Shown here: positions 1 through 64,000 of the stretch, in pieces
Numbering within the stretch: position 1 is the stretch's first letter
Layout of the letters: every line of letters starts with the position of its first letter
From: Candidatus Bacteroides merdipullorum
GTDB taxonomy: Bacteria; Bacteroidota; Bacteroidia; Bacteroidales; Bacteroidaceae
DNA: 64,000 nucleotides
Assembly: GCA_019116045.1 (NCBI GenBank)
Contig: DXCK01000036.1
Span: 20,435-84,434 of the forward strand
Direction: 5' to 3'
The notes under the pieces: model-generated
Told to the model about the DNA's origin: nothing
Database searches by the model: none
What the model saw: the letters and a program-made list of their open reading frames with translations, nothing else
Program-made: the position numbers and the translations under genes

Positions 1-42
1 TTTCTTTCCGACCAACATTCCGGGCAGGAAAGTGCACGATGG

Positions 43-1056
43 TCAGTCCGAAGGACTGTTCAGCAGGGCGCGGGCAGCTTCGATGAGGGTGTCGCGGCCC
101 TGGTCTTCGTCTTCGTCGGTCATGTCGAGCTTGATGTCGGGGTCGATGCCGAACTCGATGTGCTGCTGCTGGGCGTCGAGCATGGGGCTGGCAGAGAAGC
201 GCACGCCCCAGCCGTTGGGCAGTTCGGAGGAGAAAGGCAGGCCGGAGCCGCCGCCGGTCTTGTCGCCCAGCAAGGTGACTTGCGGCAGGCAGTTCATGGA
301 GTTGACGAAGTCGTTGGTCGCGCTGTACGCATGGCGGTTGGTCAGCACGACGACGGGTTTCTGCCAGCGCACGCCGTCGGGTGGGTCGAGGTAGACGGGT
401 TCGGGGTCGGAAAAGTCGGAGTGTCCGGGGCCGGTTTTGTGCTGGATGTAGCCCGTCAGCACCCGTTCGTTGGTGAAGCGGGCGGCGAGCTGCGAGGCGG
501 TGGTCAGGTTGCCGCCGCCGTTGTTGCGCACGTCGATGATGAGCCCGTTGCACACGGCCAGGTAGAGCAGCATCTCGTCCAGGTTACCATCCCCAATGCC
601 GGAGGAGAAATCGCCGTAGTACACGTATCCGATGTTGTCCTGGAGGATGGTATATTCCGCCCCGCCGCCGATGCGGTAGTCACGGCCCAGGTACTGCTCT
701 ACCAGCGCCTCGTCGAAGTTGCGCGGATAGTCGAGGTACCAGTCCCAGTAGCGGGCCGTGTTCCAGGCGGAATAGAGGTTGACATGTCCGTCTTTCAGCT
801 CGGCCAGCATATTGCCCAGCACTTCGAAGAGGGCGTCGTCGCCCATGTCGTCCGTAATCTGGACGCGGTATTGCTCGTAGATGGCATCCCAGTCGATGCC
901 TTTGTAGTCCAGGAAACAGTAGTGTTCGTCGATGAGCTTCCAGAGGGCTTCGAAATTGCCCGTGGGACTGTTGTCGTATTCGTCTTCGCGGATGCAGCCG
1001 CCCAACACGAGGGGCAGCGCACACATTATATATATATAGGAAAGCAATCGTTTCAT
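43..1056 (-). CDS. S41 family peptidase, lipoprotein
   Basis: ORF with lipoprotein signal (MKRLLSYIYIMCALPLVLGGC) and S41-like motifs (GLIIDVRNNGGGN, TNRHAYSATNDFVNSM, LLGDKTGGGSG). Confidence 0.85.
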   Translation of the reverse strand: MKRLLSYIYIMCALPLVLGGCIREDEYDNSPTGNFEALWKLIDEHYCFLDYKGIDWDAIYEQYRVQITDDMGDDALFEVLGNMLAELKDGHVNLYSAWNTARYWDWYLDYPRNFDEALVEQYLGRDYRIGGGAEYTILQDNIGYVYYGDFSSGIGDGNLDEMLLYLAVCNGLIIDVRNNGGGNLTTASQLAARFTNERVLTGYIQHKTGPGHSDFSDPEPVYLDPPDGVRWQKPVVVLTNRHAYSATNDFVNSMNCLPQVTLLGDKTGGGSGLPFSSELPNGWGVRFSASPMLDAQQQHIEFGIDPDIKLDMTDEDEDQGRDTLIEAARALLNSPSD

Positions 1057-1062
1057 ACGGCG

Positions 1063-1887
1063 TCAGCGGTTAGGGAGGAGGGAGAATTGTTTGACAAAAC
1101 CCACCATGAAGATGTGCCCGTAGGCGTGCGTCTCCAAGTGGTTGAGTTTAGATTGCCGGACATCCCACAGGTAGGTGAAGCGCATCTTGAGGCGCCCGGC
1201 GGGGAAGTCGAGCGAAAGGCGGTGCCGCCAGGAAGGAGCATTGTGCAGCGACGTAAACTTCACCACGCCTCCGGCATTGCCCAGCGAAAAGATTTCGTAG
1301 TACGACTGCCCGTAGTGGGGCGAGAAGGCCATGCCCAGCAGGGGTACGTCGAGCTGGTAGCGCAAGGTCAGGGGCACGCGCCGCACGCGGAAGTCCCACA
1401 CGGCGGCCACCGAAGCATCCAGCGCCACGGAGGCACGGGCCGAGGCGGGGTTGTTGCCGTTGCGCAGGTTCCACACGAAGCCGCCCGCCGCATCCACCAA
1501 TCCACCGGCCAGCAGGCGCAGGCCGCCCGCGCGGTAGAGGCGGTAGTGTAGGCCGTAGTTCCAGTTCACAAGGGCAGACAGCGTGTTGTTGTTGTCCACG
1601 TGGTTATGCGTGTAGTTGGCATAACCCTGGAAGAAGGCTTGACGCATCCATCGGCCGTCGCCCCACTTGGTCTGACGCAGGCTCTCGCGCGACAGACGGA
1701 ACTCCACGCCCCGGTATTCCTGGGGCGAGAGATAGGTGTCGTACATGTTCGCCCAACCCAAGCCGTACATCGTGGCCCGCTGGATGGGGCGGTCGGGCAC
1801 GGAGTCGGCCGTCCCCTCCCCCGGCACGGCGGCGGCCCGCACGAGCGGCAGGAGCAGTAACAGAAAGAATAATAGGTTTCGTTTCAT
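1063..1887 (-). CDS. DUF3316-like outer-membrane/secreted protein
   Basis: Signal peptide and beta-rich sequence; tightly packed between parC-like gene and S41 peptidase gene. Confidence 0.6.
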   Translation of the reverse strand: MKRNLLFFLLLLLPLVRAAAVPGEGTADSVPDRPIQRATMYGLGWANMYDTYLSPQEYRGVEFRLSRESLRQTKWGDGRWMRQAFFQGYANYTHNHVDNNNTLSALVNWNYGLHYRLYRAGGLRLLAGGLVDAAGGFVWNLRNGNNPASARASVALDASVAAVWDFRVRRVPLTLRYQLDVPLLGMAFSPHYGQSYYEIFSLGNAGGVVKFTSLHNAPSWRHRLSLDFPAGRLKMRFTYLWDVRQSKLNHLETHAYGHIFMVGFVKQFSLLPNR

Positions 1888-1898
1888 CAGTAGTCGGG

Positions 1899-4574
1899 TC
1901 AGAATAGTTTCATTTGTCCGGTCAGCTCGTCCAAGATGTCGCCCGGCGTTTTGTCCTTGTCGGGGTCCAGGTCTTCGGGCTCTTCTTCAGGTCCTGCCGA
2001 AGCCGGGTCGACAGGCTCCGGACGGCGCGTCGGCTCCAGTTCGTTCACCGTGTCGAGGGTGTAGGTGGTCAGACGTTTGCCCTTGGCCTTGAAGCCCTTG
2101 ACGGCGATGAAGTCGTCGGCCTCGATGACCAGGGGGTCGCGGAAGGCATCGTGCCCGCCGAACACCACCTCGAGGCGCGGATACGGCTCGTCGGTCAGCA
2201 GGATGAGGCGGTTCTTGCGGTTCTCGCCCAGGTAGTTCTGCTTGCGGGCCGTCGCCTCCAGGCAGAAACGCTTGATGTAGGGGTAGTTCTGCTGGTCGGC
2301 GTCGTAGAGCACGGCGGTCCACACCTTCCCGGAGTCGAACTTCTCCAGCAGGCGGATGTCCGGCTCGTAATGGTTGGCCAGGTCGAAGTTGGTGGTATAG
2401 AAGTCGCCGCTTTCCAAGATGACCAGGATGCGGTCGTCGGTCTGAAACTCGCCCACGTATTCACCCCGTCCGTCGTAGTTCAGACGCAGCACGTCGCGGT
2501 CGAACCACACCTTGCGGCCCCCGAGCGTAGAAGCCCCGCGCTGCTTCAGCACAATCTTGTGCACCGGCAGGCGGGTCAGGATGTTGCCGATGGCTTGCCG
2601 GCCCTTGATGGCCAGTTGGCTGAAGTCTTCTTCAAACACTATCTTGCGCACCCTGGGGTTCGGTTTGAGGGTGACTTTGATGACTTCGGCCTCGCCGTTG
2701 GGATTGGCGCTGAAGTAGAGAATGCGCGAATCGGGCTTGCCTTGGGTGACGTCGTACTCGCGGTCGCGTACGACGCCGGTGACGAAAAATCGCTTGTAGA
2801 AACACGTGCCGTCCTTGCCGTCGCGGTACGCCACGTTATAGATGGTGCGCTTGTCGTTTTTCTTGAAGACGTTGACGTAAAGGATGTTCTTGCCCACGAA
2901 CTTCTTGTCGGCCACGGGCGTCACCAGGTAACGGCCGTCGCGGTAGAAGATGATGATGTCGTCGATGGGCGAGCAGTTGGCCACGAACTCGTCTTTCTTC
3001 AGCCCCGTGCCGATGAAACCCTCCTCGCGGTTGATGTAGAGTTTTTCGTTGGCCTCGATGACCTTGGTGGCCTCAATGACATCGAAGCTGCGCAGCTCGG
3101 TGCGGCGGGGGAAGTTCTTGCCGTATTTCTCGCGGAGCATCCGGAACCAGTCGACGGTGTATTCGACGAGGTTGGCCAGGTGGCGGTCGGTCTCGGCCAC
3201 GTCGGCCTTCATGCGGGCAATCTGCTCTTCGGCCTTGTCGCTGTTGAACTTGAGGATGCGGGCCATCTTTATCTCCATCAGGCGCAGGATGTCGTCCTTG
3301 GTCACTTCGCGGATGAACGAGGGGTAGTAGGGCGTCAGCCGCAGGTCGATGTGCTCGCAGGCGGCATCCATCGACTTGGCCTGCTCGAACTCGGCGTCCT
3401 TGTATATCCTTTCTTCGATGAATATCTTCTCGAGCGAGGCGAAGTGCAGCGCTTCCATCACTTCGGCGCGGTGAATCTCCAGCTCGCGTTGCAGGAGGTG
3501 TTTCGTGTTGTCCACCGACTTGCGCAAGACGTCGCTCACCGTCAGGAAGTGCGGCTTCTGGTCATCAATGACGCAGCAGTTGGGCGAGATGTTCACTTCG
3601 CAGTCCGTGAAGGCATAGAGGGCGTCGATGGTCTTGTCCGACGACACGCCGGGGGCGAGGTGGACGAGTATCTCGACGCTGCCGGACGTCAAGTCTTCTA
3701 CCTTCCGTATCTTTATTTTCCCCTTCTCGCTGGCCTTGACGATGGAGTCGCACACGCCGGCCACGGTCTTCCCGTAGGGTATTTCGCGAATGGCGAGCGT
3801 CTTGTTGTCCACCTTTTCTATCTTGGAGCGGACGCGCACGGAACCGCCGCGCTCGCCGTCGTTGTACTTGGACACGTCGATGCTGCCGCCCGTCTGGAAG
3901 TCGGGATAGAGGGCGAAAGGTTCGTCGTGCAGGTAGGCGACGGCAGCGTCGCACAGCTCGTTGAAGTTGTGCGGCAGTATCTTCGAGGAGAGGCCGACGG
4001 CAATGCCCTCGACGCCCTGTGCCAAAAGCAGGGGAAACTTGACGGGCAGGGTGACGGGCTCGCGGTTGCGGCCGTCGTACGACTGCTTCCACTCGGTGGT
4101 CTTGGGGTTAAAGACAACGTCGAGGGCGAACTTCGTCAGGCGCGCCTCGATGTATCGGGCAGCCGCCGCATCGTCGCCGGTCAGGATGTTGCCCCAGTTC
4201 CCCTGGCAGTCGATGAGCAAGTCTTTCTGCCCCAACTGCACCAGGGCGTCCTTGATGGAGGCGTCCCCGTGGGGGTGGAACTTCATGGCTTCGCCCACGA
4301 TGTTGGCCACTTTGTTGTAGCGCCCGTCTTCCATGCGGCGCATGGTGTGCAGGATGCGCCGCTGCACGGGCTTCAGTCCGTCCATGATGTGGGGCACCGC
4401 ACGCTCCAGGATGACGTAGGAGGCGTAGTCCAGGAACCAGTTCTGGTACATGCCGTTCAGCCGGTGGCGCACCTCGCCGTCGCCGATGTCTGCCGGTTTA
4501 TAGTCCGTATGCTCGCCCTCTTCGTCTGCCCGGGGCCATGTCTTCTCGATGTCGTCTTTGGAATCTTCGCTCAT
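1899..4574 (-). CDS. parC: DNA topoisomerase IV / gyrase subunit A family protein (ParC-like)
   Basis: 891 aa; typical GyrA/ParC motifs (DYASYVILERAVPHIMDGLKPVQRRILHTM, AARYIEARLTKFA). Confidence 0.88.
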   Translation of the reverse strand: MSEDSKDDIEKTWPRADEEGEHTDYKPADIGDGEVRHRLNGMYQNWFLDYASYVILERAVPHIMDGLKPVQRRILHTMRRMEDGRYNKVANIVGEAMKFHPHGDASIKDALVQLGQKDLLIDCQGNWGNILTGDDAAAARYIEARLTKFALDVVFNPKTTEWKQSYDGRNREPVTLPVKFPLLLAQGVEGIAVGLSSKILPHNFNELCDAAVAYLHDEPFALYPDFQTGGSIDVSKYNDGERGGSVRVRSKIEKVDNKTLAIREIPYGKTVAGVCDSIVKASEKGKIKIRKVEDLTSGSVEILVHLAPGVSSDKTIDALYAFTDCEVNISPNCCVIDDQKPHFLTVSDVLRKSVDNTKHLLQRELEIHRAEVMEALHFASLEKIFIEERIYKDAEFEQAKSMDAACEHIDLRLTPYYPSFIREVTKDDILRLMEIKMARILKFNSDKAEEQIARMKADVAETDRHLANLVEYTVDWFRMLREKYGKNFPRRTELRSFDVIEATKVIEANEKLYINREEGFIGTGLKKDEFVANCSPIDDIIIFYRDGRYLVTPVADKKFVGKNILYVNVFKKNDKRTIYNVAYRDGKDGTCFYKRFFVTGVVRDREYDVTQGKPDSRILYFSANPNGEAEVIKVTLKPNPRVRKIVFEEDFSQLAIKGRQAIGNILTRLPVHKIVLKQRGASTLGGRKVWFDRDVLRLNYDGRGEYVGEFQTDDRILVILESGDFYTTNFDLANHYEPDIRLLEKFDSGKVWTAVLYDADQQNYPYIKRFCLEATARKQNYLGENRKNRLILLTDEPYPRLEVVFGGHDAFRDPLVIEADDFIAVKGFKAKGKRLTTYTLDTVNELEPTRRPEPVDPASAGPEEEPEDLDPDKDKTPGDILDELTGQMKLF

Positions 4575-4700
4575 ATCTTTTCGTCAGGGGAATCGGTGTA
4601 AAAACGGCCGCCGGCTGAGATGCCGCGACCGCAGGCAAATGTACGAAAATCCCTCGAAATAGGGAAAAAATAGGCCGACAAAAAAATAAAGCCACACTTA

Positions 4701-4733
4701 TTTGGAAGGAATGAAGTTTTTTGTGTACCTTTG
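4701..4733 (+). promoter_or_regulatory. Bacteroidales-type promoter of tRNA-Pro
   Basis: -33 TTTG at 4701-4704 and -7 TACCTTTG at 4726-4733, 21 nt spacing. Confidence 0.7.
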
Positions 4734-4762
4734 CGCCGTCAAAACGAAACGAGACAAAGCAT

Positions 4763-4838
4763 CGGAATGTAGCGCAGTTGGTAGCGCACTACGTTCGGGA
4801 CGTAGGGGTCGGGCGTTCGAGTCGCCTCATTCCGACCA
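4763..4838 (+). tRNA. tRNA-Pro (anticodon CGG), CCA encoded
   Basis: Acceptor stem CGGAATG/CATTCCG, anticodon stem CTACG-TTCGGGA-CGTAG, T-loop GTTCGAGTC, 3' ACCA. Confidence 0.93.
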
Positions 4839-4850
4839 AGCTGACAGGAC

Positions 4851-4884
4851 AAGCCACTGCACCCCGCAGCGGCTTGTTTCGTTT
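4851..4884 (+). terminator. Candidate intrinsic terminator downstream of tRNA-Pro
   Basis: AAGCCACTGC-ACCCC-GCAGCGGCTT hairpin followed by GTTTCGTTT. Confidence 0.55.
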
Positions 4885-4980
4885 ATGCCCCGCGCCTGCG
4901 ACGGGCAACGGCCGCGCTCCTTGCGAACAGTAGCCGCCCCCGTAGCGGACAAGAGACTTCACACCTTAATACCAGATTGT

Positions 4981-6201
4981 ATGACACCTACCTACGCACC
5001 CTTCGCCCACCCGCTCTACGTCATGCCCAAGCCCGCCGGCCCGATGTGCAACCTGGCCTGCGAGTACTGCTATTACCTGGAGAAAAACCAACTCTACTCC
5101 GAATCGCCCCAACGCGTGATGAGCGACGAACTGCTGGAAAAGTTTATCAAAGAGTACATCCAGGCCCAAACCCTGCCGTCGGTCCTGTTCACCTGGCACG
5201 GGGGCGAAGCGCTGATGCGCCCCCTCTCCTTCTACAAGAGAGCCGTCGAACTGCAGCGGCGTTACGCCGGCGGACGCACCATCGACAACTGCATCCAGAC
5301 CAACGGAACGCTGCTGACCGACGAGTGGTGCCAGTTCTTCCGCGAAAACAACTGGCTGGTAGGCATCTCGATAGACGGGCCGCAGGAGTTTCACGACGAA
5401 TACCGCCGCAACCGCCAGGGACGCCCCTCGTTCGTCAAAGTGATGCACGGCATCGGACTGCTGAAGAAGCACGGCGTGGAGTGGAACGCGATGGCCGTCG
5501 TCAACGACTTCAACGCCAACTACCCGCGCGAGTTCTACCACTTCTTCCGACAGATAGGCTGCCACTACCTGCAATTCGCCCCCATCGTCGAGCGCATCCT
5601 GCCCCATGCCGACGGCCGGCAACTGGCCTCTGCCGACGACGGGAGCGACGCGCGCCTGGCCCCGTTCTCCGTCTCGCCCCAGCAGTGGGGCACGTTCCTC
5701 TGCACCCTGTTCGACGAGTGGGTCAAGAAAGACGTCGGCACGATATTCGTCCAGCTCTTCGACTCGACCCTGGCCAACTGGGTGGGCGAGCAGCCCGGCG
5801 TCTGCACCCTGGCACCCACGTGCGGGCACGCCGGAGTGATGGAGTTCAACGGCGACGTCTACGCCTGCGACCACTTCGTCTTCCCCGAATACCGCCTGGG
5901 AAACATCTACACACACAGTCTCGTGGAAATGATGTACGGCGAACGGCAACTGAAGTTCGGGCAAGCCAAGCACGACAGCCTGCCCCGCCAGTGCCGCCAG
6001 TGCCCCTGGCTCTTCGCCTGCAACGGCGAATGTCCCAAGAACCGCTTCTGCCACACGGCCGACGGCGAACCGGGACTGAACTACTTGTGCGAGGGATACC
6101 GCATGTTCTTCGCCCACGTCGCCCCCTACATGGACTTCATGAAGCGCGAGCTGCTGGCCGGACGCGCCCCGGCTAATGTGATGAAGGCGGATATCCGGTG
6201 A
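4981..6201 (+). CDS. Anaerobic sulfatase-maturating enzyme family radical SAM/SPASM protein
   Basis: KPAGPMCNLACEYCYYLEK radical SAM CxxxCxxC motif; C-terminal Cys-rich SPASM (CDHFVFPEYRLGNI, CRQCPWLFACNGECPKNRF). ORF track extends to 4702 but passes through the tRNA; start at 4981 preferred. Confidence 0.88.
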   Translation: MTPTYAPFAHPLYVMPKPAGPMCNLACEYCYYLEKNQLYSESPQRVMSDELLEKFIKEYIQAQTLPSVLFTWHGGEALMRPLSFYKRAVELQRRYAGGRTIDNCIQTNGTLLTDEWCQFFRENNWLVGISIDGPQEFHDEYRRNRQGRPSFVKVMHGIGLLKKHGVEWNAMAVVNDFNANYPREFYHFFRQIGCHYLQFAPIVERILPHADGRQLASADDGSDARLAPFSVSPQQWGTFLCTLFDEWVKKDVGTIFVQLFDSTLANWVGEQPGVCTLAPTCGHAGVMEFNGDVYACDHFVFPEYRLGNIYTHSLVEMMYGERQLKFGQAKHDSLPRQCRQCPWLFACNGECPKNRFCHTADGEPGLNYLCEGYRMFFAHVAPYMDFMKRELLAGRAPANVMKADIR

Positions 6202-6316
6202 CAAGTTGCGAGCTACGAGCTACAAGCTACGAGCTACGAGTAGAAGAAAAGGAACATGCACAAGACCGGCATTCGCTTTCCCTGCACTCGTAGCTCGTAG
6301 CTTGTAGCTCGTAACT
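6201..6316. repeat. Inverted array of 7-nt units (CGAGCTA/CAAGCTA), mirror-symmetric
   Basis: Left arm 6201-6243 and right arm 6287-6316 share a complementary 26-nt core ACGAGCTACAAGCTACGAGCTACGAG. Confidence 0.9.
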
Positions 6317-7619
6317 AAACCAAATAGAACACCGCCAGCAGGCACACGTTCACCCCAATCACCACGCCAAACCCCGCCAACAACGGACGGCGCAACGCAC
6401 TGCCCCGCCCGGCGAAAAACAGCGCATAACACAAGTTCACAGCGATGTTGCTCACGATGGCTTGCAGGCTGCACGCCGCAATCAGCTTCACAGAGATGCC
6501 GCCCGTGCCCTGCACCAAGTTCAGGATGAACGGGGTGATGTCGCTCACGCCCGAGACGAAAGACAACGCCGTCAGCCCACCCCGCCCGGCATACACCAGC
6601 GTGTAGTGCGTCAACAGCGTAAACACCACGAACAGCAGGGCGAAGATGAGCGCCACCTTAAACTCCAGCGGGTTGCCCGTGTCGTCCTCGGCGGGCTCCG
6701 CCCCCGGCGTGGCCATCCGCCGGCGGTGCAGCCACCACGCCACGCCCGCCGCCACCAGCGCCATCGCCAGCAGGTAGGGATAGATGACCTCCAGCGCCTC
6801 CAAGCTGAAGATACCTATCAGGATAAGGAACCTCAGAAACATCATGCTGACCGCTAACAGCATGGCAGCGGCATACTCCGGAGCCTCGGCAGCCACCGCC
6901 GTGCGGCTTTTGCGCGCCAGCACGGATATGGTGGCGGTGCTGCTGTACAGCCCGCCCACGATGCCCGACACCAGGATGCCCGACTCGCGGAAGACGTAGC
7001 GGCGCAGCAGGTAAGACAGGTAAGAGATGCCCGACACGACCACCGTGGCCAGCCACACGTTGTAGGGCGTCAGGTTGATGCCCGCCACCAGCGTCTTGTC
7101 TGGGAGCATGGGCAGGATAATCCCACTGATGGCAAGAAACTTGGCCAGCGTAATCATCTCGTCGTTCTTCATGCGTTGCGCCAGCTCGGTAAAGGTGTGC
7201 TTCAGCTCGGTCAGCAGCAGCACGACCACCACCACGAGGACGTAGAACCACGAGGGCTGGGTGCAGACGATGGGCGCCAGGCAGTAGGTGATGAGGGCGA
7301 TGATGATGGTGGTCACTCCGAACACGTGGTAGCGCGTCTGCTTCACGTAGTAGTTCAGCGCCAGCAGCAGTCCCAGCACCGCGCCGCCGCCCAGAAAGAG
7401 GCGGTAGTCCGTCGGGTCGAGGATGTAGAGCAAGTAGCCCAGGATGCCGATGAACGTAAAGGTACGGTCGGTGCCAAACAGTGTGGTCTCGCCTTCGCGC
7501 TTCAGGCTGATGCGCCGTTGCGAAAGGCCGATGAGCAGGGAAAAGAGTGTCACCAGCACGAAAGTGACGAACTCCTGTGGCAAGTATGCGTAGATTCTTT
7601 CCATTTCTCGAGTAGACAA
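6315..7619 (-). CDS. MgtC/SapB-DUF4010 family integral membrane protein
   Basis: Many TM segments; N-terminal MgtC-like (LIGLSQRRISLKREGETTLFGTDRTFTFIGILGYLLY). Confidence 0.8.
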   Translation of the reverse strand: MSTREMERIYAYLPQEFVTFVLVTLFSLLIGLSQRRISLKREGETTLFGTDRTFTFIGILGYLLYILDPTDYRLFLGGGAVLGLLLALNYYVKQTRYHVFGVTTIIIALITYCLAPIVCTQPSWFYVLVVVVVLLLTELKHTFTELAQRMKNDEMITLAKFLAISGIILPMLPDKTLVAGINLTPYNVWLATVVVSGISYLSYLLRRYVFRESGILVSGIVGGLYSSTATISVLARKSRTAVAAEAPEYAAAMLLAVSMMFLRFLILIGIFSLEALEVIYPYLLAMALVAAGVAWWLHRRRMATPGAEPAEDDTGNPLEFKVALIFALLFVVFTLLTHYTLVYAGRGGLTALSFVSGVSDITPFILNLVQGTGGISVKLIAACSLQAIVSNIAVNLCYALFFAGRGSALRRPLLAGFGVVIGVNVCLLAVFYLV

Positions 7620-7622
7620 AAG

Positions 7623-7913
7623 AGTTAGTTAACGAGGGGACGAGTGGACGAGTGGACAAGGGAGAGTGGACAAGTTAACAAGTTGACGAGTTGACGAGGC
7701 GTTGGAGACGAGAGGACGAGGCGTTGGAAACGAGTTGACAAGGAGAAAGAGACGAGTTGACGAGGCTTTGAAAGCGAATTGACACGGTGGCGGACAAACG
7801 AAGCGGCGAATACGCCCTTGTTGCCTGACGCCTTGTCAACTTGTCAACTCTCCCTTGTCCACTCGTCCCCTCTCCCTTGTCCACTCGTCCACTTGTCACC
7901 TTGTCAACTCCCT
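7623..7913. repeat. Inverted array of 8-nt-like units (GACAAGTT/GACGAGTG)
   Basis: Left arm 7623-7750 repeats gacgagtg/gacaagtt words; right arm 7815-7913 is their reverse complement (cttgtcaacttgtcaactctcccttgtccactcgtcc). Confidence 0.88.
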
Positions 7914-8396
7914 GCCCGGTGCGCCATCTCCCCACGTGCGGTAAGGATGCTGCATCAGTTGGGCGTTGTAGTAACGCCGGTCGCCGGTCACCTCGCGGCC
8001 CAGGAAGGGGGGGCGTTCGAACGGTTCGGCGGGGTCGGACAGCTCGACTTCGGCCACCACCAGGCCTTCGTTCTCGCCGTGAAACTCGTCGACCTCGAAC
8101 GTGTGTCCGCCCCACGGCACCAGGTGGCGCGTCTTGTCGATGACGCCGCCCAGGCAGAGGCGCATCAGGTCGGAGGCGTCGGCGGGGTCAATCTCCTTCT
8201 CCCACTCGTAGCGGCTCAGGCCGCCGTCTGTCGAGGGGCCTTTGATGGTGAGGTAGCCCCGCCCGTCGCGCAGGCGGACGCGGACGGTTCGCCCGCCCGA
8301 GGCGCAGATGTAGCCTTGGGCGATGCGGCTGGACGAGGCCACGAGCGACCGCCAGTCGCCGTCGACCAGGAACTTGCGTTCAATCTCCTGCGGCAT
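7896..8396 (-). CDS. CYTH domain protein
   Basis: N-terminal EIERKFLV (ExExK signature) and CYTH-like strand pattern. Confidence 0.85.
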   Translation of the reverse strand: MPQEIERKFLVDGDWRSLVASSSRIAQGYICASGGRTVRVRLRDGRGYLTIKGPSTDGGLSRYEWEKEIDPADASDLMRLCLGGVIDKTRHLVPWGGHTFEVDEFHGENEGLVVAEVELSDPAEPFERPPFLGREVTGDRRYYNAQLMQHPYRTWGDGAPGRELTR

Positions 8397-8401
8397 GGTG
8401 T

Positions 8402-8539
8402 TCAGGCCCAGACGGTGTAGGCCACGAATGAGAGGATGACGAGCACGACGGCCACGATGGTGATGGCGCGCATCACTTTTTTTCCTTGTTCTTCTTCACG
8501 TTGCGTGTGTGTCACGCGGTTTCTATTGCTTCTTCCCAT
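8402..8539 (-). CDS. 45-aa single-TM microprotein upstream of CYTH gene
   Basis: MGRSNRNRVTHTQREEEQGKKVMRAITIVAVVLVILSFVAYTVWA, ends 5 nt before CYTH start, same strand. Confidence 0.6.
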   Translation of the reverse strand: MGRSNRNRVTHTQREEEQGKKVMRAITIVAVVLVILSFVAYTVWA

Positions 8540-8631
8540 GGTGTTTAGTTTTAGTTTATTGTTCAACGGAAAGCAAAGTAAGGGGAATTTCCGGAAGATT
8601 CCAAGCAAAAGGGGAAGAAATTTGCGAGAAG

Positions 8632-9531
8632 TCAGTTCAGGCTGTACTCCGAGGGTGCCTGCCCGGTGTATTTCTGGAACACGAGGTTGAAGCGGGCGAT
8701 GCTGTCGAAGCCCAGTTGCCGGGCCACTTGCGCGGGCGTGTTCGCCCCGGTCTGCAAGAGTCGTTTGGCCATCTCCAGGCGGCGCAGTTGGAAGTATTCG
8801 GCCAGGTTCTGCCCCGTCTCGAAGTGCAGCAGGTCGCCGAAGTAAGCCTCGCTCAGCCCCAGCAGGCGGGCACAGTCGGCCGCGGCCGGCATCCGCCCTC
8901 CCGCCATGCGCCCGGCGCCGATGTAGTCGTCGGCCCAGCGCTCCAGTTGTGCCAGCAGACGCTTGTTCTTGTCCTCGCGGGTGATGAACTGGCGTTCGTA
9001 ATAGCGCGTGCAATAGTCCAGCAGCAGCTCGATGAGCCGGGAGAGCAGCGTGCGGCTGTGGCCGTCGATGGCATGGTGCAGCTCCTCGTCGATGTCGTCG
9101 AAGTAGTGGCGCACGCGCTCCGTCTCGCGCTGCGACAGGTGCAGGGCCTCTTCCTGGCGGTAGTGGAAAAAGGTGTATTGGTCGATGTGCCGGCACAGCG
9201 CGGTGCTGAGCAGCAGCATCGGGTCGAAGGCCAGCAGCAGTCCGCGCGGGGGCAGGGTGTTTTCCTTGCTCATGCGGAACGCCTCGCCGGGGGTGAGGAA
9301 CACCATTGTGGCGTAGGCAAAGTCGTAGTAACGGCGCCCGCAGCAGTCGCCGCATCCGGCGCTGTCTTCTATCAGCAAGATGGCGTAGAAGTCAAACTTC
9401 ACCGCCTGCTGTCCCAGCCCGGGATTCTCCAGGTTGATGACGGCGGCCTGCGGGTGCCACGTCTTGCTGCCCAGGCAGCGGTTGCACTCGCACACAGTCT
9501 TTATGTCCAGCACATTTTCCTTTTTCTTCAT
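8632..9531 (-). CDS. AraC family transcriptional regulator
   Basis: C-terminal AraC HTH (ADCARLLGLSEAYFGDLLHFETGQNLAEYFQLRRLEMAKRLL...VARQLGFDSIARFNLVFQKYTGQAPSEY); start MKKKENVLD preferred. Confidence 0.88.
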   Translation of the reverse strand: MKKKENVLDIKTVCECNRCLGSKTWHPQAAVINLENPGLGQQAVKFDFYAILLIEDSAGCGDCCGRRYYDFAYATMVFLTPGEAFRMSKENTLPPRGLLLAFDPMLLLSTALCRHIDQYTFFHYRQEEALHLSQRETERVRHYFDDIDEELHHAIDGHSRTLLSRLIELLLDYCTRYYERQFITREDKNKRLLAQLERWADDYIGAGRMAGGRMPAAADCARLLGLSEAYFGDLLHFETGQNLAEYFQLRRLEMAKRLLQTGANTPAQVARQLGFDSIARFNLVFQKYTGQAPSEYSLN

Positions 9532-9574
9532 ATCGGCTCGATTTCCCGCAGGGGGACTGATGGTTTTCTGGTGG

Positions 9575-9582
9575 CAAAGATA
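9575..9582 (-). promoter_or_regulatory. -7 box (TATCTTTG) for araC-type gene
   Basis: CAAAGATA on + strand 44 nt upstream of start. Confidence 0.5.
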
Positions 9583-9654
9583 ACCATTCCCCAGCATCCG
9601 CGTTCTACCCACATTACAGATTCTTTAACCTTTCTCACCGTTTTTTCGGTTATG

Positions 9655-9740
9655 CCGCCAGGCGCCGCGCCCGTGTGCGGCGGAAGGACGGCCGGTGTGC
9701 GGAGCGGGCGCGCCCGTTGCGGACAAGAGCCGCGCAGTAA
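9655..9740. repeat. Degenerate ~22-nt quasi-palindromic repeat family, copy B
   Basis: tgtgcggcggaaggacggccgg / tgtgcggagcgggcgcgcccg / ttgcggacaagagccgcgcag. Confidence 0.5.
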
Positions 9741-9792
9741 TTCGGGTAAAAACTTCTGTAATCCGGATAAAAGGCGGAACGGACAAATGGCT

Positions 9793-9800
9793 TACCTTTG
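9793..9800 (+). promoter_or_regulatory. -7 box TACCTTTG upstream of TonB receptor
   Basis: TACCTTTG 45 nt upstream of start codon. Confidence 0.5.
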
Positions 9801-9844
9801 CAGCGACTGAAACGATTATCCATTTTATACACTTTACAGAAGAT

Positions 9845-11728
9845 ATGAGACAACGATTCACTCTTACTCTCCTGTCCCTCGCACTGGCGACGGCGGTCGC
9901 CGGGGCGGCGGACAAACAGGAAACTGACTCTGTGCGCCACGATTACCGGCTGAACGAAGTGGTCGTCACCGGCACACGCAACGCGACTGACATCCGCCAC
10001 TTGCCCATGACCATCAGCGTCGTGGGACGCACACAACTGGCCGACCGATACCAACCCTCGCTCCTGCCCGCGCTGACGGAGCAGGTGCCCGGCCTGTTCG
10101 TCACCAGCCGCGGCGTGCTGGGCTACGGCGTGTCCACCGGAGCGGCGGGCGGGCTGAGCATCCGCGGACTGTCGGGCAGCGCGCAGATGCTGGTGCTCAT
10201 CGACGGGCACCCGCAGTACATGGGACTCTTTGGTCACCCCATCTCCGACTCGTACCAGACAATGCTGGCCGAGCGCGTGGAGGTGCTCCGCGGCCCGGCC
10301 TCGGTGCTCTACGGTTCGAACGCCATGGGCGGCGTCATCAACATCGTCACACGCCAGATGCACGAAGACGGGGTGCAGACCGACATCAACCTGGGCGCCG
10401 GCTCCTACGGCACGGTGCAGGCCGAGGCGGTGAACCGCGTGCGCAGCGGACGATTCAGCAGCACGGCCTCCTTTTCGTACAACCGCACGGACGGACATCG
10501 CGCCGACATGCCTTTTGAACAGTTCAGCGGCTACGCCAAGCTGTCGTACGAAGTGACGAAGAACTGGCGGCTGTGGGGCGACGTGAACGTGACGCACTTC
10601 AACGCATCGAACCCCGGCGAGACCTTTGCGCCCCTCATCGACAACGACTCGCGCATCACCCGCGGCATGGCCTCGGCCATGCTCGAAAACCACTACGACC
10701 GCACATCCGGCGCCCTGAGCTTCTTCTACAACTGGGGGCGGCACAAGATTAACGACGGCTACGAGCCGGGCGAAGAGCCGCAAGAATCGCTGTTCCACAG
10801 CAAAGACCTGATGATGGGCGTCTCCTGGTACCAGAGCGCCGAACTGTACCGGGGCAACCGCCTGACCGTGGGCGTGGACTACCAGCACTTCGGCGGCGAG
10901 TCGTGGAACGAGGCCGTGCTGGACGGCGAGCGCATCCCCGGCGTAGAGAAGAAGCAAGACGAAGTGGCGGCCTACGCCGATTTCCGGCAAGATTTCGGAC
11001 GCTGGCTGTCGCTGAACGCCGGCCTGCGCGTCGACCACCACTCGCACGTGGGCACCGAGCTCGTGCCCCAGGGCGGCCTGGCCTTCCACCTGCCCCGCCA
11101 GGCCGAGCTGAAGGCAATGGTCAGCAAAGGCTTCCGCAACCCCACCATCCGCGAGATGTACATGTTTCCCCCGCAAAATCCCGACCTGCGCCCCGAACGG
11201 CTGATGAACTACGAGCTCAGCTTCACGCAGACCCGCCTGGACGGCGCACTGACCTACGGCGCGAACCTCTTCTACATCGACGGCGACAACCTCATCATGA
11301 CCGTCCGGCAGGACGGCCGCCCGCACAACGTGAACAGCGGACGCATCCGCAACTGGGGCCTGGAAGCCAACGCCGGCTGGCGCGTCAACCCGCACTGGAG
11401 CGTCTACGCCAATTATAGCTGGGTGCACATGGATAACCCCGTCATCTCCGCCCCCGAGCACAAGCTCTACCTGGGGGCCGACTTCCGGCGGGGACGCTGG
11501 ACCGCCTCGACGGGCCTCCAGTACGTGGGCAGACTATACACCTCCGTGGGCGAGGCACCCACGACCGAGGACTTCGTCTTGTGGAACGTCCGCGCCTCCT
11601 ACCGCCTCTGCCCCTACGCCCGCCTGTTCGTGCGCGGCGAAAACCTGCTGGCACAGCGCTACGAAGTGATGCTGGGCTATCCGATGCCGAAAGCCACCTT
11701 CCTGGGAGGCATCAGCCTGAACCTTTAA
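9845..11728 (+). CDS. TonB-dependent receptor
   Basis: Plug domain (NEVVVTGTRNATDIRHLPMTISVVG, LRGPASVLYGSNAMGGVINIVTR) and C-terminal beta-barrel. Confidence 0.9.
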   Translation: MRQRFTLTLLSLALATAVAGAADKQETDSVRHDYRLNEVVVTGTRNATDIRHLPMTISVVGRTQLADRYQPSLLPALTEQVPGLFVTSRGVLGYGVSTGAAGGLSIRGLSGSAQMLVLIDGHPQYMGLFGHPISDSYQTMLAERVEVLRGPASVLYGSNAMGGVINIVTRQMHEDGVQTDINLGAGSYGTVQAEAVNRVRSGRFSSTASFSYNRTDGHRADMPFEQFSGYAKLSYEVTKNWRLWGDVNVTHFNASNPGETFAPLIDNDSRITRGMASAMLENHYDRTSGALSFFYNWGRHKINDGYEPGEEPQESLFHSKDLMMGVSWYQSAELYRGNRLTVGVDYQHFGGESWNEAVLDGERIPGVEKKQDEVAAYADFRQDFGRWLSLNAGLRVDHHSHVGTELVPQGGLAFHLPRQAELKAMVSKGFRNPTIREMYMFPPQNPDLRPERLMNYELSFTQTRLDGALTYGANLFYIDGDNLIMTVRQDGRPHNVNSGRIRNWGLEANAGWRVNPHWSVYANYSWVHMDNPVISAPEHKLYLGADFRRGRWTASTGLQYVGRLYTSVGEAPTTEDFVLWNVRASYRLCPYARLFVRGENLLAQRYEVMLGYPMPKATFLGGISLNL

Positions 11729-11750
11729 ACATAAATAAACCCTAAAAAGC

Positions 11751-11805
11751 AAGGCCGGAGACCACAAAGACGCAGCAAAAGCGTTACTTTTGTCTCCGGC
11801 CTTTC
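11751..11805 (+). terminator. Hairpin terminator-like element
   Basis: AAGGCCGGAGAC ... GTCTCCGGCCTT inverted repeat, weak T tract. Confidence 0.55.
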
Positions 11806-11849
11806 ACGTTAAGGCCGCACTTACGATTCACTCACCCAAAACACCGGCC

Positions 11850-13838
11850 ATGAACCCAACCAACCCCCTCCGCAAGTATCTGTACGCCGCCTGCATCTGG
11901 CTGGCCATCGCACTGTGCGCCCAGGCGCAAAACACCAAACCCTTTGTCATCCCCGAACTGAAAGAATGGCAAGGACGGACAGGCGACTTCATCCCCACCC
12001 CCCAGACGCGCATCGTCTGCGAAGACAACGGACTGCTGACCATCGCCCGCCAGTTTGCCGACGACTACGAAACCCTGTTCGGCACCCGTCCCGAAGTGAC
12101 CACCGGACGCGCCCACGACGGCGACTTCTGCCTCCGCCTGAAGGCTGGCGACAAACGGCTGGGCAACGAAGGCTACACCATCCGCATCGGCAAACGGGTG
12201 GAAGTGACAGCACCACAGGCCATCGGACTCTACTGGGCCACCCGCACCCTGCTGCAAATGAGCGAACAGGACGAAAGCCGCCGTCTGCCCCAAGGCAACA
12301 TCAGCGACTGGCCGGACTATGCCGTGCGAGGCTTCATGCTGGACTGCGGACGCAAATACATCCCGCTGGAATACCTCGGCAAGCTGTCCCAGGTGATGTC
12401 TTACTACAAGATGAACACCTTCCAGGTGCACCTCAACGACAACGGGTTCAAACAATACTTCGACAACGACTGGGACAAGACCTACGCCGCCTTCCGCCTG
12501 GAGTGCGAGACCTTCCCGGGACTGACAGCCCGCGACGGGCACTACACCAAAGCCGCCTTCCGCGACTTCCAGAAAGAAGCCGCGGCACGCTTCGTGGAAG
12601 TCATCCCCGAAATCGACGCTCCCGCCCACACGCTGGCCTTCAGCCATTATAGGCCGGAACTGGGCAGCCGAAAGTACGGCATGGACCATCTGGACTTGTC
12701 CAATCCCCAGATTTATACCTTCCTCGACGCCCTGTTCGAAGAATACCTGGCCGGAGACGACCCGGTCTTCGTCGGACCGCGCGTCAACATCGGGACAGAC
12801 GAATACTCCAACCAGGACAAAGAAGTGATAGAGCAGTTCCGCGCCTTCACGAACCATTATATCAATTATGTGGAAAGCTTCGGCAAGCAGGCATGCATGT
12901 GGGGCGCACTGACCCACGCCCAAGGCGACACGCCGGTGAAGTCGGAGAACGTCATCATGAACCTCTGGTACAACGGGTACGCCGACCCCAAAGAGATGGT
13001 ACGACAGGGATACAAACTCATCAGCATGCCCGACGCCCTGCTGTACATCGTGCCTGCTGCGGGTTACTACCAAGACTACCTGGACACCGAGTCCCTGTAC
13101 AGCCACTGGACTCCGGCGCACGTCGGCAAGGTAGTGTTCGACGAGAAAGACCCGGCCATCCTGGGCGGCATGTTCGCCCTGTGGAACGACCACGTGGGCA
13201 ACGGCATCTCGGTGAAAGACATCCACCACCGCATCTACCCCGCCCTGCAAACCCTGTCGGCGAAGATGTGGGACGGCGCAAACGTGACCCTGCCCTACGA
13301 GGAGTTCGTGGAAAAAAGCCAAAGACTGAGCGAGGCACCGGGCGTCAACGAACTGGGACGATGGGGCAAGCCCAACAGCCTCATCGTAGAGCAGGCTGCC
13401 GTGAACCCGGGCGACGAACTGCCCATCCCCGAGGTGGGCTACAACTATACCGTGGAGTTTGACATCGAGGCCGCCGGCGAAGAACCGGGCACGGAGCTGT
13501 TCCGCTCGGGCAACGCCGTCTTCTACCTGTCCGACCCCGTGAGCCGCAAACTGGGCTTCGCCCGCGACGGCTACCTGTACACGTTCGACTACCAGTTCTT
13601 CCCCGGCGAGAAAGCACACGTCTCTGTCGAAGGCAACAACAAGTCCACCACGCTGCGGGTGGACGGCCGCACGGTGAGCAGGCTGGACACACGCACCGTG
13701 TACTACTCGCAGACAGAAGCCAAGACAGACCTGCGGAGCGTGCCTACGCTGGTATTCCCCTTGCAAAAGGCCGGAAACTTCCGCGCCCGCCTGACGAACC
13801 TCAGGGTGTACAACTACCGGGTGAGCGACCAGCGGTAA
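11850..13838 (+). CDS. GH20 family beta-N-acetylhexosaminidase
   Basis: Signal peptide; GH20 motifs (GFMLDCGRKYIPLEYL, EIDAPAHTLAF, NIGTDEYS); LamG-like C-terminus. Confidence 0.85.
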   Translation: MNPTNPLRKYLYAACIWLAIALCAQAQNTKPFVIPELKEWQGRTGDFIPTPQTRIVCEDNGLLTIARQFADDYETLFGTRPEVTTGRAHDGDFCLRLKAGDKRLGNEGYTIRIGKRVEVTAPQAIGLYWATRTLLQMSEQDESRRLPQGNISDWPDYAVRGFMLDCGRKYIPLEYLGKLSQVMSYYKMNTFQVHLNDNGFKQYFDNDWDKTYAAFRLECETFPGLTARDGHYTKAAFRDFQKEAAARFVEVIPEIDAPAHTLAFSHYRPELGSRKYGMDHLDLSNPQIYTFLDALFEEYLAGDDPVFVGPRVNIGTDEYSNQDKEVIEQFRAFTNHYINYVESFGKQACMWGALTHAQGDTPVKSENVIMNLWYNGYADPKEMVRQGYKLISMPDALLYIVPAAGYYQDYLDTESLYSHWTPAHVGKVVFDEKDPAILGGMFALWNDHVGNGISVKDIHHRIYPALQTLSAKMWDGANVTLPYEEFVEKSQRLSEAPGVNELGRWGKPNSLIVEQAAVNPGDELPIPEVGYNYTVEFDIEAAGEEPGTELFRSGNAVFYLSDPVSRKLGFARDGYLYTFDYQFFPGEKAHVSVEGNNKSTTLRVDGRTVSRLDTRTVYYSQTEAKTDLRSVPTLVFPLQKAGNFRARLTNLRVYNYRVSDQR

Positions 13839-13856
13839 CGCCCGACCCGCACAACG

Positions 13857-13908
13857 AAGGGGCAGATGCTTCCGGCAACCGGGAAAAGCATCTGCCCCTT
13901 CTTCTTGT
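13857..13908 (+). terminator. Intrinsic terminator after GH20 gene
   Basis: AAGGGGCAGATGCTT ... AAGCATCTGCCCCTT hairpin followed by CTTCTTG. Confidence 0.7.
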
Positions 13909-13946
13909 CCACATGTGCCGCCCGCAAGGTGCGGAGGCGGCAAGCG

Positions 13947-15065
13947 TCACTGGTTTTCAGCTCCCGCAAACTCCATGAGGTAAGCCTTGATGAAACCGTC
14001 GATTTTGCCGTCCATCACGCCGGTGACGTCCGAAGTCTGGAAGTTTGTGCGGTGGTCTTTGACGCGGCGGTCGTCGAACACGTAGCTTCGTATCTGCGAA
14101 CCCCACTCAATCTTCTTCTTACTAGCCTCGACTTTCGCTTGTTCGGCCATACGGTGCTTCATCTCCTTGTCGTAGAGCATGGAGCGGAGCAAGCGCAAGG
14201 CGTTCTCCCTGTTCTTGGGCTGGTCGCGCGTCTCGGTGTTCTCGATTAGAATCTCTTCTTCCTCTCCCGTGTACGGGTCTTTGTACTGGTAGCGCAGGCG
14301 CACGCCCGACTCCACCTTGTTGACGTTCTGTCCGCCGGCTCCGCCGCTTCGGAAGGTGTCCCACGACAGGCGCGCCGGTTCGATGGTGACTTCGATGGTG
14401 TCGTCTACCAGCGGGGTGACGAAGACCGAGGCGAAAGACGTCATGCGCTTGCCTTGCGCATTGTATGGCGACACGCGCACGAGGCGGTGCACGCCGTTCT
14501 CGCCCTTCAGGTATCCGTAGGCGTACGGTCCGCTGATTTCGATGGTGCAGGTCTTGATGCCCGCCTCGTCGCCCTCTTGCAAGTTGGCGATGGTTGTCTT
14601 GTAGCCGTGCGTCTCGGCGTAGCGCAGATACATGCGCATCAGCATGCTGGCCCAGTCCTGGCTTTCGGTGCCGCCGGCACCGGAGTTAATCTTCAGTACG
14701 CAGTCCATCTGGTCGGCTTCATCGCGCAGCATGTTCTTCAGTTCGAGCGCCTCGACGGCGGAGAGGGCTTTGGCATAGGCTTCGTCCACTTCTTCTTCGC
14801 TCACCAGCTCGTCTTTGTGGAAGTCGAAGGCCAGCTCCAGCTCGTCGGCCAGGGTCTTCACCTCGTTGTAGCCGCTGATCCACTGCTGCAAGCCTTTCAC
14901 CTTCTTCATCTGCGCTTCGGCGGCCTTCTGGTCGTCCCAGAAGCCGGGCGCCTGGGTGCGGAGTTGCTCTTCTTCCACTTGTATCTTCTTGCCTTCGATG
15001 TCCAGATAGCGGTTCAACGCATCGGTGCGTTCTTTGATGTCCTTCAGTTGCTCGGTAGTTATCAT
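13947..15065 (-). CDS. prfB: Peptide chain release factor 2
   Basis: GGQ motif context RSGGAGGQNVNKVESGVRL; C-terminal DHRTNFQTSDVTGVMDGKID. Confidence 0.93.
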   Translation of the reverse strand: MITTEQLKDIKERTDALNRYLDIEGKKIQVEEEQLRTQAPGFWDDQKAAEAQMKKVKGLQQWISGYNEVKTLADELELAFDFHKDELVSEEEVDEAYAKALSAVEALELKNMLRDEADQMDCVLKINSGAGGTESQDWASMLMRMYLRYAETHGYKTTIANLQEGDEAGIKTCTIEISGPYAYGYLKGENGVHRLVRVSPYNAQGKRMTSFASVFVTPLVDDTIEVTIEPARLSWDTFRSGGAGGQNVNKVESGVRLRYQYKDPYTGEEEEILIENTETRDQPKNRENALRLLRSMLYDKEMKHRMAEQAKVEASKKKIEWGSQIRSYVFDDRRVKDHRTNFQTSDVTGVMDGKIDGFIKAYLMEFAGAENQ

Positions 15066-15190
15066 TCCTTTCTCTCAGATTTTTATGATTCTTTATATAT
15101 ATCCTCTTTCTGCACGGAGATTCCAGCTCCGGCCCATGTCCGCAGAAGGATTCTCCCGACGGGGCCGGGCAAAATCCCTGCACGACAGTG

Positions 15191-15198
15191 CAAAGGTA
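15191..15198 (-). promoter_or_regulatory. -7 box TACCTTTG, candidate prfB promoter
   Basis: CAAAGGTA on + strand upstream of prfB. Confidence 0.45.
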
Positions 15199-15254
15199 TG
15201 AAAAAAACGCATATATTTGCAGGACAACAAGAAACTAAATACAACTGAACCGCC

Positions 15255-15508
15255 ATGAAACGATTGAAACGTCAGGGATGGGCCTTGCTGGCAGGGCTGT
15301 CTCTCTGTTGCGCAGGACATGCGCAAGTGATTTACATCGACGATGCCGGTCACGGGAAGGCCCTTCATCCTGGCCGGACGGGTGGAGGGGAACGCAGTCG
15401 CACTACCGCACCACGGGGCAGAGCCGGAACATCCGCCTCGTCCCGCTCTACGAGATAGGCGACGAGGGCTACGAAATCTACTTCCCCTTGCGGAAGACGA
15501 GGCCGTAA
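15255..15508 (+). pseudogene. Decayed secreted protein gene remnant (signal peptide plus C-terminal fragments in other frames)
   Basis: Signal peptide MKRLKRQGWALLAGLSLCCAGHAQ in one frame, PFILAGRVEGN in a second, RNIRLVPLYEIGDEGYEIYFPLRK* in a third. Confidence 0.5.
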
Positions 15509-15549
15509 GCCAAGGAGTACGAATCACACATTATATAATCTTATCGCTT

Positions 15550-18477
15550 ATGAACAAATTTCTGAAACGGATGGGTGTGCCGGCCCTCGCGCTGGCCGCC
15601 CTGGCTTTGGCGGGATGCCAGCCGAAGCATGACTACGAAACGGTGCCGGGCGACCCGCTCCAGGCACGCATCTACACGTTGGAGAACGGGCTGAAGGTCT
15701 ACATGACCGTGAACAAAGACGAACCGCGCATCCAGACTTTCATCGCCGTGCGTGTGGGCGGCAAGAACGACCCGGCGGAGACGACCGGCCTGGCCCACTA
15801 CTTCGAGCACCTGATGTTTAAGGGGACGACGCACTTCGGCACACAAAACTACGAGGCGGAGAAGCCTTTGCTCGACCAAATCGAACAGCAGTTCGAGGTC
15901 TACCGCCACACGACGGACGAGGCCGAGCGCAAGGCCATCTACCATACCATCGACAGCCTGTCGTTCGAAGCCTCGAAGCTGGCCATTCCCAACGAATACG
16001 ACAAGCTGATGGCAGCCATCGGGGCCAACGGCACCAACGCTTACACCAGCTACGACGTGACGTGCTACACCGAGGACATCCCGAGCAACCAGGTGGAGAC
16101 GTGGGCAAGGATTCAGGCCGAACGCTTCCAGAACTGCGTCATCCGCGGATTCCACACGGAGCTGGAGACCGTGTACGAGGAGAAAAACATGTCGCTGACG
16201 CGCGACTCGCGCAAGGTGGGCGAGACGCTGCTGGCCGCCCTGTTCCCCCATCATCCGTATGGCTCGCAGACGGTGCTGGGCACGCAGGAGCACCTGAAAA
16301 ACCCGTCCATCACCAACATCAAGAACTACTACAAGACGTGGTACGTGCCCAACAACATGGCCATCTGCCTGAGCGGCGACTTCGACCCGGACCAGATGAT
16401 TGAAATCATCGAACGCAACTTCGGAGCGCTCCGCCCCAACCCCGACCTGCCCAAGCTGAATCTGCCCAAGGAGGAAGAAATCACGGCGCCCATCGTGCGC
16501 GAAGTGCTGGGACCGGAAGCGGAACAGGTGGTGCTGGGATGGCGATTCCCGGGCGCATCCAGCCCCGAAGCGGAGGTGCTGGACATCGTGGGACAGGTGC
16601 TCTACAACGGGCAGGCCGGACTGTTCGACCTCGACCTGACGCAGCAGCAGAAGCTGTTGTCGGCCTTCTGCTATCCGGACAACCTGGCGGACTACAGCGT
16701 GCTGATGATGCAGGGACGCCCCAAGGCCGGGCAATCGCTGGAAGAGGTGAAAGACCTGATGCTCGGCGAACTGAAGAAGCTGCGCGAAGGCGACTTCGAC
16801 GAAAGCCTGCTGGAAGCAGCCATCAACAACTTCAAGCTCAACCAGCTACAACAGTTGGAGAGCAACGAGGGCAGGGCCGACTGGTTCGTGCAGTCCTTCG
16901 TCAACGGCACGGACTGGGCCGACGAGGTCAGCTCGCTCGAACGGCTCTCGAAGCTGACCAAGCAAGAGGTGGTGGACTTCGCGAACCGATACCTGAGGGA
17001 TGACAACCTGGCGGTGGTGTACAAACGGCAGGGAACCGACCCGAACGAGAAGAAGATAGACAAGCCGCAAATAACGCCCATCGTGATGAACCGCGACACG
17101 GCCAGCGCCTTCCTGCGCGACATCCAGACAGCCGCTTCGCAGGCAGCACCCATAGAGCCGGTCTTTCTGGACTACAGCAAGGACCTGGCGCAGCTCTCGG
17201 CCAAGGGCGGAGCCATCCCCGTGCTGTACAAGCAGAACACGTCCAACGACCTGTTCCAACTGACCTACCTGTTCGACATGGGCAACAACCAGGACAAGGC
17301 ACTGGGACTGGCCGCAGAATACCTGGAATACCTGGGCACGAGCGAACTGACACCCGAAGACGTGAAGAAGAAGTTCTACCAGATGGCCTGCAGCTTCTCC
17401 GTATGGCCGGGCGCCCGCCGCACGTATGTCACGCTGAGCGGACTGAACGAAAACTTGCCCCAAGCGCTGGAGCTGTTCGAACAGCTACTGGCCGACGCGC
17501 AGGTGGACCGCGAGGCTTACAGCAACCTGGTGGACGACAAGCTGAAGGCGCGCAAAGACGCCAAACTGAGCCAAGGGCAGAACTTCGCGCGCCTGATGCA
17601 ATATGTGTTCTACGGCCCTGAGAACCCGTCGACCAACCTGCTCGGCGAAGCCGAACTGAAGAAGATGGACCCGCAGGCGCTGGTGGAACGCATACACGGG
17701 CTGAACGGCTACAAGCACCGCATCCTGTACTACGGGCCCGACACGAGCGACGAACTGATTGCCTTGCTGGACCGCGAGCACCGCACGCCCGACACGCTGA
17801 AGGACGTCCCCGAAGGAGGCAACTTCGTCAGCCGCCAGACGCCGGAGACGCGCATCTTCCTGGCACCCTACGACGCGAAGAACATCTACCTGGCACAATA
17901 CTCCAACCGGGGCGAGCGTTTCGACCCCGCTTCCGAACCGTCGCGACAGCTCTACGGCGAGTACTTCGGCGGAGGCATGAACAGCATCGTTTTCCAGGAA
18001 ATGCGCGAAAGCCGCGGACTGGCCTACTCGGCCTGGGCCGGGCTGAACAAACCGAGCTACAACGACGAGGCCTACTACTTCCTGTCGCAGATTGCCTCGC
18101 AAAACGACAAGCTGATGGACGCCATACACACCTTCAACGACATCATCGAGCAGATGCCGCAGTCGGAGAACGCCTTCCGGCTGGCCAAGGAGGGCATGAT
18201 GGCACGCCTGCGCACCGAGCGCATCAACAAGGACGGGGTGCTGTGGAGCTTCGTCAACGCACAAGACTGGGGCCTGAGCGAAGACAGCCGCATCAAGCTG
18301 TACAACGACGTGCAACAGATGACGCTTCAAGACGTCGTAGACTTCCAGCAAAAGTGGGTGAAGGGACGCACGTACTACTACGGCATCTTGGGCAACAAGA
18401 AAGAGCTTGACATGGACGCCCTCCGCCGCATAGGCCCCGTGACGGAACTGACCACGGAGGACATCTTCGGATACTAA
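15550..18477 (+). CDS. M16 family (insulinase) zinc metallopeptidase, lipoprotein
   Basis: HYFEHLMFKGT (inverted HxxEH motif), lipoprotein signal (LALAGC), duplicated M16 domains. Confidence 0.92.
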   Translation: MNKFLKRMGVPALALAALALAGCQPKHDYETVPGDPLQARIYTLENGLKVYMTVNKDEPRIQTFIAVRVGGKNDPAETTGLAHYFEHLMFKGTTHFGTQNYEAEKPLLDQIEQQFEVYRHTTDEAERKAIYHTIDSLSFEASKLAIPNEYDKLMAAIGANGTNAYTSYDVTCYTEDIPSNQVETWARIQAERFQNCVIRGFHTELETVYEEKNMSLTRDSRKVGETLLAALFPHHPYGSQTVLGTQEHLKNPSITNIKNYYKTWYVPNNMAICLSGDFDPDQMIEIIERNFGALRPNPDLPKLNLPKEEEITAPIVREVLGPEAEQVVLGWRFPGASSPEAEVLDIVGQVLYNGQAGLFDLDLTQQQKLLSAFCYPDNLADYSVLMMQGRPKAGQSLEEVKDLMLGELKKLREGDFDESLLEAAINNFKLNQLQQLESNEGRADWFVQSFVNGTDWADEVSSLERLSKLTKQEVVDFANRYLRDDNLAVVYKRQGTDPNEKKIDKPQITPIVMNRDTASAFLRDIQTAASQAAPIEPVFLDYSKDLAQLSAKGGAIPVLYKQNTSNDLFQLTYLFDMGNNQDKALGLAAEYLEYLGTSELTPEDVKKKFYQMACSFSVWPGARRTYVTLSGLNENLPQALELFEQLLADAQVDREAYSNLVDDKLKARKDAKLSQGQNFARLMQYVFYGPENPSTNLLGEAELKKMDPQALVERIHGLNGYKHRILYYGPDTSDELIALLDREHRTPDTLKDVPEGGNFVSRQTPETRIFLAPYDAKNIYLAQYSNRGERFDPASEPSRQLYGEYFGGGMNSIVFQEMRESRGLAYSAWAGLNKPSYNDEAYYFLSQIASQNDKLMDAIHTFNDIIEQMPQSENAFRLAKEGMMARLRTERINKDGVLWSFVNAQDWGLSEDSRIKLYNDVQQMTLQDVVDFQQKWVKGRTYYYGILGNKKELDMDALRRIGPVTELTTEDIFGY

Positions 18478-18501
18478 ACGGGCAACCCCCGCACATGCCA
18501 C

Positions 18502-18536
18502 GCCCCGGCCGCGCATCATTGGCGTCGGTCGGGGCG
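18502..18536 (+). terminator. Candidate hairpin terminator after M16 gene
   Basis: GCCCCGGCCG ... CGGTCGGGGC imperfect inverted repeat. Confidence 0.4.
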
Positions 18537-18774
18537 GTCCTGTTTATATGAAGAAGTGTTTGTGGTCGTTATCCTGAACGACCCGTAGGGTCTATCTTTC
18601 CCCTTAAAAGCTCGTATGCAAAGTTACCCAACGGCAAGAGGGAATAAAAGCCCGTGTGGAAAGAAAGTGGATGGCGAAAAACAGCAATACTTTATATTTC
18701 AACAGATTAAACCCATCTACCTACCTGCAAAAAGTGGACGGAATACAGAAAAAACGCCCCTCCGAGAGCGCGAA

Positions 18775-18850
18775 ACGCCCCGTGTCCGCACGAAGCACGC
18801 TCCCCTCGGACACGGGGCGCGGCCGTCACGGACAAGAAGCAAGGGATGCT
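18775..18850. repeat. Degenerate ~22-nt repeat family, copy C
   Basis: tgtccgcacgaagcacgctcccc / tcggacacggggcgcggccg / tcacggacaagaagcaaggga. Confidence 0.5.
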
Positions 18851-18887
18851 TGGAAGGGAAACGGACAGGAAACGGACAGGCAGGCGG

Positions 18888-20531
18888 TCAGCCAATGCGC
18901 GCGACGTCCTCCTCGAAGCAGTCGCGGCGGAGCGCCTTGTTTTTCACCTTGGCGCGGTAGTTATAGATGGTGTTGACGGAATAGTGCAGGAACTCGGCAA
19001 TCTGCGAACTGTCCGTGATGCCCAGCCGGATGAGGGCGAAGATGCGCAGCTCGGTGCAGAGTTGCCCCACGGCCTTGGGCTGTATCTGCTCGCCCGGGCG
19101 CAGCAAGTCGTTGAAGCGCTCGACGAAGTCCGGGAAAATGTGCAGGAAGACGGCGTCAAAGTTCGCATACAGCTCGTCCAAGGCTTCGTCCATCGCCGAG
19201 GGCGTGCGCGCCATCTTCAGCAGCTCCGCCGTCTGCCCCGCCACCAGCTTGTTGGCCACCATGCGCCGGTAAGTGTCCAGGCGGTCGACATAGGTCGAAC
19301 AGAGCTTGATGAAGCGCGCCAGGTAGTTTTCCTTGACGGCATTGGCCTCGCGCAGTTGCAGGTTGGCCGCCTGCAAGTCGCTGTTCATGCCGTGCAGGCG
19401 TTCGTTCAGCATGTGCAGGCTGTCGTTGGCTTCCTGCAGCCGGCGGCGTGCCAGGGCCAGTTTCTTCACCTGCCGCCAGATGTAGAACAGCGCCAGGACA
19501 AGCAGCAGCAAGAGCAGCGACGAGAAGAGCGTATAGTCGGTCAGCAGCGTGTTGCGGCGCGACAGCATCATCTGGTAGGCATCTTCTATCAGCGACAGTC
19601 CGCCCACGCTCTGGAGCACGCGCAGGCGGGCGTTGAACGACGAGGTCTGGCTCCACGAGAAATCCATGTAACGATAGGCCCGCTCCAGGTCGCCATCCTT
19701 GAACAGCGACTGGGCCAGCAGCAGCAACGACACGTGGTCCTGCACGGCCGCCCGGATGTCGGCAATGGCCGAACGCGCCAGGCAGCAACGGTATTCCTCG
19801 TCACGCCCCATCTGGTGGCAAATCAGCGAGCGCAGGTGATAGGCCACGGCCTGGTCCCGCGTGTCGGGCTTCACATGCTTCAAGCGCAGGTCGTTCTGCC
19901 TCAAAGCTTCTTCCAGTCGCCCGGCATTCAGCAGTTCCACCTCGCCCGGCTGCCGCGACGAGTCTTGCCACGACGCGTCATACAGGCGGACAGAGTCCCG
20001 GTACTGTTCGCCCAACACGCGGTAGCGCTGCTTCAGGCGATGGTCTTGGGTGTTGCCATACAGCTCGTCGTACACGCGCACATAGGCCGAAAAGTAACTG
20101 ACCGCCTGGGCGCTATCCAGCCCGCTCCGCTCTACCTCGCGCAGCACGTCGGACGCCTCCATGTACATCCCCGTAGAAGCAAGCAGGAAGCTCAGGCGGA
20201 TGCGGCTCTCCGCACGCAGGCGGGGCACGCCCATCGCATCGGCCAGGTCGATGTTGCGGTTCAGGCAAGCGATGGCCGAATCGCAGATATACGGTTCATA
20301 CAGTTCATACAGTTGGTTCTCCAGTTGGTAGCGCCGCTCGTCCGACAAGTCGGACGCACGCAGTTGCCGCCCCAGCAGCTCAATCTGCTTCTCCCGACGC
20401 TCGGCATAGCGGCGGTGCGAGGCGATGGTCTCGTCCAGCACGCGGAGCAACGAGTCGAGCGATGCCGCCCCACCCACGGCGGGCAAGGACAACACAACCA
20501 TAAGAAAGATAAGTAACCGTCTGATGCACAT
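18888..20531 (-). CDS. Membrane-anchored TPR regulator with C-terminal LuxR-like HTH (DUF6377-like)
   Basis: Signal peptide, TPR-rich region, TM (LLTDYTLFSSLLLLLLVLALFYIW), coiled coil, C-terminal ELRIFALIRLGITDSSQIAEFLHYSVNTIYNYRAKVKNK; paralogous to 48429-50084. Confidence 0.8.
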   Translation of the reverse strand: MCIRRLLIFLMVVLSLPAVGGAASLDSLLRVLDETIASHRRYAERREKQIELLGRQLRASDLSDERRYQLENQLYELYEPYICDSAIACLNRNIDLADAMGVPRLRAESRIRLSFLLASTGMYMEASDVLREVERSGLDSAQAVSYFSAYVRVYDELYGNTQDHRLKQRYRVLGEQYRDSVRLYDASWQDSSRQPGEVELLNAGRLEEALRQNDLRLKHVKPDTRDQAVAYHLRSLICHQMGRDEEYRCCLARSAIADIRAAVQDHVSLLLLAQSLFKDGDLERAYRYMDFSWSQTSSFNARLRVLQSVGGLSLIEDAYQMMLSRRNTLLTDYTLFSSLLLLLLVLALFYIWRQVKKLALARRRLQEANDSLHMLNERLHGMNSDLQAANLQLREANAVKENYLARFIKLCSTYVDRLDTYRRMVANKLVAGQTAELLKMARTPSAMDEALDELYANFDAVFLHIFPDFVERFNDLLRPGEQIQPKAVGQLCTELRIFALIRLGITDSSQIAEFLHYSVNTIYNYRAKVKNKALRRDCFEEDVARIG

Positions 20532-20564
20532 AACACAAAGCCCGGCCGAAGGAGGCCGGCCAGG

Positions 20565-20572
20565 CAAAGGTA
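20565..20572 (-). promoter_or_regulatory. -7 box TACCTTTG for 18888-20531 gene
   Basis: CAAAGGTA on + strand, about 34 nt upstream of start. Confidence 0.5.
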
Positions 20573-20626
20573 AGACAAAAAACGTACAATCGCACACATC
20601 GGCTTCCTTTTTCACCGCAAATTCCC

Positions 20627-20634
20627 TATATTTG
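20627..20634 (+). promoter_or_regulatory. -7 box TATATTTG for 20713 gene
   Basis: TATATTTG about 80 nt upstream of start. Confidence 0.45.
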
Positions 20635-20712
20635 CCCCCGACGGCGGTGCCCGAGTCGCTTCGTCCGCCCCCACACATACTTATATATACACATCCGAAC
20701 ACCCCGACAACG

Positions 20713-22071
20713 ATGCATACCCAGAAACCAACGATACACCGCAGCGAATGGCACGGCAAGGCCCGCCGGCAAATAAGGGAAACGCTTCCCCTGCTCCTGC
20801 TGCTGCCGCTGCTGCCGTTCTTCTCGTGCCGGCAAGGGACGGACAGGCCCCTCACGGCCGATGACTATTTCCGCCAAGGCCAGGCCCTGCACCGCGAACA
20901 CTACCTGCTGCGCGCCGCCGACTGCTACCACCAGGCCGCACGCCTGGCCGGACGCGACAGCATGCTCCACGCACGCCTCAGCCTGGAGCTGGGGCGCATC
21001 AACCGCTTCAAACTGCAAGGAAGGGCCGAAGACTCGTGCCTGGACAACGCCCTGCGCATCGCCCGCGGCTTGCACGACAGTGTGCTGCTGGCCGAGGTGC
21101 GGCACGAAAAAGCCCGCTCGCTCATCGCACGCGGCAAGCACGGAACGGCCAAGGCCCTGTTGCAGCGCGCCTTGCCCCAGCGACCCGAAGCACGCAAAGA
21201 CCTGGCACGCCTCTTCCTGGCAGAGAGGCAGGCAGACAGCGCCCTGGCCGTGCTGTCGGCGGAAACCGCGTCGCCTGCCTGCCGCCTGATGCGGGCGGAA
21301 GCTTTCCTGATGCTGGACAGGTACGATTCGGCCCGCTACTACTTGGAGAAGGACAGCGCACAGCTTTCGTTGCGCGAACGTGTGCAGGCCTGCCGGGACC
21401 TGGCACGCCTGGAAGAAGCGACCGGACACCCCGGCCGCGCACTGGCCGAAATGAAACGGCACGCCGACCTGCGCGACTCGCTGGCCGCCGACCACCGCGA
21501 GGAACTGCAAGAAAAAATAAGCAGTTCGGACGAATACCGCTTGCAACGCGAACGGGCCGAGCGGGCTGAGCGCGAGCGAGACGCCGGACAGGTGATGTTC
21601 TACCGCGTGCTGTCGGCCGCGCTGGCGCTCATCGGGCTGCTGCTGACCCTGTTCATCCGCAACAAACGGCGCGAAGCGCACCTGGAACGGCGGCTGCGCC
21701 AGCAAGAACTGGAGGCCACGCGACGGAAGCTGGAGTACTACCGCAGCCTCAACGCCATTACCATCCCCATCCTGTGCGGCAGGCGAAACGAACAGGGCGC
21801 CCTGCACCTGGGCGACGACGACTGGGAAGCCGTGACACGCAACACCGATGCCTGCTTCGACCGCTTCACCGAACGGCTGCGCGCCCATTGCCCGCTGCTG
21901 ACGGAGGAAGACGTGCGCTTCTGTTGCCTGGTCAAGATGGAACTGCCACTGGCCGTGCTGGCCGACATCTACCACATCGCCAAAGGCAGCATCTCGCGCC
22001 GGAAGATGCGGCTGAAGGAAAAGCTGGGCGTGAGCGACGGCTCTTTTGACGAGTTCATCGCCGGGTTCTGA
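20713..22071 (+). CDS. Membrane-anchored TPR regulator with C-terminal HTH
   Basis: N-terminal lipoprotein-like signal, TPR region, TM (VLSAALALIGLLLTLFI), coiled coil and C-terminal LTEEDVRFCCLVKMELPLAVLADIYHIAKGSISRRKMRLKEKLG. Confidence 0.7.
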   Translation: MHTQKPTIHRSEWHGKARRQIRETLPLLLLLPLLPFFSCRQGTDRPLTADDYFRQGQALHREHYLLRAADCYHQAARLAGRDSMLHARLSLELGRINRFKLQGRAEDSCLDNALRIARGLHDSVLLAEVRHEKARSLIARGKHGTAKALLQRALPQRPEARKDLARLFLAERQADSALAVLSAETASPACRLMRAEAFLMLDRYDSARYYLEKDSAQLSLRERVQACRDLARLEEATGHPGRALAEMKRHADLRDSLAADHREELQEKISSSDEYRLQRERAERAERERDAGQVMFYRVLSAALALIGLLLTLFIRNKRREAHLERRLRQQELEATRRKLEYYRSLNAITIPILCGRRNEQGALHLGDDDWEAVTRNTDACFDRFTERLRAHCPLLTEEDVRFCCLVKMELPLAVLADIYHIAKGSISRRKMRLKEKLGVSDGSFDEFIAGF

Positions 22072-22107
22072 CAAAGCGGCGGTTCTCTTCTGCTTTTCTC
22101 CGTTCCG

Positions 22108-22139
22108 AAGGCCGATGTACATCGGTCTTTTTTCTTTTT
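22108..22139 (+). terminator. Intrinsic terminator
   Basis: Perfect palindrome CCGATGTACATCGG followed by TCTTTTTTCTTTTT. Confidence 0.85.
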
Positions 22140-22210
22140 ATGCTATTTTCCAACGGTTTACGCATTTCCTTTGTACATCGTGTTTCCTTGGGTGAGCAGA
22201 AATCTCACCG

Positions 22211-22218
22211 TAACTTTG
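22211..22218 (+). promoter_or_regulatory. -7 box TAACTTTG
   Basis: TAACTTTG 37 nt upstream of start at 22255, CTTG 20 nt further upstream. Confidence 0.45.
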
Positions 22219-22254
22219 CCGCCGAAAACCTAACCAAAAAACGAAGAAAGAAGT

Positions 22255-22659
22255 ATGAAAAAGTTTTGCACAACCCTCGTGTCCTGCCTGCTGCTGTCGT
22301 CGTGCTGCACGCTCTTCACAGACACGAAACAAACCATCACCTTCCGTGCGCCGAACGGCACGAAGATTTACGACGCCAACAACAATGTCAAAGTGGCCGA
22401 AGTGACCAGCAACCAGACGGTCACCGCCCGCCTGCGCAAACGGCGTGAAGAACGCATACTGGTCGCCCAACTGCCGGGCCACCTGCCTACGACCTTCGCC
22501 CTGGAGCCGGCGTTCAACACCACCGCCCTCTGGAACCTGCTGTTCTGGCCGGGCTTCCTGGTTGACTTCGTCTCGCAGAAGATGTTCAAGTGGGACGAAA
22601 CGGTCATCCCCATCGAACTGGAGCCGGACGTAGATGCCGAGAAATATTGTAACGACTGA
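22255..22659 (+). CDS. Small secreted lipoprotein (PEGA-like), hypothetical
   Basis: Lipoprotein signal (VSCLLLSSCC), short beta-rich body, hydrophobic stretch TTALWNLLFWPGFLVDFV. Confidence 0.65.
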   Translation: MKKFCTTLVSCLLLSSCCTLFTDTKQTITFRAPNGTKIYDANNNVKVAEVTSNQTVTARLRKRREERILVAQLPGHLPTTFALEPAFNTTALWNLLFWPGFLVDFVSQKMFKWDETVIPIELEPDVDAEKYCND

Positions 22660-22699
22660 CCCTTCTTCTTTTTAACCATTCACCTAAACAACCCAAACT

Positions 22700-23407
22700 A
22701 TGAACATGAAGAAGCAGGCCCGCTTTTTGATACTGGCCGTTTTCTTACTGACAACCACCCAACGCGCACAAGGACAAGAAGAACAAAAAGGAGAGCAAAG
22801 TCAACGGTGGGACTTCGAGGTGAGCGGCGCGCTCAATAACTACGACCTGTGGGAGATAGAAGCATCGGCCACCTACCACGCCTTCCGCCACGCCGGACTG
22901 ACCCTGAGCCTATGGTCTGCCGGTGAAATCCATAGCCGGTCTTTCGGCGGCACCACTGCCGACCAGCGCTGGCGCTGGCAAAGCGACAACGATTCGCCCA
23001 TCTGTTGCCTGGCCCTGCGGCCCTCTGTCCGATTGAGCACGCCTGTCTGGTGGGTAGGACGCGACCGGGACTGCGGGCTCAGCCTGGCCCTGTCGCCGGG
23101 CCTTACCCTGCCTCTTCCGCCTAACCGAACCTTACAGATAGATTACTTTCCGAACCAACCCGGTGCGTGGACAGCCATCCGCTCCGAACGTGTGAAGAAC
23201 CACGGCGCACGGTGGCTGTTTCCCCACGCCCGGGTAGCGGTCTGCGTAATGATAGAAGAACACCTGCGGCTGTCGCTCGGCTACACCTGCTCCGGCTTTG
23301 ACCCCTACCAGGGCGTGCGTTCCATCGCGGTGGAAGGCCAACGCCTGGACATCGAACGCCACAAGCTGATGCACAGCGTGTCGCTGGCAGTGGGAATCTG
23401 CTTCTGA
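22700..23407 (+). CDS. Hypothetical secreted/outer-membrane protein
   Basis: Signal peptide; alternating aromatic beta-strand pattern. Confidence 0.6.
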   Translation: MNMKKQARFLILAVFLLTTTQRAQGQEEQKGEQSQRWDFEVSGALNNYDLWEIEASATYHAFRHAGLTLSLWSAGEIHSRSFGGTTADQRWRWQSDNDSPICCLALRPSVRLSTPVWWVGRDRDCGLSLALSPGLTLPLPPNRTLQIDYFPNQPGAWTAIRSERVKNHGARWLFPHARVAVCVMIEEHLRLSLGYTCSGFDPYQGVRSIAVEGQRLDIERHKLMHSVSLAVGICF

Positions 23408-23462
23408 CCCTCAAAAACGAAGAAAATTGCGGCTGACAGGCACGCGGCATCCACATATTCCG

Positions 23463-23470
23463 TATCTTTG
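23463..23470 (+). promoter_or_regulatory. -7 box TATCTTTG
   Basis: TATCTTTG 31 nt upstream of start at 23501. Confidence 0.55.
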
Positions 23471-23500
23471 CCACGCATAACAACATAGCCGTAGAAGAAC

Positions 23501-24355
23501 ATGAGTCCGCATAAGTCATTACTCGCCCCCCTGCTGTTGGCCATACTGGCATTGGCCTTCGGCTACCGAAGCTACACACAGACCGAACGCTTCATCGCCG
23601 CCGATCTGAGCCAGGCCGTGCGCCGCGCCGTGTTGCAACAGCGCGATTTGTCCCAACAGCCCGACACCCTCCGCGCCTACATCCGGTTGAGCCAGAGCAT
23701 GGATGCCCCCGTCACCGTGACGGGAGCCAACCCGGCCTTCGCCCAGGCCCTGACCTTAGAGGGATTGCGCCGACGCGCCGTGCTGACCGTCCAACTGTCC
23801 GATGCCGGCACGACCCCCGTGCCCGAAGGCTGCCTGGCCAGCGACACCGTGCTGTGGCTGGCGCCCGAAGCCGACGGGGTCGTGCTGTCCTTCCGCGGTT
23901 ATGCACGCTGCACGCCTTGGTTCATCCTGAGCCAGTCCGACCAGCTCACGGCCGGCCTCCTGCTGCTGGCTGCCCTGCTATGGGGCGGATGGACCTTGGC
24001 CTACCGGAGAAGACGTGCCACCACCCCTCCGACGGACGAGACCACCGACGACGAGGGCCTCATCACGCTGGGCAACCTCTCGCTCTCCATGCGCGACGAC
24101 TGTTTCTACGACGAACACCGCGAACGCCTGCACCTAACGCCCATGCAGCATGCACTGATGGAGATGTTCTACCTGAACGAAGCCCACCGCCTGACCAAGC
24201 CGCACATCTGCCGCGCCCTCTGGCCCGGCAAGGACAACGCCGACGAGACGCTCTACACCCTCATCCGCCGCCTCAAGCCCATTGTCGAGGCACACAGCAA
24301 CCTGCGCATCAGCAGCGACCGCGGCCGGGCCTACGTGTTGGAGGTCGGCGAATAG
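23501..24355 (+). CDS. Membrane-anchored regulator: two TM segments flanking a periplasmic domain, cytoplasmic PhoB/OmpR-type winged helix
   Basis: TM1 LLAPLLLAILALAFGY, TM2 LTAGLLLLAALLWGGWTLAY, C-terminal LTPMQHALMEMFYLNEAHRLTKPHICRALWPGKDNADETLYTLIRRLKPIVE...ISSDRGRAYVLEV. Confidence 0.85.
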   Translation: MSPHKSLLAPLLLAILALAFGYRSYTQTERFIAADLSQAVRRAVLQQRDLSQQPDTLRAYIRLSQSMDAPVTVTGANPAFAQALTLEGLRRRAVLTVQLSDAGTTPVPEGCLASDTVLWLAPEADGVVLSFRGYARCTPWFILSQSDQLTAGLLLLAALLWGGWTLAYRRRRATTPPTDETTDDEGLITLGNLSLSMRDDCFYDEHRERLHLTPMQHALMEMFYLNEAHRLTKPHICRALWPGKDNADETLYTLIRRLKPIVEAHSNLRISSDRGRAYVLEVGE

Positions 24356-24379
24356 GCTTCCACTCGGGCTCCGACCGGT

Positions 24380-24407
24380 TGTCAGACAAATGTCAGGCAA
24401 GTATCAG
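24380..24407 (+). promoter_or_regulatory. Candidate operator: three TGTCAG/TATCAG half-sites with 11-bp phasing
   Basis: TGTCAG at 24380, TGTCAG at 24391, TATCAG at 24402, upstream of TonB receptor. Confidence 0.6.
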
Positions 24408-24475
24408 CCTTTTGTTTCCGCCCGTCGGCCAACGCTTTCCTACCTTCGCGCCGTAAACCCAAAAGACGCGAAAAT

Positions 24476-26839
24476 ATGCTCAGACAACTTTGCTTGGGCT
24501 GCCTCCTGGTGCTGACGGCAGGAGGCCTACTCACAGCCCAGACCCTTCCGACCCCAGCCGACAGCATACCTGCCCTGCACGGACGGGTGCAGACCACCGA
24601 AGGCACGCCTGTCGAACTGGCCAACGTCGTCCTGCTCAGTGCCGCAGACTCCACCTTCCTGCAAGGCACATGCAGCCGCGCAGACGGCAGCTTCGCTCTC
24701 TCTCCCGCCTCGCCGGGACGCTACCTGCTCCAAGTGTCGTGCGTGGGCTACGAGACCCTGCTCCGACCCACCGACGGACAGAGCAGCATCACCTGCACGC
24801 TCCAGGCTGTTTCGACGGCGCTGGACGAAACCGTCATTACTGCCCGCCGCCCGCAATATCGGCTGAAACAGGGCGGCACGCTGGAGACCGACGTGCGCCA
24901 CAGTCTGCTGGCACGCCTGGAGACAGCCGCCGACGTACTGGCGCGCCTGCCCGGCATACGCGGTTCGGCCGAAGAAGGCTTCACGGTCTTCAGCAAGGGA
25001 ACGCCACTTATCTATATAGACAACAGACGGCTGCAAGACGTGACGGAGCTGCTCCGGCTGAACGCTGCCGACATCGACCGCGTGGAGTTGCTGACCAACC
25101 CCGGGCCGGAATACGACGCCGAGGTGAAAGCCGTCATCCGCATCCACACCATCCGGGGACGGGACGATGGCTGGGGCGGCAACGTGCGCCTGGCCATGAC
25201 GCAGGGCCGACGCCCGGGGCACGCCGAGCAAGCAGGCGTGAACTACCAGCGCGGCGGCCTGTCGGTGCAGGCTTCGGCCTATGGATACTTGAGCCAGGAA
25301 CGGATGGGGAGGGACGCGCGCTACCTCATCGCCCCGGCCGACGGCAGCGGACAGACACGCGACGTGCGCGACACGTTCGACCGCCGGCTGAAGGGCCACT
25401 CGCTGGGCACCTCGGCCAGCGTGGACTATGCGTTCAACCCGCGGCACAGCGTGGGGGCGTCGTACCAATTCTTCCGCACGCCCGACCTGCGGATGGCGTT
25501 CGACTCGTGGTATGCCACCATGCAGCCCGACGGCACGCCGGAGGAACGGACGGACAAGACGTCGCACAACCTGATGCAGAACACGTCGCACCAGCTCAAT
25601 GCCTACTACCAGGGCGACGCGAAGGACTGGCACATCGACCTGACCGCCGACGCCCTCATCGGCAGCAGCCTGGACACGCAGCAGGCACACGAGATGCACG
25701 ACGACGGCACGGAGCAGGAGATTGACAGCCGCAACCGTTCGCGCAACCGGCTCTTCGCCGCCAAGCTCATCGTGAGCCATCCGCTGGGACGGGGAACGCT
25801 GAAATTCGGCGCGGACCACACCTTCATCCGCCGACGCGACCGCTTCCTGAACCCGCAAGACCTGCTGCCCACCACGGACAGCCGCATCGACGAGCGGAAG
25901 ACGGCCGCCTTCGCGCAGTATGTGCTGAACGTGGGAAAGGTGAGCGCGTCTGCCGGCCTGCGCTACGAACACGCCCGTTCGCGCTACTACGAGCAAGGCA
26001 TCCTCGTGCCCGAACAGAGCCGCACCTACGACGACTGGCTGCCCACACTCTCCGCGGACTTCCCCTTGGGCAAGGTGCAGGCCAGCCTGAGCTACACGGC
26101 CAAGACCACCCGGCCGAACTTCATGCAACTCCGCAGTTCGATGAACTACAACAACCGGTATATATACGAGGGTGGTAATCCCCTGCTCCAACCGGAGACG
26201 GTGCACAACGTGCAGTTGCTTCTGCTGTGGCAGTGGCTCCAAGGCAGCGTGAGCTACACGCGGCGGCGGAACGCGATAGAGTTTCAGTCGCGGGACTACG
26301 AGGGCGATGCGGACGTGGTGCTGTTCTCGTCGGCCAACTATCCGAGGCTGGAAACGCTGGACGTTTCCTTGTTCGCCTCGCCGAAGATAGGGTGCTGGGA
26401 GCCGACGTGGGGAGCGCTCTTCATGCAGCCGTTTTTCAGTGTGATGAACGAGGGCGTACGCCGGCGGCTGAACCGGGCATCGGTCTACGTCGTGTGGCGC
26501 AACAACTGGACGCTGCCGGGCGGATGGATGCTCTCGCTGGATGCTTCGGCGCAGACCCGGGGCGACCAGGGAACGGCGCGCATCGACAGATTCTGGGCCA
26601 TGGACGCGGCCGTGCGCCGCTCGTGGCTGGATGGACGGCTGACGCTCTCGCTGCAGGGGCAGGACCTGTGGAATACGCGGCGCGTCAATACGCAACTGTT
26701 CGGTTCGCGCCTGACCTACGAACGGCAGACTCGGCCCGACTCGCGGCGCTTCCTGCTGACGGTGAGCTACCGCTTCCGCGCCGAAGGCAAGGCTTATCGG
26801 GGAAAACCGGCGGCGGCAGACGACTTGAGAAGGTTGTAA
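24476..26839 (+). CDS. TonB-dependent receptor / outer membrane beta-barrel family protein with CarboxypepD_reg-like N-terminus
   Basis: LHGRVQTTEGTPVELANVVLLSAADSTFLQGTCSRADGSFAL domain, plug (LPGIRGSAEEGFTVFSKGTPLIYIDNRRL), barrel. Confidence 0.88.
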   Translation: MLRQLCLGCLLVLTAGGLLTAQTLPTPADSIPALHGRVQTTEGTPVELANVVLLSAADSTFLQGTCSRADGSFALSPASPGRYLLQVSCVGYETLLRPTDGQSSITCTLQAVSTALDETVITARRPQYRLKQGGTLETDVRHSLLARLETAADVLARLPGIRGSAEEGFTVFSKGTPLIYIDNRRLQDVTELLRLNAADIDRVELLTNPGPEYDAEVKAVIRIHTIRGRDDGWGGNVRLAMTQGRRPGHAEQAGVNYQRGGLSVQASAYGYLSQERMGRDARYLIAPADGSGQTRDVRDTFDRRLKGHSLGTSASVDYAFNPRHSVGASYQFFRTPDLRMAFDSWYATMQPDGTPEERTDKTSHNLMQNTSHQLNAYYQGDAKDWHIDLTADALIGSSLDTQQAHEMHDDGTEQEIDSRNRSRNRLFAAKLIVSHPLGRGTLKFGADHTFIRRRDRFLNPQDLLPTTDSRIDERKTAAFAQYVLNVGKVSASAGLRYEHARSRYYEQGILVPEQSRTYDDWLPTLSADFPLGKVQASLSYTAKTTRPNFMQLRSSMNYNNRYIYEGGNPLLQPETVHNVQLLLLWQWLQGSVSYTRRRNAIEFQSRDYEGDADVVLFSSANYPRLETLDVSLFASPKIGCWEPTWGALFMQPFFSVMNEGVRRRLNRASVYVVWRNNWTLPGGWMLSLDASAQTRGDQGTARIDRFWAMDAAVRRSWLDGRLTLSLQGQDLWNTRRVNTQLFGSRLTYERQTRPDSRRFLLTVSYRFRAEGKAYRGKPAAADDLRRL

Positions 26840-26854
26840 AAGAAAGGTTTGCTC

Positions 26855-26978
26855 TGTCATTTCGAGTGGAGCGCAGCGGAATCGAGAAATCTCACTATGC
26901 GCAGAAAAGACACGAGGGAAATAAGCGAAAGACGTTAGGGAGATGTCTCGACTACGCTGCGCTTCGCTCGACATGACA
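26855..26978. repeat. 124-bp inverted-repeat element (TGTCATTTCGAG...CTCGACATGACA)
   Basis: Long imperfect terminal inverted repeats, 15 nt after the TonB receptor stop codon. Confidence 0.85.
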
Positions 26979-27126
26979 GGAAGCGATATTTATCTGCACT
27001 TGAAGCCAAGGACATCCCCTGAGTTACCATTCATCGAGCAGTGCTTCTACAGGTCTTTATAAAACGTCCACGGGTAAAGATACGGAAAAAAAGAAAGATA
27101 TTGTTGGAATACGAGAAACTTTGTCT

Positions 27127-27134
27127 TACTTTTG
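27127..27134 (+). promoter_or_regulatory. -7 box TACTTTTG for XRE-cupin gene
   Basis: TACTTTTG with GTTG 20 nt upstream. Confidence 0.5.
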
Positions 27135-27184
27135 CACCACAGTGAAACAGTTAGATACCGAAAACACATCAGAACAACACAACT

Positions 27185-27760
27185 ATGGATACAAGTAAGA
27201 TTGTGGGCGCAAAGATAAGGACGCTCCGCGAAAGCCGCCGCATCAGCCTGGAGGAACTCGCACAACGCTCGGGGCTGGCCGTCGAGCAAGTAGAACGCAT
27301 CGAGAACAACATCGACCTCCCTTCCCTGGCGCCACTCATCAAGATTGCCCGTGTGCTGGGCGTCCGCCTGGGCACGTTCCTGGACGACCAAGACGAGACG
27401 GGACCCAGCGTATGCCGCCACAACGAAGCGGGCGATACCATCAGCTTCTCGAACAACGCCATACAAAGCCGCAAGCACATGGAGTACCACTCGCTCTCGC
27501 GTGCGAAAGCCGACCGGCACATGGAGCCTTTCATCATCGACGTGGCGGCCACGGAAGACACAGACTTCGTACTGTCGTCGCACGAGGGCGAGGAGTTCAT
27601 CTACGTCCTCGAGGGACAAATGGAAATCTGTTACGGCAAACACACCTACCTGCTGGAGCCGGGCGACAGCATCTACTACGACTCCATCGTGCCCCACCAC
27701 GTGCACGGCTACGAGGGACAGGCCGCCAAAATCCTGGCCGTGGTCTACACACCCGTCTGA
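27185..27760 (+). CDS. XRE family regulator with C-terminal cupin domain
   Basis: HTH (IRTLRESRRISLEELAQRSGLAVEQVERIENN) and cupin (GEEFIYVLEGQMEICYGKHTYLLEPGDSIYYDSIVPHHVHGYEGQAAKILAVVY). Confidence 0.92.
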   Translation: MDTSKIVGAKIRTLRESRRISLEELAQRSGLAVEQVERIENNIDLPSLAPLIKIARVLGVRLGTFLDDQDETGPSVCRHNEAGDTISFSNNAIQSRKHMEYHSLSRAKADRHMEPFIIDVAATEDTDFVLSSHEGEEFIYVLEGQMEICYGKHTYLLEPGDSIYYDSIVPHHVHGYEGQAAKILAVVYTPV

Positions 27761-27863
27761 CCCCTCGCGAACCCGCTTCGGCTCTTGCCCGCAAGAGCCG
27801 AAGCCCGTGCGAAACAGAGACACGCTTCGTGTGCGCACGAAGCAGCGCCCCCGTGCGCCACAG
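27761..27863. repeat. Degenerate ~22-nt repeat family, copy D; contains two perfect hairpins (27775-27804, 27824-27843)
   Basis: GCTTCGGCTCTTGC-CC-GCAAGAGCCGAAGC and GCTTCGTG-TGCG-CACGAAGC. Confidence 0.75.
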
Positions 27864-27901
27864 AAAAATCTTCATTCACCATTCATCATTCTGCATCAGA
27901 A

Positions 27902-29548
27902 ATGTTATTCGAACGCACCCTCGGCCAATGGCTGGAACATTGGGCCGAAACGACTCCCGACAAAGAATACATCGTCTACTCCGACCGCAACCTGCGCTTC
28001 ACCTGGAGCCAATTCAACCAGCGGGTGGACGACATGGCGCGCGGCCTCATCGGCATCGGCGTCACCCGCGGCACGCATGTGGGCATCTGGGCCGCTAACG
28101 TGCCAGACTGGCTTACACTGCTGTATGCCTGTGCCAAGATAGGGGCGGTCTATGTCACCGTCAACACCAGTTACAAACAAGCAGAGCTGGAGTACCTCTG
28201 CCGCGACTCGGACATGCACACGCTGTGCATCGTCAACGGCGAGAAGGACAGCGACTTCGTACAGATGACCTACGAGATGCTGCCCGAACTGCGCACCTGC
28301 CAGCGCGGACATCTGCAGAGCGAGCGCTTCCCCCGCATGAGGAACGTGGTCTACGTGGGACAGGAGAAACACCGCGGCATGTACACCACGCACGAACTCC
28401 TGCTCTTGGGCGAAAACACACCCGACGGCGAGCTGGAGCGGCTCAAGGCGCAGGTGACGTGCCACGACGTGGTGAACATGCAATACACCAGCGGCACCAC
28501 GGGCTTCCCCAAAGGGGTGATGCTGACGCACTACAACATAGCGAACAACGGCTTTCTGACCGGCGAACACATGAAGTTCACGCAAGACGACAAACTCTGC
28601 GTCTGCGTCCCGCTGTTCCACTGCTTCGGCGTGGTGCTGGCCACGATGAACTGCCTGACGCACGGCTGCACGGAGGTGATGGTCGAGCGGTTCGACCCGC
28701 TGGTGGTCCTGGCCTCGGTGCACAAAGAGCGCTGCACGGCACTCTACGGCGTGCCCACCATGTTCATCGCCGAGCTGCACCACCCGATGTTCGACCTGTT
28801 CGACCTGTCGAGCCTGCGCACGGGCATCATGGCCGGGTCGCTCTGCCCGGTGGAGCTGATGAAGCAGGTGGAGGAGAAGATGTTCATGCGCGTGACGAGC
28901 GTCTACGGACTGACCGAGACGTCGCCCGGCATGACGCACAGCCGCATCGACGACCCCGCCGAAGCCAGATACACGACGGTAGGCCGCGACTTTGAACATA
29001 CCGAAGTGCGGGTCATCGACCCGGACACCGGCCGCGAGTGTCCTCCGGGCGTGCAGGGCGAAATGTGCTGCCGGGGCTACAACGTGATGAAGGGTTACTA
29101 CAAACGCCCCGAAGCCACGGCCGAGGTCATCGACGCCGAAGGCTTCCTGCACTCGGGCGACCTGGGCGTGAAGGACGAACAGGGCTACTACCGCATCACC
29201 GGACGCATCAAAGACATGATTATCCGCGGCGGAGAGAACATTTACCCGCGGGAAATCGAAGAGTTCCTCTACCAGATGCCCGGCGTACGGGACGTGCAGG
29301 TGGCCGGCATACCCTCGCCCAAGTACGGCGAGGCGGTGGGCGCCTTCATCATCCTGAAGGAAGGCGTCGAGATGGAAGAGAGCGACGTGCGCGACTTCTG
29401 CACGGGCAAAATCGCGCGGTACAAGATACCGAAGTACATCTTCTTCGTGCCGCAGTTCCCCATGACCGGAAGCGGCAAGATTCAGAAGTTCAAGCTGAAG
29501 GACCTGGGGCTGGAGCTGTGCCGCAAGCAGGGCATCGAAATCGTCTGA
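27902..29548 (+). CDS. AMP-binding acyl-CoA synthetase family ligase
   Basis: [21 protein letters not shown]-loop; [30 protein letters not shown]; conserved partner of XRE-cupin. Confidence 0.92.
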
Positions 29549-29558
29549 ATACAAAAAA

Positions 29559-29624
29559 GGCGCGGACAGTTTCCCGTCCGCGCCGTCAGGAAAAGGGAGG
29601 AGGCGGTGAATCCTCCCTTTTTCC
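29559..29624 (+). terminator. Two consecutive terminator-like hairpins
   Basis: GGCGCGGAC-GTCCGCGCC and AAAAGGGAGGA-TCCTCCCTTTTT. Confidence 0.75.
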
Positions 29625-29849
29625 TTATCCTATATACAGGTTCAATTCCAGGTACAGATAGTCATGTCCGTCCACCTGGCTCGTTTCAAACTGAATCTTG
29701 TCCTCCCGCGCCAGCCAACCGATGGCGGCATTGAGGTCGCGGTCGGACAAACCTGTCGCATCCTTCAGTTCGTTGTACTCCCACTTTCTGTTGTGGTCTA
29801 AGAGACGCCATATCAAACCGGCGTTTTGTCCGATAGTCTGTGAATCCAT
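29625..29849 (-). CDS. Small winged-helix DUF2582-like protein
   Basis: 74 aa, NAGLIWRLLDHNRKWEYNELKDATGLSDRDLNAAIGWLAREDKI. Confidence 0.8.
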   Translation of the reverse strand: MDSQTIGQNAGLIWRLLDHNRKWEYNELKDATGLSDRDLNAAIGWLAREDKIQFETSQVDGHDYLYLELNLYIG

Positions 29850-29980
29850 GATAATAACAGTTTAAAGGTAAATGCAAATAAGGTTATAGTAATTTGTCAG
29901 CCAAAGATAAGCAAAACCTCTCACGCAGGCAACTATCGGCCATTCTTTAATAACTATTAACTCGCTGGGCGAAGAATAGG

Positions 29981-30472
29981 TCATTCCGTCGGACGGGCAG
30001 GATAGTTCATGTTCTCGTCGGTCATCCGCTCCAAGACTTCGTGCAGATACTTGGCCGCTTCGAGGCGCGCCATGGGCAGGTCGTGCAGCAGATAGTTGCC
30101 GCAGTCTTGCGGAGCTGCTCCGGGCACCTCGCCCTCGTAGTCGGCCACAAAGCGGAACGTCCGTTGCATGAGCGGCAAAATGTCTCTCGGCTCCAGGTCG
30201 CCGCGCATCAGCAGGTAGTTGCCCGTCAGGCAGCCCATGGGGCCCCAGTAGACCACGCGGTCCTGCCAGTCGGGGTCGTTGCGCAGGTAGGTGGCAGCCA
30301 AGTGCTCGATGGTGTGCAGTGCGCCCGGATGCAGGGCGGGTTCCCGGTTGGGTTCCTTCATGCGGATGTCGAAGGTGGTGATGACTTCGCCGCCCACCTC
30401 GTCGCGGCGCGACACATAGATGCCCCGCAAGAGGCGGATGTGGTCGATGGTAAAACTGGGAATCTTCTTCAT
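29981..30472 (-). CDS. luxS: S-ribosylhomocysteine lyase
   Basis: SFTIDHIRLLRGIYVSR, HTIEHLAATYLRN, GPMGCLTGNYLLM. Confidence 0.95.
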   Translation of the reverse strand: MKKIPSFTIDHIRLLRGIYVSRRDEVGGEVITTFDIRMKEPNREPALHPGALHTIEHLAATYLRNDPDWQDRVVYWGPMGCLTGNYLLMRGDLEPRDILPLMQRTFRFVADYEGEVPGAAPQDCGNYLLHDLPMARLEAAKYLHEVLERMTDENMNYPARPTE

Positions 30473-30487
30473 ATCTTATATAGTCAT

Positions 30488-31195
30488 TTAAAGAGTTTGC
30501 GGCAGGCGGGAGAGGAACGCGCAGGTGGTGCGGAACGAGCGGTCGGCCACCGTGTCCCAGAAGTTGAGGTACTGGTCCCAGTGTCCGTCGGCGCCGGGCG
30601 TGTCGCTAATGATGCGGAAGCTGATGAAGGGCACGGAGTAGAGATGACACGTCTGCGCGATGGCGCCCGACTCCATGTCGACAGCCAGTGCCTCCGGGAA
30701 ACGGCCCTTGATGTTGTTCAGTTCGGCGCGGGAGGTGATGAACTGGTCGCCCGTGCAAATCAGGCCGCAGTGCACGCGGCTCTCCAGCGCGGCCTCGTCG
30801 TTCAGGCGGCGGGCACAGTCCAGCAGCACGGGATGGGCGTCGAACCGCGGGGGAAGTCCCTGCACCTGTCCGTACTCGTTGCCCTCGCCGCACCAGACGT
30901 CGTGGTAGCCCACCTGCGCCCCGGCCACCACGTCGGTGACGGCCAGCGAAGCGTCTATCCCTCCGGCCACGCCCGTGCTCACCACACAGTCCGGCGCGAA
31001 GCGGCGTATCAGCTCGGCCGCGCCCAGGGCGGCGTTCACCTTGCCTATCCCGCAGCGGGCCAGCACCAGGCGGTTGGCGCCCAGTTGCCCTTCCACATAG
31101 TTATAGATGCCATGCGTCCGCTCCGTGGCCCCCTCGAGGCGCGAAGCCAGTTGCGCATGTTCGTTCTCCATTGCGTTAATCACTCCGACAATCAT
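30488..31195 (-). CDS. mtnN: 5'-methylthioadenosine/S-adenosylhomocysteine nucleosidase
   Basis: VGVINAMENEHAQL, STGVAGGID, AVDMESGAIAQTCHLYSVPFISFRIISD; adjacent to luxS. Confidence 0.92.
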   Translation of the reverse strand: MIVGVINAMENEHAQLASRLEGATERTHGIYNYVEGQLGANRLVLARCGIGKVNAALGAAELIRRFAPDCVVSTGVAGGIDASLAVTDVVAGAQVGYHDVWCGEGNEYGQVQGLPPRFDAHPVLLDCARRLNDEAALESRVHCGLICTGDQFITSRAELNNIKGRFPEALAVDMESGAIAQTCHLYSVPFISFRIISDTPGADGHWDQYLNFWDTVADRSFRTTCAFLSRLPQTL

Positions 31196-31293
31196 GTTTC
31201 CGTATTTTAAGTTCCGCCGGCAAAGGTACGACAAACTGCGGCAATTAATCTGTAATAAAGCCAAATTTATTTCCGTTTGCGGCCGCTTTGCGC

Positions 31294-31301
31294 TATCTTT
31301 G
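31294..31301 (+). promoter_or_regulatory. -7 box TATCTTTG upstream of YfhO-family gene
   Basis: TATCTTTG 31 nt upstream of start codon. Confidence 0.5.
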
Positions 31302-31331
31302 CCCGCAAATAGCTATCCAAAAACGACTACA

Positions 31332-33887
31332 ATGAAGAAATACCTTCCCGACCTCCTGGTCCTGGTGGCCTTCGTGCTGCTGTCATTCGTCTATTTCTAC
31401 CCTGCCGACACGGAGGGGCGCATACTCTTTCAACACGACACAGAGGCCGGAGCCGGAGCCGGCCAGGAAGCCATGGAATACTACCAAAAGACGGGCGAAC
31501 GCACGCGCTGGACAAACGCCTTGTTCGGCGGGATGCCCACGTATCAGATTTCCCCGTCGTACGACTCGACACGACCCTTGACGTGGGTGCAGACAGTCTA
31601 CCACTTGTTCCTTCCGAACTATGTCTACCTGACGTTCATCATGATGCTGGGCTTCTACATCCTGCTGCGGGCGTTCGGCATCCCCGCGTGGTATGCGGGC
31701 CTGGGGGGCGTATTGTGGGGCTTTTCGTCGTACTTTTTCATCCTTATCTCCGCGGGACACATCTGGAAATTCATCACCCTGGCCTACATCCCGCCGACCA
31801 TCGCGGGCATGGTGCTGGCCTACCGCGGGCGGCTGCTGGCCGGCGGACTGGTGACCGCACTGTTTGTGGCCCTTCAGATTGTTTCGAACCACGTGCAGAT
31901 GTCCTACTACTTCCTGTTCGTCATGCTCTTTCTGGCCGTGGCCTACGGCGTGGAGGCATGGCGGTCGCACACCCTGCCCCGGTTTTTCCGGGCGACGGCG
32001 GTGCTGGTCGTGGCCGGACTGGTGGGCGTGGCCATCAACTTGTCGAACCTCTACCATACCTATACGTACAGCAAGCAGACCATGCGCGGGCCGAGCGAAC
32101 TGGTACAGACGGGCGACGCCGCCACGCAACAAACGGATGGTGGATTAGAACGAGACTATATCACTCAGTGGAGCTACGGCATCGGCGAGACCTGGACGCT
32201 GCTCATCCCCAACTTCAAGGGAGGCGCCTCTGTTCCGCTGGCCGACAACGAGCAGGCCATGAAGAAGGCCGACCCGCGATACGCCGGGCTGTACCGCCAA
32301 CTGACGCAGTACTTCGGCACGCAGCCGATGACGGCGGGTCCGGTCTACGTGGGGGCGTTCGTGCTGTTTCTGTTCCTGCTGGGCTGCTTCGTGGTGAAAG
32401 GACCGCTGAAGTGGGCGCTGGTGGGCGCCACGGTGCTGTCCATCCTGCTGTCGTGGGGGAAGAACATGATGTGGCTGACCGACCTGTTCATCGACTATGT
32501 GCCGATGTACAACAAGTTCCGCGCGGTGTCGTCCATCCTCGTCATCGCCGAGTTCACCATCCCGCTGCTGGCCGTGCTGACATTGGTCAAACTGATGCGC
32601 GAGCCTGAGTTGCTTCGGAAGAACCTCAAGCCGCTGCTGGTCTGCCTACTGCTGACGGCGGGCGTGTCGCTGTGGTGGGCCGTGCCGGGCAGCCCCTCGC
32701 CTTCGGACTACGTCCCTGCCCAAGAGATGCAAATGTTCCAGCAGGCGGCCGACCAGGGCTATCTGCCGAGCCAGGAACTGCCTGCCATACTGCAGAACCT
32801 GTCGGAAGTGCGCGCGGCGCTGGTGCAGTCGGACGCCCTGCGCAGCTTCTTCATTGTGGCCATCGGACTGTTGTTCCTGCTGCTGTATGCCGGGGGGCGG
32901 TTGCGCCGTTCGTTCACCGTGGGCGGCATCGCACTGCTGTGCCTGGTGGACATGTGGAGCGTGAACAAGCGTTACCTCTATGACGAACAGTTCGTGCCGG
33001 CCTCCGTCACCACCACCAGCTTCACGCCGACCGAGGCCGACAAGCTCATCCTGCAAGACACGGACCCGGACTACCGCGTGCTGAACCTGGCGTCGAACAC
33101 GTTCAACGAAAACAAAACGTCGTACTGGCACAAGAGCATCGGCGGATACCACGCCGCCAAGCTGCGCCGCTATCAGGAACTTATTGACCGACGCATCCTG
33201 CCGGAGATGCAGGCCGTCTATGCCGAGGCAGCCCGCGCGGGCGGACAGGCGGACAGTCTGGACGCCTCGAAGTTTCCGGTGCTGAACATGCTGAACACGC
33301 GCTACTTCATCTTGCCTGCCGGGCAACAGGGCGCGACCGCACCGCTGCGCAACCCCTTTGCATTGGGCAACGCCTGGTTCGTGGACCGGGTGACGTACGT
33401 GGAAAATGCGAACGAGGAAATCGCGGCCCTGGACCACCTCCGTCCCGCACACGAGGCAGTGGCAGACCGCCGCTTCAGCGAGGCGCTGGGAGGCATGGAG
33501 CAGGCGTACAAAGACAGCCTGAGCACGCTCCGCCTGACTGCCTACGAGCCTAACTGCCTGACCTACGAGTCGGAGAACGGGGGCGAAGGTGTGGCCGTGT
33601 TCTCGGAAATCTATTATCCCGACGGATGGCAGGTGACCATCGACGGCGAACCGGCCCCGCTGGCGCGGGTGAACTACGTGTTGCGAGCCCTGCGCGTGCC
33701 GGCCGGCAAACACGTGATAGAGATGCGCTTCGACCCGAAGAGCCTGCACGTGACCGAAGGCATTGCTTATGCCGGACTGTCGCTGCTGGTGCTGGGAGCG
33801 GCTGCGGGAGCCGGGCTGTGGGCTGTGCGGAGAAGGAAGAAAAGTGCAGAGGAAGAGAAAAATATACTAAAGAAAGAAAAAGACTAA
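31332..33887 (+). CDS. YfhO family multi-pass membrane protein
   Basis: N-terminal TM array, YfhO-like sequence with large C-terminal periplasmic region. Confidence 0.85.
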   Translation: MKKYLPDLLVLVAFVLLSFVYFYPADTEGRILFQHDTEAGAGAGQEAMEYYQKTGERTRWTNALFGGMPTYQISPSYDSTRPLTWVQTVYHLFLPNYVYLTFIMMLGFYILLRAFGIPAWYAGLGGVLWGFSSYFFILISAGHIWKFITLAYIPPTIAGMVLAYRGRLLAGGLVTALFVALQIVSNHVQMSYYFLFVMLFLAVAYGVEAWRSHTLPRFFRATAVLVVAGLVGVAINLSNLYHTYTYSKQTMRGPSELVQTGDAATQQTDGGLERDYITQWSYGIGETWTLLIPNFKGGASVPLADNEQAMKKADPRYAGLYRQLTQYFGTQPMTAGPVYVGAFVLFLFLLGCFVVKGPLKWALVGATVLSILLSWGKNMMWLTDLFIDYVPMYNKFRAVSSILVIAEFTIPLLAVLTLVKLMREPELLRKNLKPLLVCLLLTAGVSLWWAVPGSPSPSDYVPAQEMQMFQQAADQGYLPSQELPAILQNLSEVRAALVQSDALRSFFIVAIGLLFLLLYAGGRLRRSFTVGGIALLCLVDMWSVNKRYLYDEQFVPASVTTTSFTPTEADKLILQDTDPDYRVLNLASNTFNENKTSYWHKSIGGYHAAKLRRYQELIDRRILPEMQAVYAEAARAGGQADSLDASKFPVLNMLNTRYFILPAGQQGATAPLRNPFALGNAWFVDRVTYVENANEEIAALDHLRPAHEAVADRRFSEALGGMEQAYKDSLSTLRLTAYEPNCLTYESENGGEGVAVFSEIYYPDGWQVTIDGEPAPLARVNYVLRALRVPAGKHVIEMRFDPKSLHVTEGIAYAGLSLLVLGAAAGAGLWAVRRRKKSAEEEKNILKKEKD

Positions 33888-33913
33888 GAACCCATTCAAA
33901 TCCTCGTCAGCAC

Positions 33914-34015
33914 TGTCATGTTGAGCGGAGCGCAGCGCAGTCGAAACATCTCCCTACGCGAAAGGAATGTATTAGGAAGATTCTTCGAATGTGCTGCGCT
34001 CCGCTCAACATGACA
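33914..34015. repeat. 102-bp inverted-repeat element, same family as 26855-26978
   Basis: TGTCATGTTGAGCGGAGCGCAGC ... GCTGCGCTCCGCTCAACATGACA perfect 23-bp terminal inverted repeats flanking about 56 bp. Confidence 0.9.
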
Positions 34016-34054
34016 GATAGCACTCTTTAGACAATCCGTAAGCCAAACGCCCAG

Positions 34055-34159
34055 ATGAACGCACTACTCTTACTATTCATCACTACCAGCATCATCGGTG
34101 CCGGCATAGCTATTTGGCTAAACAGCAAAGCTGGGAAAAAGTGGCTGAACAACTTGTAG
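34055..34159 (+). CDS. 34-aa single-TM microprotein
   Basis: MNALLLLFITTSIIGAGIAIWLNSKAGKKWLNNL*; below the ORF-track size cutoff; TM followed by positive tail. Confidence 0.55.
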   Translation: MNALLLLFITTSIIGAGIAIWLNSKAGKKWLNNL

Positions 34160-34175
34160 CCCGGCCACCCTCTTC

Positions 34176-34907
34176 TTACATCATCAGATTCTTCCGAATC
34201 GAGAACTTCACTATCGCCATGGCGTTGATTTGCTCCAGCGGCAAGTCCATAGGCTCGTGGTGCGTGTTGTAGCTCACCAGCCTGACACAGCCCTCTTGGT
34301 CCGAACGGTTGACGTATTTCACCGTCAGGTACTCGTCGCCCCCGCGCAGGAAGGAGACGAGATACATCTCGCCGTAGATGACCGCGCTGAAGTCGTGGAT
34401 GAAGCGGAAGCCCACAATGTCACCCGCCTTCAGGATGGGGTACATGCTGTCGCCGTTGACGTAGACCGCGCCGTCGCACAGCGGGATGTTCGGAATCTGA
34501 ATCTTCCCCAGGGCGTATTGCGGACGGTCTTCCAGCAACGTCTTCAGGTTGGCGGCGGCGGAGATGTCGTACAGTGTCACGCTGCGCTCGTCCAACGCCT
34601 CCGGGCTCTTCGGTTGGTGCAAGCGTTCCACCGGCCCGCTGGCCAGCTCGCTGTCGCAGAAGTTCTCTTGCAGCACGGGCGAACCCTTGCCGGTCAGCAA
34701 CCAGTTGTAATCCACCTGCGACATCCGACCCAGCAACAGCGGAAAGTCGATGCTGCCCCGGGCCACCCAGTTGCTCAGCGTCGAGCGCGAGATACCCAGG
34801 TAACGGGCCAGTTCGACGTCCTTCTTGAATCCCATCACCAGCTTGGCGCGTTTCACGATGTCGGCCACGCTGAACGCTTGGCTCTTTTCAGTCTTCTTGT
34901 TTTCCAT
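34176..34907 (-). CDS. CI/LexA-like repressor: N-terminal HTH and C-terminal S24 peptidase domain
   Basis: VELARYLGISRSTLSNWVARGSIDFPLL HTH; VNGDSMYPILKAGDIVGF Ser site and YLTVKYV Lys site. Confidence 0.88.
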   Translation of the reverse strand: MENKKTEKSQAFSVADIVKRAKLVMGFKKDVELARYLGISRSTLSNWVARGSIDFPLLLGRMSQVDYNWLLTGKGSPVLQENFCDSELASGPVERLHQPKSPEALDERSVTLYDISAAANLKTLLEDRPQYALGKIQIPNIPLCDGAVYVNGDSMYPILKAGDIVGFRFIHDFSAVIYGEMYLVSFLRGGDEYLTVKYVNRSDQEGCVRLVSYNTHHEPMDLPLEQINAMAIVKFSIRKNLMM

Positions 34908-35084
34908 ACAGCTTGTTTTTGTTTCACACGGGTTTCCATCCGCCCAATCCGGGGCGGGCGGCGGAAACAGAGTCCGAAGAGTGATTCCAAATTGAAACCA
35001 CATCCCGCCTTAACTTGCACAAAGTTAGAAACAAAGTTTTAAATACACAACGTTTCTGAAAGAAATCGGCCGAAAAAAACGCCT

Positions 35085-35185
35085 CCCTTCCCGCCCGCAC
35101 ACCGTTTGTTTCCTTCGTGCGGACAAGAAGAGAGGCTGTTGCGCACACGAGCCGCGCTTCTGTCGGACAAGGGGCAGATGCCTTC
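35085..35185. repeat. Degenerate ~22-nt repeat family, copy E
   Basis: cgtgcggacaagaagagaggctg / ttgcgcacacgagccgcgcttc / tgtcggacaaggggcagatgcc. Confidence 0.5.
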
Positions 35186-35210
35186 AGGGCACGTCCCCGG
35201 CCCGCCCTGT

Positions 35211-37403
<2,193 letters not shown>

Positions 37404-37408
37404 TCATT

Positions 37409-37416
37409 CAAAGATA
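37409..37416 (-). promoter_or_regulatory. -7 box TATCTTTG upstream of GH97 gene
   Basis: CAAAGATA on + strand. Confidence 0.45.
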
Positions 37417-37467
37417 AGGTTTCCCGTCCGTAGTCCCAGGACTGCCGCACAGAATCTTTTCAACCCT

Positions 37468-39966
37468 TCAGCGCAACTCGAGGACGTGCGGCAGGCCGTC
37501 GTCGGGCAGGCGCACGCGACAACCATCGTCTGTCACACACCAGACTGCAGTCTGGAAGTCCGTGTCGGCCTCCGCGTCAAGCTTCGCCTCTTTCACCTTC
37601 TTCAGCCTGCGGCCGTCCAGCCACACTTGGCGGGGTGCCTGTTCCTTGTCCACGTAGACCGAGAAGAAGAAGTTGCGCGGCCCGGGTGCCTGGAAACCGC
37701 TGCCCTCGCGGCGTCCCACCTCAATCACGTAGCCCTCGGACTCCGTGCGGCACGACACCGGCGTGCGGACATACTCGCCGCGCAGATAACCCAGGTCTGT
37801 CCCTTCGTCTTCATAGAGGCTGAAACGCGCTTCGCCCCCGGCTGCGGCGGGAAAGACCTCGAACGTCAGCGGACAAGCCGGATGCTGGTCGGTATAGTCG
37901 GGCACGGGCATACGGGGGATGATGCTGCCCCGGCGCACGAACAGGGGGATGACGCTGAGCGGGGCGTCGACCGTCGTCCACTGTTCGCCGGCATACTCCG
38001 TCCTTTTGTCGTGGTAGTCAATCCACGTGCCTTCGGGCAGGTAGACGTTCTTCGTGCGTGCCCCTTTCTTGACCACGGGAGCCACCAACAGCTCGGCGCC
38101 GAACATGAACTGGGCATCGGTGCGGAACGTCTCCGCGTCTTGCGGATACTCCAGAAACAGAGGGCGCATGATGGGCAAGCCTGTGTCGTGCGCCTGGCGC
38201 GCGTAGGTATATATATAAGGTAGGAGCGAATACTTCAGCCGGATGGCAGCGGTGGCAGCGCGTTCCGCCTCCGGGCCGAACAGCCACGGCTCGACGGCCA
38301 CGTTTCCCTCGTGGTGGATGCGGCTCAACGGCGTGAAAGCACCCATCTGCATCCAGCGCGTGTAGAGCTCCGCCGTGCCGGGATAGTCGGTGATGTCTCC
38401 GCAATAGCCCGAGATGTCGCACGTGGTGAAGGGGATGATGCCCAAGCCGGCCGACAGCAACACCGGTATCTGGTTGGCCATCTGCCCCCATCCCTGGTTC
38501 ACGTCGTCGGCATTGCCGCAGTCTCCCGTCCAACCGAAGGTGTAGCGTTGCAGGCCGGCGAAGGCGGCGCGTGTCATCTGGAAGATGCGCCGGTCGGGGT
38601 TACGCTTCTCGAACTGCTCCTTCACCACCTTGTCCCAGGTGAGGCCGTAGACGTTGTGCATCTCGTCGTGCATGCCCAGGTAGTGCTTCATCGTGAGGCG
38701 TTCCGTCTGGTCTTCGTTGCTCCAGGCCGGCTCGCCCATGTCTGTCCAAAAGCCGGCGACGCCGTCGTCCAAGGGCTTCTGCTGCAGCTCTCCCCACCAG
38801 TCGGCCACGCCGGGACGGGTGAAGTCCACCACGCCGCAGTTGCCGCCCCAGGGCCAGGGCATGTCGTAGGACTTGCCGGTCAGGGTGTCCGTCACGAAGT
38901 AGCCGAGGCTGTCGGCCTCCTGCCACTGGGCGCGGTTGGCCTGCGACACCACGGGGTCTTGCGACACGACGACCTTGAAGCCCATTTCCTTCAGGTCAGC
39001 CAACATCTTCCGGGGGTTGTCGTAATTGCCCGGACGCCACTCGAAGTTTTGCAGGTATTCCGTCCAGCCGATGTCCTGGTAGATGATGTCGCAGGGAATA
39101 CCGCGCTGGCGATACCCCTGGGCTATTTCGCGGGTCAGCTTCTCGTTCGTGAGCAATCCGCGCGACTGGGCAAAGCCGAGTGCCCAGCGCGGGGGCATGA
39201 TGGGCTTGCCGGTCAGGGCGACGTACTGCCGGATGATGTCTTTGTAGTCCCGTCCAAAGATGAAGTAATAGACCATCTGCCCGCCGGGCACCTCGAAACT
39301 GAAGTAGTCGCGGCTCTCGGTTCCGAACTTGAACTCGCTCTTGTACGTATTGTCCACGAAAATGCCGTATCTGTAGCTGCTCAGGAAGAACGGGATGGAC
39401 TTGTAGAGCGGGTCTTCGACAGTGCTGTAACACGGTTGGTCGCTGTTCCACATCTTATAGGCTTCGCCCCGTCGGTCCAGGGGGCCGGTCTTCTCGCCCA
39501 ACCCGAAGAAATGTTCGTCGCGGCGCAGGGTCTTGTATTCCATCTTGCGCTGTCCGTCGCTCAGGTGTCCGCGGTCGGCGTAGTCGCTGAACAGGAGTTT
39601 CTGGTATTTGTCGAACACTTGCAGGCGGAAGGGCGCTTTGCCCACGCGGATGCGCAGCCGGGCGGTGAAGATTTCGTAGCAGGCGTTCTGCTCGTCCACA
39701 CGGATGTCGCCCACGTCCTCCAGGTCTTCTTCGACCACAGCGAACGAGGGGTTGCTGCGCTCGAAACGGCCGTCGGGCGCAAACCACACGCGCACCACCG
39801 AGGGGCTGCACAGGCGCAGTTGCACGGCCGACGAATCGTTGAGCAAGAAGGTGACGGCACGACCCTCCTGCCGGTAGGACAGGCAGTCGCCCACCCGGTC
39901 GGCGGCGCGGAGGGTGAGGCCGGCGAAGGCCAGCAACAGGGCACAGAGATAAGCGGTATGTTTCAT
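37468..39966 (-). CDS. GH31 family alpha-glucosidase
   Basis: GFWTDMGEPAW nucleophile motif, WTGDCGNADDVNQGWGQMANQIPVLLSAGLGIIPFTTCDISGY, MRPLFLEYPQD. Confidence 0.93.
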   Translation of the reverse strand: MKHTAYLCALLLAFAGLTLRAADRVGDCLSYRQEGRAVTFLLNDSSAVQLRLCSPSVVRVWFAPDGRFERSNPSFAVVEEDLEDVGDIRVDEQNACYEIFTARLRIRVGKAPFRLQVFDKYQKLLFSDYADRGHLSDGQRKMEYKTLRRDEHFFGLGEKTGPLDRRGEAYKMWNSDQPCYSTVEDPLYKSIPFFLSSYRYGIFVDNTYKSEFKFGTESRDYFSFEVPGGQMVYYFIFGRDYKDIIRQYVALTGKPIMPPRWALGFAQSRGLLTNEKLTREIAQGYRQRGIPCDIIYQDIGWTEYLQNFEWRPGNYDNPRKMLADLKEMGFKVVVSQDPVVSQANRAQWQEADSLGYFVTDTLTGKSYDMPWPWGGNCGVVDFTRPGVADWWGELQQKPLDDGVAGFWTDMGEPAWSNEDQTERLTMKHYLGMHDEMHNVYGLTWDKVVKEQFEKRNPDRRIFQMTRAAFAGLQRYTFGWTGDCGNADDVNQGWGQMANQIPVLLSAGLGIIPFTTCDISGYCGDITDYPGTAELYTRWMQMGAFTPLSRIHHEGNVAVEPWLFGPEAERAATAAIRLKYSLLPYIYTYARQAHDTGLPIMRPLFLEYPQDAETFRTDAQFMFGAELLVAPVVKKGARTKNVYLPEGTWIDYHDKRTEYAGEQWTTVDAPLSVIPLFVRRGSIIPRMPVPDYTDQHPACPLTFEVFPAAAGGEARFSLYEDEGTDLGYLRGEYVRTPVSCRTESEGYVIEVGRREGSGFQAPGPRNFFFSVYVDKEQAPRQVWLDGRRLKKVKEAKLDAEADTDFQTAVWCVTDDGCRVRLPDDGLPHVLELR

Positions 39967-39997
39967 TGTCAATGCTGTGTTTAAGTTGCGTAAAGTT

Positions 39998-41815
39998 TTA
40001 TTCCAATACAATCATCGTCCAGTATTTCAGGGCGGGCAGGGTGAAGTCCACACGACCGTCGGCCTGCGTGAAGGCCAGTTCTTCGGGGGCTCCGGCGTGG
40101 CGGTCGGGCGAAGCCACCCAGACCTTGCTTACGGCCCGGTTGCAGTCCAGCGAAATGCCCACGAGGTTGAGCTGCCGTGGTTCGGGCATGGTGCCGTCGG
40201 CGTCGCGCCAGCTCAGGCTGTCCGCATCGCGGAAGTTGAGCAAGTGGATGACGGTCTTCCCGTCTACGGTCTTCGCATACGTGGTCAGTCCGCCCAGGCG
40301 AGGCGGCCAGGCGTTGACGCTGAAGGCGGACGAGGCAGTGGATGCCGTGAGCGACACGTCGGTCTCGGCAGCGGTGTCCGCACCGCGCAAGAGGTTCTGG
40401 TAAGCGGTGAGGAAGTCGTAGTAACGCACAATGGCCGTGCGCAGCGCGTCGTCCATCTGCAGGTTGCTGTTGGGGAAGTATTCCTTGCAGAGCATGTGGT
40501 CGCCCAGCTCCAGGTGAGAGGCGCCGAGAGCGAACATCGCGGCGTCGGCCATCAGTACGCCGGGGGTGTTGAACTGCCCTTCGCGGTCGGCCACGTTGTA
40601 GTTCATGTAGGCTGCGAAGACGGTCTGGAGCGTGTGGTTGCTGTATTGGTCGTTGGCCATGACGGCCGTGCGCAGGTCTTCGAAGTCGCCTTCACCGCCC
40701 CACATCTCGTTGTAGAGGAAGTCCACCTGCCCGGTCGAGGCAATCTGCGAGGCGCCGTAGCCGGAGACGGCGTTCATCACCAGGCGCTTGGCGGGGTGGC
40801 GCGTCTTCATGGCTTCGATGAACGAGGCGTAGCCCCGGGGCAGGTTCACCGTGTTGCTCTGGTAGTCGTAGCGCGTGCCCCGGTCGCCGAGCTGGTCTAT
40901 CTGGTAGCCATCGAAGTCGAACGTGGCGTAGACGTCGTCGTTGCGCTGCCCGATGTAGTCCTGCCACTCGGGGTTGGAGGGGTCGAGCAGGAAGATGTCG
41001 CTCTTCCACGAGTCGGGCAGGTCGTGCACGTCTTTGTCCGTGCGGCCCGCACCCTTGAAGATGTACCAGTCTTCCTTCACCCCGTCGGCGGCGGCATCGT
41101 CCAGGGCGCCGAAGCAGAGGTTGTAGAACATCGACTTCATGCCCAGCGCATGCTGCGTGTCGATGTAGCGGCGGATGACCTCGGCGCTGACGGAGCGGTT
41201 GGCGATGTCGGTGTACGTTTCGGCCGGGGCTTCGCGGGTGCCGCCCAGGGGCCAGTGGTGCTTGTTGTGCCAGTCCTGAAACTGCACGCCGTTGATGTGG
41301 CAGCGGCTGAGGAACTGCATCTCTTCGTCGATGACGCCCGGCTGAAGCTTGGAGTCGTCGAACGTGGCGACGAAGCCGTAGCGCGGGAAGCGGGTCCAGT
41401 CGCTGGAGACGTCCACGCCGATGGTGCCCAGGATGACCTGCGTGCCGTCGTCGCGGGTGCGGTAGACGTCGGCCAGATAGCCGGTGAAATCGGTCGAGGG
41501 CGGTGTCCACGTCCAGGCGTTGCCGCCCAGGTTGCCTTCTTCCACCACCTCGGTGCCGCGCCGGTAGCGCACGCGGGCATCGGCCGGCAGGGTGCCGTCG
41601 GCCGTGAAGGAAACGACGTCGCCGGGGCGGTAGCAGGCTTTGTCGGTGGAGAGTTCGAGGGTGAGGTCGGAGATGACGTTGACCACGTCGGTCACGCCGC
41701 CCGAAGGGCCTCCGCCGGGTTCGCCACCTCCGCCGGGATTGTCGGAAGGGCTGTCGTCGCCGCAGGCACAGAGCGAGGCGGCCAGAAGCATCAGAGGGAG
41801 ATAAAATTTCTTCAT
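39998..41815 (-). CDS. GH66 family dextranase / cycloisomaltooligosaccharide glucanotransferase-like lipoprotein
   Basis: RFPRYGFVATFDDS, VQFQDWHNKHHWPLGGT, FDFDGYQIDQLGDRG and VDFLYNEMWGGEGDF. Confidence 0.9.
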   Translation of the reverse strand: MKKFYLPLMLLAASLCACGDDSPSDNPGGGGEPGGGPSGGVTDVVNVISDLTLELSTDKACYRPGDVVSFTADGTLPADARVRYRRGTEVVEEGNLGGNAWTWTPPSTDFTGYLADVYRTRDDGTQVILGTIGVDVSSDWTRFPRYGFVATFDDSKLQPGVIDEEMQFLSRCHINGVQFQDWHNKHHWPLGGTREAPAETYTDIANRSVSAEVIRRYIDTQHALGMKSMFYNLCFGALDDAAADGVKEDWYIFKGAGRTDKDVHDLPDSWKSDIFLLDPSNPEWQDYIGQRNDDVYATFDFDGYQIDQLGDRGTRYDYQSNTVNLPRGYASFIEAMKTRHPAKRLVMNAVSGYGASQIASTGQVDFLYNEMWGGEGDFEDLRTAVMANDQYSNHTLQTVFAAYMNYNVADREGQFNTPGVLMADAAMFALGASHLELGDHMLCKEYFPNSNLQMDDALRTAIVRYYDFLTAYQNLLRGADTAAETDVSLTASTASSAFSVNAWPPRLGGLTTYAKTVDGKTVIHLLNFRDADSLSWRDADGTMPEPRQLNLVGISLDCNRAVSKVWVASPDRHAGAPEELAFTQADGRVDFTLPALKYWTMIVLE

Positions 41816-41854
41816 GTCAGAATTTGTTTTTAAGTGATTGATAGAGGGGGTTCC

Positions 41855-41935
41855 GGACAGAGGCTGCTTCTTGTCCGAAGGAAGCACGCTTGCAGTGCGG
41901 ACGAAGCACGGCTCTTGTGCGGAAGGGGCGGCGGG
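41855..41935. repeat. Degenerate ~22-nt repeat family, copy F
   Basis: ttccggacagaggctgcttc / ttgtccgaaggaagcacgcttg / cagtgcggacgaagcacggctct / tgtgcggaaggggcgg. Confidence 0.6.
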
Positions 41936-41986
41936 GGAAAAGGCTACGGCCGGAAGGGCCGAGCCATCCCGCCCGCCTGCCCGGGC

Positions 41987-43486
41987 TTATTGCTTCACGA
42001 TGGACACCGTTTCTTCCAACTGGTTGAGGGTGATGGTATAGGTGCCCGCCTCGTCCAGCTTCCACTTGTTGTCGATGCCGCTGATGGACGTGTCGAGGTA
42101 CTGGTTCTTGCAGGCGTCGCTCGACTTGTCGATGAAGAGCATCTGTTCCGTCGTGCCGGTGGGCGCGGTGCCGTTGGTGGCGGACATGAACCAGGCCCCG
42201 TTCCAATCGTCCTGGCGGTCACAACTGAATTTCAGTTCGCCGGCATTGAGGCTGCCCGTCCAGGTGAATACGCAAGGGTCGTCCGTGGCCTGCATGGGCA
42301 CGGCGTCTGCCAAGGTCCAGCCTGCCGACGTGGCGTCGCCAATCATGTAGACCATCGGGTAGGGCGTGAACTCGCTCATGAGCATGCGCTCTTGCCCGGG
42401 GCGTATGTCGAGGCAAATCTTATAGTTCTTGCCCGCCTCCGAAGCCTGGAGCATCCACTTGTTGTCGGGGTCGAAGCCGCTGACAAATTCCACCGTCGTG
42501 TCCGTGATGGGGGCATTGGGCTGCGTGGCCTTGTAGTTGTTCTCCCAACTGCCGTCCGCCGTGGCAAACTTGAAGTCGCCCGAAGCGGCAAAGTAGTGGC
42601 CGTAGCGGAAGAGGTAGGGGTCGAGCGCGTCGCGCGTCATGGCGGTGAAGCTGTATCCGTCCGTGCCGTCGATGAAGTAGATTTGGTCGTAGGGAGGCTG
42701 CGTGCCGTCGGTCTGGCGCAGGGTCAGGGTCGAGGTGAAGAGGTTGACGTCTACCTGGTAGAAGTGTTCTTCGCTGACGGTGAAGTTGACGTCCGGCGTG
42801 CCGTCTTCGGTGTAGTACAGCGTGCCGTCTTCGCGCCCGTTATTATAGCAAGGCGAGAAGGTGCCGGGCGAGAGGACGAACTTGAACTCACCGACTTTCA
42901 GCGTGCCGCTCCAGGTGAAGATGCCGTTGTCGGAGCGGGTCATCTCGGTGACGGCATTGGCGTCCCATCCCCCGGGCGTGGCATCGCCCAGCAGATAAAG
43001 CTCGGTGGTGACAGGCTGGTAGGCAGTGACGCTCAGGGCGGTCTGTGCCGTCTGCGCCCGTCCGGCATCCAGTCCGGCCACCGAGGCTGTGACGCGTGCC
43101 TCGAGGTTGACGGTCTGTCCGCCCGTCGCACCAAACTGGTCGCGCAACAGGTTGTTCAGGTCTTCCACCGTGGCCGTCCACGTATATTGCTGCACGGCGT
43201 CTTCCACCACCGCATAGGGGGCGGCAAAGCCCGTGCCGGCTTCGGCCAGTTCCAGGGTATAGGTGATACGGTTGCCCGTGCCGTAGTTGGTGCCCGTGCT
43301 CCAGGTCAGTTCCAGGGCATTGTCGGCGTGATACTGTTCGTCCAGCACCACTTCCGTCTGGCTGGCACTGAGGGCCAGCGTGTCATGTCCTTTGTCAGTC
43401 TCCAGGTAATCGTCGTCCACGCAGGCCGTCAGAGCGGCTGCCGCCAGAAGGAACGACGCGGCGTAGTGTATGATATGTTGTTTCAT
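41987..43486 (-). CDS. SusE/SusF-like outer-membrane glycan-binding lipoprotein
   Basis: Lipoprotein signal; repeated LYLLGDATPGGWDAN / VYMIGDATSAGWTLADAVPM modules; position next to SusCD. Confidence 0.88.
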   Translation of the reverse strand: MKQHIIHYAASFLLAAAALTACVDDDYLETDKGHDTLALSASQTEVVLDEQYHADNALELTWSTGTNYGTGNRITYTLELAEAGTGFAAPYAVVEDAVQQYTWTATVEDLNNLLRDQFGATGGQTVNLEARVTASVAGLDAGRAQTAQTALSVTAYQPVTTELYLLGDATPGGWDANAVTEMTRSDNGIFTWSGTLKVGEFKFVLSPGTFSPCYNNGREDGTLYYTEDGTPDVNFTVSEEHFYQVDVNLFTSTLTLRQTDGTQPPYDQIYFIDGTDGYSFTAMTRDALDPYLFRYGHYFAASGDFKFATADGSWENNYKATQPNAPITDTTVEFVSGFDPDNKWMLQASEAGKNYKICLDIRPGQERMLMSEFTPYPMVYMIGDATSAGWTLADAVPMQATDDPCVFTWTGSLNAGELKFSCDRQDDWNGAWFMSATNGTAPTGTTEQMLFIDKSSDACKNQYLDTSISGIDNKWKLDEAGTYTITLNQLEETVSIVKQ

Positions 43487-43530
43487 GATTGTACTGTTTG
43501 TTAAGTGAATAAAAATAAATAATTTGTTTA

Positions 43531-43695
43531 GGGGACAAGTTGACAAGTTAACGAGGCTACAAGGTGTCCGGTCTGGGGACAAGTTGACAAGTTAACAAGG
43601 CTACCAGGTGTCCGGTCTGGGGACGGGTTGACAAGTTAACGAGGCTACCAGACGCCCGCGCCTTGTGGCCTGAAGCCTTGTCCCCTGGTCAACTA
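43531..43695. repeat. Three 44-bp tandem repeats plus inverted partial arm between SusD and SusE genes
   Basis: ggggacaagttgacaagttaacgaggctaccaggtgtccggtct starting at 43531, 43575 and 43619; inverse arm gccttgtcccctggtcaact. Confidence 0.9.
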
Positions 43696-43698
43696 AAA

Positions 43699-45195
43699 TT
43701 AATATCCCGGGTTCTGCGTCATCAGCGGGTTGGCGTCCATCTCGGTCTGCGGGATGGGGAACAGCAGACGGTCGCGTGTGACGTTGGTCTTGCCGATGGA
43801 GTGCAGGAAGTCGATGGCATACTGCCCGTCCCCACCGATGCGGATGAGGTCGAACCAGCGGTGTCCCTCGAAAGCCAGCTCCATGCGGCGCTCGTGTATG
43901 ATGCGCTCGCGCATCGCGTCTTGCGACAGTCCCGACACGTCGCCCAGCCCGGCACGGCGGCGCACGATGTTCAGCGGCGTCTCGGCCTGCTCCGTCTGCC
44001 CCATCTCGTTCAGGGCTTCGGCCTTCATCAGCAGCACGTCGGCATAGCGGTAGACCACGAAGTTGGCCGGATTGGTGTTGTACTCCGGCGAGACGGCTTT
44101 CGTCACCAGGAATTTGCGGACGTTGTAGCCCGTGTTGCTGTACGAAGCCTTATACTGCTTGCCGTCGAAGTCGGGGCAACCTTCGTAGAAGACGGTCAGG
44201 TCTTTTCGCAGGTCGCCTTCCTCCCATTCGTCCATAAACTCCTGCGTAGGCAGATTCCAGCCGTAGCTGCCGGCCACGAAGTCTGAGTTGCGCGGACCCA
44301 TAAAGGTGGAAAGCCACGACGATTGCGGGTTGTTTCCCCAGAAGTCATACTCCGTGCTGCCGGAATATTGTACCTCGAACAGCGACTCGGAGCTGTTGTT
44401 GAGGGTAGCGTCGAAGTTGTCGGCAAAGTTGCAGGCAGTCAGGTCGTAGCCCAGGGCGGCGATGTCGTCGCACAGGTCGACCACGTCTTGGTAATACTCG
44501 CTGTGCTGCGGAGCCAGTGTCAGCTTGATGTCGGCCATCATCGCCATAGCAGCTTCACGGCAAGCACGGCCCACGTTCTCGGCATCATACTCGGCCTTCG
44601 CGGGCAGCAGGTCGATGGCGTTCTGGCAGTCGGACAAGATTTGCTGGTAGGTCTCCTCCTTCGTGTTGCGGGCGATGGCCGTCGACTCTCCGGGATTGTA
44701 GGGCGTCAGGCGCAAGGGCACACCGCCGTACAGGCGCACCAAGATGAAGTAGTAGTGCGCACGAAGGAAATACGCCTCGCCCATGCAGCGGTTGCGTACG
44801 GCGTCGCTGACGTCGGCCGCACCCGGCAGGCTGTTGAGCACGATGTTACACTGTCCGATGCCCACCCAAGGCGAACGCCACATGTACAGGGCCATGGCGT
44901 TGTCGCTCTGCGTGATGAAGTCGGCCGCCTGTATGGTCTCCAGGCCGTCGGTGCCCCCGCCGGCGCCCACCTCACTGTTGCCGGCCACGATGTCCAGCGT
45001 CCAGAGGCGCTGGTTGTACATGTTCGAAGACTGGAGCGTGCGGTAACAGGCAGTGGTCAGCGCCACGGCCACGTCGTCGGTCACGTTCGTTTCAGGGTCT
45101 ACCGAATTGAGGGGCGACTTGTCCAGAAAGTCGCTGCACGAGGCCAGCATGCACGTGGCAGCCAGTCCCAGTATGAAATGATGTAGTTTGTTCAT
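43699..45195 (-). CDS. SusD/RagB family lipoprotein
   Basis: Lipoprotein signal (ATCMLASCSDFLDKSPLNSVDPET), YADVLLMKAEALNEMGQTEQAETPLNIVRRRAGL, ERRMELAFEGHRWFDLIRIG. Confidence 0.95.
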   Translation of the reverse strand: MNKLHHFILGLAATCMLASCSDFLDKSPLNSVDPETNVTDDVAVALTTACYRTLQSSNMYNQRLWTLDIVAGNSEVGAGGGTDGLETIQAADFITQSDNAMALYMWRSPWVGIGQCNIVLNSLPGAADVSDAVRNRCMGEAYFLRAHYYFILVRLYGGVPLRLTPYNPGESTAIARNTKEETYQQILSDCQNAIDLLPAKAEYDAENVGRACREAAMAMMADIKLTLAPQHSEYYQDVVDLCDDIAALGYDLTACNFADNFDATLNNSSESLFEVQYSGSTEYDFWGNNPQSSWLSTFMGPRNSDFVAGSYGWNLPTQEFMDEWEEGDLRKDLTVFYEGCPDFDGKQYKASYSNTGYNVRKFLVTKAVSPEYNTNPANFVVYRYADVLLMKAEALNEMGQTEQAETPLNIVRRRAGLGDVSGLSQDAMRERIIHERRMELAFEGHRWFDLIRIGGDGQYAIDFLHSIGKTNVTRDRLLFPIPQTEMDANPLMTQNPGY

Positions 45196-45221
45196 ATCCG
45201 TATGATAAAAAGGTGAAAGGG

Positions 45222-48200
45222 TTAGAAATTGAAGTTAAGTCCCACGTTGAAGGTGCGCGAAATGGGATAGCGCGACTGGTCGATGCCGTTGATGTCAACC
45301 TCGGGGTCGAAGCCCGAATAGCCGGTGATGGTGGCCACGTTCTCGCACGACACGGACAGGCGGGCGTTTTCTATCATCAGCTTCTGCAACCAACGCTTGG
45401 GGAAGTTGTAGGACAACGTGATGTTCTTCAGGCGCAAGTACGAGCCGTTCTCGACGAAACGGTCGGACACGCGGCAGTTCTGGTTAGGGTCGCCATAGAC
45501 GGCACGGGGCATGGAGTTGCTCGTCCCCTCGCCGCGCCAGCGGCCCAGCACGTCCGTCGTCTGGTTGTAGGCCGCGGCCATGCCGGTGATGTCGATGTTG
45601 TTGGCATTGTAGATTTTGTTGCCGGCCACGCCTTGCAGGTAGATGGACAGTTCGAAACCTTTATACGTCAGCGTATTGTTCATGGAGAAAAGCCACGAAG
45701 GGTTCGGATTGCCGATGACCGTGCGGTCATCGTCGTTGATGACACCATCGTTGTTCAAATCCTTAAAACGGATATCGCCTGCCTCGGCACCGGGCTGCAC
45801 GGCGTGCTGGCTCACCTCTTCGGGCGTCTGGAACAGGCCGTCGGTCACGTAGCCGTAGAACACGTTGATAGGATAGCCCTTGTCCAACATCGTCACGTAC
45901 GAGTTGTTAATCTGGTTGATATAGTACGGCACGTCGCTGTTCAGGTCTTTAATCTTATTCTTATTATACGTGGCCGTCACGGTCGTCTCCCACCCCACTT
46001 CACCTTTCAGGTTGACAGAGTGCAGGCTCATCTCCACACCCTTGTTGCTCACGCGGCCTGCGTTGGTATATGTCGTACTGGTGTCCTCGAAGCCGGAAGT
46101 AATGGGAATGGAAGCTTTCACCAACATGTCGCGCGTCTCCTTCACATAAGCGTCAAACGAAAACATCACCCGAGAGTCGAACAACGAGGCATCGAAGCCC
46201 ACGTTCGTCTGGGCCACCTCCTCCCAATGCAGGTAGGGATTGGCCAGCGTCAGCGACACGAGCGCCGTCTGGTTATTGCCGGCCGTTCCCAGCGGATAAA
46301 CACTGGTGTTATACGTAGCCAGATAGCCGTAGTTGCTTACCCCGGCCTGGCTGCCGGTGACACCGTAGCCCACACGTAGCTTGAAGTCAGTCAGGTACTT
46401 GTTTCTTGGGAACCACTTTTCCTCGGACACCCGCCAAGCGGCCGACACCGAAGGGAACGTACCCCAACGATTCTTCTTGCCGAAACGGCTGGAACCGTCG
46501 CGGCGCACAGTGGCAGTCAACAGGTAGCGGTCTTCGTACGAATAATTCAGACGGGCCATGTACGACAGCAAGGCCCACGCTGTCTCATTGCCGCCTATCG
46601 CGTACATTTTCTCACCGTTGTCCATCTCGTGCACGTTGTCGAACATAAAGACATTTTTCTGCGCGTTCAAGTAATCTGTCTCGTTCCATTGTGCGGACAT
46701 ACCAGCCATCAATCCCACATGGTGTTTCTCTGCAAAGGTGTGGTCGAACAGAAAGTAGTTATCCCAGAGATACGTAAAAGACTTGTTGTCGCTCTTGTAG
46801 CGAGAGCTTTCCTCGGTCGGAGTGGGTGCCCAGTCATAGGCTGGCGTCCAGTTGTCGATGAACCAGAACTTGGCGTCGTAACCGAAAGTACTTTTGAACT
46901 TCAGCCATTTGGTAAAGGTCAGTTCGGCAGTCAGATTGGCCAGGAGGTTGTAGCCCTTGGTCTCGCTGCTGTTCACTTCGGTAGGGCCGATGGGGTTGCG
47001 CGTGCTGCCATACCAGTCGGAGTTGCCCTCGGGACCGGCCCACGAACCGTCCTCGTTCTTGACGGGCAGCACGGGCAGGGCCTTCAAGGCATCGCCGATG
47101 CTGAAGGTACCGGAATCTTTCACGTCGGCACTGAAGGTGATGTTGTTCGAGAACTTGAGCCACTTGAAGACTTGCGCGTCGCTGTTGCTCTGGAAAGTAA
47201 AGCGGCGGTAACCCACGCTCTTGACGATGCCTTCCTGATCCAAGAAGCCACCGGAGACGTAGTAGTGCGACGACTCGTTTCCACCGGAATAGCTGACGGT
47301 ATAGTTCTGCATGTGCCCGGTCTGCAACAGCAGATCCAGCCAGTCCGTGCCGGCCCCCAAGGCCGAGGGGTCAGCCCATTCAGGATTGGGGTTGCGCCCG
47401 CTGTTGGTCATCATGTCGTTGTTCAGCTCGGCATACTGCGAGGCGTTGAGCAGTTCGGGCACGCTGGTAGCATTCTGGAAAGAGTAATTGGCCGACACGG
47501 AGAGTCTGCCCTTGCCTTCGCTGCCGCGCTTGGTAGTAATCATCACCACGCCGTTGGCACCCCGCGAACCATAAATGGCAGTGGCCGACGCATCCTTGAG
47601 GACATCCAGCCGTTCCACGTCGGACATGTTCAACGAAGCCAGTCCCAAGTCGGTCGGCACGCCGTCTATCACGACCAACGGGTCGCAGTTGTTGATAGAA
47701 CCCAGGCCACGAATCTTGATGGAGACGTTATCGCCAGGCCGTCCGGCATCGACCACCTGAACACCCGAAATCTTACCTTGGATGGCTTGACCGAGGTTGG
47801 AGACGGGCGTGTTCCGCAATTCTTTGTTGCCCAAAGAAGAGACAGCACCGGTCAGGTCGCTTTTCTTCATGGTGCCGTAGCCCACGACCACGACTTCGTC
47901 CAGCATCTCGGTGTCCTCGCCCATGACTACTTGCAGGTTTGTCCGTCCGTCGACAGGCACCTCCAGTGTCTTGTAGCCCACGAACGAGAAGACTAAGGTG
48001 GCCTGTGGAGATACTTTCAGCGTGAAATCGCCGTTCAGACCCGAGATGACTCCGTTGGTAGTGCCTTTTTCTACCACGCTGGCGCCAATGACAGTCTCGC
48101 CCGCTTCATCTTTTATTATACCTTGCACTGTAATGTTTTGTTGCGCGAAGAGATGGGTTGCGCACAGAATCCCGGCCAACAATGCGAGCAGCCGGAATCG

Positions 48201-48224
48201 GAATGGATTCTTGTCTTTTTGCAT
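45222..48224 (-). CDS. SusC/RagA family TonB-linked outer membrane protein
   Basis: ITVQGIIKDEAGETVIGASVVEKGTTNGVISGLNGDFTL; VDAGRPGDNVSIKIRGLGSINNCDPLVVIDGVP; DVLKDASATAIYGSRGANGVVMITTKRG. Confidence 0.97.
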   Translation of the reverse strand: MQKDKNPFRFRLLALLAGILCATHLFAQQNITVQGIIKDEAGETVIGASVVEKGTTNGVISGLNGDFTLKVSPQATLVFSFVGYKTLEVPVDGRTNLQVVMGEDTEMLDEVVVVGYGTMKKSDLTGAVSSLGNKELRNTPVSNLGQAIQGKISGVQVVDAGRPGDNVSIKIRGLGSINNCDPLVVIDGVPTDLGLASLNMSDVERLDVLKDASATAIYGSRGANGVVMITTKRGSEGKGRLSVSANYSFQNATSVPELLNASQYAELNNDMMTNSGRNPNPEWADPSALGAGTDWLDLLLQTGHMQNYTVSYSGGNESSHYYVSGGFLDQEGIVKSVGYRRFTFQSNSDAQVFKWLKFSNNITFSADVKDSGTFSIGDALKALPVLPVKNEDGSWAGPEGNSDWYGSTRNPIGPTEVNSSETKGYNLLANLTAELTFTKWLKFKSTFGYDAKFWFIDNWTPAYDWAPTPTEESSRYKSDNKSFTYLWDNYFLFDHTFAEKHHVGLMAGMSAQWNETDYLNAQKNVFMFDNVHEMDNGEKMYAIGGNETAWALLSYMARLNYSYEDRYLLTATVRRDGSSRFGKKNRWGTFPSVSAAWRVSEEKWFPRNKYLTDFKLRVGYGVTGSQAGVSNYGYLATYNTSVYPLGTAGNNQTALVSLTLANPYLHWEEVAQTNVGFDASLFDSRVMFSFDAYVKETRDMLVKASIPITSGFEDTSTTYTNAGRVSNKGVEMSLHSVNLKGEVGWETTVTATYNKNKIKDLNSDVPYYINQINNSYVTMLDKGYPINVFYGYVTDGLFQTPEEVSQHAVQPGAEAGDIRFKDLNNDGVINDDDRTVIGNPNPSWLFSMNNTLTYKGFELSIYLQGVAGNKIYNANNIDITGMAAAYNQTTDVLGRWRGEGTSNSMPRAVYGDPNQNCRVSDRFVENGSYLRLKNITLSYNFPKRWLQKLMIENARLSVSCENVATITGYSGFDPEVDINGIDQSRYPISRTFNVGLNFNF

Positions 48225-48289
48225 GACATTAAACTTTATGATTAAACAAACGGTTCTTGGCTTCCTCTCCCGATTGAGAAAGCGTACAG

Positions 48290-48297
48290 CAAAAATA
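48290..48297 (-). promoter_or_regulatory. -7 box TATTTTTG upstream of SusC gene
   Basis: CAAAAATA on + strand. Confidence 0.4.
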
Positions 48298-48428
48298 TTA
48301 GGAAAAACAAGAAGCCATAAGAACGCACAGTGAAAAAGTAGTGCGCAAAAGACATTAATCTATTGCTTTACAGCGAAATAAGAGTCAGAAGAAAGTCCGA
48401 TAAAGTAGTAAGAAAAGACAGCCTGAAA

Positions 48429-50084
48429 CTACATATTCAGCCGTCCGATACGGGCAACGAGGCCTTCCAGCTCCTCGCGATTGCCGGCGGCCTTGTTCCG
48501 CACGCGGACGCGGTAGTTGTAGATGGTGGTGACTGAATAGCGGAGGAAGCGGGCTATCTTCACGCTGTCGGTGATGCCCAGACGGACGAGTGCATAAATG
48601 CGCAACTCGGTGTTCAGGCGTTCGCCCGGCTTGGGCTGGATGTGTTCACCGGGAAGGAGAAGCGAGTTGAAGTCTTCCACAAAAGTGGGGAACAACTGCA
48701 GGAAGGTGTCGTCGAAGTGTGCGTAGAAGTCCTTCAGTTCTTGCTCGACCAGGCGCGATGACTTCAGGCTCTTGTACAGTTCCTGCACTTTGCCTGCGGC
48801 GGCCAGTTTGCCCAGTTCGCGGCGGTAGGCATCGAGTTTCTCGATGTAGGCAGAGCACTGGTCCATGTACCTGCCGATATATTCTTCCTTCAGGTAGGAG
48901 TTTTCGGCGATGCTCCGGTTGGCCTCTTTCAGTTGTTCATTAGAGTGGTGCAGCTCGTCGTTCAGTTCCTTCAGCCGAGCGTTGGCTTCCATCACTTCGC
49001 GCCGGGCCTGCACGACGCGCTTCATCTGGCGGCGCACATAGACGACGGAGACGACGAGGAAGAGTGACAGCAGAGAGATGAGAGCCAATGCCCAAGCCAT
49101 CTGCCTTTGCCGCTTTTTGATTTGTAGCTGATACACGTCGTTGACGACGGGGAATATCTTCAGAATCTCGAGTATGCGGAGACGGGCGTTGCAAGCCACA
49201 GCGTCTTCCATACAGCGCTTCAGATAGACGTAGGCGCGTTCCACGTCTCCCTCGTGAAACAGCAGTACGGCCAAGGCAGGCAGGGCAGCGTATTCCAGCA
49301 CGGGCGTCTGGAGGTCGGCAATGGCGGCCACAGCCAGGTAATATTTCTCGTGCTTCGTATCGCCTTTCTGGTGGTAGGATTCGGCCAGGGTATAGGCAGC
49401 GATGGCGCGGTAGTGCGTGTTTCCACGGGTGAGGTAGCGTGTCATGAGGCCGATGGCCTCGTCAGGACGGTTGTTAGCGTTGCACTGCTGGCTGCGGTTC
49501 AACGCGTAGGACAGGGTATCGCCATCGGCCAGGCGGTAGTGCAGCAGCGAGTCGTTGTACGTCTCGCGCAAGGCACGGTAGCGGTCGCGCAATTCCGGCA
49601 GGACAACGTAGTCGGCCATCCAACTGTACAGGGTGCGCAGGTTGTGGAAGTAATAGCCGCGCAAATGTTCGGGCAGGGAATCGTAGGCAACGGCCTCCAT
49701 CTGCTCCAAGGCTTCTTTGTACATGCCTGCGATGCCCATCAGCTCGGCCAGGTTCATGCGGGCATTGTTCAGGTAGTCGCGGTTGTTGAGATGTTCGGCC
49801 AGGCGAAGGCGCTCTTGCGTGACAGCCATAGACGAGTCGGCATTGTACGAGCGGTATTCTTCCAGCAAGGCATCCAAGCGTTCGAAGCGTTCTTCGCCCG
49901 GCATGCCGGCATAAAAGCCCTGCTTCAACTTGTGCAAGCGGTCTTCTTTTTGGTCTATGTACCGGGCGCGTTCGCGGATAACGTCGTCGAGCTTCTCCAG
50001 CAGGGAATCCATCTTCAGGGTTCCGGCACTGAGAGCCGCAGCACATAGCAGGAAGGAGCAAAGACTGAACAGGGTTTTCTTCAT
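48429..50084 (-). CDS. PUL-associated membrane TPR/HTH regulator (DUF6377-like)
   Basis: Signal peptide, TPR region, TM, coiled coil, C-terminal ELRIYALVRLGITDSVKIARFLRYSVTTIYNYRVRVRNK; paralog of 18888-20531. Confidence 0.85.
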   Translation of the reverse strand: MKKTLFSLCSFLLCAAALSAGTLKMDSLLEKLDDVIRERARYIDQKEDRLHKLKQGFYAGMPGEERFERLDALLEEYRSYNADSSMAVTQERLRLAEHLNNRDYLNNARMNLAELMGIAGMYKEALEQMEAVAYDSLPEHLRGYYFHNLRTLYSWMADYVVLPELRDRYRALRETYNDSLLHYRLADGDTLSYALNRSQQCNANNRPDEAIGLMTRYLTRGNTHYRAIAAYTLAESYHQKGDTKHEKYYLAVAAIADLQTPVLEYAALPALAVLLFHEGDVERAYVYLKRCMEDAVACNARLRILEILKIFPVVNDVYQLQIKKRQRQMAWALALISLLSLFLVVSVVYVRRQMKRVVQARREVMEANARLKELNDELHHSNEQLKEANRSIAENSYLKEEYIGRYMDQCSAYIEKLDAYRRELGKLAAAGKVQELYKSLKSSRLVEQELKDFYAHFDDTFLQLFPTFVEDFNSLLLPGEHIQPKPGERLNTELRIYALVRLGITDSVKIARFLRYSVTTIYNYRVRVRNKAAGNREELEGLVARIGRLNM

Positions 50085-50111
50085 GGCATCACGCAACTGT
50101 GTTTCTGCGGC

Positions 50112-50119
50112 CAAAGATA
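50112..50119 (-). promoter_or_regulatory. -7 box TATCTTTG of PUL regulator
   Basis: CAAAGATA on + strand 28 nt upstream of start. Confidence 0.5.
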
Positions 50120-50138
50120 CGTATTTTTACCGGACGGA

Positions 50139-50169
50139 AGAAAAAAAGGAGCGCAAATCGCGCTCCTTT
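50139..50169 (-). terminator. Intrinsic terminator after GH3 gene
   Basis: On minus strand AAAGGAGCGC-GATTT-GCGCTCCTTTTTTTC. Confidence 0.8.
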
Positions 50170-50199
50170 CCTCAGTCTGAGTCATTTCGCCCCACCGGT

Positions 50200-52533
50200 T
50201 TATCGGTTGGCAGCCTCCCAACGCTTGGTGGTGGTGCAGGCGATGTTCAGTGTCTGGTCGCCGGCCTGGATGCGGAAGTCCCCTTGCTCGAGCACCCAAT
50301 GCCCGTCGTAACCCACAAAGGCCAGGTCGGAGGCTTTCACCTTCAGGGTGACAGTCTTGGTCTCGCCGGGTTGCAGCTCTACTTTTTCGAAGGCGCGCAG
50401 ACGGCGGTTGTCTGGCGTGAGCGAGGCTACCAAGTCGCTGCTGAACAGCAGCACGCTTTCCTTGCCGGCCACGCGGCCCGTGTTGGTGACGTCGACGGTG
50501 AAGGTCAGCACGTCGTCGGCTGTGAAGCGGGAGCGGTCCACGCGCAGGTTACTATATTTATAAGAGGTGTACGACAGTCCGTAACCAAAGGCCCACTGCA
50601 TGGCCACCTGGGCATCGTAGTTGTAGGCTCCCTCCATGGGCTTGCCGATGTGTTCGCAAGGCTTGTAGTCGTAGGTAATGAGCGAGTTGATTTCTTTGGG
50701 ATAGGTGTAGGGCATCTTGCCGCTGAAGTTGGCCTCGCCGCTCAAGAGGCGAGCCAGCGCATCGCCGCCGTAGTTGCCCGGCAGCATGGTGTGGACAACA
50801 GCTTTGGCCAGCGGTTCAATCTCGGCCAGGATGCGCGGACGTCCTTCGTTCAGCACCAGGATGATGGGTTTGCCCGTCTTGGCCAGCGCTTTCACGAGGT
50901 TTATCTGGTTGTCCGACAGGAAGAGGTCGGTCAGGTTGCCCGGCGTTTCGCAGTACGAGTTCTCGCCGATGCAGGCCACGATTACGTCCGCGCCTTGGGC
51001 GGCGTTCACAGCCCGGTCGATTTCGGGGGCATTTTCCTCCCACCACAGTCCGCCTTCCTTGTAGGTGACGCCCGGTTCGTAGGTGACGTTGGCGGCGCCG
51101 TACTTGGCGGTCAGTGCTTCGAGGATGGTGTTATACTGGCCGGCACACTGGTCTGCCTTGTCTCCTTGCCAGGAGTAGGACCAACCGCCGTTGAGCGTGC
51201 GCATCGAGTTAGCATTGGGCCCGGTGACCAAGAGCTTCTTGCCGGGTGCGAGGGGCAGCAGGTTGTTGTCGTTCTTCAGCAAGACGATGGACTCTTCGGC
51301 GGCTTGCAGGGCTGCGTCGGCAAACTCTTTCGACCCGAATTTGGGATAGTCTTTGAAGTCAGTCCAGGGTTGTTCGAACAGGCCGAGGCGATACTTCATC
51401 CGAAGAATACGGCGCACGGCGTCGTCGATGCGGCTCATGGGCACTTCGCCTTCTTCGACCAGCTCCTTCAGCAGCGGGCAGAAATCCCAGTTATAGGGGT
51501 CCATGCTCATGTCGATGCCGGCGTTGATGGCCAGCTTGATGGCTTCCTTCTTCGAGGCGGCGATGTGGTCGCGGCTATAAAGGTTGACGATGTCCGCCCA
51601 GTCGGTGACAATCATGCCGTCCCAGTTCAGGCCTTCCTTCAGCCAGCCGGTCAGCAGCTCGTAGTTGGCGTGGAAGGGCAGCCCGTTGTTCATGGCCGAG
51701 TTGACCATCAGAGACAAGGCTCCGGCGCGTGCCATCTCGACGTAGGGGGCGAAGTGCTTCTCGCGCATGTCTTGTTCGGTGATGGACGAGGGCGTGCGGT
51801 CTTTGCCAGAGACGGGGACGCCGTAGCCCATGAAGTGCTTCATGCAAGCGGCGACGTTGTACGGGCCGACGTGGTTGGGGTCGTCGCCCTGGAAACCGAG
51901 GACGGCTTCGCGGCCCATCTCGGCGTTCAGGTAGGCGTCTTCACCGTAGTTTTCCCACATGCGGGGCCAGCGCGGGTCGCGCCCCAGGTCGACCACCGGC
52001 GCGTAGGTCCAGGGGATGCTGCCGGCGCGGGTCTCGTAGGCCGAGATGGCGGCACCGGTGCGGGTCAGCTCGCGGTTGAACGTGGCGCCCATGTTGACTC
52101 CCTGCGGGAAGAGCGTTCCGCCCAGCGTGTAGGTAGTGCCGTGTATCTGGTCAACGCCGTAGATGTTTGGTATGCCCAGCTCTTCCATCGACACCTCTTG
52201 GATGCGCTTGATGATTTCGTGCCACTTCTGCGGGGATACGGCCAGGCCGTCGGGCACGTTCAGGATGGAGCCGACCTTGTAGATGCGGATGACGGTGTCC
52301 AGTTTGGCTTCGTCCATCTGCCAGCCCAAGGCGGGGTCGGCCTTCCAGTCTTTCAGCACGTCGATGGTCAGTTCGCACATTTGTCCGATTTTCTCGTCGA
52401 GCGTCATTTTCTTCAACAACGTTTCGACTTTCTGTTCGATTTTCTCATCGCGCGGAATGGCGGGAGTCACGCTCTGCGCGGCAGCGGTCAGGACAGTGCC
52501 TGCCGCCAGGCAAGTCAATAAAAGCTTTTTCAT
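50200..52533 (-). CDS. GH3 family glycosidase (beta-glucosidase type)
   Basis: [39 protein letters not shown] nucleophile motif, fibronectin III-like C-terminus. Confidence 0.93.
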
Positions 52534-52622
52534 CTCGTTTCGTATAAAAGTGTAAGTAGTGTGTCTTTCTCAGCGGCAAGCCCCGGAGTGCACAGGGCCT
52601 GAAGCCCCGGCAGTAGGGAGAC

Positions 52623-54950
52623 TTACCTGCGCAGCAATTTCAATGCCTGCCGGGGCTTCAGGATGTTGGCCGCCTTTTCGGAAGAGGCAGGCACATCGGC
52701 CTGGAGCGTGGCCTTGACGTCGCATGACGAGGTGGCAACCAGCAGGGAATACATCCCCCCGTCTACGACCCACGACGACGATGCCTCGTCGAACGAAGCC
52801 AGGTCGGCCGTGCGGACGGTCAGGGCTATGTTTTGAGTCTCGCCCGGCTGCAACAGGCCGGTTTTGGCGAAGGCTTTCAGTTCTTTGTCGGGCTTGTTGC
52901 GGACAGCGGCATCGGGGGCAGAAACGTAGAGTTGCACCACTTCCTTGCCGGGCACGGTGCCGGTGTTGGTCACGTCGACCCGCACGGTATAAGCGCCCGC
53001 CGAAGCTTCGACGACGGGATTGGCAAACTCGAAGGTGGTGTAGCTCAACCCATAACCGAAGGGATAGGAAACGGGGACGCCAAAGCTGTCGAAATAGCGG
53101 TAGCCCACGTAGATGTCTTCTTCGTAGTCGGTGTAATCGACGTTGCGGACGGCGGCTTTCTTCTCTTGTTTGTTCACCAGGTCTACTTGGGCGGTCTGGT
53201 TGACGGGGAAGTTGGCCGACGAAGGCACGTCTTCGAAGCGCACGGGGAAGGTCATGGGCAGGCGGCCGCTGGGCGACACTTTGCCGCTCAGCACGTCGGC
53301 CACGCTGTTGCCCCCTTCTTGCCCGGGCTGCCAGACGCAGAGTACGGCGTCGGGCAACTGCTTCCACGAGGCGGTCTCGATGACGCCGCCGATGTTGAGC
53401 ACCACCACTACCCGCTTGCCTGCGGCGTGGAAGGCGGAGGTGACGTCTTCCAGCAGTTGTTTTTCGTCTTTACTCAGGTAGAAGTCGGACAGCCAGCGGT
53501 CGAGGAACTCGCCCGAAGTCCGCCCCAGGGTCACCAGCGCCAGGTCGTTCGCTGAAGCCAGGCTGCGGATGCGGTCGGCTGGCAGCGGCATTTCGACGGG
53601 ACGCTCTTCGGGCATGAGGGGGGCGTGTTCCAGCTTGGAGATGCGTTCTTTCTCGACAGCCAGGTGTGCCTCGTAAGCTCGCTTCAGACTCTCGTCGGGG
53701 GTATAGCCGGCTTCCTTCAGGCCGTCCAGCAGCGAGACGGTGTAGGCGCGGTTCACGTTGCCCGAACCTGTGCCGCCAGGCACGAAGTCGTAAGACGTGC
53801 AGCCAAAGAGGGCGATGCGGCTGACGGTGGAGTCGAGCGGCAGCGCATGGTCGCGGTTCTCCAGCAGCACCATGCCCTCGGCGGCCGACTGGCGGGTGAC
53901 GGCGGCATGTGCCTCCAGGTCGGGCTTGTTGCTGAATTTATAGCCCTTGAAACGGGGCGAACGGAGAATCATCTGCAGGATGCGGCGCACATTCGTGTCC
54001 AGCACCTGCTCGTCCAGCTTTCCTTCCTTCACGGCTGCCAACAGGGTCTCGTATTGCTTGTCCAGGCCGGGCTGAATCATGTCGTTTCCGGCTTTCATCT
54101 GTGCCACCGCATCCTTGCCACCGAACCAGTCCGTAACGACCATGCCTTCGAAGCCCCATTCGTCGCGCAACAGTGTCGTGAGCAGCTCGGGGTTCTCGGA
54201 CGTGTACAACCCGTTCAGGTAATTATAGGAAGACATCACTGTCCAGGGGCGCCCCTCTTTGACGGCAATCTCGAATCCTCGCAGGTAAATCTCACGCAGG
54301 GCACGCTGCGAGACGTGCGCGTCCACTGTGCCACGGTTGGTCTCCTGATTGTTCACGGCGAAGTGCTTGATGCTGGTGCCCACGCCGTTCTCCTGCACGC
54401 CGCGCACGTAGGCGGCTGCCATCCGGCCGCTCAGCACGGGGTCTTCGGAGAAATACTCGAAGTTGCGCCCACACAGCGGGTTGCGCTGTATGTTCATGCC
54501 CGGCGCCAGCAGGACGTCTGCCCCGTATTCCAGCGCCTCGTTGCCGATGGCCTGCCCCACGTTCTCCACCAAGTCCTGGTTCCAGGTCGATGCCAGCAGG
54601 GTGGCGATGGGGAAGTGCGTGCAGTAATAGGTGGCGGTGTCGTCGGGGCGTGTCGAGTCAATGCGCAGGCCGGCAGGGCCGTCGGCAAAGACCACGGCGG
54701 GGATACCCAAGCGTTTGACGGGATAGGAAGTGCCGGCGGCACCGGGCAGCGACTTGTCCGTGCGGCCGATGACGGGTTGCTCGCCCGAGGCTTCGGCCAT
54801 GCCGGTGCCGATGACCAGATGTACTTTTTCTTCCAGACTCATGGCATCCACCACGTCTTCCACCGGAGCCTGGCCCAGTTGCGGTGTGCCGGGGCCGCAG
54901 GCGCATAAGGCTGTAGCCGCGAAGGCTGCCCAACAGATTTGTTTTTTCAT
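52623..54950 (-). CDS. GH3 family glycosidase, lipoprotein
   Basis: MSLEEKVHLVIGTGMA, GFEGMVVTDWFGG, SYNYLNGLYTSENPELLTTLLRDEWGF, FnIII-like C-terminus. Confidence 0.93.
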   Translation of the reverse strand: MKKQICWAAFAATALCACGPGTPQLGQAPVEDVVDAMSLEEKVHLVIGTGMAEASGEQPVIGRTDKSLPGAAGTSYPVKRLGIPAVVFADGPAGLRIDSTRPDDTATYYCTHFPIATLLASTWNQDLVENVGQAIGNEALEYGADVLLAPGMNIQRNPLCGRNFEYFSEDPVLSGRMAAAYVRGVQENGVGTSIKHFAVNNQETNRGTVDAHVSQRALREIYLRGFEIAVKEGRPWTVMSSYNYLNGLYTSENPELLTTLLRDEWGFEGMVVTDWFGGKDAVAQMKAGNDMIQPGLDKQYETLLAAVKEGKLDEQVLDTNVRRILQMILRSPRFKGYKFSNKPDLEAHAAVTRQSAAEGMVLLENRDHALPLDSTVSRIALFGCTSYDFVPGGTGSGNVNRAYTVSLLDGLKEAGYTPDESLKRAYEAHLAVEKERISKLEHAPLMPEERPVEMPLPADRIRSLASANDLALVTLGRTSGEFLDRWLSDFYLSKDEKQLLEDVTSAFHAAGKRVVVVLNIGGVIETASWKQLPDAVLCVWQPGQEGGNSVADVLSGKVSPSGRLPMTFPVRFEDVPSSANFPVNQTAQVDLVNKQEKKAAVRNVDYTDYEEDIYVGYRYFDSFGVPVSYPFGYGLSYTTFEFANPVVEASAGAYTVRVDVTNTGTVPGKEVVQLYVSAPDAAVRNKPDKELKAFAKTGLLQPGETQNIALTVRTADLASFDEASSSWVVDGGMYSLLVATSSCDVKATLQADVPASSEKAANILKPRQALKLLRR

Positions 54951-55222
54951 TTTTCAGGTATTTATTACGTTACAAAATAAAGATTGAAACAAGGTTTTCC
55001 GGTCTGCCTTATCAGGAATGACTTTCTTCTCATCTTTCACGAAATTTCTTCACACGTAAGAAAATTTCCCATTGCTTCGTTTCCGGCCGTCCTTCCGTTT
55101 TAACCGTCAGGACGCGAAGTCTTCCGCATAAGACATTCTCCTGCAAAGTAAAGGATTTTTTGTCAGAAACAAACATTATCGCGGATATTTTTTCAAACAA
55201 TCTTTTTTCTCCTGTCCCGCGC

Positions 55223-55350
55223 CTCTCCGGCAGAAGAGTCCGGAAACGCCTCCGGACAGACAGCCCCGCCCGTTGCCCGCAACAGCGGCGGCCAGCATCC
55301 GCACGAGGCGCGGCCCGTGTCCGCAACGGCGGAACGCCTCTCCCCAAGGC
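55223..55350. repeat. Degenerate ~22-nt repeat family, copy G
   Basis: ccggacagacagccccgcccg / ttgcccgcaacagcggcggccag / catccgcacgaggcgcggcccg / tgtccgcaacggcggaacgcctc. Confidence 0.6.
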
Positions 55351-55369
55351 GCCGGCCGGCGGCCGGAAA

Positions 55370-55478
55370 GGAAGGAAAAAAAGAAACCGTTCCCACCCTC
55401 ACGGGCAAGAACGGTACACAAGTCAATAATACATGAAAAAACGCTATTTAGAGAGAGTTCTTTGTTGGATTCTCAAAT
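55370..55478 (-). ncRNA. Candidate ~100-nt sRNA
   Basis: Minus-strand promoter TTTG(55516-55513)-20 nt-TACCTTTG(55492-55485); 5' hairpin GGATT-TGAG-AATCC; terminator hairpin ACCGTTC...GAACGGT with T tract. Confidence 0.6.
55376..55415 (-). terminator. Intrinsic terminator of candidate sRNA
   Basis: Minus strand ACCGTTCTTGCCCGTGAGGGTGGGAACGGTTTCTTTTTTTCC. Confidence 0.8.
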
Positions 55479-55484
55479 CCGAGA

Positions 55485-55516
55485 CAAAGGTATGTAATAG
55501 TTTTCTTTTCTCCAAA
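55485..55516 (-). promoter_or_regulatory. Full Bacteroidales-type promoter of candidate sRNA
   Basis: TTTG -33 and TACCTTTG -7 with 20 nt between them. Confidence 0.7.
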
Positions 55517-55706
55517 TAACTACCGACGTTTTTCTGAATTTTATCGACGAATAAGACAGAATAGGTCGCGAAAAGCACCAAACAGTGCATCGGAAGCCGG
55601 GCAAACGCCCGCCAGCCCGCAGCCGCCGCAGGATGCGCCGCACGCGAAACACCCGGCAAACACACATTAGCCCCGGCAAAAAGAAACGGCTTACGCAGAT
55701 TTTTCG

Positions 55707-55714
55707 TACCTTTG
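55707..55714 (+). promoter_or_regulatory. -7 box TACCTTTG of rbfA
   Basis: TACCTTTG 26 nt upstream of start. Confidence 0.55.
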
Positions 55715-55739
55715 CGGAACGAACGTAAAACAACGACTT

Positions 55740-56075
55740 ATGGAAACGACCAGACAGAACAAGATAGCGCGCCTGCTGCAAAAAGAGTTGAGCGACATCT
55801 TCCAGCGGCAGACACAGGGCACACACGGCGTATTGGTATCCGTCAGCGCCGTCCGCATCAGCCCCGACCTGAGCGTGGCACGCGGCTACCTCAGCGTCTT
55901 CCCCTCGGAACGAGCCGAGGAAATCGTGAAGAACATTAACGCCAACGTCAAGTCCGTGCGCTACGAGCTGGGCACGCGTGTCCGCCACCAGTTGCGCATC
56001 ATCCCCGAGCTGAAGTTCTTCATCGACGACTCACTGGACTACGTAGAGCACATCGACGAGCTGCTGAAGAAGTGA
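55740..56075 (+). CDS. rbfA: Ribosome-binding factor A
   Basis: RQNKIARLLQKELSDIFQRQ ... VSVSAVRISPDLSVARGYLSVFP ... LKFFIDDSLDYVEHIDELLKK. Confidence 0.93.
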   Translation: METTRQNKIARLLQKELSDIFQRQTQGTHGVLVSVSAVRISPDLSVARGYLSVFPSERAEEIVKNINANVKSVRYELGTRVRHQLRIIPELKFFIDDSLDYVEHIDELLKK

Positions 56076-57295
56076 AACTCTCGCTCTACATCGCCCGCCG
56101 GTATCTCTTCGCACCGAAAAAACACCGCGCCGTCAACGTCATATCCGCCCTATCTGCCTGTGGAGTGACGTTGGCCACGGTGGCTTTGGTGTGCACCTTG
56201 TCCGTATTCAACGGCTTTCGCGAGATGGTCAGCGGATTCTTCACCGCCTTCGACCCCGAGCTGAAAATCACCACGCGGCAGGGCAAGACGTTCGACCCGG
56301 CCGACTCGTGCCTGGCAGCCGTGCGCCGCCTGCCGGAAATAGCCGTGTGGAGCGAGACACTGGAAGAAAGCGCCCTGGTGCGCTACAAAGGACGGCAGAC
56401 CGTGGCCACCATCAAAGGCGTGGACCAGCAGTTCAGCCGGCTGGCCGCCATCGACAGCCTGCTGTTCGGCACAGGCACCTTCGTGTTGCAAGACTCCGTA
56501 GCCTTCTACGCCGTGCCGGGCGTCGACCTCCTCTCGCAACTGGGCTGCGGACTGGCTTTCGTCGACCCGCTGCAAGTCTATGCGCCCCGCCCCGGCATAC
56601 GCATCAACGTCGCCAACCCCTCGGCAGGACTGAACAAAGGATACTTGCACGCCAGCGGCCTCACCTTTATCGTCAACCAAGACAAGTATGACTCACACTA
56701 CCTGCTGGCCTCACTGGACTTCGCCCGCCACCTGTTCGGACAGCCGCGCGACGTCTCGGCCATCGAACTGCGCCTGGCGCCGGGCACCGACACCGACCGG
56801 GTCAAGCAACGCATCGCCCGAATGGCCGGGCCGCGCTTCGTCGTGCAAGACCGCTACGAGCAGCAGGCCGACGTGTTCCGCATCATGGAGAGCGAAAAGC
56901 TCATCTCCTACCTCTTCCTGACCTTCATCCTCATACTGGCCTGCTTCAACCTGATAGGGTCACTGTCCATGCTCATGCTGGAGAAGCGCGACGACGTGCA
57001 GACGCTGCGCAACCTGGGAGCCGACAGGCGGCTGGTGCACCGCATCTTCCTGTGCGAAGGGGGACTCATCCTGCTGTGCGGCGGCGTGGCAGGCATCGGC
57101 ATCGGGCTGCTGCTGTGCCACCTGCAGCAGACATACGGCCTCATCACCTTGGGACAGACGGGGCAATTCGTCACCGACGCCTTCCCCGTCAGCGTGCAGG
57201 GGGGCGACGTGGTCGCGGTGTTCTTTACAGTGTTGTGCGTAGGAGGACTGGCCGTGTGGTATGCCGTGCGCTACCTGGGCAGGCGGTTGCTGTGA
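56072..57295 (+). CDS. FtsX/LolE-like ABC transporter permease
   Basis: IARRYLFAPKKHRAVNVISALSACGVTLATVALVCTLSVFNGF; four TM segments; overlaps rbfA stop by 4 nt. Confidence 0.9.
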   Translation: MKLSLYIARRYLFAPKKHRAVNVISALSACGVTLATVALVCTLSVFNGFREMVSGFFTAFDPELKITTRQGKTFDPADSCLAAVRRLPEIAVWSETLEESALVRYKGRQTVATIKGVDQQFSRLAAIDSLLFGTGTFVLQDSVAFYAVPGVDLLSQLGCGLAFVDPLQVYAPRPGIRINVANPSAGLNKGYLHASGLTFIVNQDKYDSHYLLASLDFARHLFGQPRDVSAIELRLAPGTDTDRVKQRIARMAGPRFVVQDRYEQQADVFRIMESEKLISYLFLTFILILACFNLIGSLSMLMLEKRDDVQTLRNLGADRRLVHRIFLCEGGLILLCGGVAGIGIGLLLCHLQQTYGLITLGQTGQFVTDAFPVSVQGGDVVAVFFTVLCVGGLAVWYAVRYLGRRLL

Positions 57296-57927
57296 GCCTC
57301 TTTCTTCCGAATCAGCGTCAGTCCGTCGCGCAGGGGCAGTATGACCTTTTCCACACGCTCGTCCTGCGCCACCCGGTCGTTGAACCGCTGGATGCCGAGC
57401 GTCTGTAGGTCTGAAGGGCGGGGATGTTCCTCCAGCACATGGCCGTCCCACAGCGTGTTGTCGGCAATGATGTAGCCGCCGGGAGCCAGGTGCTGCATCA
57501 CCATCTCGTAATATTCCACATACTTGCGTTTGTCCGCGTCGATATAAGCCAGGTCGAAGGTCAACCCCAGGCGGGGCACTTCCGTCAGGGCATCGCCGAT
57601 GCGGAAGTCAATGCGCGAGCCCCAGGGCGAGTTCTCCAGCCAGGGGCGCGTGAAGTCTTCTTGCTCGTCGTTCACTTCGAAGGTGTAGAGCTTGCCGTCC
57701 GCCGGAAGGCCTTCGGCCAGGCACAGGGCGGAATAGCCGCTGTAAGTGCCAAGCTCGAGCACCAGGCGGGGACGAATCATCTGCACGAGCATCTTCAGCA
57801 GCCGGCCTTGCAGGTGGCCGGAGGCCATGCGCGGATAGAGCAGGCGCAGGTGGGTGTCGCGGTAGAGGGCGTGCAGGTAGTCGCTCTCCGCGTCTATGTG
57901 CGAAAGGATGTATTCGTCGAGGGACAC
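57271..57927 (-). CDS. SAM-dependent O-methyltransferase (class I, family 3)
   Basis: VLELGTYSGYSALCLAEGLPADGKLYTFEVNDEQ, FDLAYIDADKRKYVEYYEMVMQHLAPGGYIIADNTLWDG; GTG start. Confidence 0.9.
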   Translation of the reverse strand: MSLDEYILSHIDAESDYLHALYRDTHLRLLYPRMASGHLQGRLLKMLVQMIRPRLVLELGTYSGYSALCLAEGLPADGKLYTFEVNDEQEDFTRPWLENSPWGSRIDFRIGDALTEVPRLGLTFDLAYIDADKRKYVEYYEMVMQHLAPGGYIIADNTLWDGHVLEEHPRPSDLQTLGIQRFNDRVAQDERVEKVILPLRDGLTLIRKKEAHSNRLPR

Positions 57928-57935
57928 GGGAAGAA

Positions 57936-58078
57936 GAAATTAAGAATTAAAAATTGAGAATTGAGAATCAGGAAATTGAGAATTGAGAATTAGGAATTAA
58001 AAGCAAGGTACTGAGAAAGTGTTGGTTTTCTCTTCGCTCTATTTTTTAATTCTTAATTCTCAATTCTCAATTTCTCAG
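57936..58078. repeat. Inverted array of 7-nt units (AATTGAG)
   Basis: Left arm 57936-58001 and right arm 58044-58078; 31-nt complementary core with one mismatch. Confidence 0.92.
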
Positions 58079-59532
58079 AGGTATCGGTTGCTGTTGGGCA
58101 GCACGAAGTCGTCGGCGTACTTCAGCACGTCTTCCACCACGTTGATTTCGAGGAAAGACGTCTGCGTGCCGGCCTTTCCGCTGCTCAGATAGCCCACCAT
58201 GTCCGTAGGCTGGAGCTTGCCGTCGTTCACCAGGCGGCGCAGGGCGGCGAAGTAATACTGCTGTCCGTTGGCCAGCTCGGGCATGTAGATGGCCTCGACG
58301 CCGTAGGACAGGGCGAGGTGGCGCATGGTCTTCTCCTTGTAACAGATGGCCAGGACGGGGTAACGGCCGCGGAAGGCGGCGAGGTTGCGTGCCGTCCGCC
58401 CGCTGTAACTGTCGGTGATGATTGCCCGGATTTTCAGCTTCGTGGTGGCTTTGACGGCTTGCTTGGCCAGGAAAGCGGTGACGTCGTTGCTGTTTTCGTC
58501 CAGGGGTATTCTGATGTCGTTGTCCGGCAACTTGTCTTGCTCGGCCTGGGCGGCTACCTTGGTCATGGTCTTGACGGCCTCGAGGGGGTATTTGCCGTAG
58601 GCTGTCTCGCCGCTCAGCATCAGGGCGTCGGTGCGGTAGTAGATGGCGTTGGCGATGTCGGTCACTTCGGCACGGGTGGGGCGCGGGTTGCTAATCATCG
58701 TGTGCAGCATCTGTGTGGCGACGATGACGGGTTTCTTCGCGAGGATGCACTTGCGGATGAGGATGCGCTGTATGCCGGGGATGCGCTCCTGCGGCACTTC
58801 GATGCCCAGGTCGCCGCGGGCAATCATGACGCCGTCTGCCACCTGGAGTATCTCGTCGATGTTATCGACTCCCTCCTGGTTCTCAATCTTGGCGATGATG
58901 CGTATGTCGCTGCCGCGGGCGTCGAGCAGTTCGCGGATGTCGAGCACGTCTTGCTTGTTGCGCACGAAGGAGTGGGCAATGAAGTCGATGTCGCGGTCGA
59001 TGGCGTAGTCGATGTTGCGGCGGTCGCGTTCGGTGAGCGAGGGGAGGTTGATGCGCACGCCAGGGACGTTGACGCTCTTGCGGCTCCCAAGGGTGGCCTC
59101 GTTCTGGACTTCGCAGAGGAGTGCGTCTTCGTCCTTGCCGACCACGAGCAGCTCGAGGTCGCCGTCGTCGATGAGGATGTGCACGCCCGGGCAGACGTCG
59201 TGCACGAAGCCGGGGTAGCTGACGGCGATGCACTGGCGGGTGGTCTTCCGAGCGGGGTCGCCCACCACGCGGACGCTGTCGCCCGTGTGGAAGTCGATGG
59301 GCTCGTCGAGCACGGTGGTGCGCACTTCGGGGCCTTTGGTGTCCATCAGGATGGCGATGCGGTTGGAGACGGTGCGCACGTTGGCAATGATTTTATCCAG
59401 GCCTTCGGCGTCCAGGTGAGCGGTGTTCAGCCGGACGACGTTCATGCCTGCTTCGAATAGTTGTCGTATGAAGTCCACTTCGCAACGCTTGTCGGAAATG
59501 GTGGCTACGATCTTTGTCTGTTTCAGTAACAT
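58075..59532 (-). CDS. pyk: Pyruvate kinase
   Basis: TKIVATISDKRCEVDFIRQLFEAGMNVVRLNTAH, IARGDLGIEVPQERIPGIQRILI, VATQMLHTMISNPRPTRAEVTDIANAIYYRTDALMLSGETAYGKYP. Confidence 0.95.
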   Translation of the reverse strand: MLLKQTKIVATISDKRCEVDFIRQLFEAGMNVVRLNTAHLDAEGLDKIIANVRTVSNRIAILMDTKGPEVRTTVLDEPIDFHTGDSVRVVGDPARKTTRQCIAVSYPGFVHDVCPGVHILIDDGDLELLVVGKDEDALLCEVQNEATLGSRKSVNVPGVRINLPSLTERDRRNIDYAIDRDIDFIAHSFVRNKQDVLDIRELLDARGSDIRIIAKIENQEGVDNIDEILQVADGVMIARGDLGIEVPQERIPGIQRILIRKCILAKKPVIVATQMLHTMISNPRPTRAEVTDIANAIYYRTDALMLSGETAYGKYPLEAVKTMTKVAAQAEQDKLPDNDIRIPLDENSNDVTAFLAKQAVKATTKLKIRAIITDSYSGRTARNLAAFRGRYPVLAICYKEKTMRHLALSYGVEAIYMPELANGQQYYFAALRRLVNDGKLQPTDMVGYLSSGKAGTQTSFLEINVVEDVLKYADDFVLPNSNRYL

Positions 59533-59618
59533 AATGTTTCTACCTTCTTTAATACCTATTTATATATATGTATGGGGCCGTTGCTCCGTCGAGTCCGGCC
59601 GTGCGGGAGTCCGCGTTG

Positions 59619-60041
59619 TCAGCGTGCCAGCAGTCCTTCCAGCGCCAGGCGGTAAGAGTCGAGGCCGAAGCCGCAGACGACTCCGCGGCAGGCGGCGGCA
59701 ATGAGGGAGACGTGGCGGAAAGGCTCGCGGGCGTGCACGTTGCTGATGTGTACCTCGACCACGGGTGCGGTGACGGCGCGTATGGCGTCTTGCAGGGCGA
59801 TGGACGTGTGGGTATAGGCGCCTGCGTTGAGGATAATGCCGTCGTAGTCGAAGCCCGTTTCGTGGATTTTGTTGATGAGTTCGCCCTCGATGTTCGACTG
59901 GAAGTAGTCTATCTGCACGTCCGGATAGCGGCGGCGCAAGTCGGCGAGGAAGCCTTCGAAGGGTTCGGAGCCATAGACGCCCGGCTCCCTGCGGCCCAGC
60001 AGGTTGAGGTTAGGGCCGTTGATGATTTGTACTTTCTTCAT
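59619..60041 (-). CDS. aroQ: Type II 3-dehydroquinate dehydratase
   Basis: VQIINGPNLNLLGRREPGVYG, FQSNIEGELINKIHE, ILNAGAYTHTSIALQDAI, EVHISNVHAREPFRHVSLI. Confidence 0.95.
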   Translation of the reverse strand: MKKVQIINGPNLNLLGRREPGVYGSEPFEGFLADLRRRYPDVQIDYFQSNIEGELINKIHETGFDYDGIILNAGAYTHTSIALQDAIRAVTAPVVEVHISNVHAREPFRHVSLIAAACRGVVCGFGLDSYRLALEGLLAR

Positions 60042-60058
60042 ATTATCCTGTTTTTGCC

Positions 60059-60066
60059 TATCTTTG
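60059..60066 (+). promoter_or_regulatory. -7 box TATCTTTG of xerD
   Basis: TATCTTTG 79 nt upstream of xerD start, inside predicted aroQ leader. Confidence 0.5.
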
Positions 60067-60137
60067 CATCGGACAAAGAGCAAGCGGCGACGGGCGGCCA
60101 GAGGCGCATCGTGCTCGTTTGCATCGTCTTTGCCGTG

Positions 60138-60145
60138 CAAAGGTA
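60138..60145 (-). promoter_or_regulatory. -7 box TACCTTTG of aroQ
   Basis: CAAAGGTA on + strand overlapping first base of xerD start codon. Confidence 0.5.
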
Positions 60146-61104
60146 TGAAAAAAGATATGAATACAGAAGAAAAATCGCCGAATAAGACGAAACGCGCCGG
60201 CGTGGTGCAGGAATACGTGCAATGGCTCAAACTGGAGAAATCGTTGTCGCCCAATACAGTCGAGGCTTACCAGCAGGATTTGCAGAAGCTCCTGCACTTC
60301 CTGGACAACGAGGGACTGGACTTCCTGGAGGTGGCGACCGATGACCTGGAGCGGTTCAACGCCGGGCTGCACGACATCGGCATCCACGCCCGCTCGCAGG
60401 CGCGCATACTGTCGGGCATCAAGTCGTTCTACCACTTCCTGGTGATGACGGACTACTTGCAGGCCGACCCTTCGGAGCTGATAGAGGGGCCCAAGACAGG
60501 ATTCCGGCTGCCGGAGGTGCTGACGGTGGACGAGATAGACCGAATCATAGACGCCGTAGACTTGGAAAAGCCCGAGGGGCAGCGCAACCGCGCCATCGTG
60601 GAGACGTTGTACAGTTGCGGCCTGCGCGTCAGCGAACTGTGCAACCTGCGGCTGAGCGACCTCTACTTCGACGAAGGCTTCATCCGCGTGCTGGGCAAGG
60701 GCGACAAGCAACGCCTGGTGCCCATCTCGCCCCGCGCCGTCAAGGAAATCAAATACTGGCTGCTGGACCGCGCCCAGGGGCGCATCAAGCCTGGCGAGGA
60801 AGACTACGTTTTCCTGGCCCGCTGGGGCAAACACATCTCGCGCATTATGGTCTTCCACCTGGTCAAAGAACTGGCCGAACGCGCCGGCATCACCAAAAGC
60901 ATCAGCCCGCACACCTTCCGCCACTCCTTCGCCACACACTTGCTGGAAGGCGGAGCCAACCTGCGCGCCATCCAGGCGATGTTGGGCCACGAGAGCATCG
61001 CGACCACCGAAATCTACACACACATCGACCGCCAGATGCTGCGGAGCGAAATCATCCTCCACCACCCGCGCAACATCAAGTACAACCGCGAGCACGGCAG
61101 CTAA
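60145..61104 (+). CDS. xerD: Tyrosine recombinase XerD-like
   Basis: LYSCGLRVSELCNLRLSDL, SPHTFRHSFATHLLEGGANLRAIQAMLGHESIATTEIYTHI catalytic R-H-R-H-Y. Confidence 0.93.
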   Translation: MKKDMNTEEKSPNKTKRAGVVQEYVQWLKLEKSLSPNTVEAYQQDLQKLLHFLDNEGLDFLEVATDDLERFNAGLHDIGIHARSQARILSGIKSFYHFLVMTDYLQADPSELIEGPKTGFRLPEVLTVDEIDRIIDAVDLEKPEGQRNRAIVETLYSCGLRVSELCNLRLSDLYFDEGFIRVLGKGDKQRLVPISPRAVKEIKYWLLDRAQGRIKPGEEDYVFLARWGKHISRIMVFHLVKELAERAGITKSISPHTFRHSFATHLLEGGANLRAIQAMLGHESIATTEIYTHIDRQMLRSEIILHHPRNIKYNREHGS

Positions 61105-61129
61105 GAAAAATATTGCCAAAAAGGCAGGA

Positions 61130-61245
61130 CTGAATGGCAGCCTCGCCCGCCACGCACACAAGCCGTGCCTCCCACCCGCCGGAAGCGCGGCTACCACGCG
61201 GCTGAGCCACTGCCGGACAGCACAAGCAGGAGCCCCGCTCCGCTT
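61130..61245. repeat. Degenerate ~22-nt repeat family, copy I
   Basis: cccgccacgcacacaagccgtgcctc / ccacccgccggaagcgcggct / accacgcggctgagccac / tgccggacagcacaagcagg. Confidence 0.4.
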
Positions 61246-61388
61246 ATGTTGATTATCAACAGTTTACAAGAAAAACCGCCCACAGCCCGGCAATAAGAAA
61301 AAATTCAACAACCGAGGCACTTCCCGACCGAACTATTAAAATATGGTAAAAAAACAGGCACCAACCGAACAACTGACACGAAAGTCGG

Positions 61389-61396
61389 TATATTTG
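61389..61396 (+). promoter_or_regulatory. -7 box TATATTTG upstream of TPR lipoprotein gene
   Basis: TATATTTG about 70 nt upstream of start. Confidence 0.5.
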
Positions 61397-61464
61397 TATG
61401 ATAGAGAAACGTGTGATACGGAAATAAACAAACAATTATAAACCATTTTTAATCCCTAACAGCA

Positions 61465-63159
61465 ATGAAAAGCAAACTGTATCTCCCCGTACTGGGGGCG
61501 CTGCTTCTGACGCTGATGAGCGCATGTAGCAGCAAGATGGGCGAACTCTCGTCCGATTACTTCACCGTAACGCCTCAAGTCCTCGAGGCTCAGGCAGGGA
61601 AAGTGCCCGCCACCATCAACGGCAAGTTCCCCGAAAAGTACTTCAACAAGAAAGCCATCGTAGAAGTCACCCCCGTCCTGCGCTGGGAAGGCGGTGAAGC
61701 CAAAGGCCAGTCCGCTACCTTCCAAGGCGAAAAGGTAGAGGGCAACGACCAGACCATCTCCTACAAGATGGGCGGCAGCTACACAATGAAAACGTCGTTC
61801 GATTACGTCCCCGAGATGGCGAAGTCCGAGCTCTACCTGGAGTTCAAAGCAACCATCGGAAAGAAGACCGTAGAAATCCCCGCCGTGAAGGTGGCCGATG
61901 GCGTCATTTCTACCTCCGAAATGGTAGAGCAGACCCTCGAGACCGCAACCCCGGCACTGGGCAATGACGCCTTCCAGCGCATCATCAAGGAGAAGCACGA
62001 CGCCAACATCATGTTCCTCATCCAGCAAGCCAACGTACGCGCCAGCGAGCTGAAGAACGCCCAAGCCTTCGCCGACGAAGCCAAGAACGTCAACGAATCC
62101 GTCAACAAGAAGATTACAGACATTGAAATCTCCTCCTACGCATCGCCCGACGGCGGCCTCGACCTCAACACCAACCTGGCCGAAAAACGTCGCGACAACA
62201 CCGAAAAAGCACTGGGCAAACAACTGAAGAAAGCCGAAGTAGACGCCCAAGTACACGCCGACTACACCGCCGAAGACTGGGAAGGATTCCAGGAACTCGT
62301 CTCCAAATCCAACATTCAGGACAAGGAACTCATCCTGCGCGTACTCTCCATGTACTCCGACCCCGAACAACGCGAACAAGAGATTAAGAACATCTCCAGC
62401 GTCTATAAGACACTGGCCGACGAAATCCTTCCGCAGTTGCGTCGCTCTCGCCTGACGTTGAACTACGAAATCATCGGCAAGTCCGACGACGAACTGAGCA
62501 ACCTGGCCAAGAACGACCCCTCGAAGCTGAACATCGAAGAGCTGCTCTACGCCGCTACACTGACCAACGACCCCGCCCAGCAGGAAGCCATCTACAAGAC
62601 AGCCACCAAGCAGTTCCCCAACGACTACCGTGCTTACAACAACCTGGGCAAACTGGCCTACCAGAAGGGTGACTACGCAGCCGCCGAAAGCTACCTGAAG
62701 AAAGCAGCCTCGCTGAAAGACGCGCCCGAAATCAACATGAACCTGGGACTCATCGCCCTGAAGAAAGGCGACACAGCCGCTGCTGAATCCTACCTGGGCA
62801 AAGCCGCCGGAGCCGAAGGCCTGAACGAAGCGCTGGGCAACCTCTACATTGAACAAGGACAGTACGAAAAGGCCGTAGCCTCCTTCGGCGACGCCAAGAC
62901 CAACAGCGCTGCCCTGGCACAAATCCTGGCCAAGAACTACAACAAGGCCCGCACTACGCTGGACGGCGTACAAAATGCCGATGCCTACACCGACTACCTC
63001 AAGGCAGTGCTCGCAGCCCGTACCAACAACCCCTCGGGCGTCATGGCTAACCTGAAGAAAGCCGTTGCCGCCAACTCCGCACTGGGCAAGAAAGCAGCAT
63101 CCGATCTCGAGTTTGCAAAATACTTCACGAACTCCGACTTCATGAGCATCGTCAAGTAA
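61465..63159 (+). CDS. TPR-containing outer-membrane-associated lipoprotein with OmpA-like segment
   Basis: Lipoprotein signal (LLTLMSACSS), EISSYASPDGGLDLNTNLAEKRRDNTEKAL, TPR repeats near C-terminus. Confidence 0.8.
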   Translation: MKSKLYLPVLGALLLTLMSACSSKMGELSSDYFTVTPQVLEAQAGKVPATINGKFPEKYFNKKAIVEVTPVLRWEGGEAKGQSATFQGEKVEGNDQTISYKMGGSYTMKTSFDYVPEMAKSELYLEFKATIGKKTVEIPAVKVADGVISTSEMVEQTLETATPALGNDAFQRIIKEKHDANIMFLIQQANVRASELKNAQAFADEAKNVNESVNKKITDIEISSYASPDGGLDLNTNLAEKRRDNTEKALGKQLKKAEVDAQVHADYTAEDWEGFQELVSKSNIQDKELILRVLSMYSDPEQREQEIKNISSVYKTLADEILPQLRRSRLTLNYEIIGKSDDELSNLAKNDPSKLNIEELLYAATLTNDPAQQEAIYKTATKQFPNDYRAYNNLGKLAYQKGDYAAAESYLKKAASLKDAPEINMNLGLIALKKGDTAAAESYLGKAAGAEGLNEALGNLYIEQGQYEKAVASFGDAKTNSAALAQILAKNYNKARTTLDGVQNADAYTDYLKAVLAARTNNPSGVMANLKKAVAANSALGKKAASDLEFAKYFTNSDFMSIVK

Positions 63160-63179
63160 GCAAAACTACCCTGACATGC

Positions 63180-63229
63180 AAGGCCGGCAAGAGCGGAACC
63201 CCACCGCCTCTTGCCGGCCTTCTTTTTCA
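63180..63229 (+). terminator. Intrinsic terminator
   Basis: AAGGCCGGCAAGAG ... CTCTTGCCGGCCTT followed by CTTTTT. Confidence 0.88.
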
Positions 63230-63376
63230 CCCCTCCCGCCCATCCGCCACCGAAATGCAATAAACGTAATAAAGCCTTAAAGATGCTTGACAACACTTGC
63301 ACATCTCATGCAAACTCACTATATTCGAAGTGAAATTTAACCATTAATACCAAACTTTTAAAACCTGATTTCTTCC

Positions 63377-64000
63377 ATGGAACAGACTCTCTTCTGGCTG
63401 GTGCCAGCCTCCTCCATCCTGGCACTGGTCTTCGCCTGGTACTTCCACCGGCAAATGATGCAAGAAAGCGAGGGAACCCCGCAAATGATGAAAATCGCCG
63501 CCGCCGTACGCAAAGGCGCCATGTCCTACCTGAAACAACAGTACAAAATCGTCGGCATCGTCTTCGTCTGCCTGGCTGTCATGTTCGCCATCATGGCCTA
63601 CGGCTTCCACGTACAAAACGCCTGGGTGCCCGTCGCCTTCCTCACGGGCGGCTTCTTCTCCGGACTGTCCGGCTACCTGGGCATGAAGACAGCCACCTAC
63701 GCCTCGGCACGCACCGCGCACGCCGCCCGTAAGTCGCTCAACTCCGGACTCCGCATAGCCTTCCGCAGCGGGGCAGTCATGGGACTCGTCGTCGTAGGGC
63801 TTGGCCTGCTCGACATCTCCTTCTGGTACCTCCTGCTGAACGCCGTCATCCCTGCCGACGCCATCACACCCACGCAGAAACTCTGCGTCATCACCACCAC
63901 CATGCTGACCTTCGGCATGGGCGCCTCGACACAAGCACTCTTCGCCCGTGTGGGCGGCGGCATCTATACGAAAGCCGCCGACGTCGGCGCCGACCTGGTC
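63377..64000 (+). CDS. hppA: Membrane-bound pyrophosphate-energised ion pump (partial, runs off window)
   Basis: IAAAVRKGAMSYLKQQYK, LTGGFFSGLSGYLGMKTATYASARTAHAA, FGMGASTQALFARVGGGIYTKAADVGADLV. Confidence 0.93.
   Translation, partial: MEQTLFWLVPASSILALVFAWYFHRQMMQESEGTPQMMKIAAAVRKGAMSYLKQQYKIVGIVFVCLAVMFAIMAYGFHVQNAWVPVAFLTGGFFSGLSGYLGMKTATYASARTAHAARKSLNSGLRIAFRSGAVMGLVVVGLGLLDISFWYLLLNAVIPADAITPTQKLCVITTTMLTFGMGASTQALFARVGGGIYTKAADVGADLV

Follow-up and report, generated by a model that had tools for sequence, protein, structure and literature searches.

The window analysed here, a 64-kb stretch of DNA (contig C9:20435-84434), comes from a fragmented 2.55-Mb assembly of 138 contigs that is 77% complete; the nearest named relatives of this source genome are Bacteroides/Mediterranea species. 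Four repeat elements, E1 to E4, lie at the ends of genes within the window (Table 1), and three of them agree with the original prediction of hairpins built from opposed arms of 7-8-nt repeats. E1 has perfect 28-nt arms (6214-6241 and 6286-6313) and a fold of -61.7 kcal/mol (z -8.7), the 56-nt arms of E2 are 86% complementary (z -13.7), and the 31-nt arms of E4 (57972-58002 and 58044-58074) match at 97% (z -7.7). RNA-fold z-scores for these three lie at about -7 to -14, and as RNA the elements must form very stable stem-loops. E3, a 44-nt tandem repeat with a short opposed arm, fits the description less well and is weak as a hairpin (z -3.7/-1.6). Searching the window against Rfam at the gathering score gave no match save for a tRNA at 4763-4835.

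Table 1. Repeat elements of the window and the genes that flank them
Feature	Position	Strand	Description
E1	6199..6317	.	Opposed AGCTACR (7-nt) arrays; fill a convergent gene gap, both stops included
E2	7627..7910	.	Opposed GACRAGTT/GACRAGTG (8-nt) arrays; hold the last codons and stop of the CYTH gene
E3	43531..43693	.	2.8 tandem copies of a 44-nt unit with GACAAGTT; short opposed arm 43677-43693; SusD-like / SusE/F-like gap
E4	57935..58077	.	Opposed AATTGAG/AATTAAG (7-nt) arrays; pyruvate kinase stop to O-methyltransferase start
Radical SAM/SPASM (anSME-like) gene	4981..6201	+	PF04055, PF13186; stop supplied at E1 edge
DUF4010/MgtC-like gene	6315..7604	-	PF13194; E1 on its 3' side, E2 on its 5' side
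CYTH-domain gene	7896..8396	-	PF01928; terminates inside E2
SusD-like gene	43699..45195	-	PF07980; upstream of E3
O-methyltransferase gene	57271..57927	-	PF01596; downstream of E4
Pyruvate kinase gene	58075..59532	-	PF00224; upstream of E4, stop at arm edge

The further claim that an arm lies at or near a stop codon held for all four elements. The edges of E1 coincide with the stops of two convergent genes (TGA 6199-6201 on the + strand and TAG 6315-6317 on the - strand), the CYTH gene stop (TGA 7896-7898, -) is inside the 3' arm of E2, the SusD-like gene stop (43699-43701, -) is a few nucleotides from E3, and the pyruvate kinase stop (TGA 58075-58077, -) abuts or overlaps an arm of E4. The protein ends differ among genomes. 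The radical SAM protein ends in MKADIR* in the window and in the sister genome L019, versus MEAIR(R/K)GE... in relatives without E1. The CYTH protein of the window ends in ...GDGAPGRELTR, with GRELTR and the stop encoded within the E2 arm, and orthologous CYTH proteins terminate soon after HPYRTW. At both E1 and E2 the stop codon comes from the element, and the protein's last residues are changed.

The window also holds two inverted repeats with 44-nt arms (CTGTCATnTCGAGnGGAGCGCAGCG...), at 26854-26979 and 33913-34016, which are of a non-tandem palindromic type distinct from E1-E4. A palindrome resembling this type is found at the pyruvate kinase (pyk) junction of L102 and in the loop of an AATGAAG element (L257 16047-16293), where it forms a second, different palindromic repeat.

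Elements of the same kind are dispersed through the source genome

Elements were detected as a tandem repeat of period 7 or 8 with an overlapping inverted repeat. In the window the detector found E1, E2 and E4 and missed E3, and it returned 0 elements from 10 dinucleotide shuffles. In 1,503,281 bp (1.50 Mb) of the source genome it found 38 elements, with 0 in three rounds of shuffles of this sample; because opposed arms were demanded, direct-only arrays of the genome are uncounted. Single-period runs on the source genome gave 29 elements at period 7, 9 at period 8, 7 at period 9 and 6 at period 11, with 0-2 at each of the remaining periods (2 at period 5, 1 at period 6, none at period 10), and periods 7 and 8 are dominant in the 1.50-Mb sample.

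A chance origin is rejected, since the shuffles gave no elements. The fragmentation of the assembly might suggest an artefact, but named isolate genomes contain the same kind of element, as does G021, a single-contig genome, and we find an explanation by chance or faulty assembly hardly credible. The density of elements is about 25 per Mb in the source genome versus about 9.5 per Mb in other Bacteroides, a rough comparison, as the other Bacteroides were sampled mostly in the neighbourhood of one gene. These other Bacteroides have fewer elements, often with different units (TAAGTAT, GATTAGT, AAGTAGT).

Five main unit families were recognized in the source genome. A simple pattern count, in which mixed or odd copies are possibly misfiled, assigns 13 elements to AATGAAG, 11 to AGCTACR, 8 to GACRAGTT (phase AGTTGACR), 4 to AATTGAG and 2 to AATGGTT. 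Outer ends recur by family (AGCTAC...GTAGCT, AGTTGAC...GTCAACT, AATGAAG...CTTCATT), in the AGCTACR family the inner ends are recurrent too (...ACGAGT / ACTCGT...), and purines make up more than half of the 5' arm in 35 of the 38 elements. In every family except AGCTACR, the units put a stop into each of the three frames of the 5' arm. Inverted arms measure up to 97 nt and loops mostly 20-130 nt. Loop sequences are mostly unrelated between copies, the exception being a pair within one gene that shares its loop, which rules out that the elements are copies of one MITE.

When the pairing of an arm with its own partner was compared with its pairing to arms of other copies, the own partner was clearly better only in the small AATTGAG family and mostly in AGCTACR. 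No such advantage was seen in GACRAGTT or AATGAAG, and arm matching within copies is only partly supported. In a phylum scan of 198 genomes, the GACRAGTT pattern occurred in the source genome alone and the AATTGAG pattern in six genomes; three AATTGAG loci inspected outside the source genome had no opposed 7/8-nt arms. The largest element, a 669-bp compound GACRAGTT array with 97-nt inverted arms, lies near a contig end (L121 52-720).

Elements are concentrated directly after stop codons

Among 33 intergenic elements, 29 lie between co-directional genes, 3 between convergent genes and 1 between divergent genes. The median distance from a co-directional element to the upstream stop is 0 nt (n=29): 22/29 either overlap the coding end (13) or lie within 5 nt of the stop (9), against an expectation of 3.8% (uniform over spacer bases) to 18.6% (uniform over junctions). 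Placement relative to stops is clearly not random, in keeping with the original prediction. The downstream start lies a median of 14 nt away, and in 23/28 the element is closer to the stop than to the start (sign test p=0.0009); genes were called with a simple codon-usage caller, and because gene starts are predictions, distances measured to them carry more uncertainty than those measured to stops. The spacer left over at occupied junctions has a median of about 14 nt, versus 86 nt at empty junctions (Mann-Whitney p=6e-9). Only 4 of the 38 elements are inside genes, versus 85% of the DNA being coding. The elements are found preferentially in tight junctions between genes, immediately behind the stop; their units vary within and between species and the layout is constant.

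Two AATGAAG elements lie at predicted N-termini, of an RsgA-like GTPase (L137 14424-14490) and a histidine kinase (L194 357-458). They would encode MKNEE...HSS-type leaders and are probably start-site mispredictions.

Strong placement directly after stops, together with the very stable folds, would be expected of selected RNA elements, that is, hairpins at mRNA 3' ends or within operons (an exonuclease barrier, processing site or attenuator) whose identity turns over while the function stays. That other species have unrelated or terminator-like hairpins at a shared junction is consistent with this explanation, and so is the shortage of elements in divergent gaps relative to their length (these gaps make up 46 of 174 kb but hold 1 of the 33 intergenic elements). 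Counted per junction, however, the divergent depletion is not significant (1/122 divergent junctions with an element, p=0.17). The 10 nt after the 3' arm contain a mean of 3.1 T with no consistent T-run, and intrinsic terminators are ruled out by this missing U-tract. Many relatives are hairpin-free at the same junction, having a 2-60-nt gap or overlapping genes, and some copies are in frame within coding sequence. We regard a selected RNA function as possible though somewhat doubtful.

Copies within genes do not require a stop codon

An in-frame element of 63 codons lies in uvrA (L135 1659-1847). In most relatives this site is occupied by a linker of about 5 codons, and in G016 and G028 by insertions that contain GACRAG-type units and are shorter than that of the source genome. 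Further in-frame copies are found in an apgM-like gene (L123 13156-13258) and in a gene for an FAD/4Fe-4S oxidoreductase, where two AATGAAG elements (L166 3650-3748 and 4223-4320) are both in frame. The two oxidoreductase copies have similar loops, and each adds about 33 residues.

These in-frame copies show that a stop codon is unnecessary for an element to be present, and together with the filling of gaps up to starts they reject a stop-specific process as the sole rule. One of two explanations put forward in the original prediction, a process that creates and maintains stop-adjacent hairpins, is not supported in view of in-frame copies in three genes, filling up to the next start and units that in most families have stops in every frame. 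The nearness to stops probably follows from insertion at gene ends, where most units, carrying stops in all three frames, would end the gene on insertion.

A related idea is that the elements grew in place, with the stop codon there first and slippage and fold-back copying acting independently at each gene end. Element edges are indeed often the stop codon itself, and heptamer slippage is a published idea, cited in PMC4679880 and PMC4692102. Independent growth, however, would not be expected to produce a few unit families that recur at many loci of one genome, and in-frame copies lie far from stops; we consider this origin very unlikely.

Orthologous junctions differ between relatives

The pyk/O-methyltransferase junction was compared across 30 genomes. 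In the three nearest relatives (L092-L094) the two genes overlap (ATGA) and there is no element, while in other species the junction either lacks a hairpin or holds one built of AATTGAG, AATTGAA/AATTGAT, AATGGAC or AAGTTGA units. At the macB junction, relatives have no element, GATTAGT arrays or unrelated hairpins. The yfmF-like junction is occupied by an AATGAAG element in the source genome and by AGCTACR in G007, and other relatives have GTGATTA-type arrays, terminator-like hairpins or none. E1 is present in L019 and absent from L013, L040 and L043; E2 is absent from L019, and different hairpins are found in L013 and in B. cellulosilyticus (L036).

With many copies, presence or absence at orthologous sites and in-frame copies in conserved genes, the elements are dispersed insertions. 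The second explanation of the original prediction, a mobile repeat class with diverging units, agrees with the dispersed copies, the orthologous presence and absence, the single layout common to several unit families, and the different units at the same junction across species.

Comparison with known repeats

REP elements (GTAG- or CGTC-tagged) are dispersed hairpins that mainly occupy the gaps of unidirectional or convergent gene pairs, where they follow coding regions; they often provide the stop codon, and some are in frame within genes, uvrA included (PMC3733652). The Bacteroides elements match them in gene-end placement, stop supply, in-frame copies and even uvrA. REP elements, however, consist of a single short stem of 5-13 bp closed by a small loop and are tagged at one end with GTAG or CGTC, the GTAG types being paired with RAYT transposases (PMC3733652), whereas the Bacteroides arms are long and built of 7-8-nt arrays, enclose loops usually of 20-130 nt and belong to several unit families. 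Neither tag is present in the AATTGAG and AATGAAG families; the AGCTACR arms contain GTAG and the GACRAGTT arms CGTC, but recurring along the arm and not as a single end tag. The earlier view that no named family covers these repeats can therefore be kept for their sequence architecture only, as REP elements have been published with the same placement, stop supply and uvrA copies.

A classical non-autonomous transposon, either a MITE or a REP mobilized by a transposase from the host or its relatives, would account for dispersed copies with recurrent end sequences in each unit family, for the two copies with a common loop in one gene and for the REP-like placement. Against this, loops are otherwise unrelated, and searches for Y1_Tnp (PF01797), the RAYT type included, gave no match in the 77%-complete source genome or in several near-complete carriers (G007, G016, G021). 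A clear target duplication was seen at none of uvrA, E1 and E2, where the closest empty sites are so diverged that one could have gone unnoticed. Overall, we think a classical transposon unlikely.

Heptamer repeat arrays are also known from cyanobacteria as STRR. TAACTGA heptamer arrays, present in some Bacteroidetes, are intergenic and either extend over the stop of the gene before them or lie ahead of a start (PMC4679880), and GGGAATC arrays consist of intergenic 7-nt units with some copies inverted (PMC4692102). Tandem 7-nt units in intergenic DNA are common to these arrays and the Bacteroides elements. The published arrays are, however, described as direct and essentially of one unit, whereas the Bacteroides class has opposed arms as a rule and several units in one layout.

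Rickettsia palindromic elements (RPE) are in-frame palindromic repeats in unrelated conserved genes, with families of about 150 bp that encode a conserved peptide (PMC10969869). In-frame insertion into conserved genes is a shared property, though of a minority of Bacteroides copies; the latter differ in having tandem arrays as arms and in being mostly intergenic. The BrickBuilt MITE of Porphyromonas gingivalis likewise combines tandem and inverted repeats in a member of the Bacteroidales. It has 23-nt units and IS5-like terminal inverted repeats, is always 49-591 nt from coding sequences and shows some target duplications (PMC4596501), and so differs from the Bacteroides elements in units and placement. 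A search of the open literature, unit strings included, found no description of the Bacteroides hairpin class, most subscription papers being outside its reach.

Origin and retention of the elements

We favour the reading, with a probability of about 0.5, that the four window elements belong to one interspersed REP-like hairpin class of Bacteroides that is kept where insertion is tolerated. Proximity to stop codons would then probably reflect where insertions survive, not a dedicated stop-codon mechanism. On this reading the spread of copies would not depend on a dedicated Y1 transposase, and would probably have come about when replication or repair copied single-stranded hairpin DNA. Slippage and fold-back copying would lengthen, shorten and partly match the opposed arrays, and could also drive unit turnover. 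Selection would remove copies in promoters, start regions and protein cores, leaving survivors at 3' ends and where a protein has a flexible linker; start regions would be less permissive because the promoter and ribosome binding need room. Insertion into the last codons would create a new stop at once, as most units have TGA or TAA in all three frames. Side effects on mRNA processing or stability would be likely.

Scarcity in long spacers and the filling of convergent gaps (0, 7 and 9 nt left) are beyond what simple tolerance predicts. The re-use of the same junctions by different hairpins could reflect selection for a hairpin, and a selected RNA role or targeted insertion is possible. It is also conceivable, if doubtful, that these are a distinct Bacteroides element class with an inherited repeat grammar (opposed 7-8-nt arrays with recurring end phases) in which the unit word turns over, spread by a candidate enzyme or repair route that favours translation-termination junctions.

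In proteobacteria, interspersed hairpin repeats have been described in detail; Bacteroides is a major gut genus. The elements remodel operon junctions, alter protein C-termini and enlarge a UvrA linker. Junctions re-used by different hairpins across species form a natural series for separating tolerated debris from functional intercistronic hairpins, and the same series bears on how short tandem repeats turn into dispersed inverted arrays. At the macB and yfmF-like junctions of other species (L283, L315, L322) we also observed a hairpin of longer units (CACCACAGATTACACAGATT...AATCTGTGTAATCTGTGGTG), which suggests that further repeat classes use the same sites.
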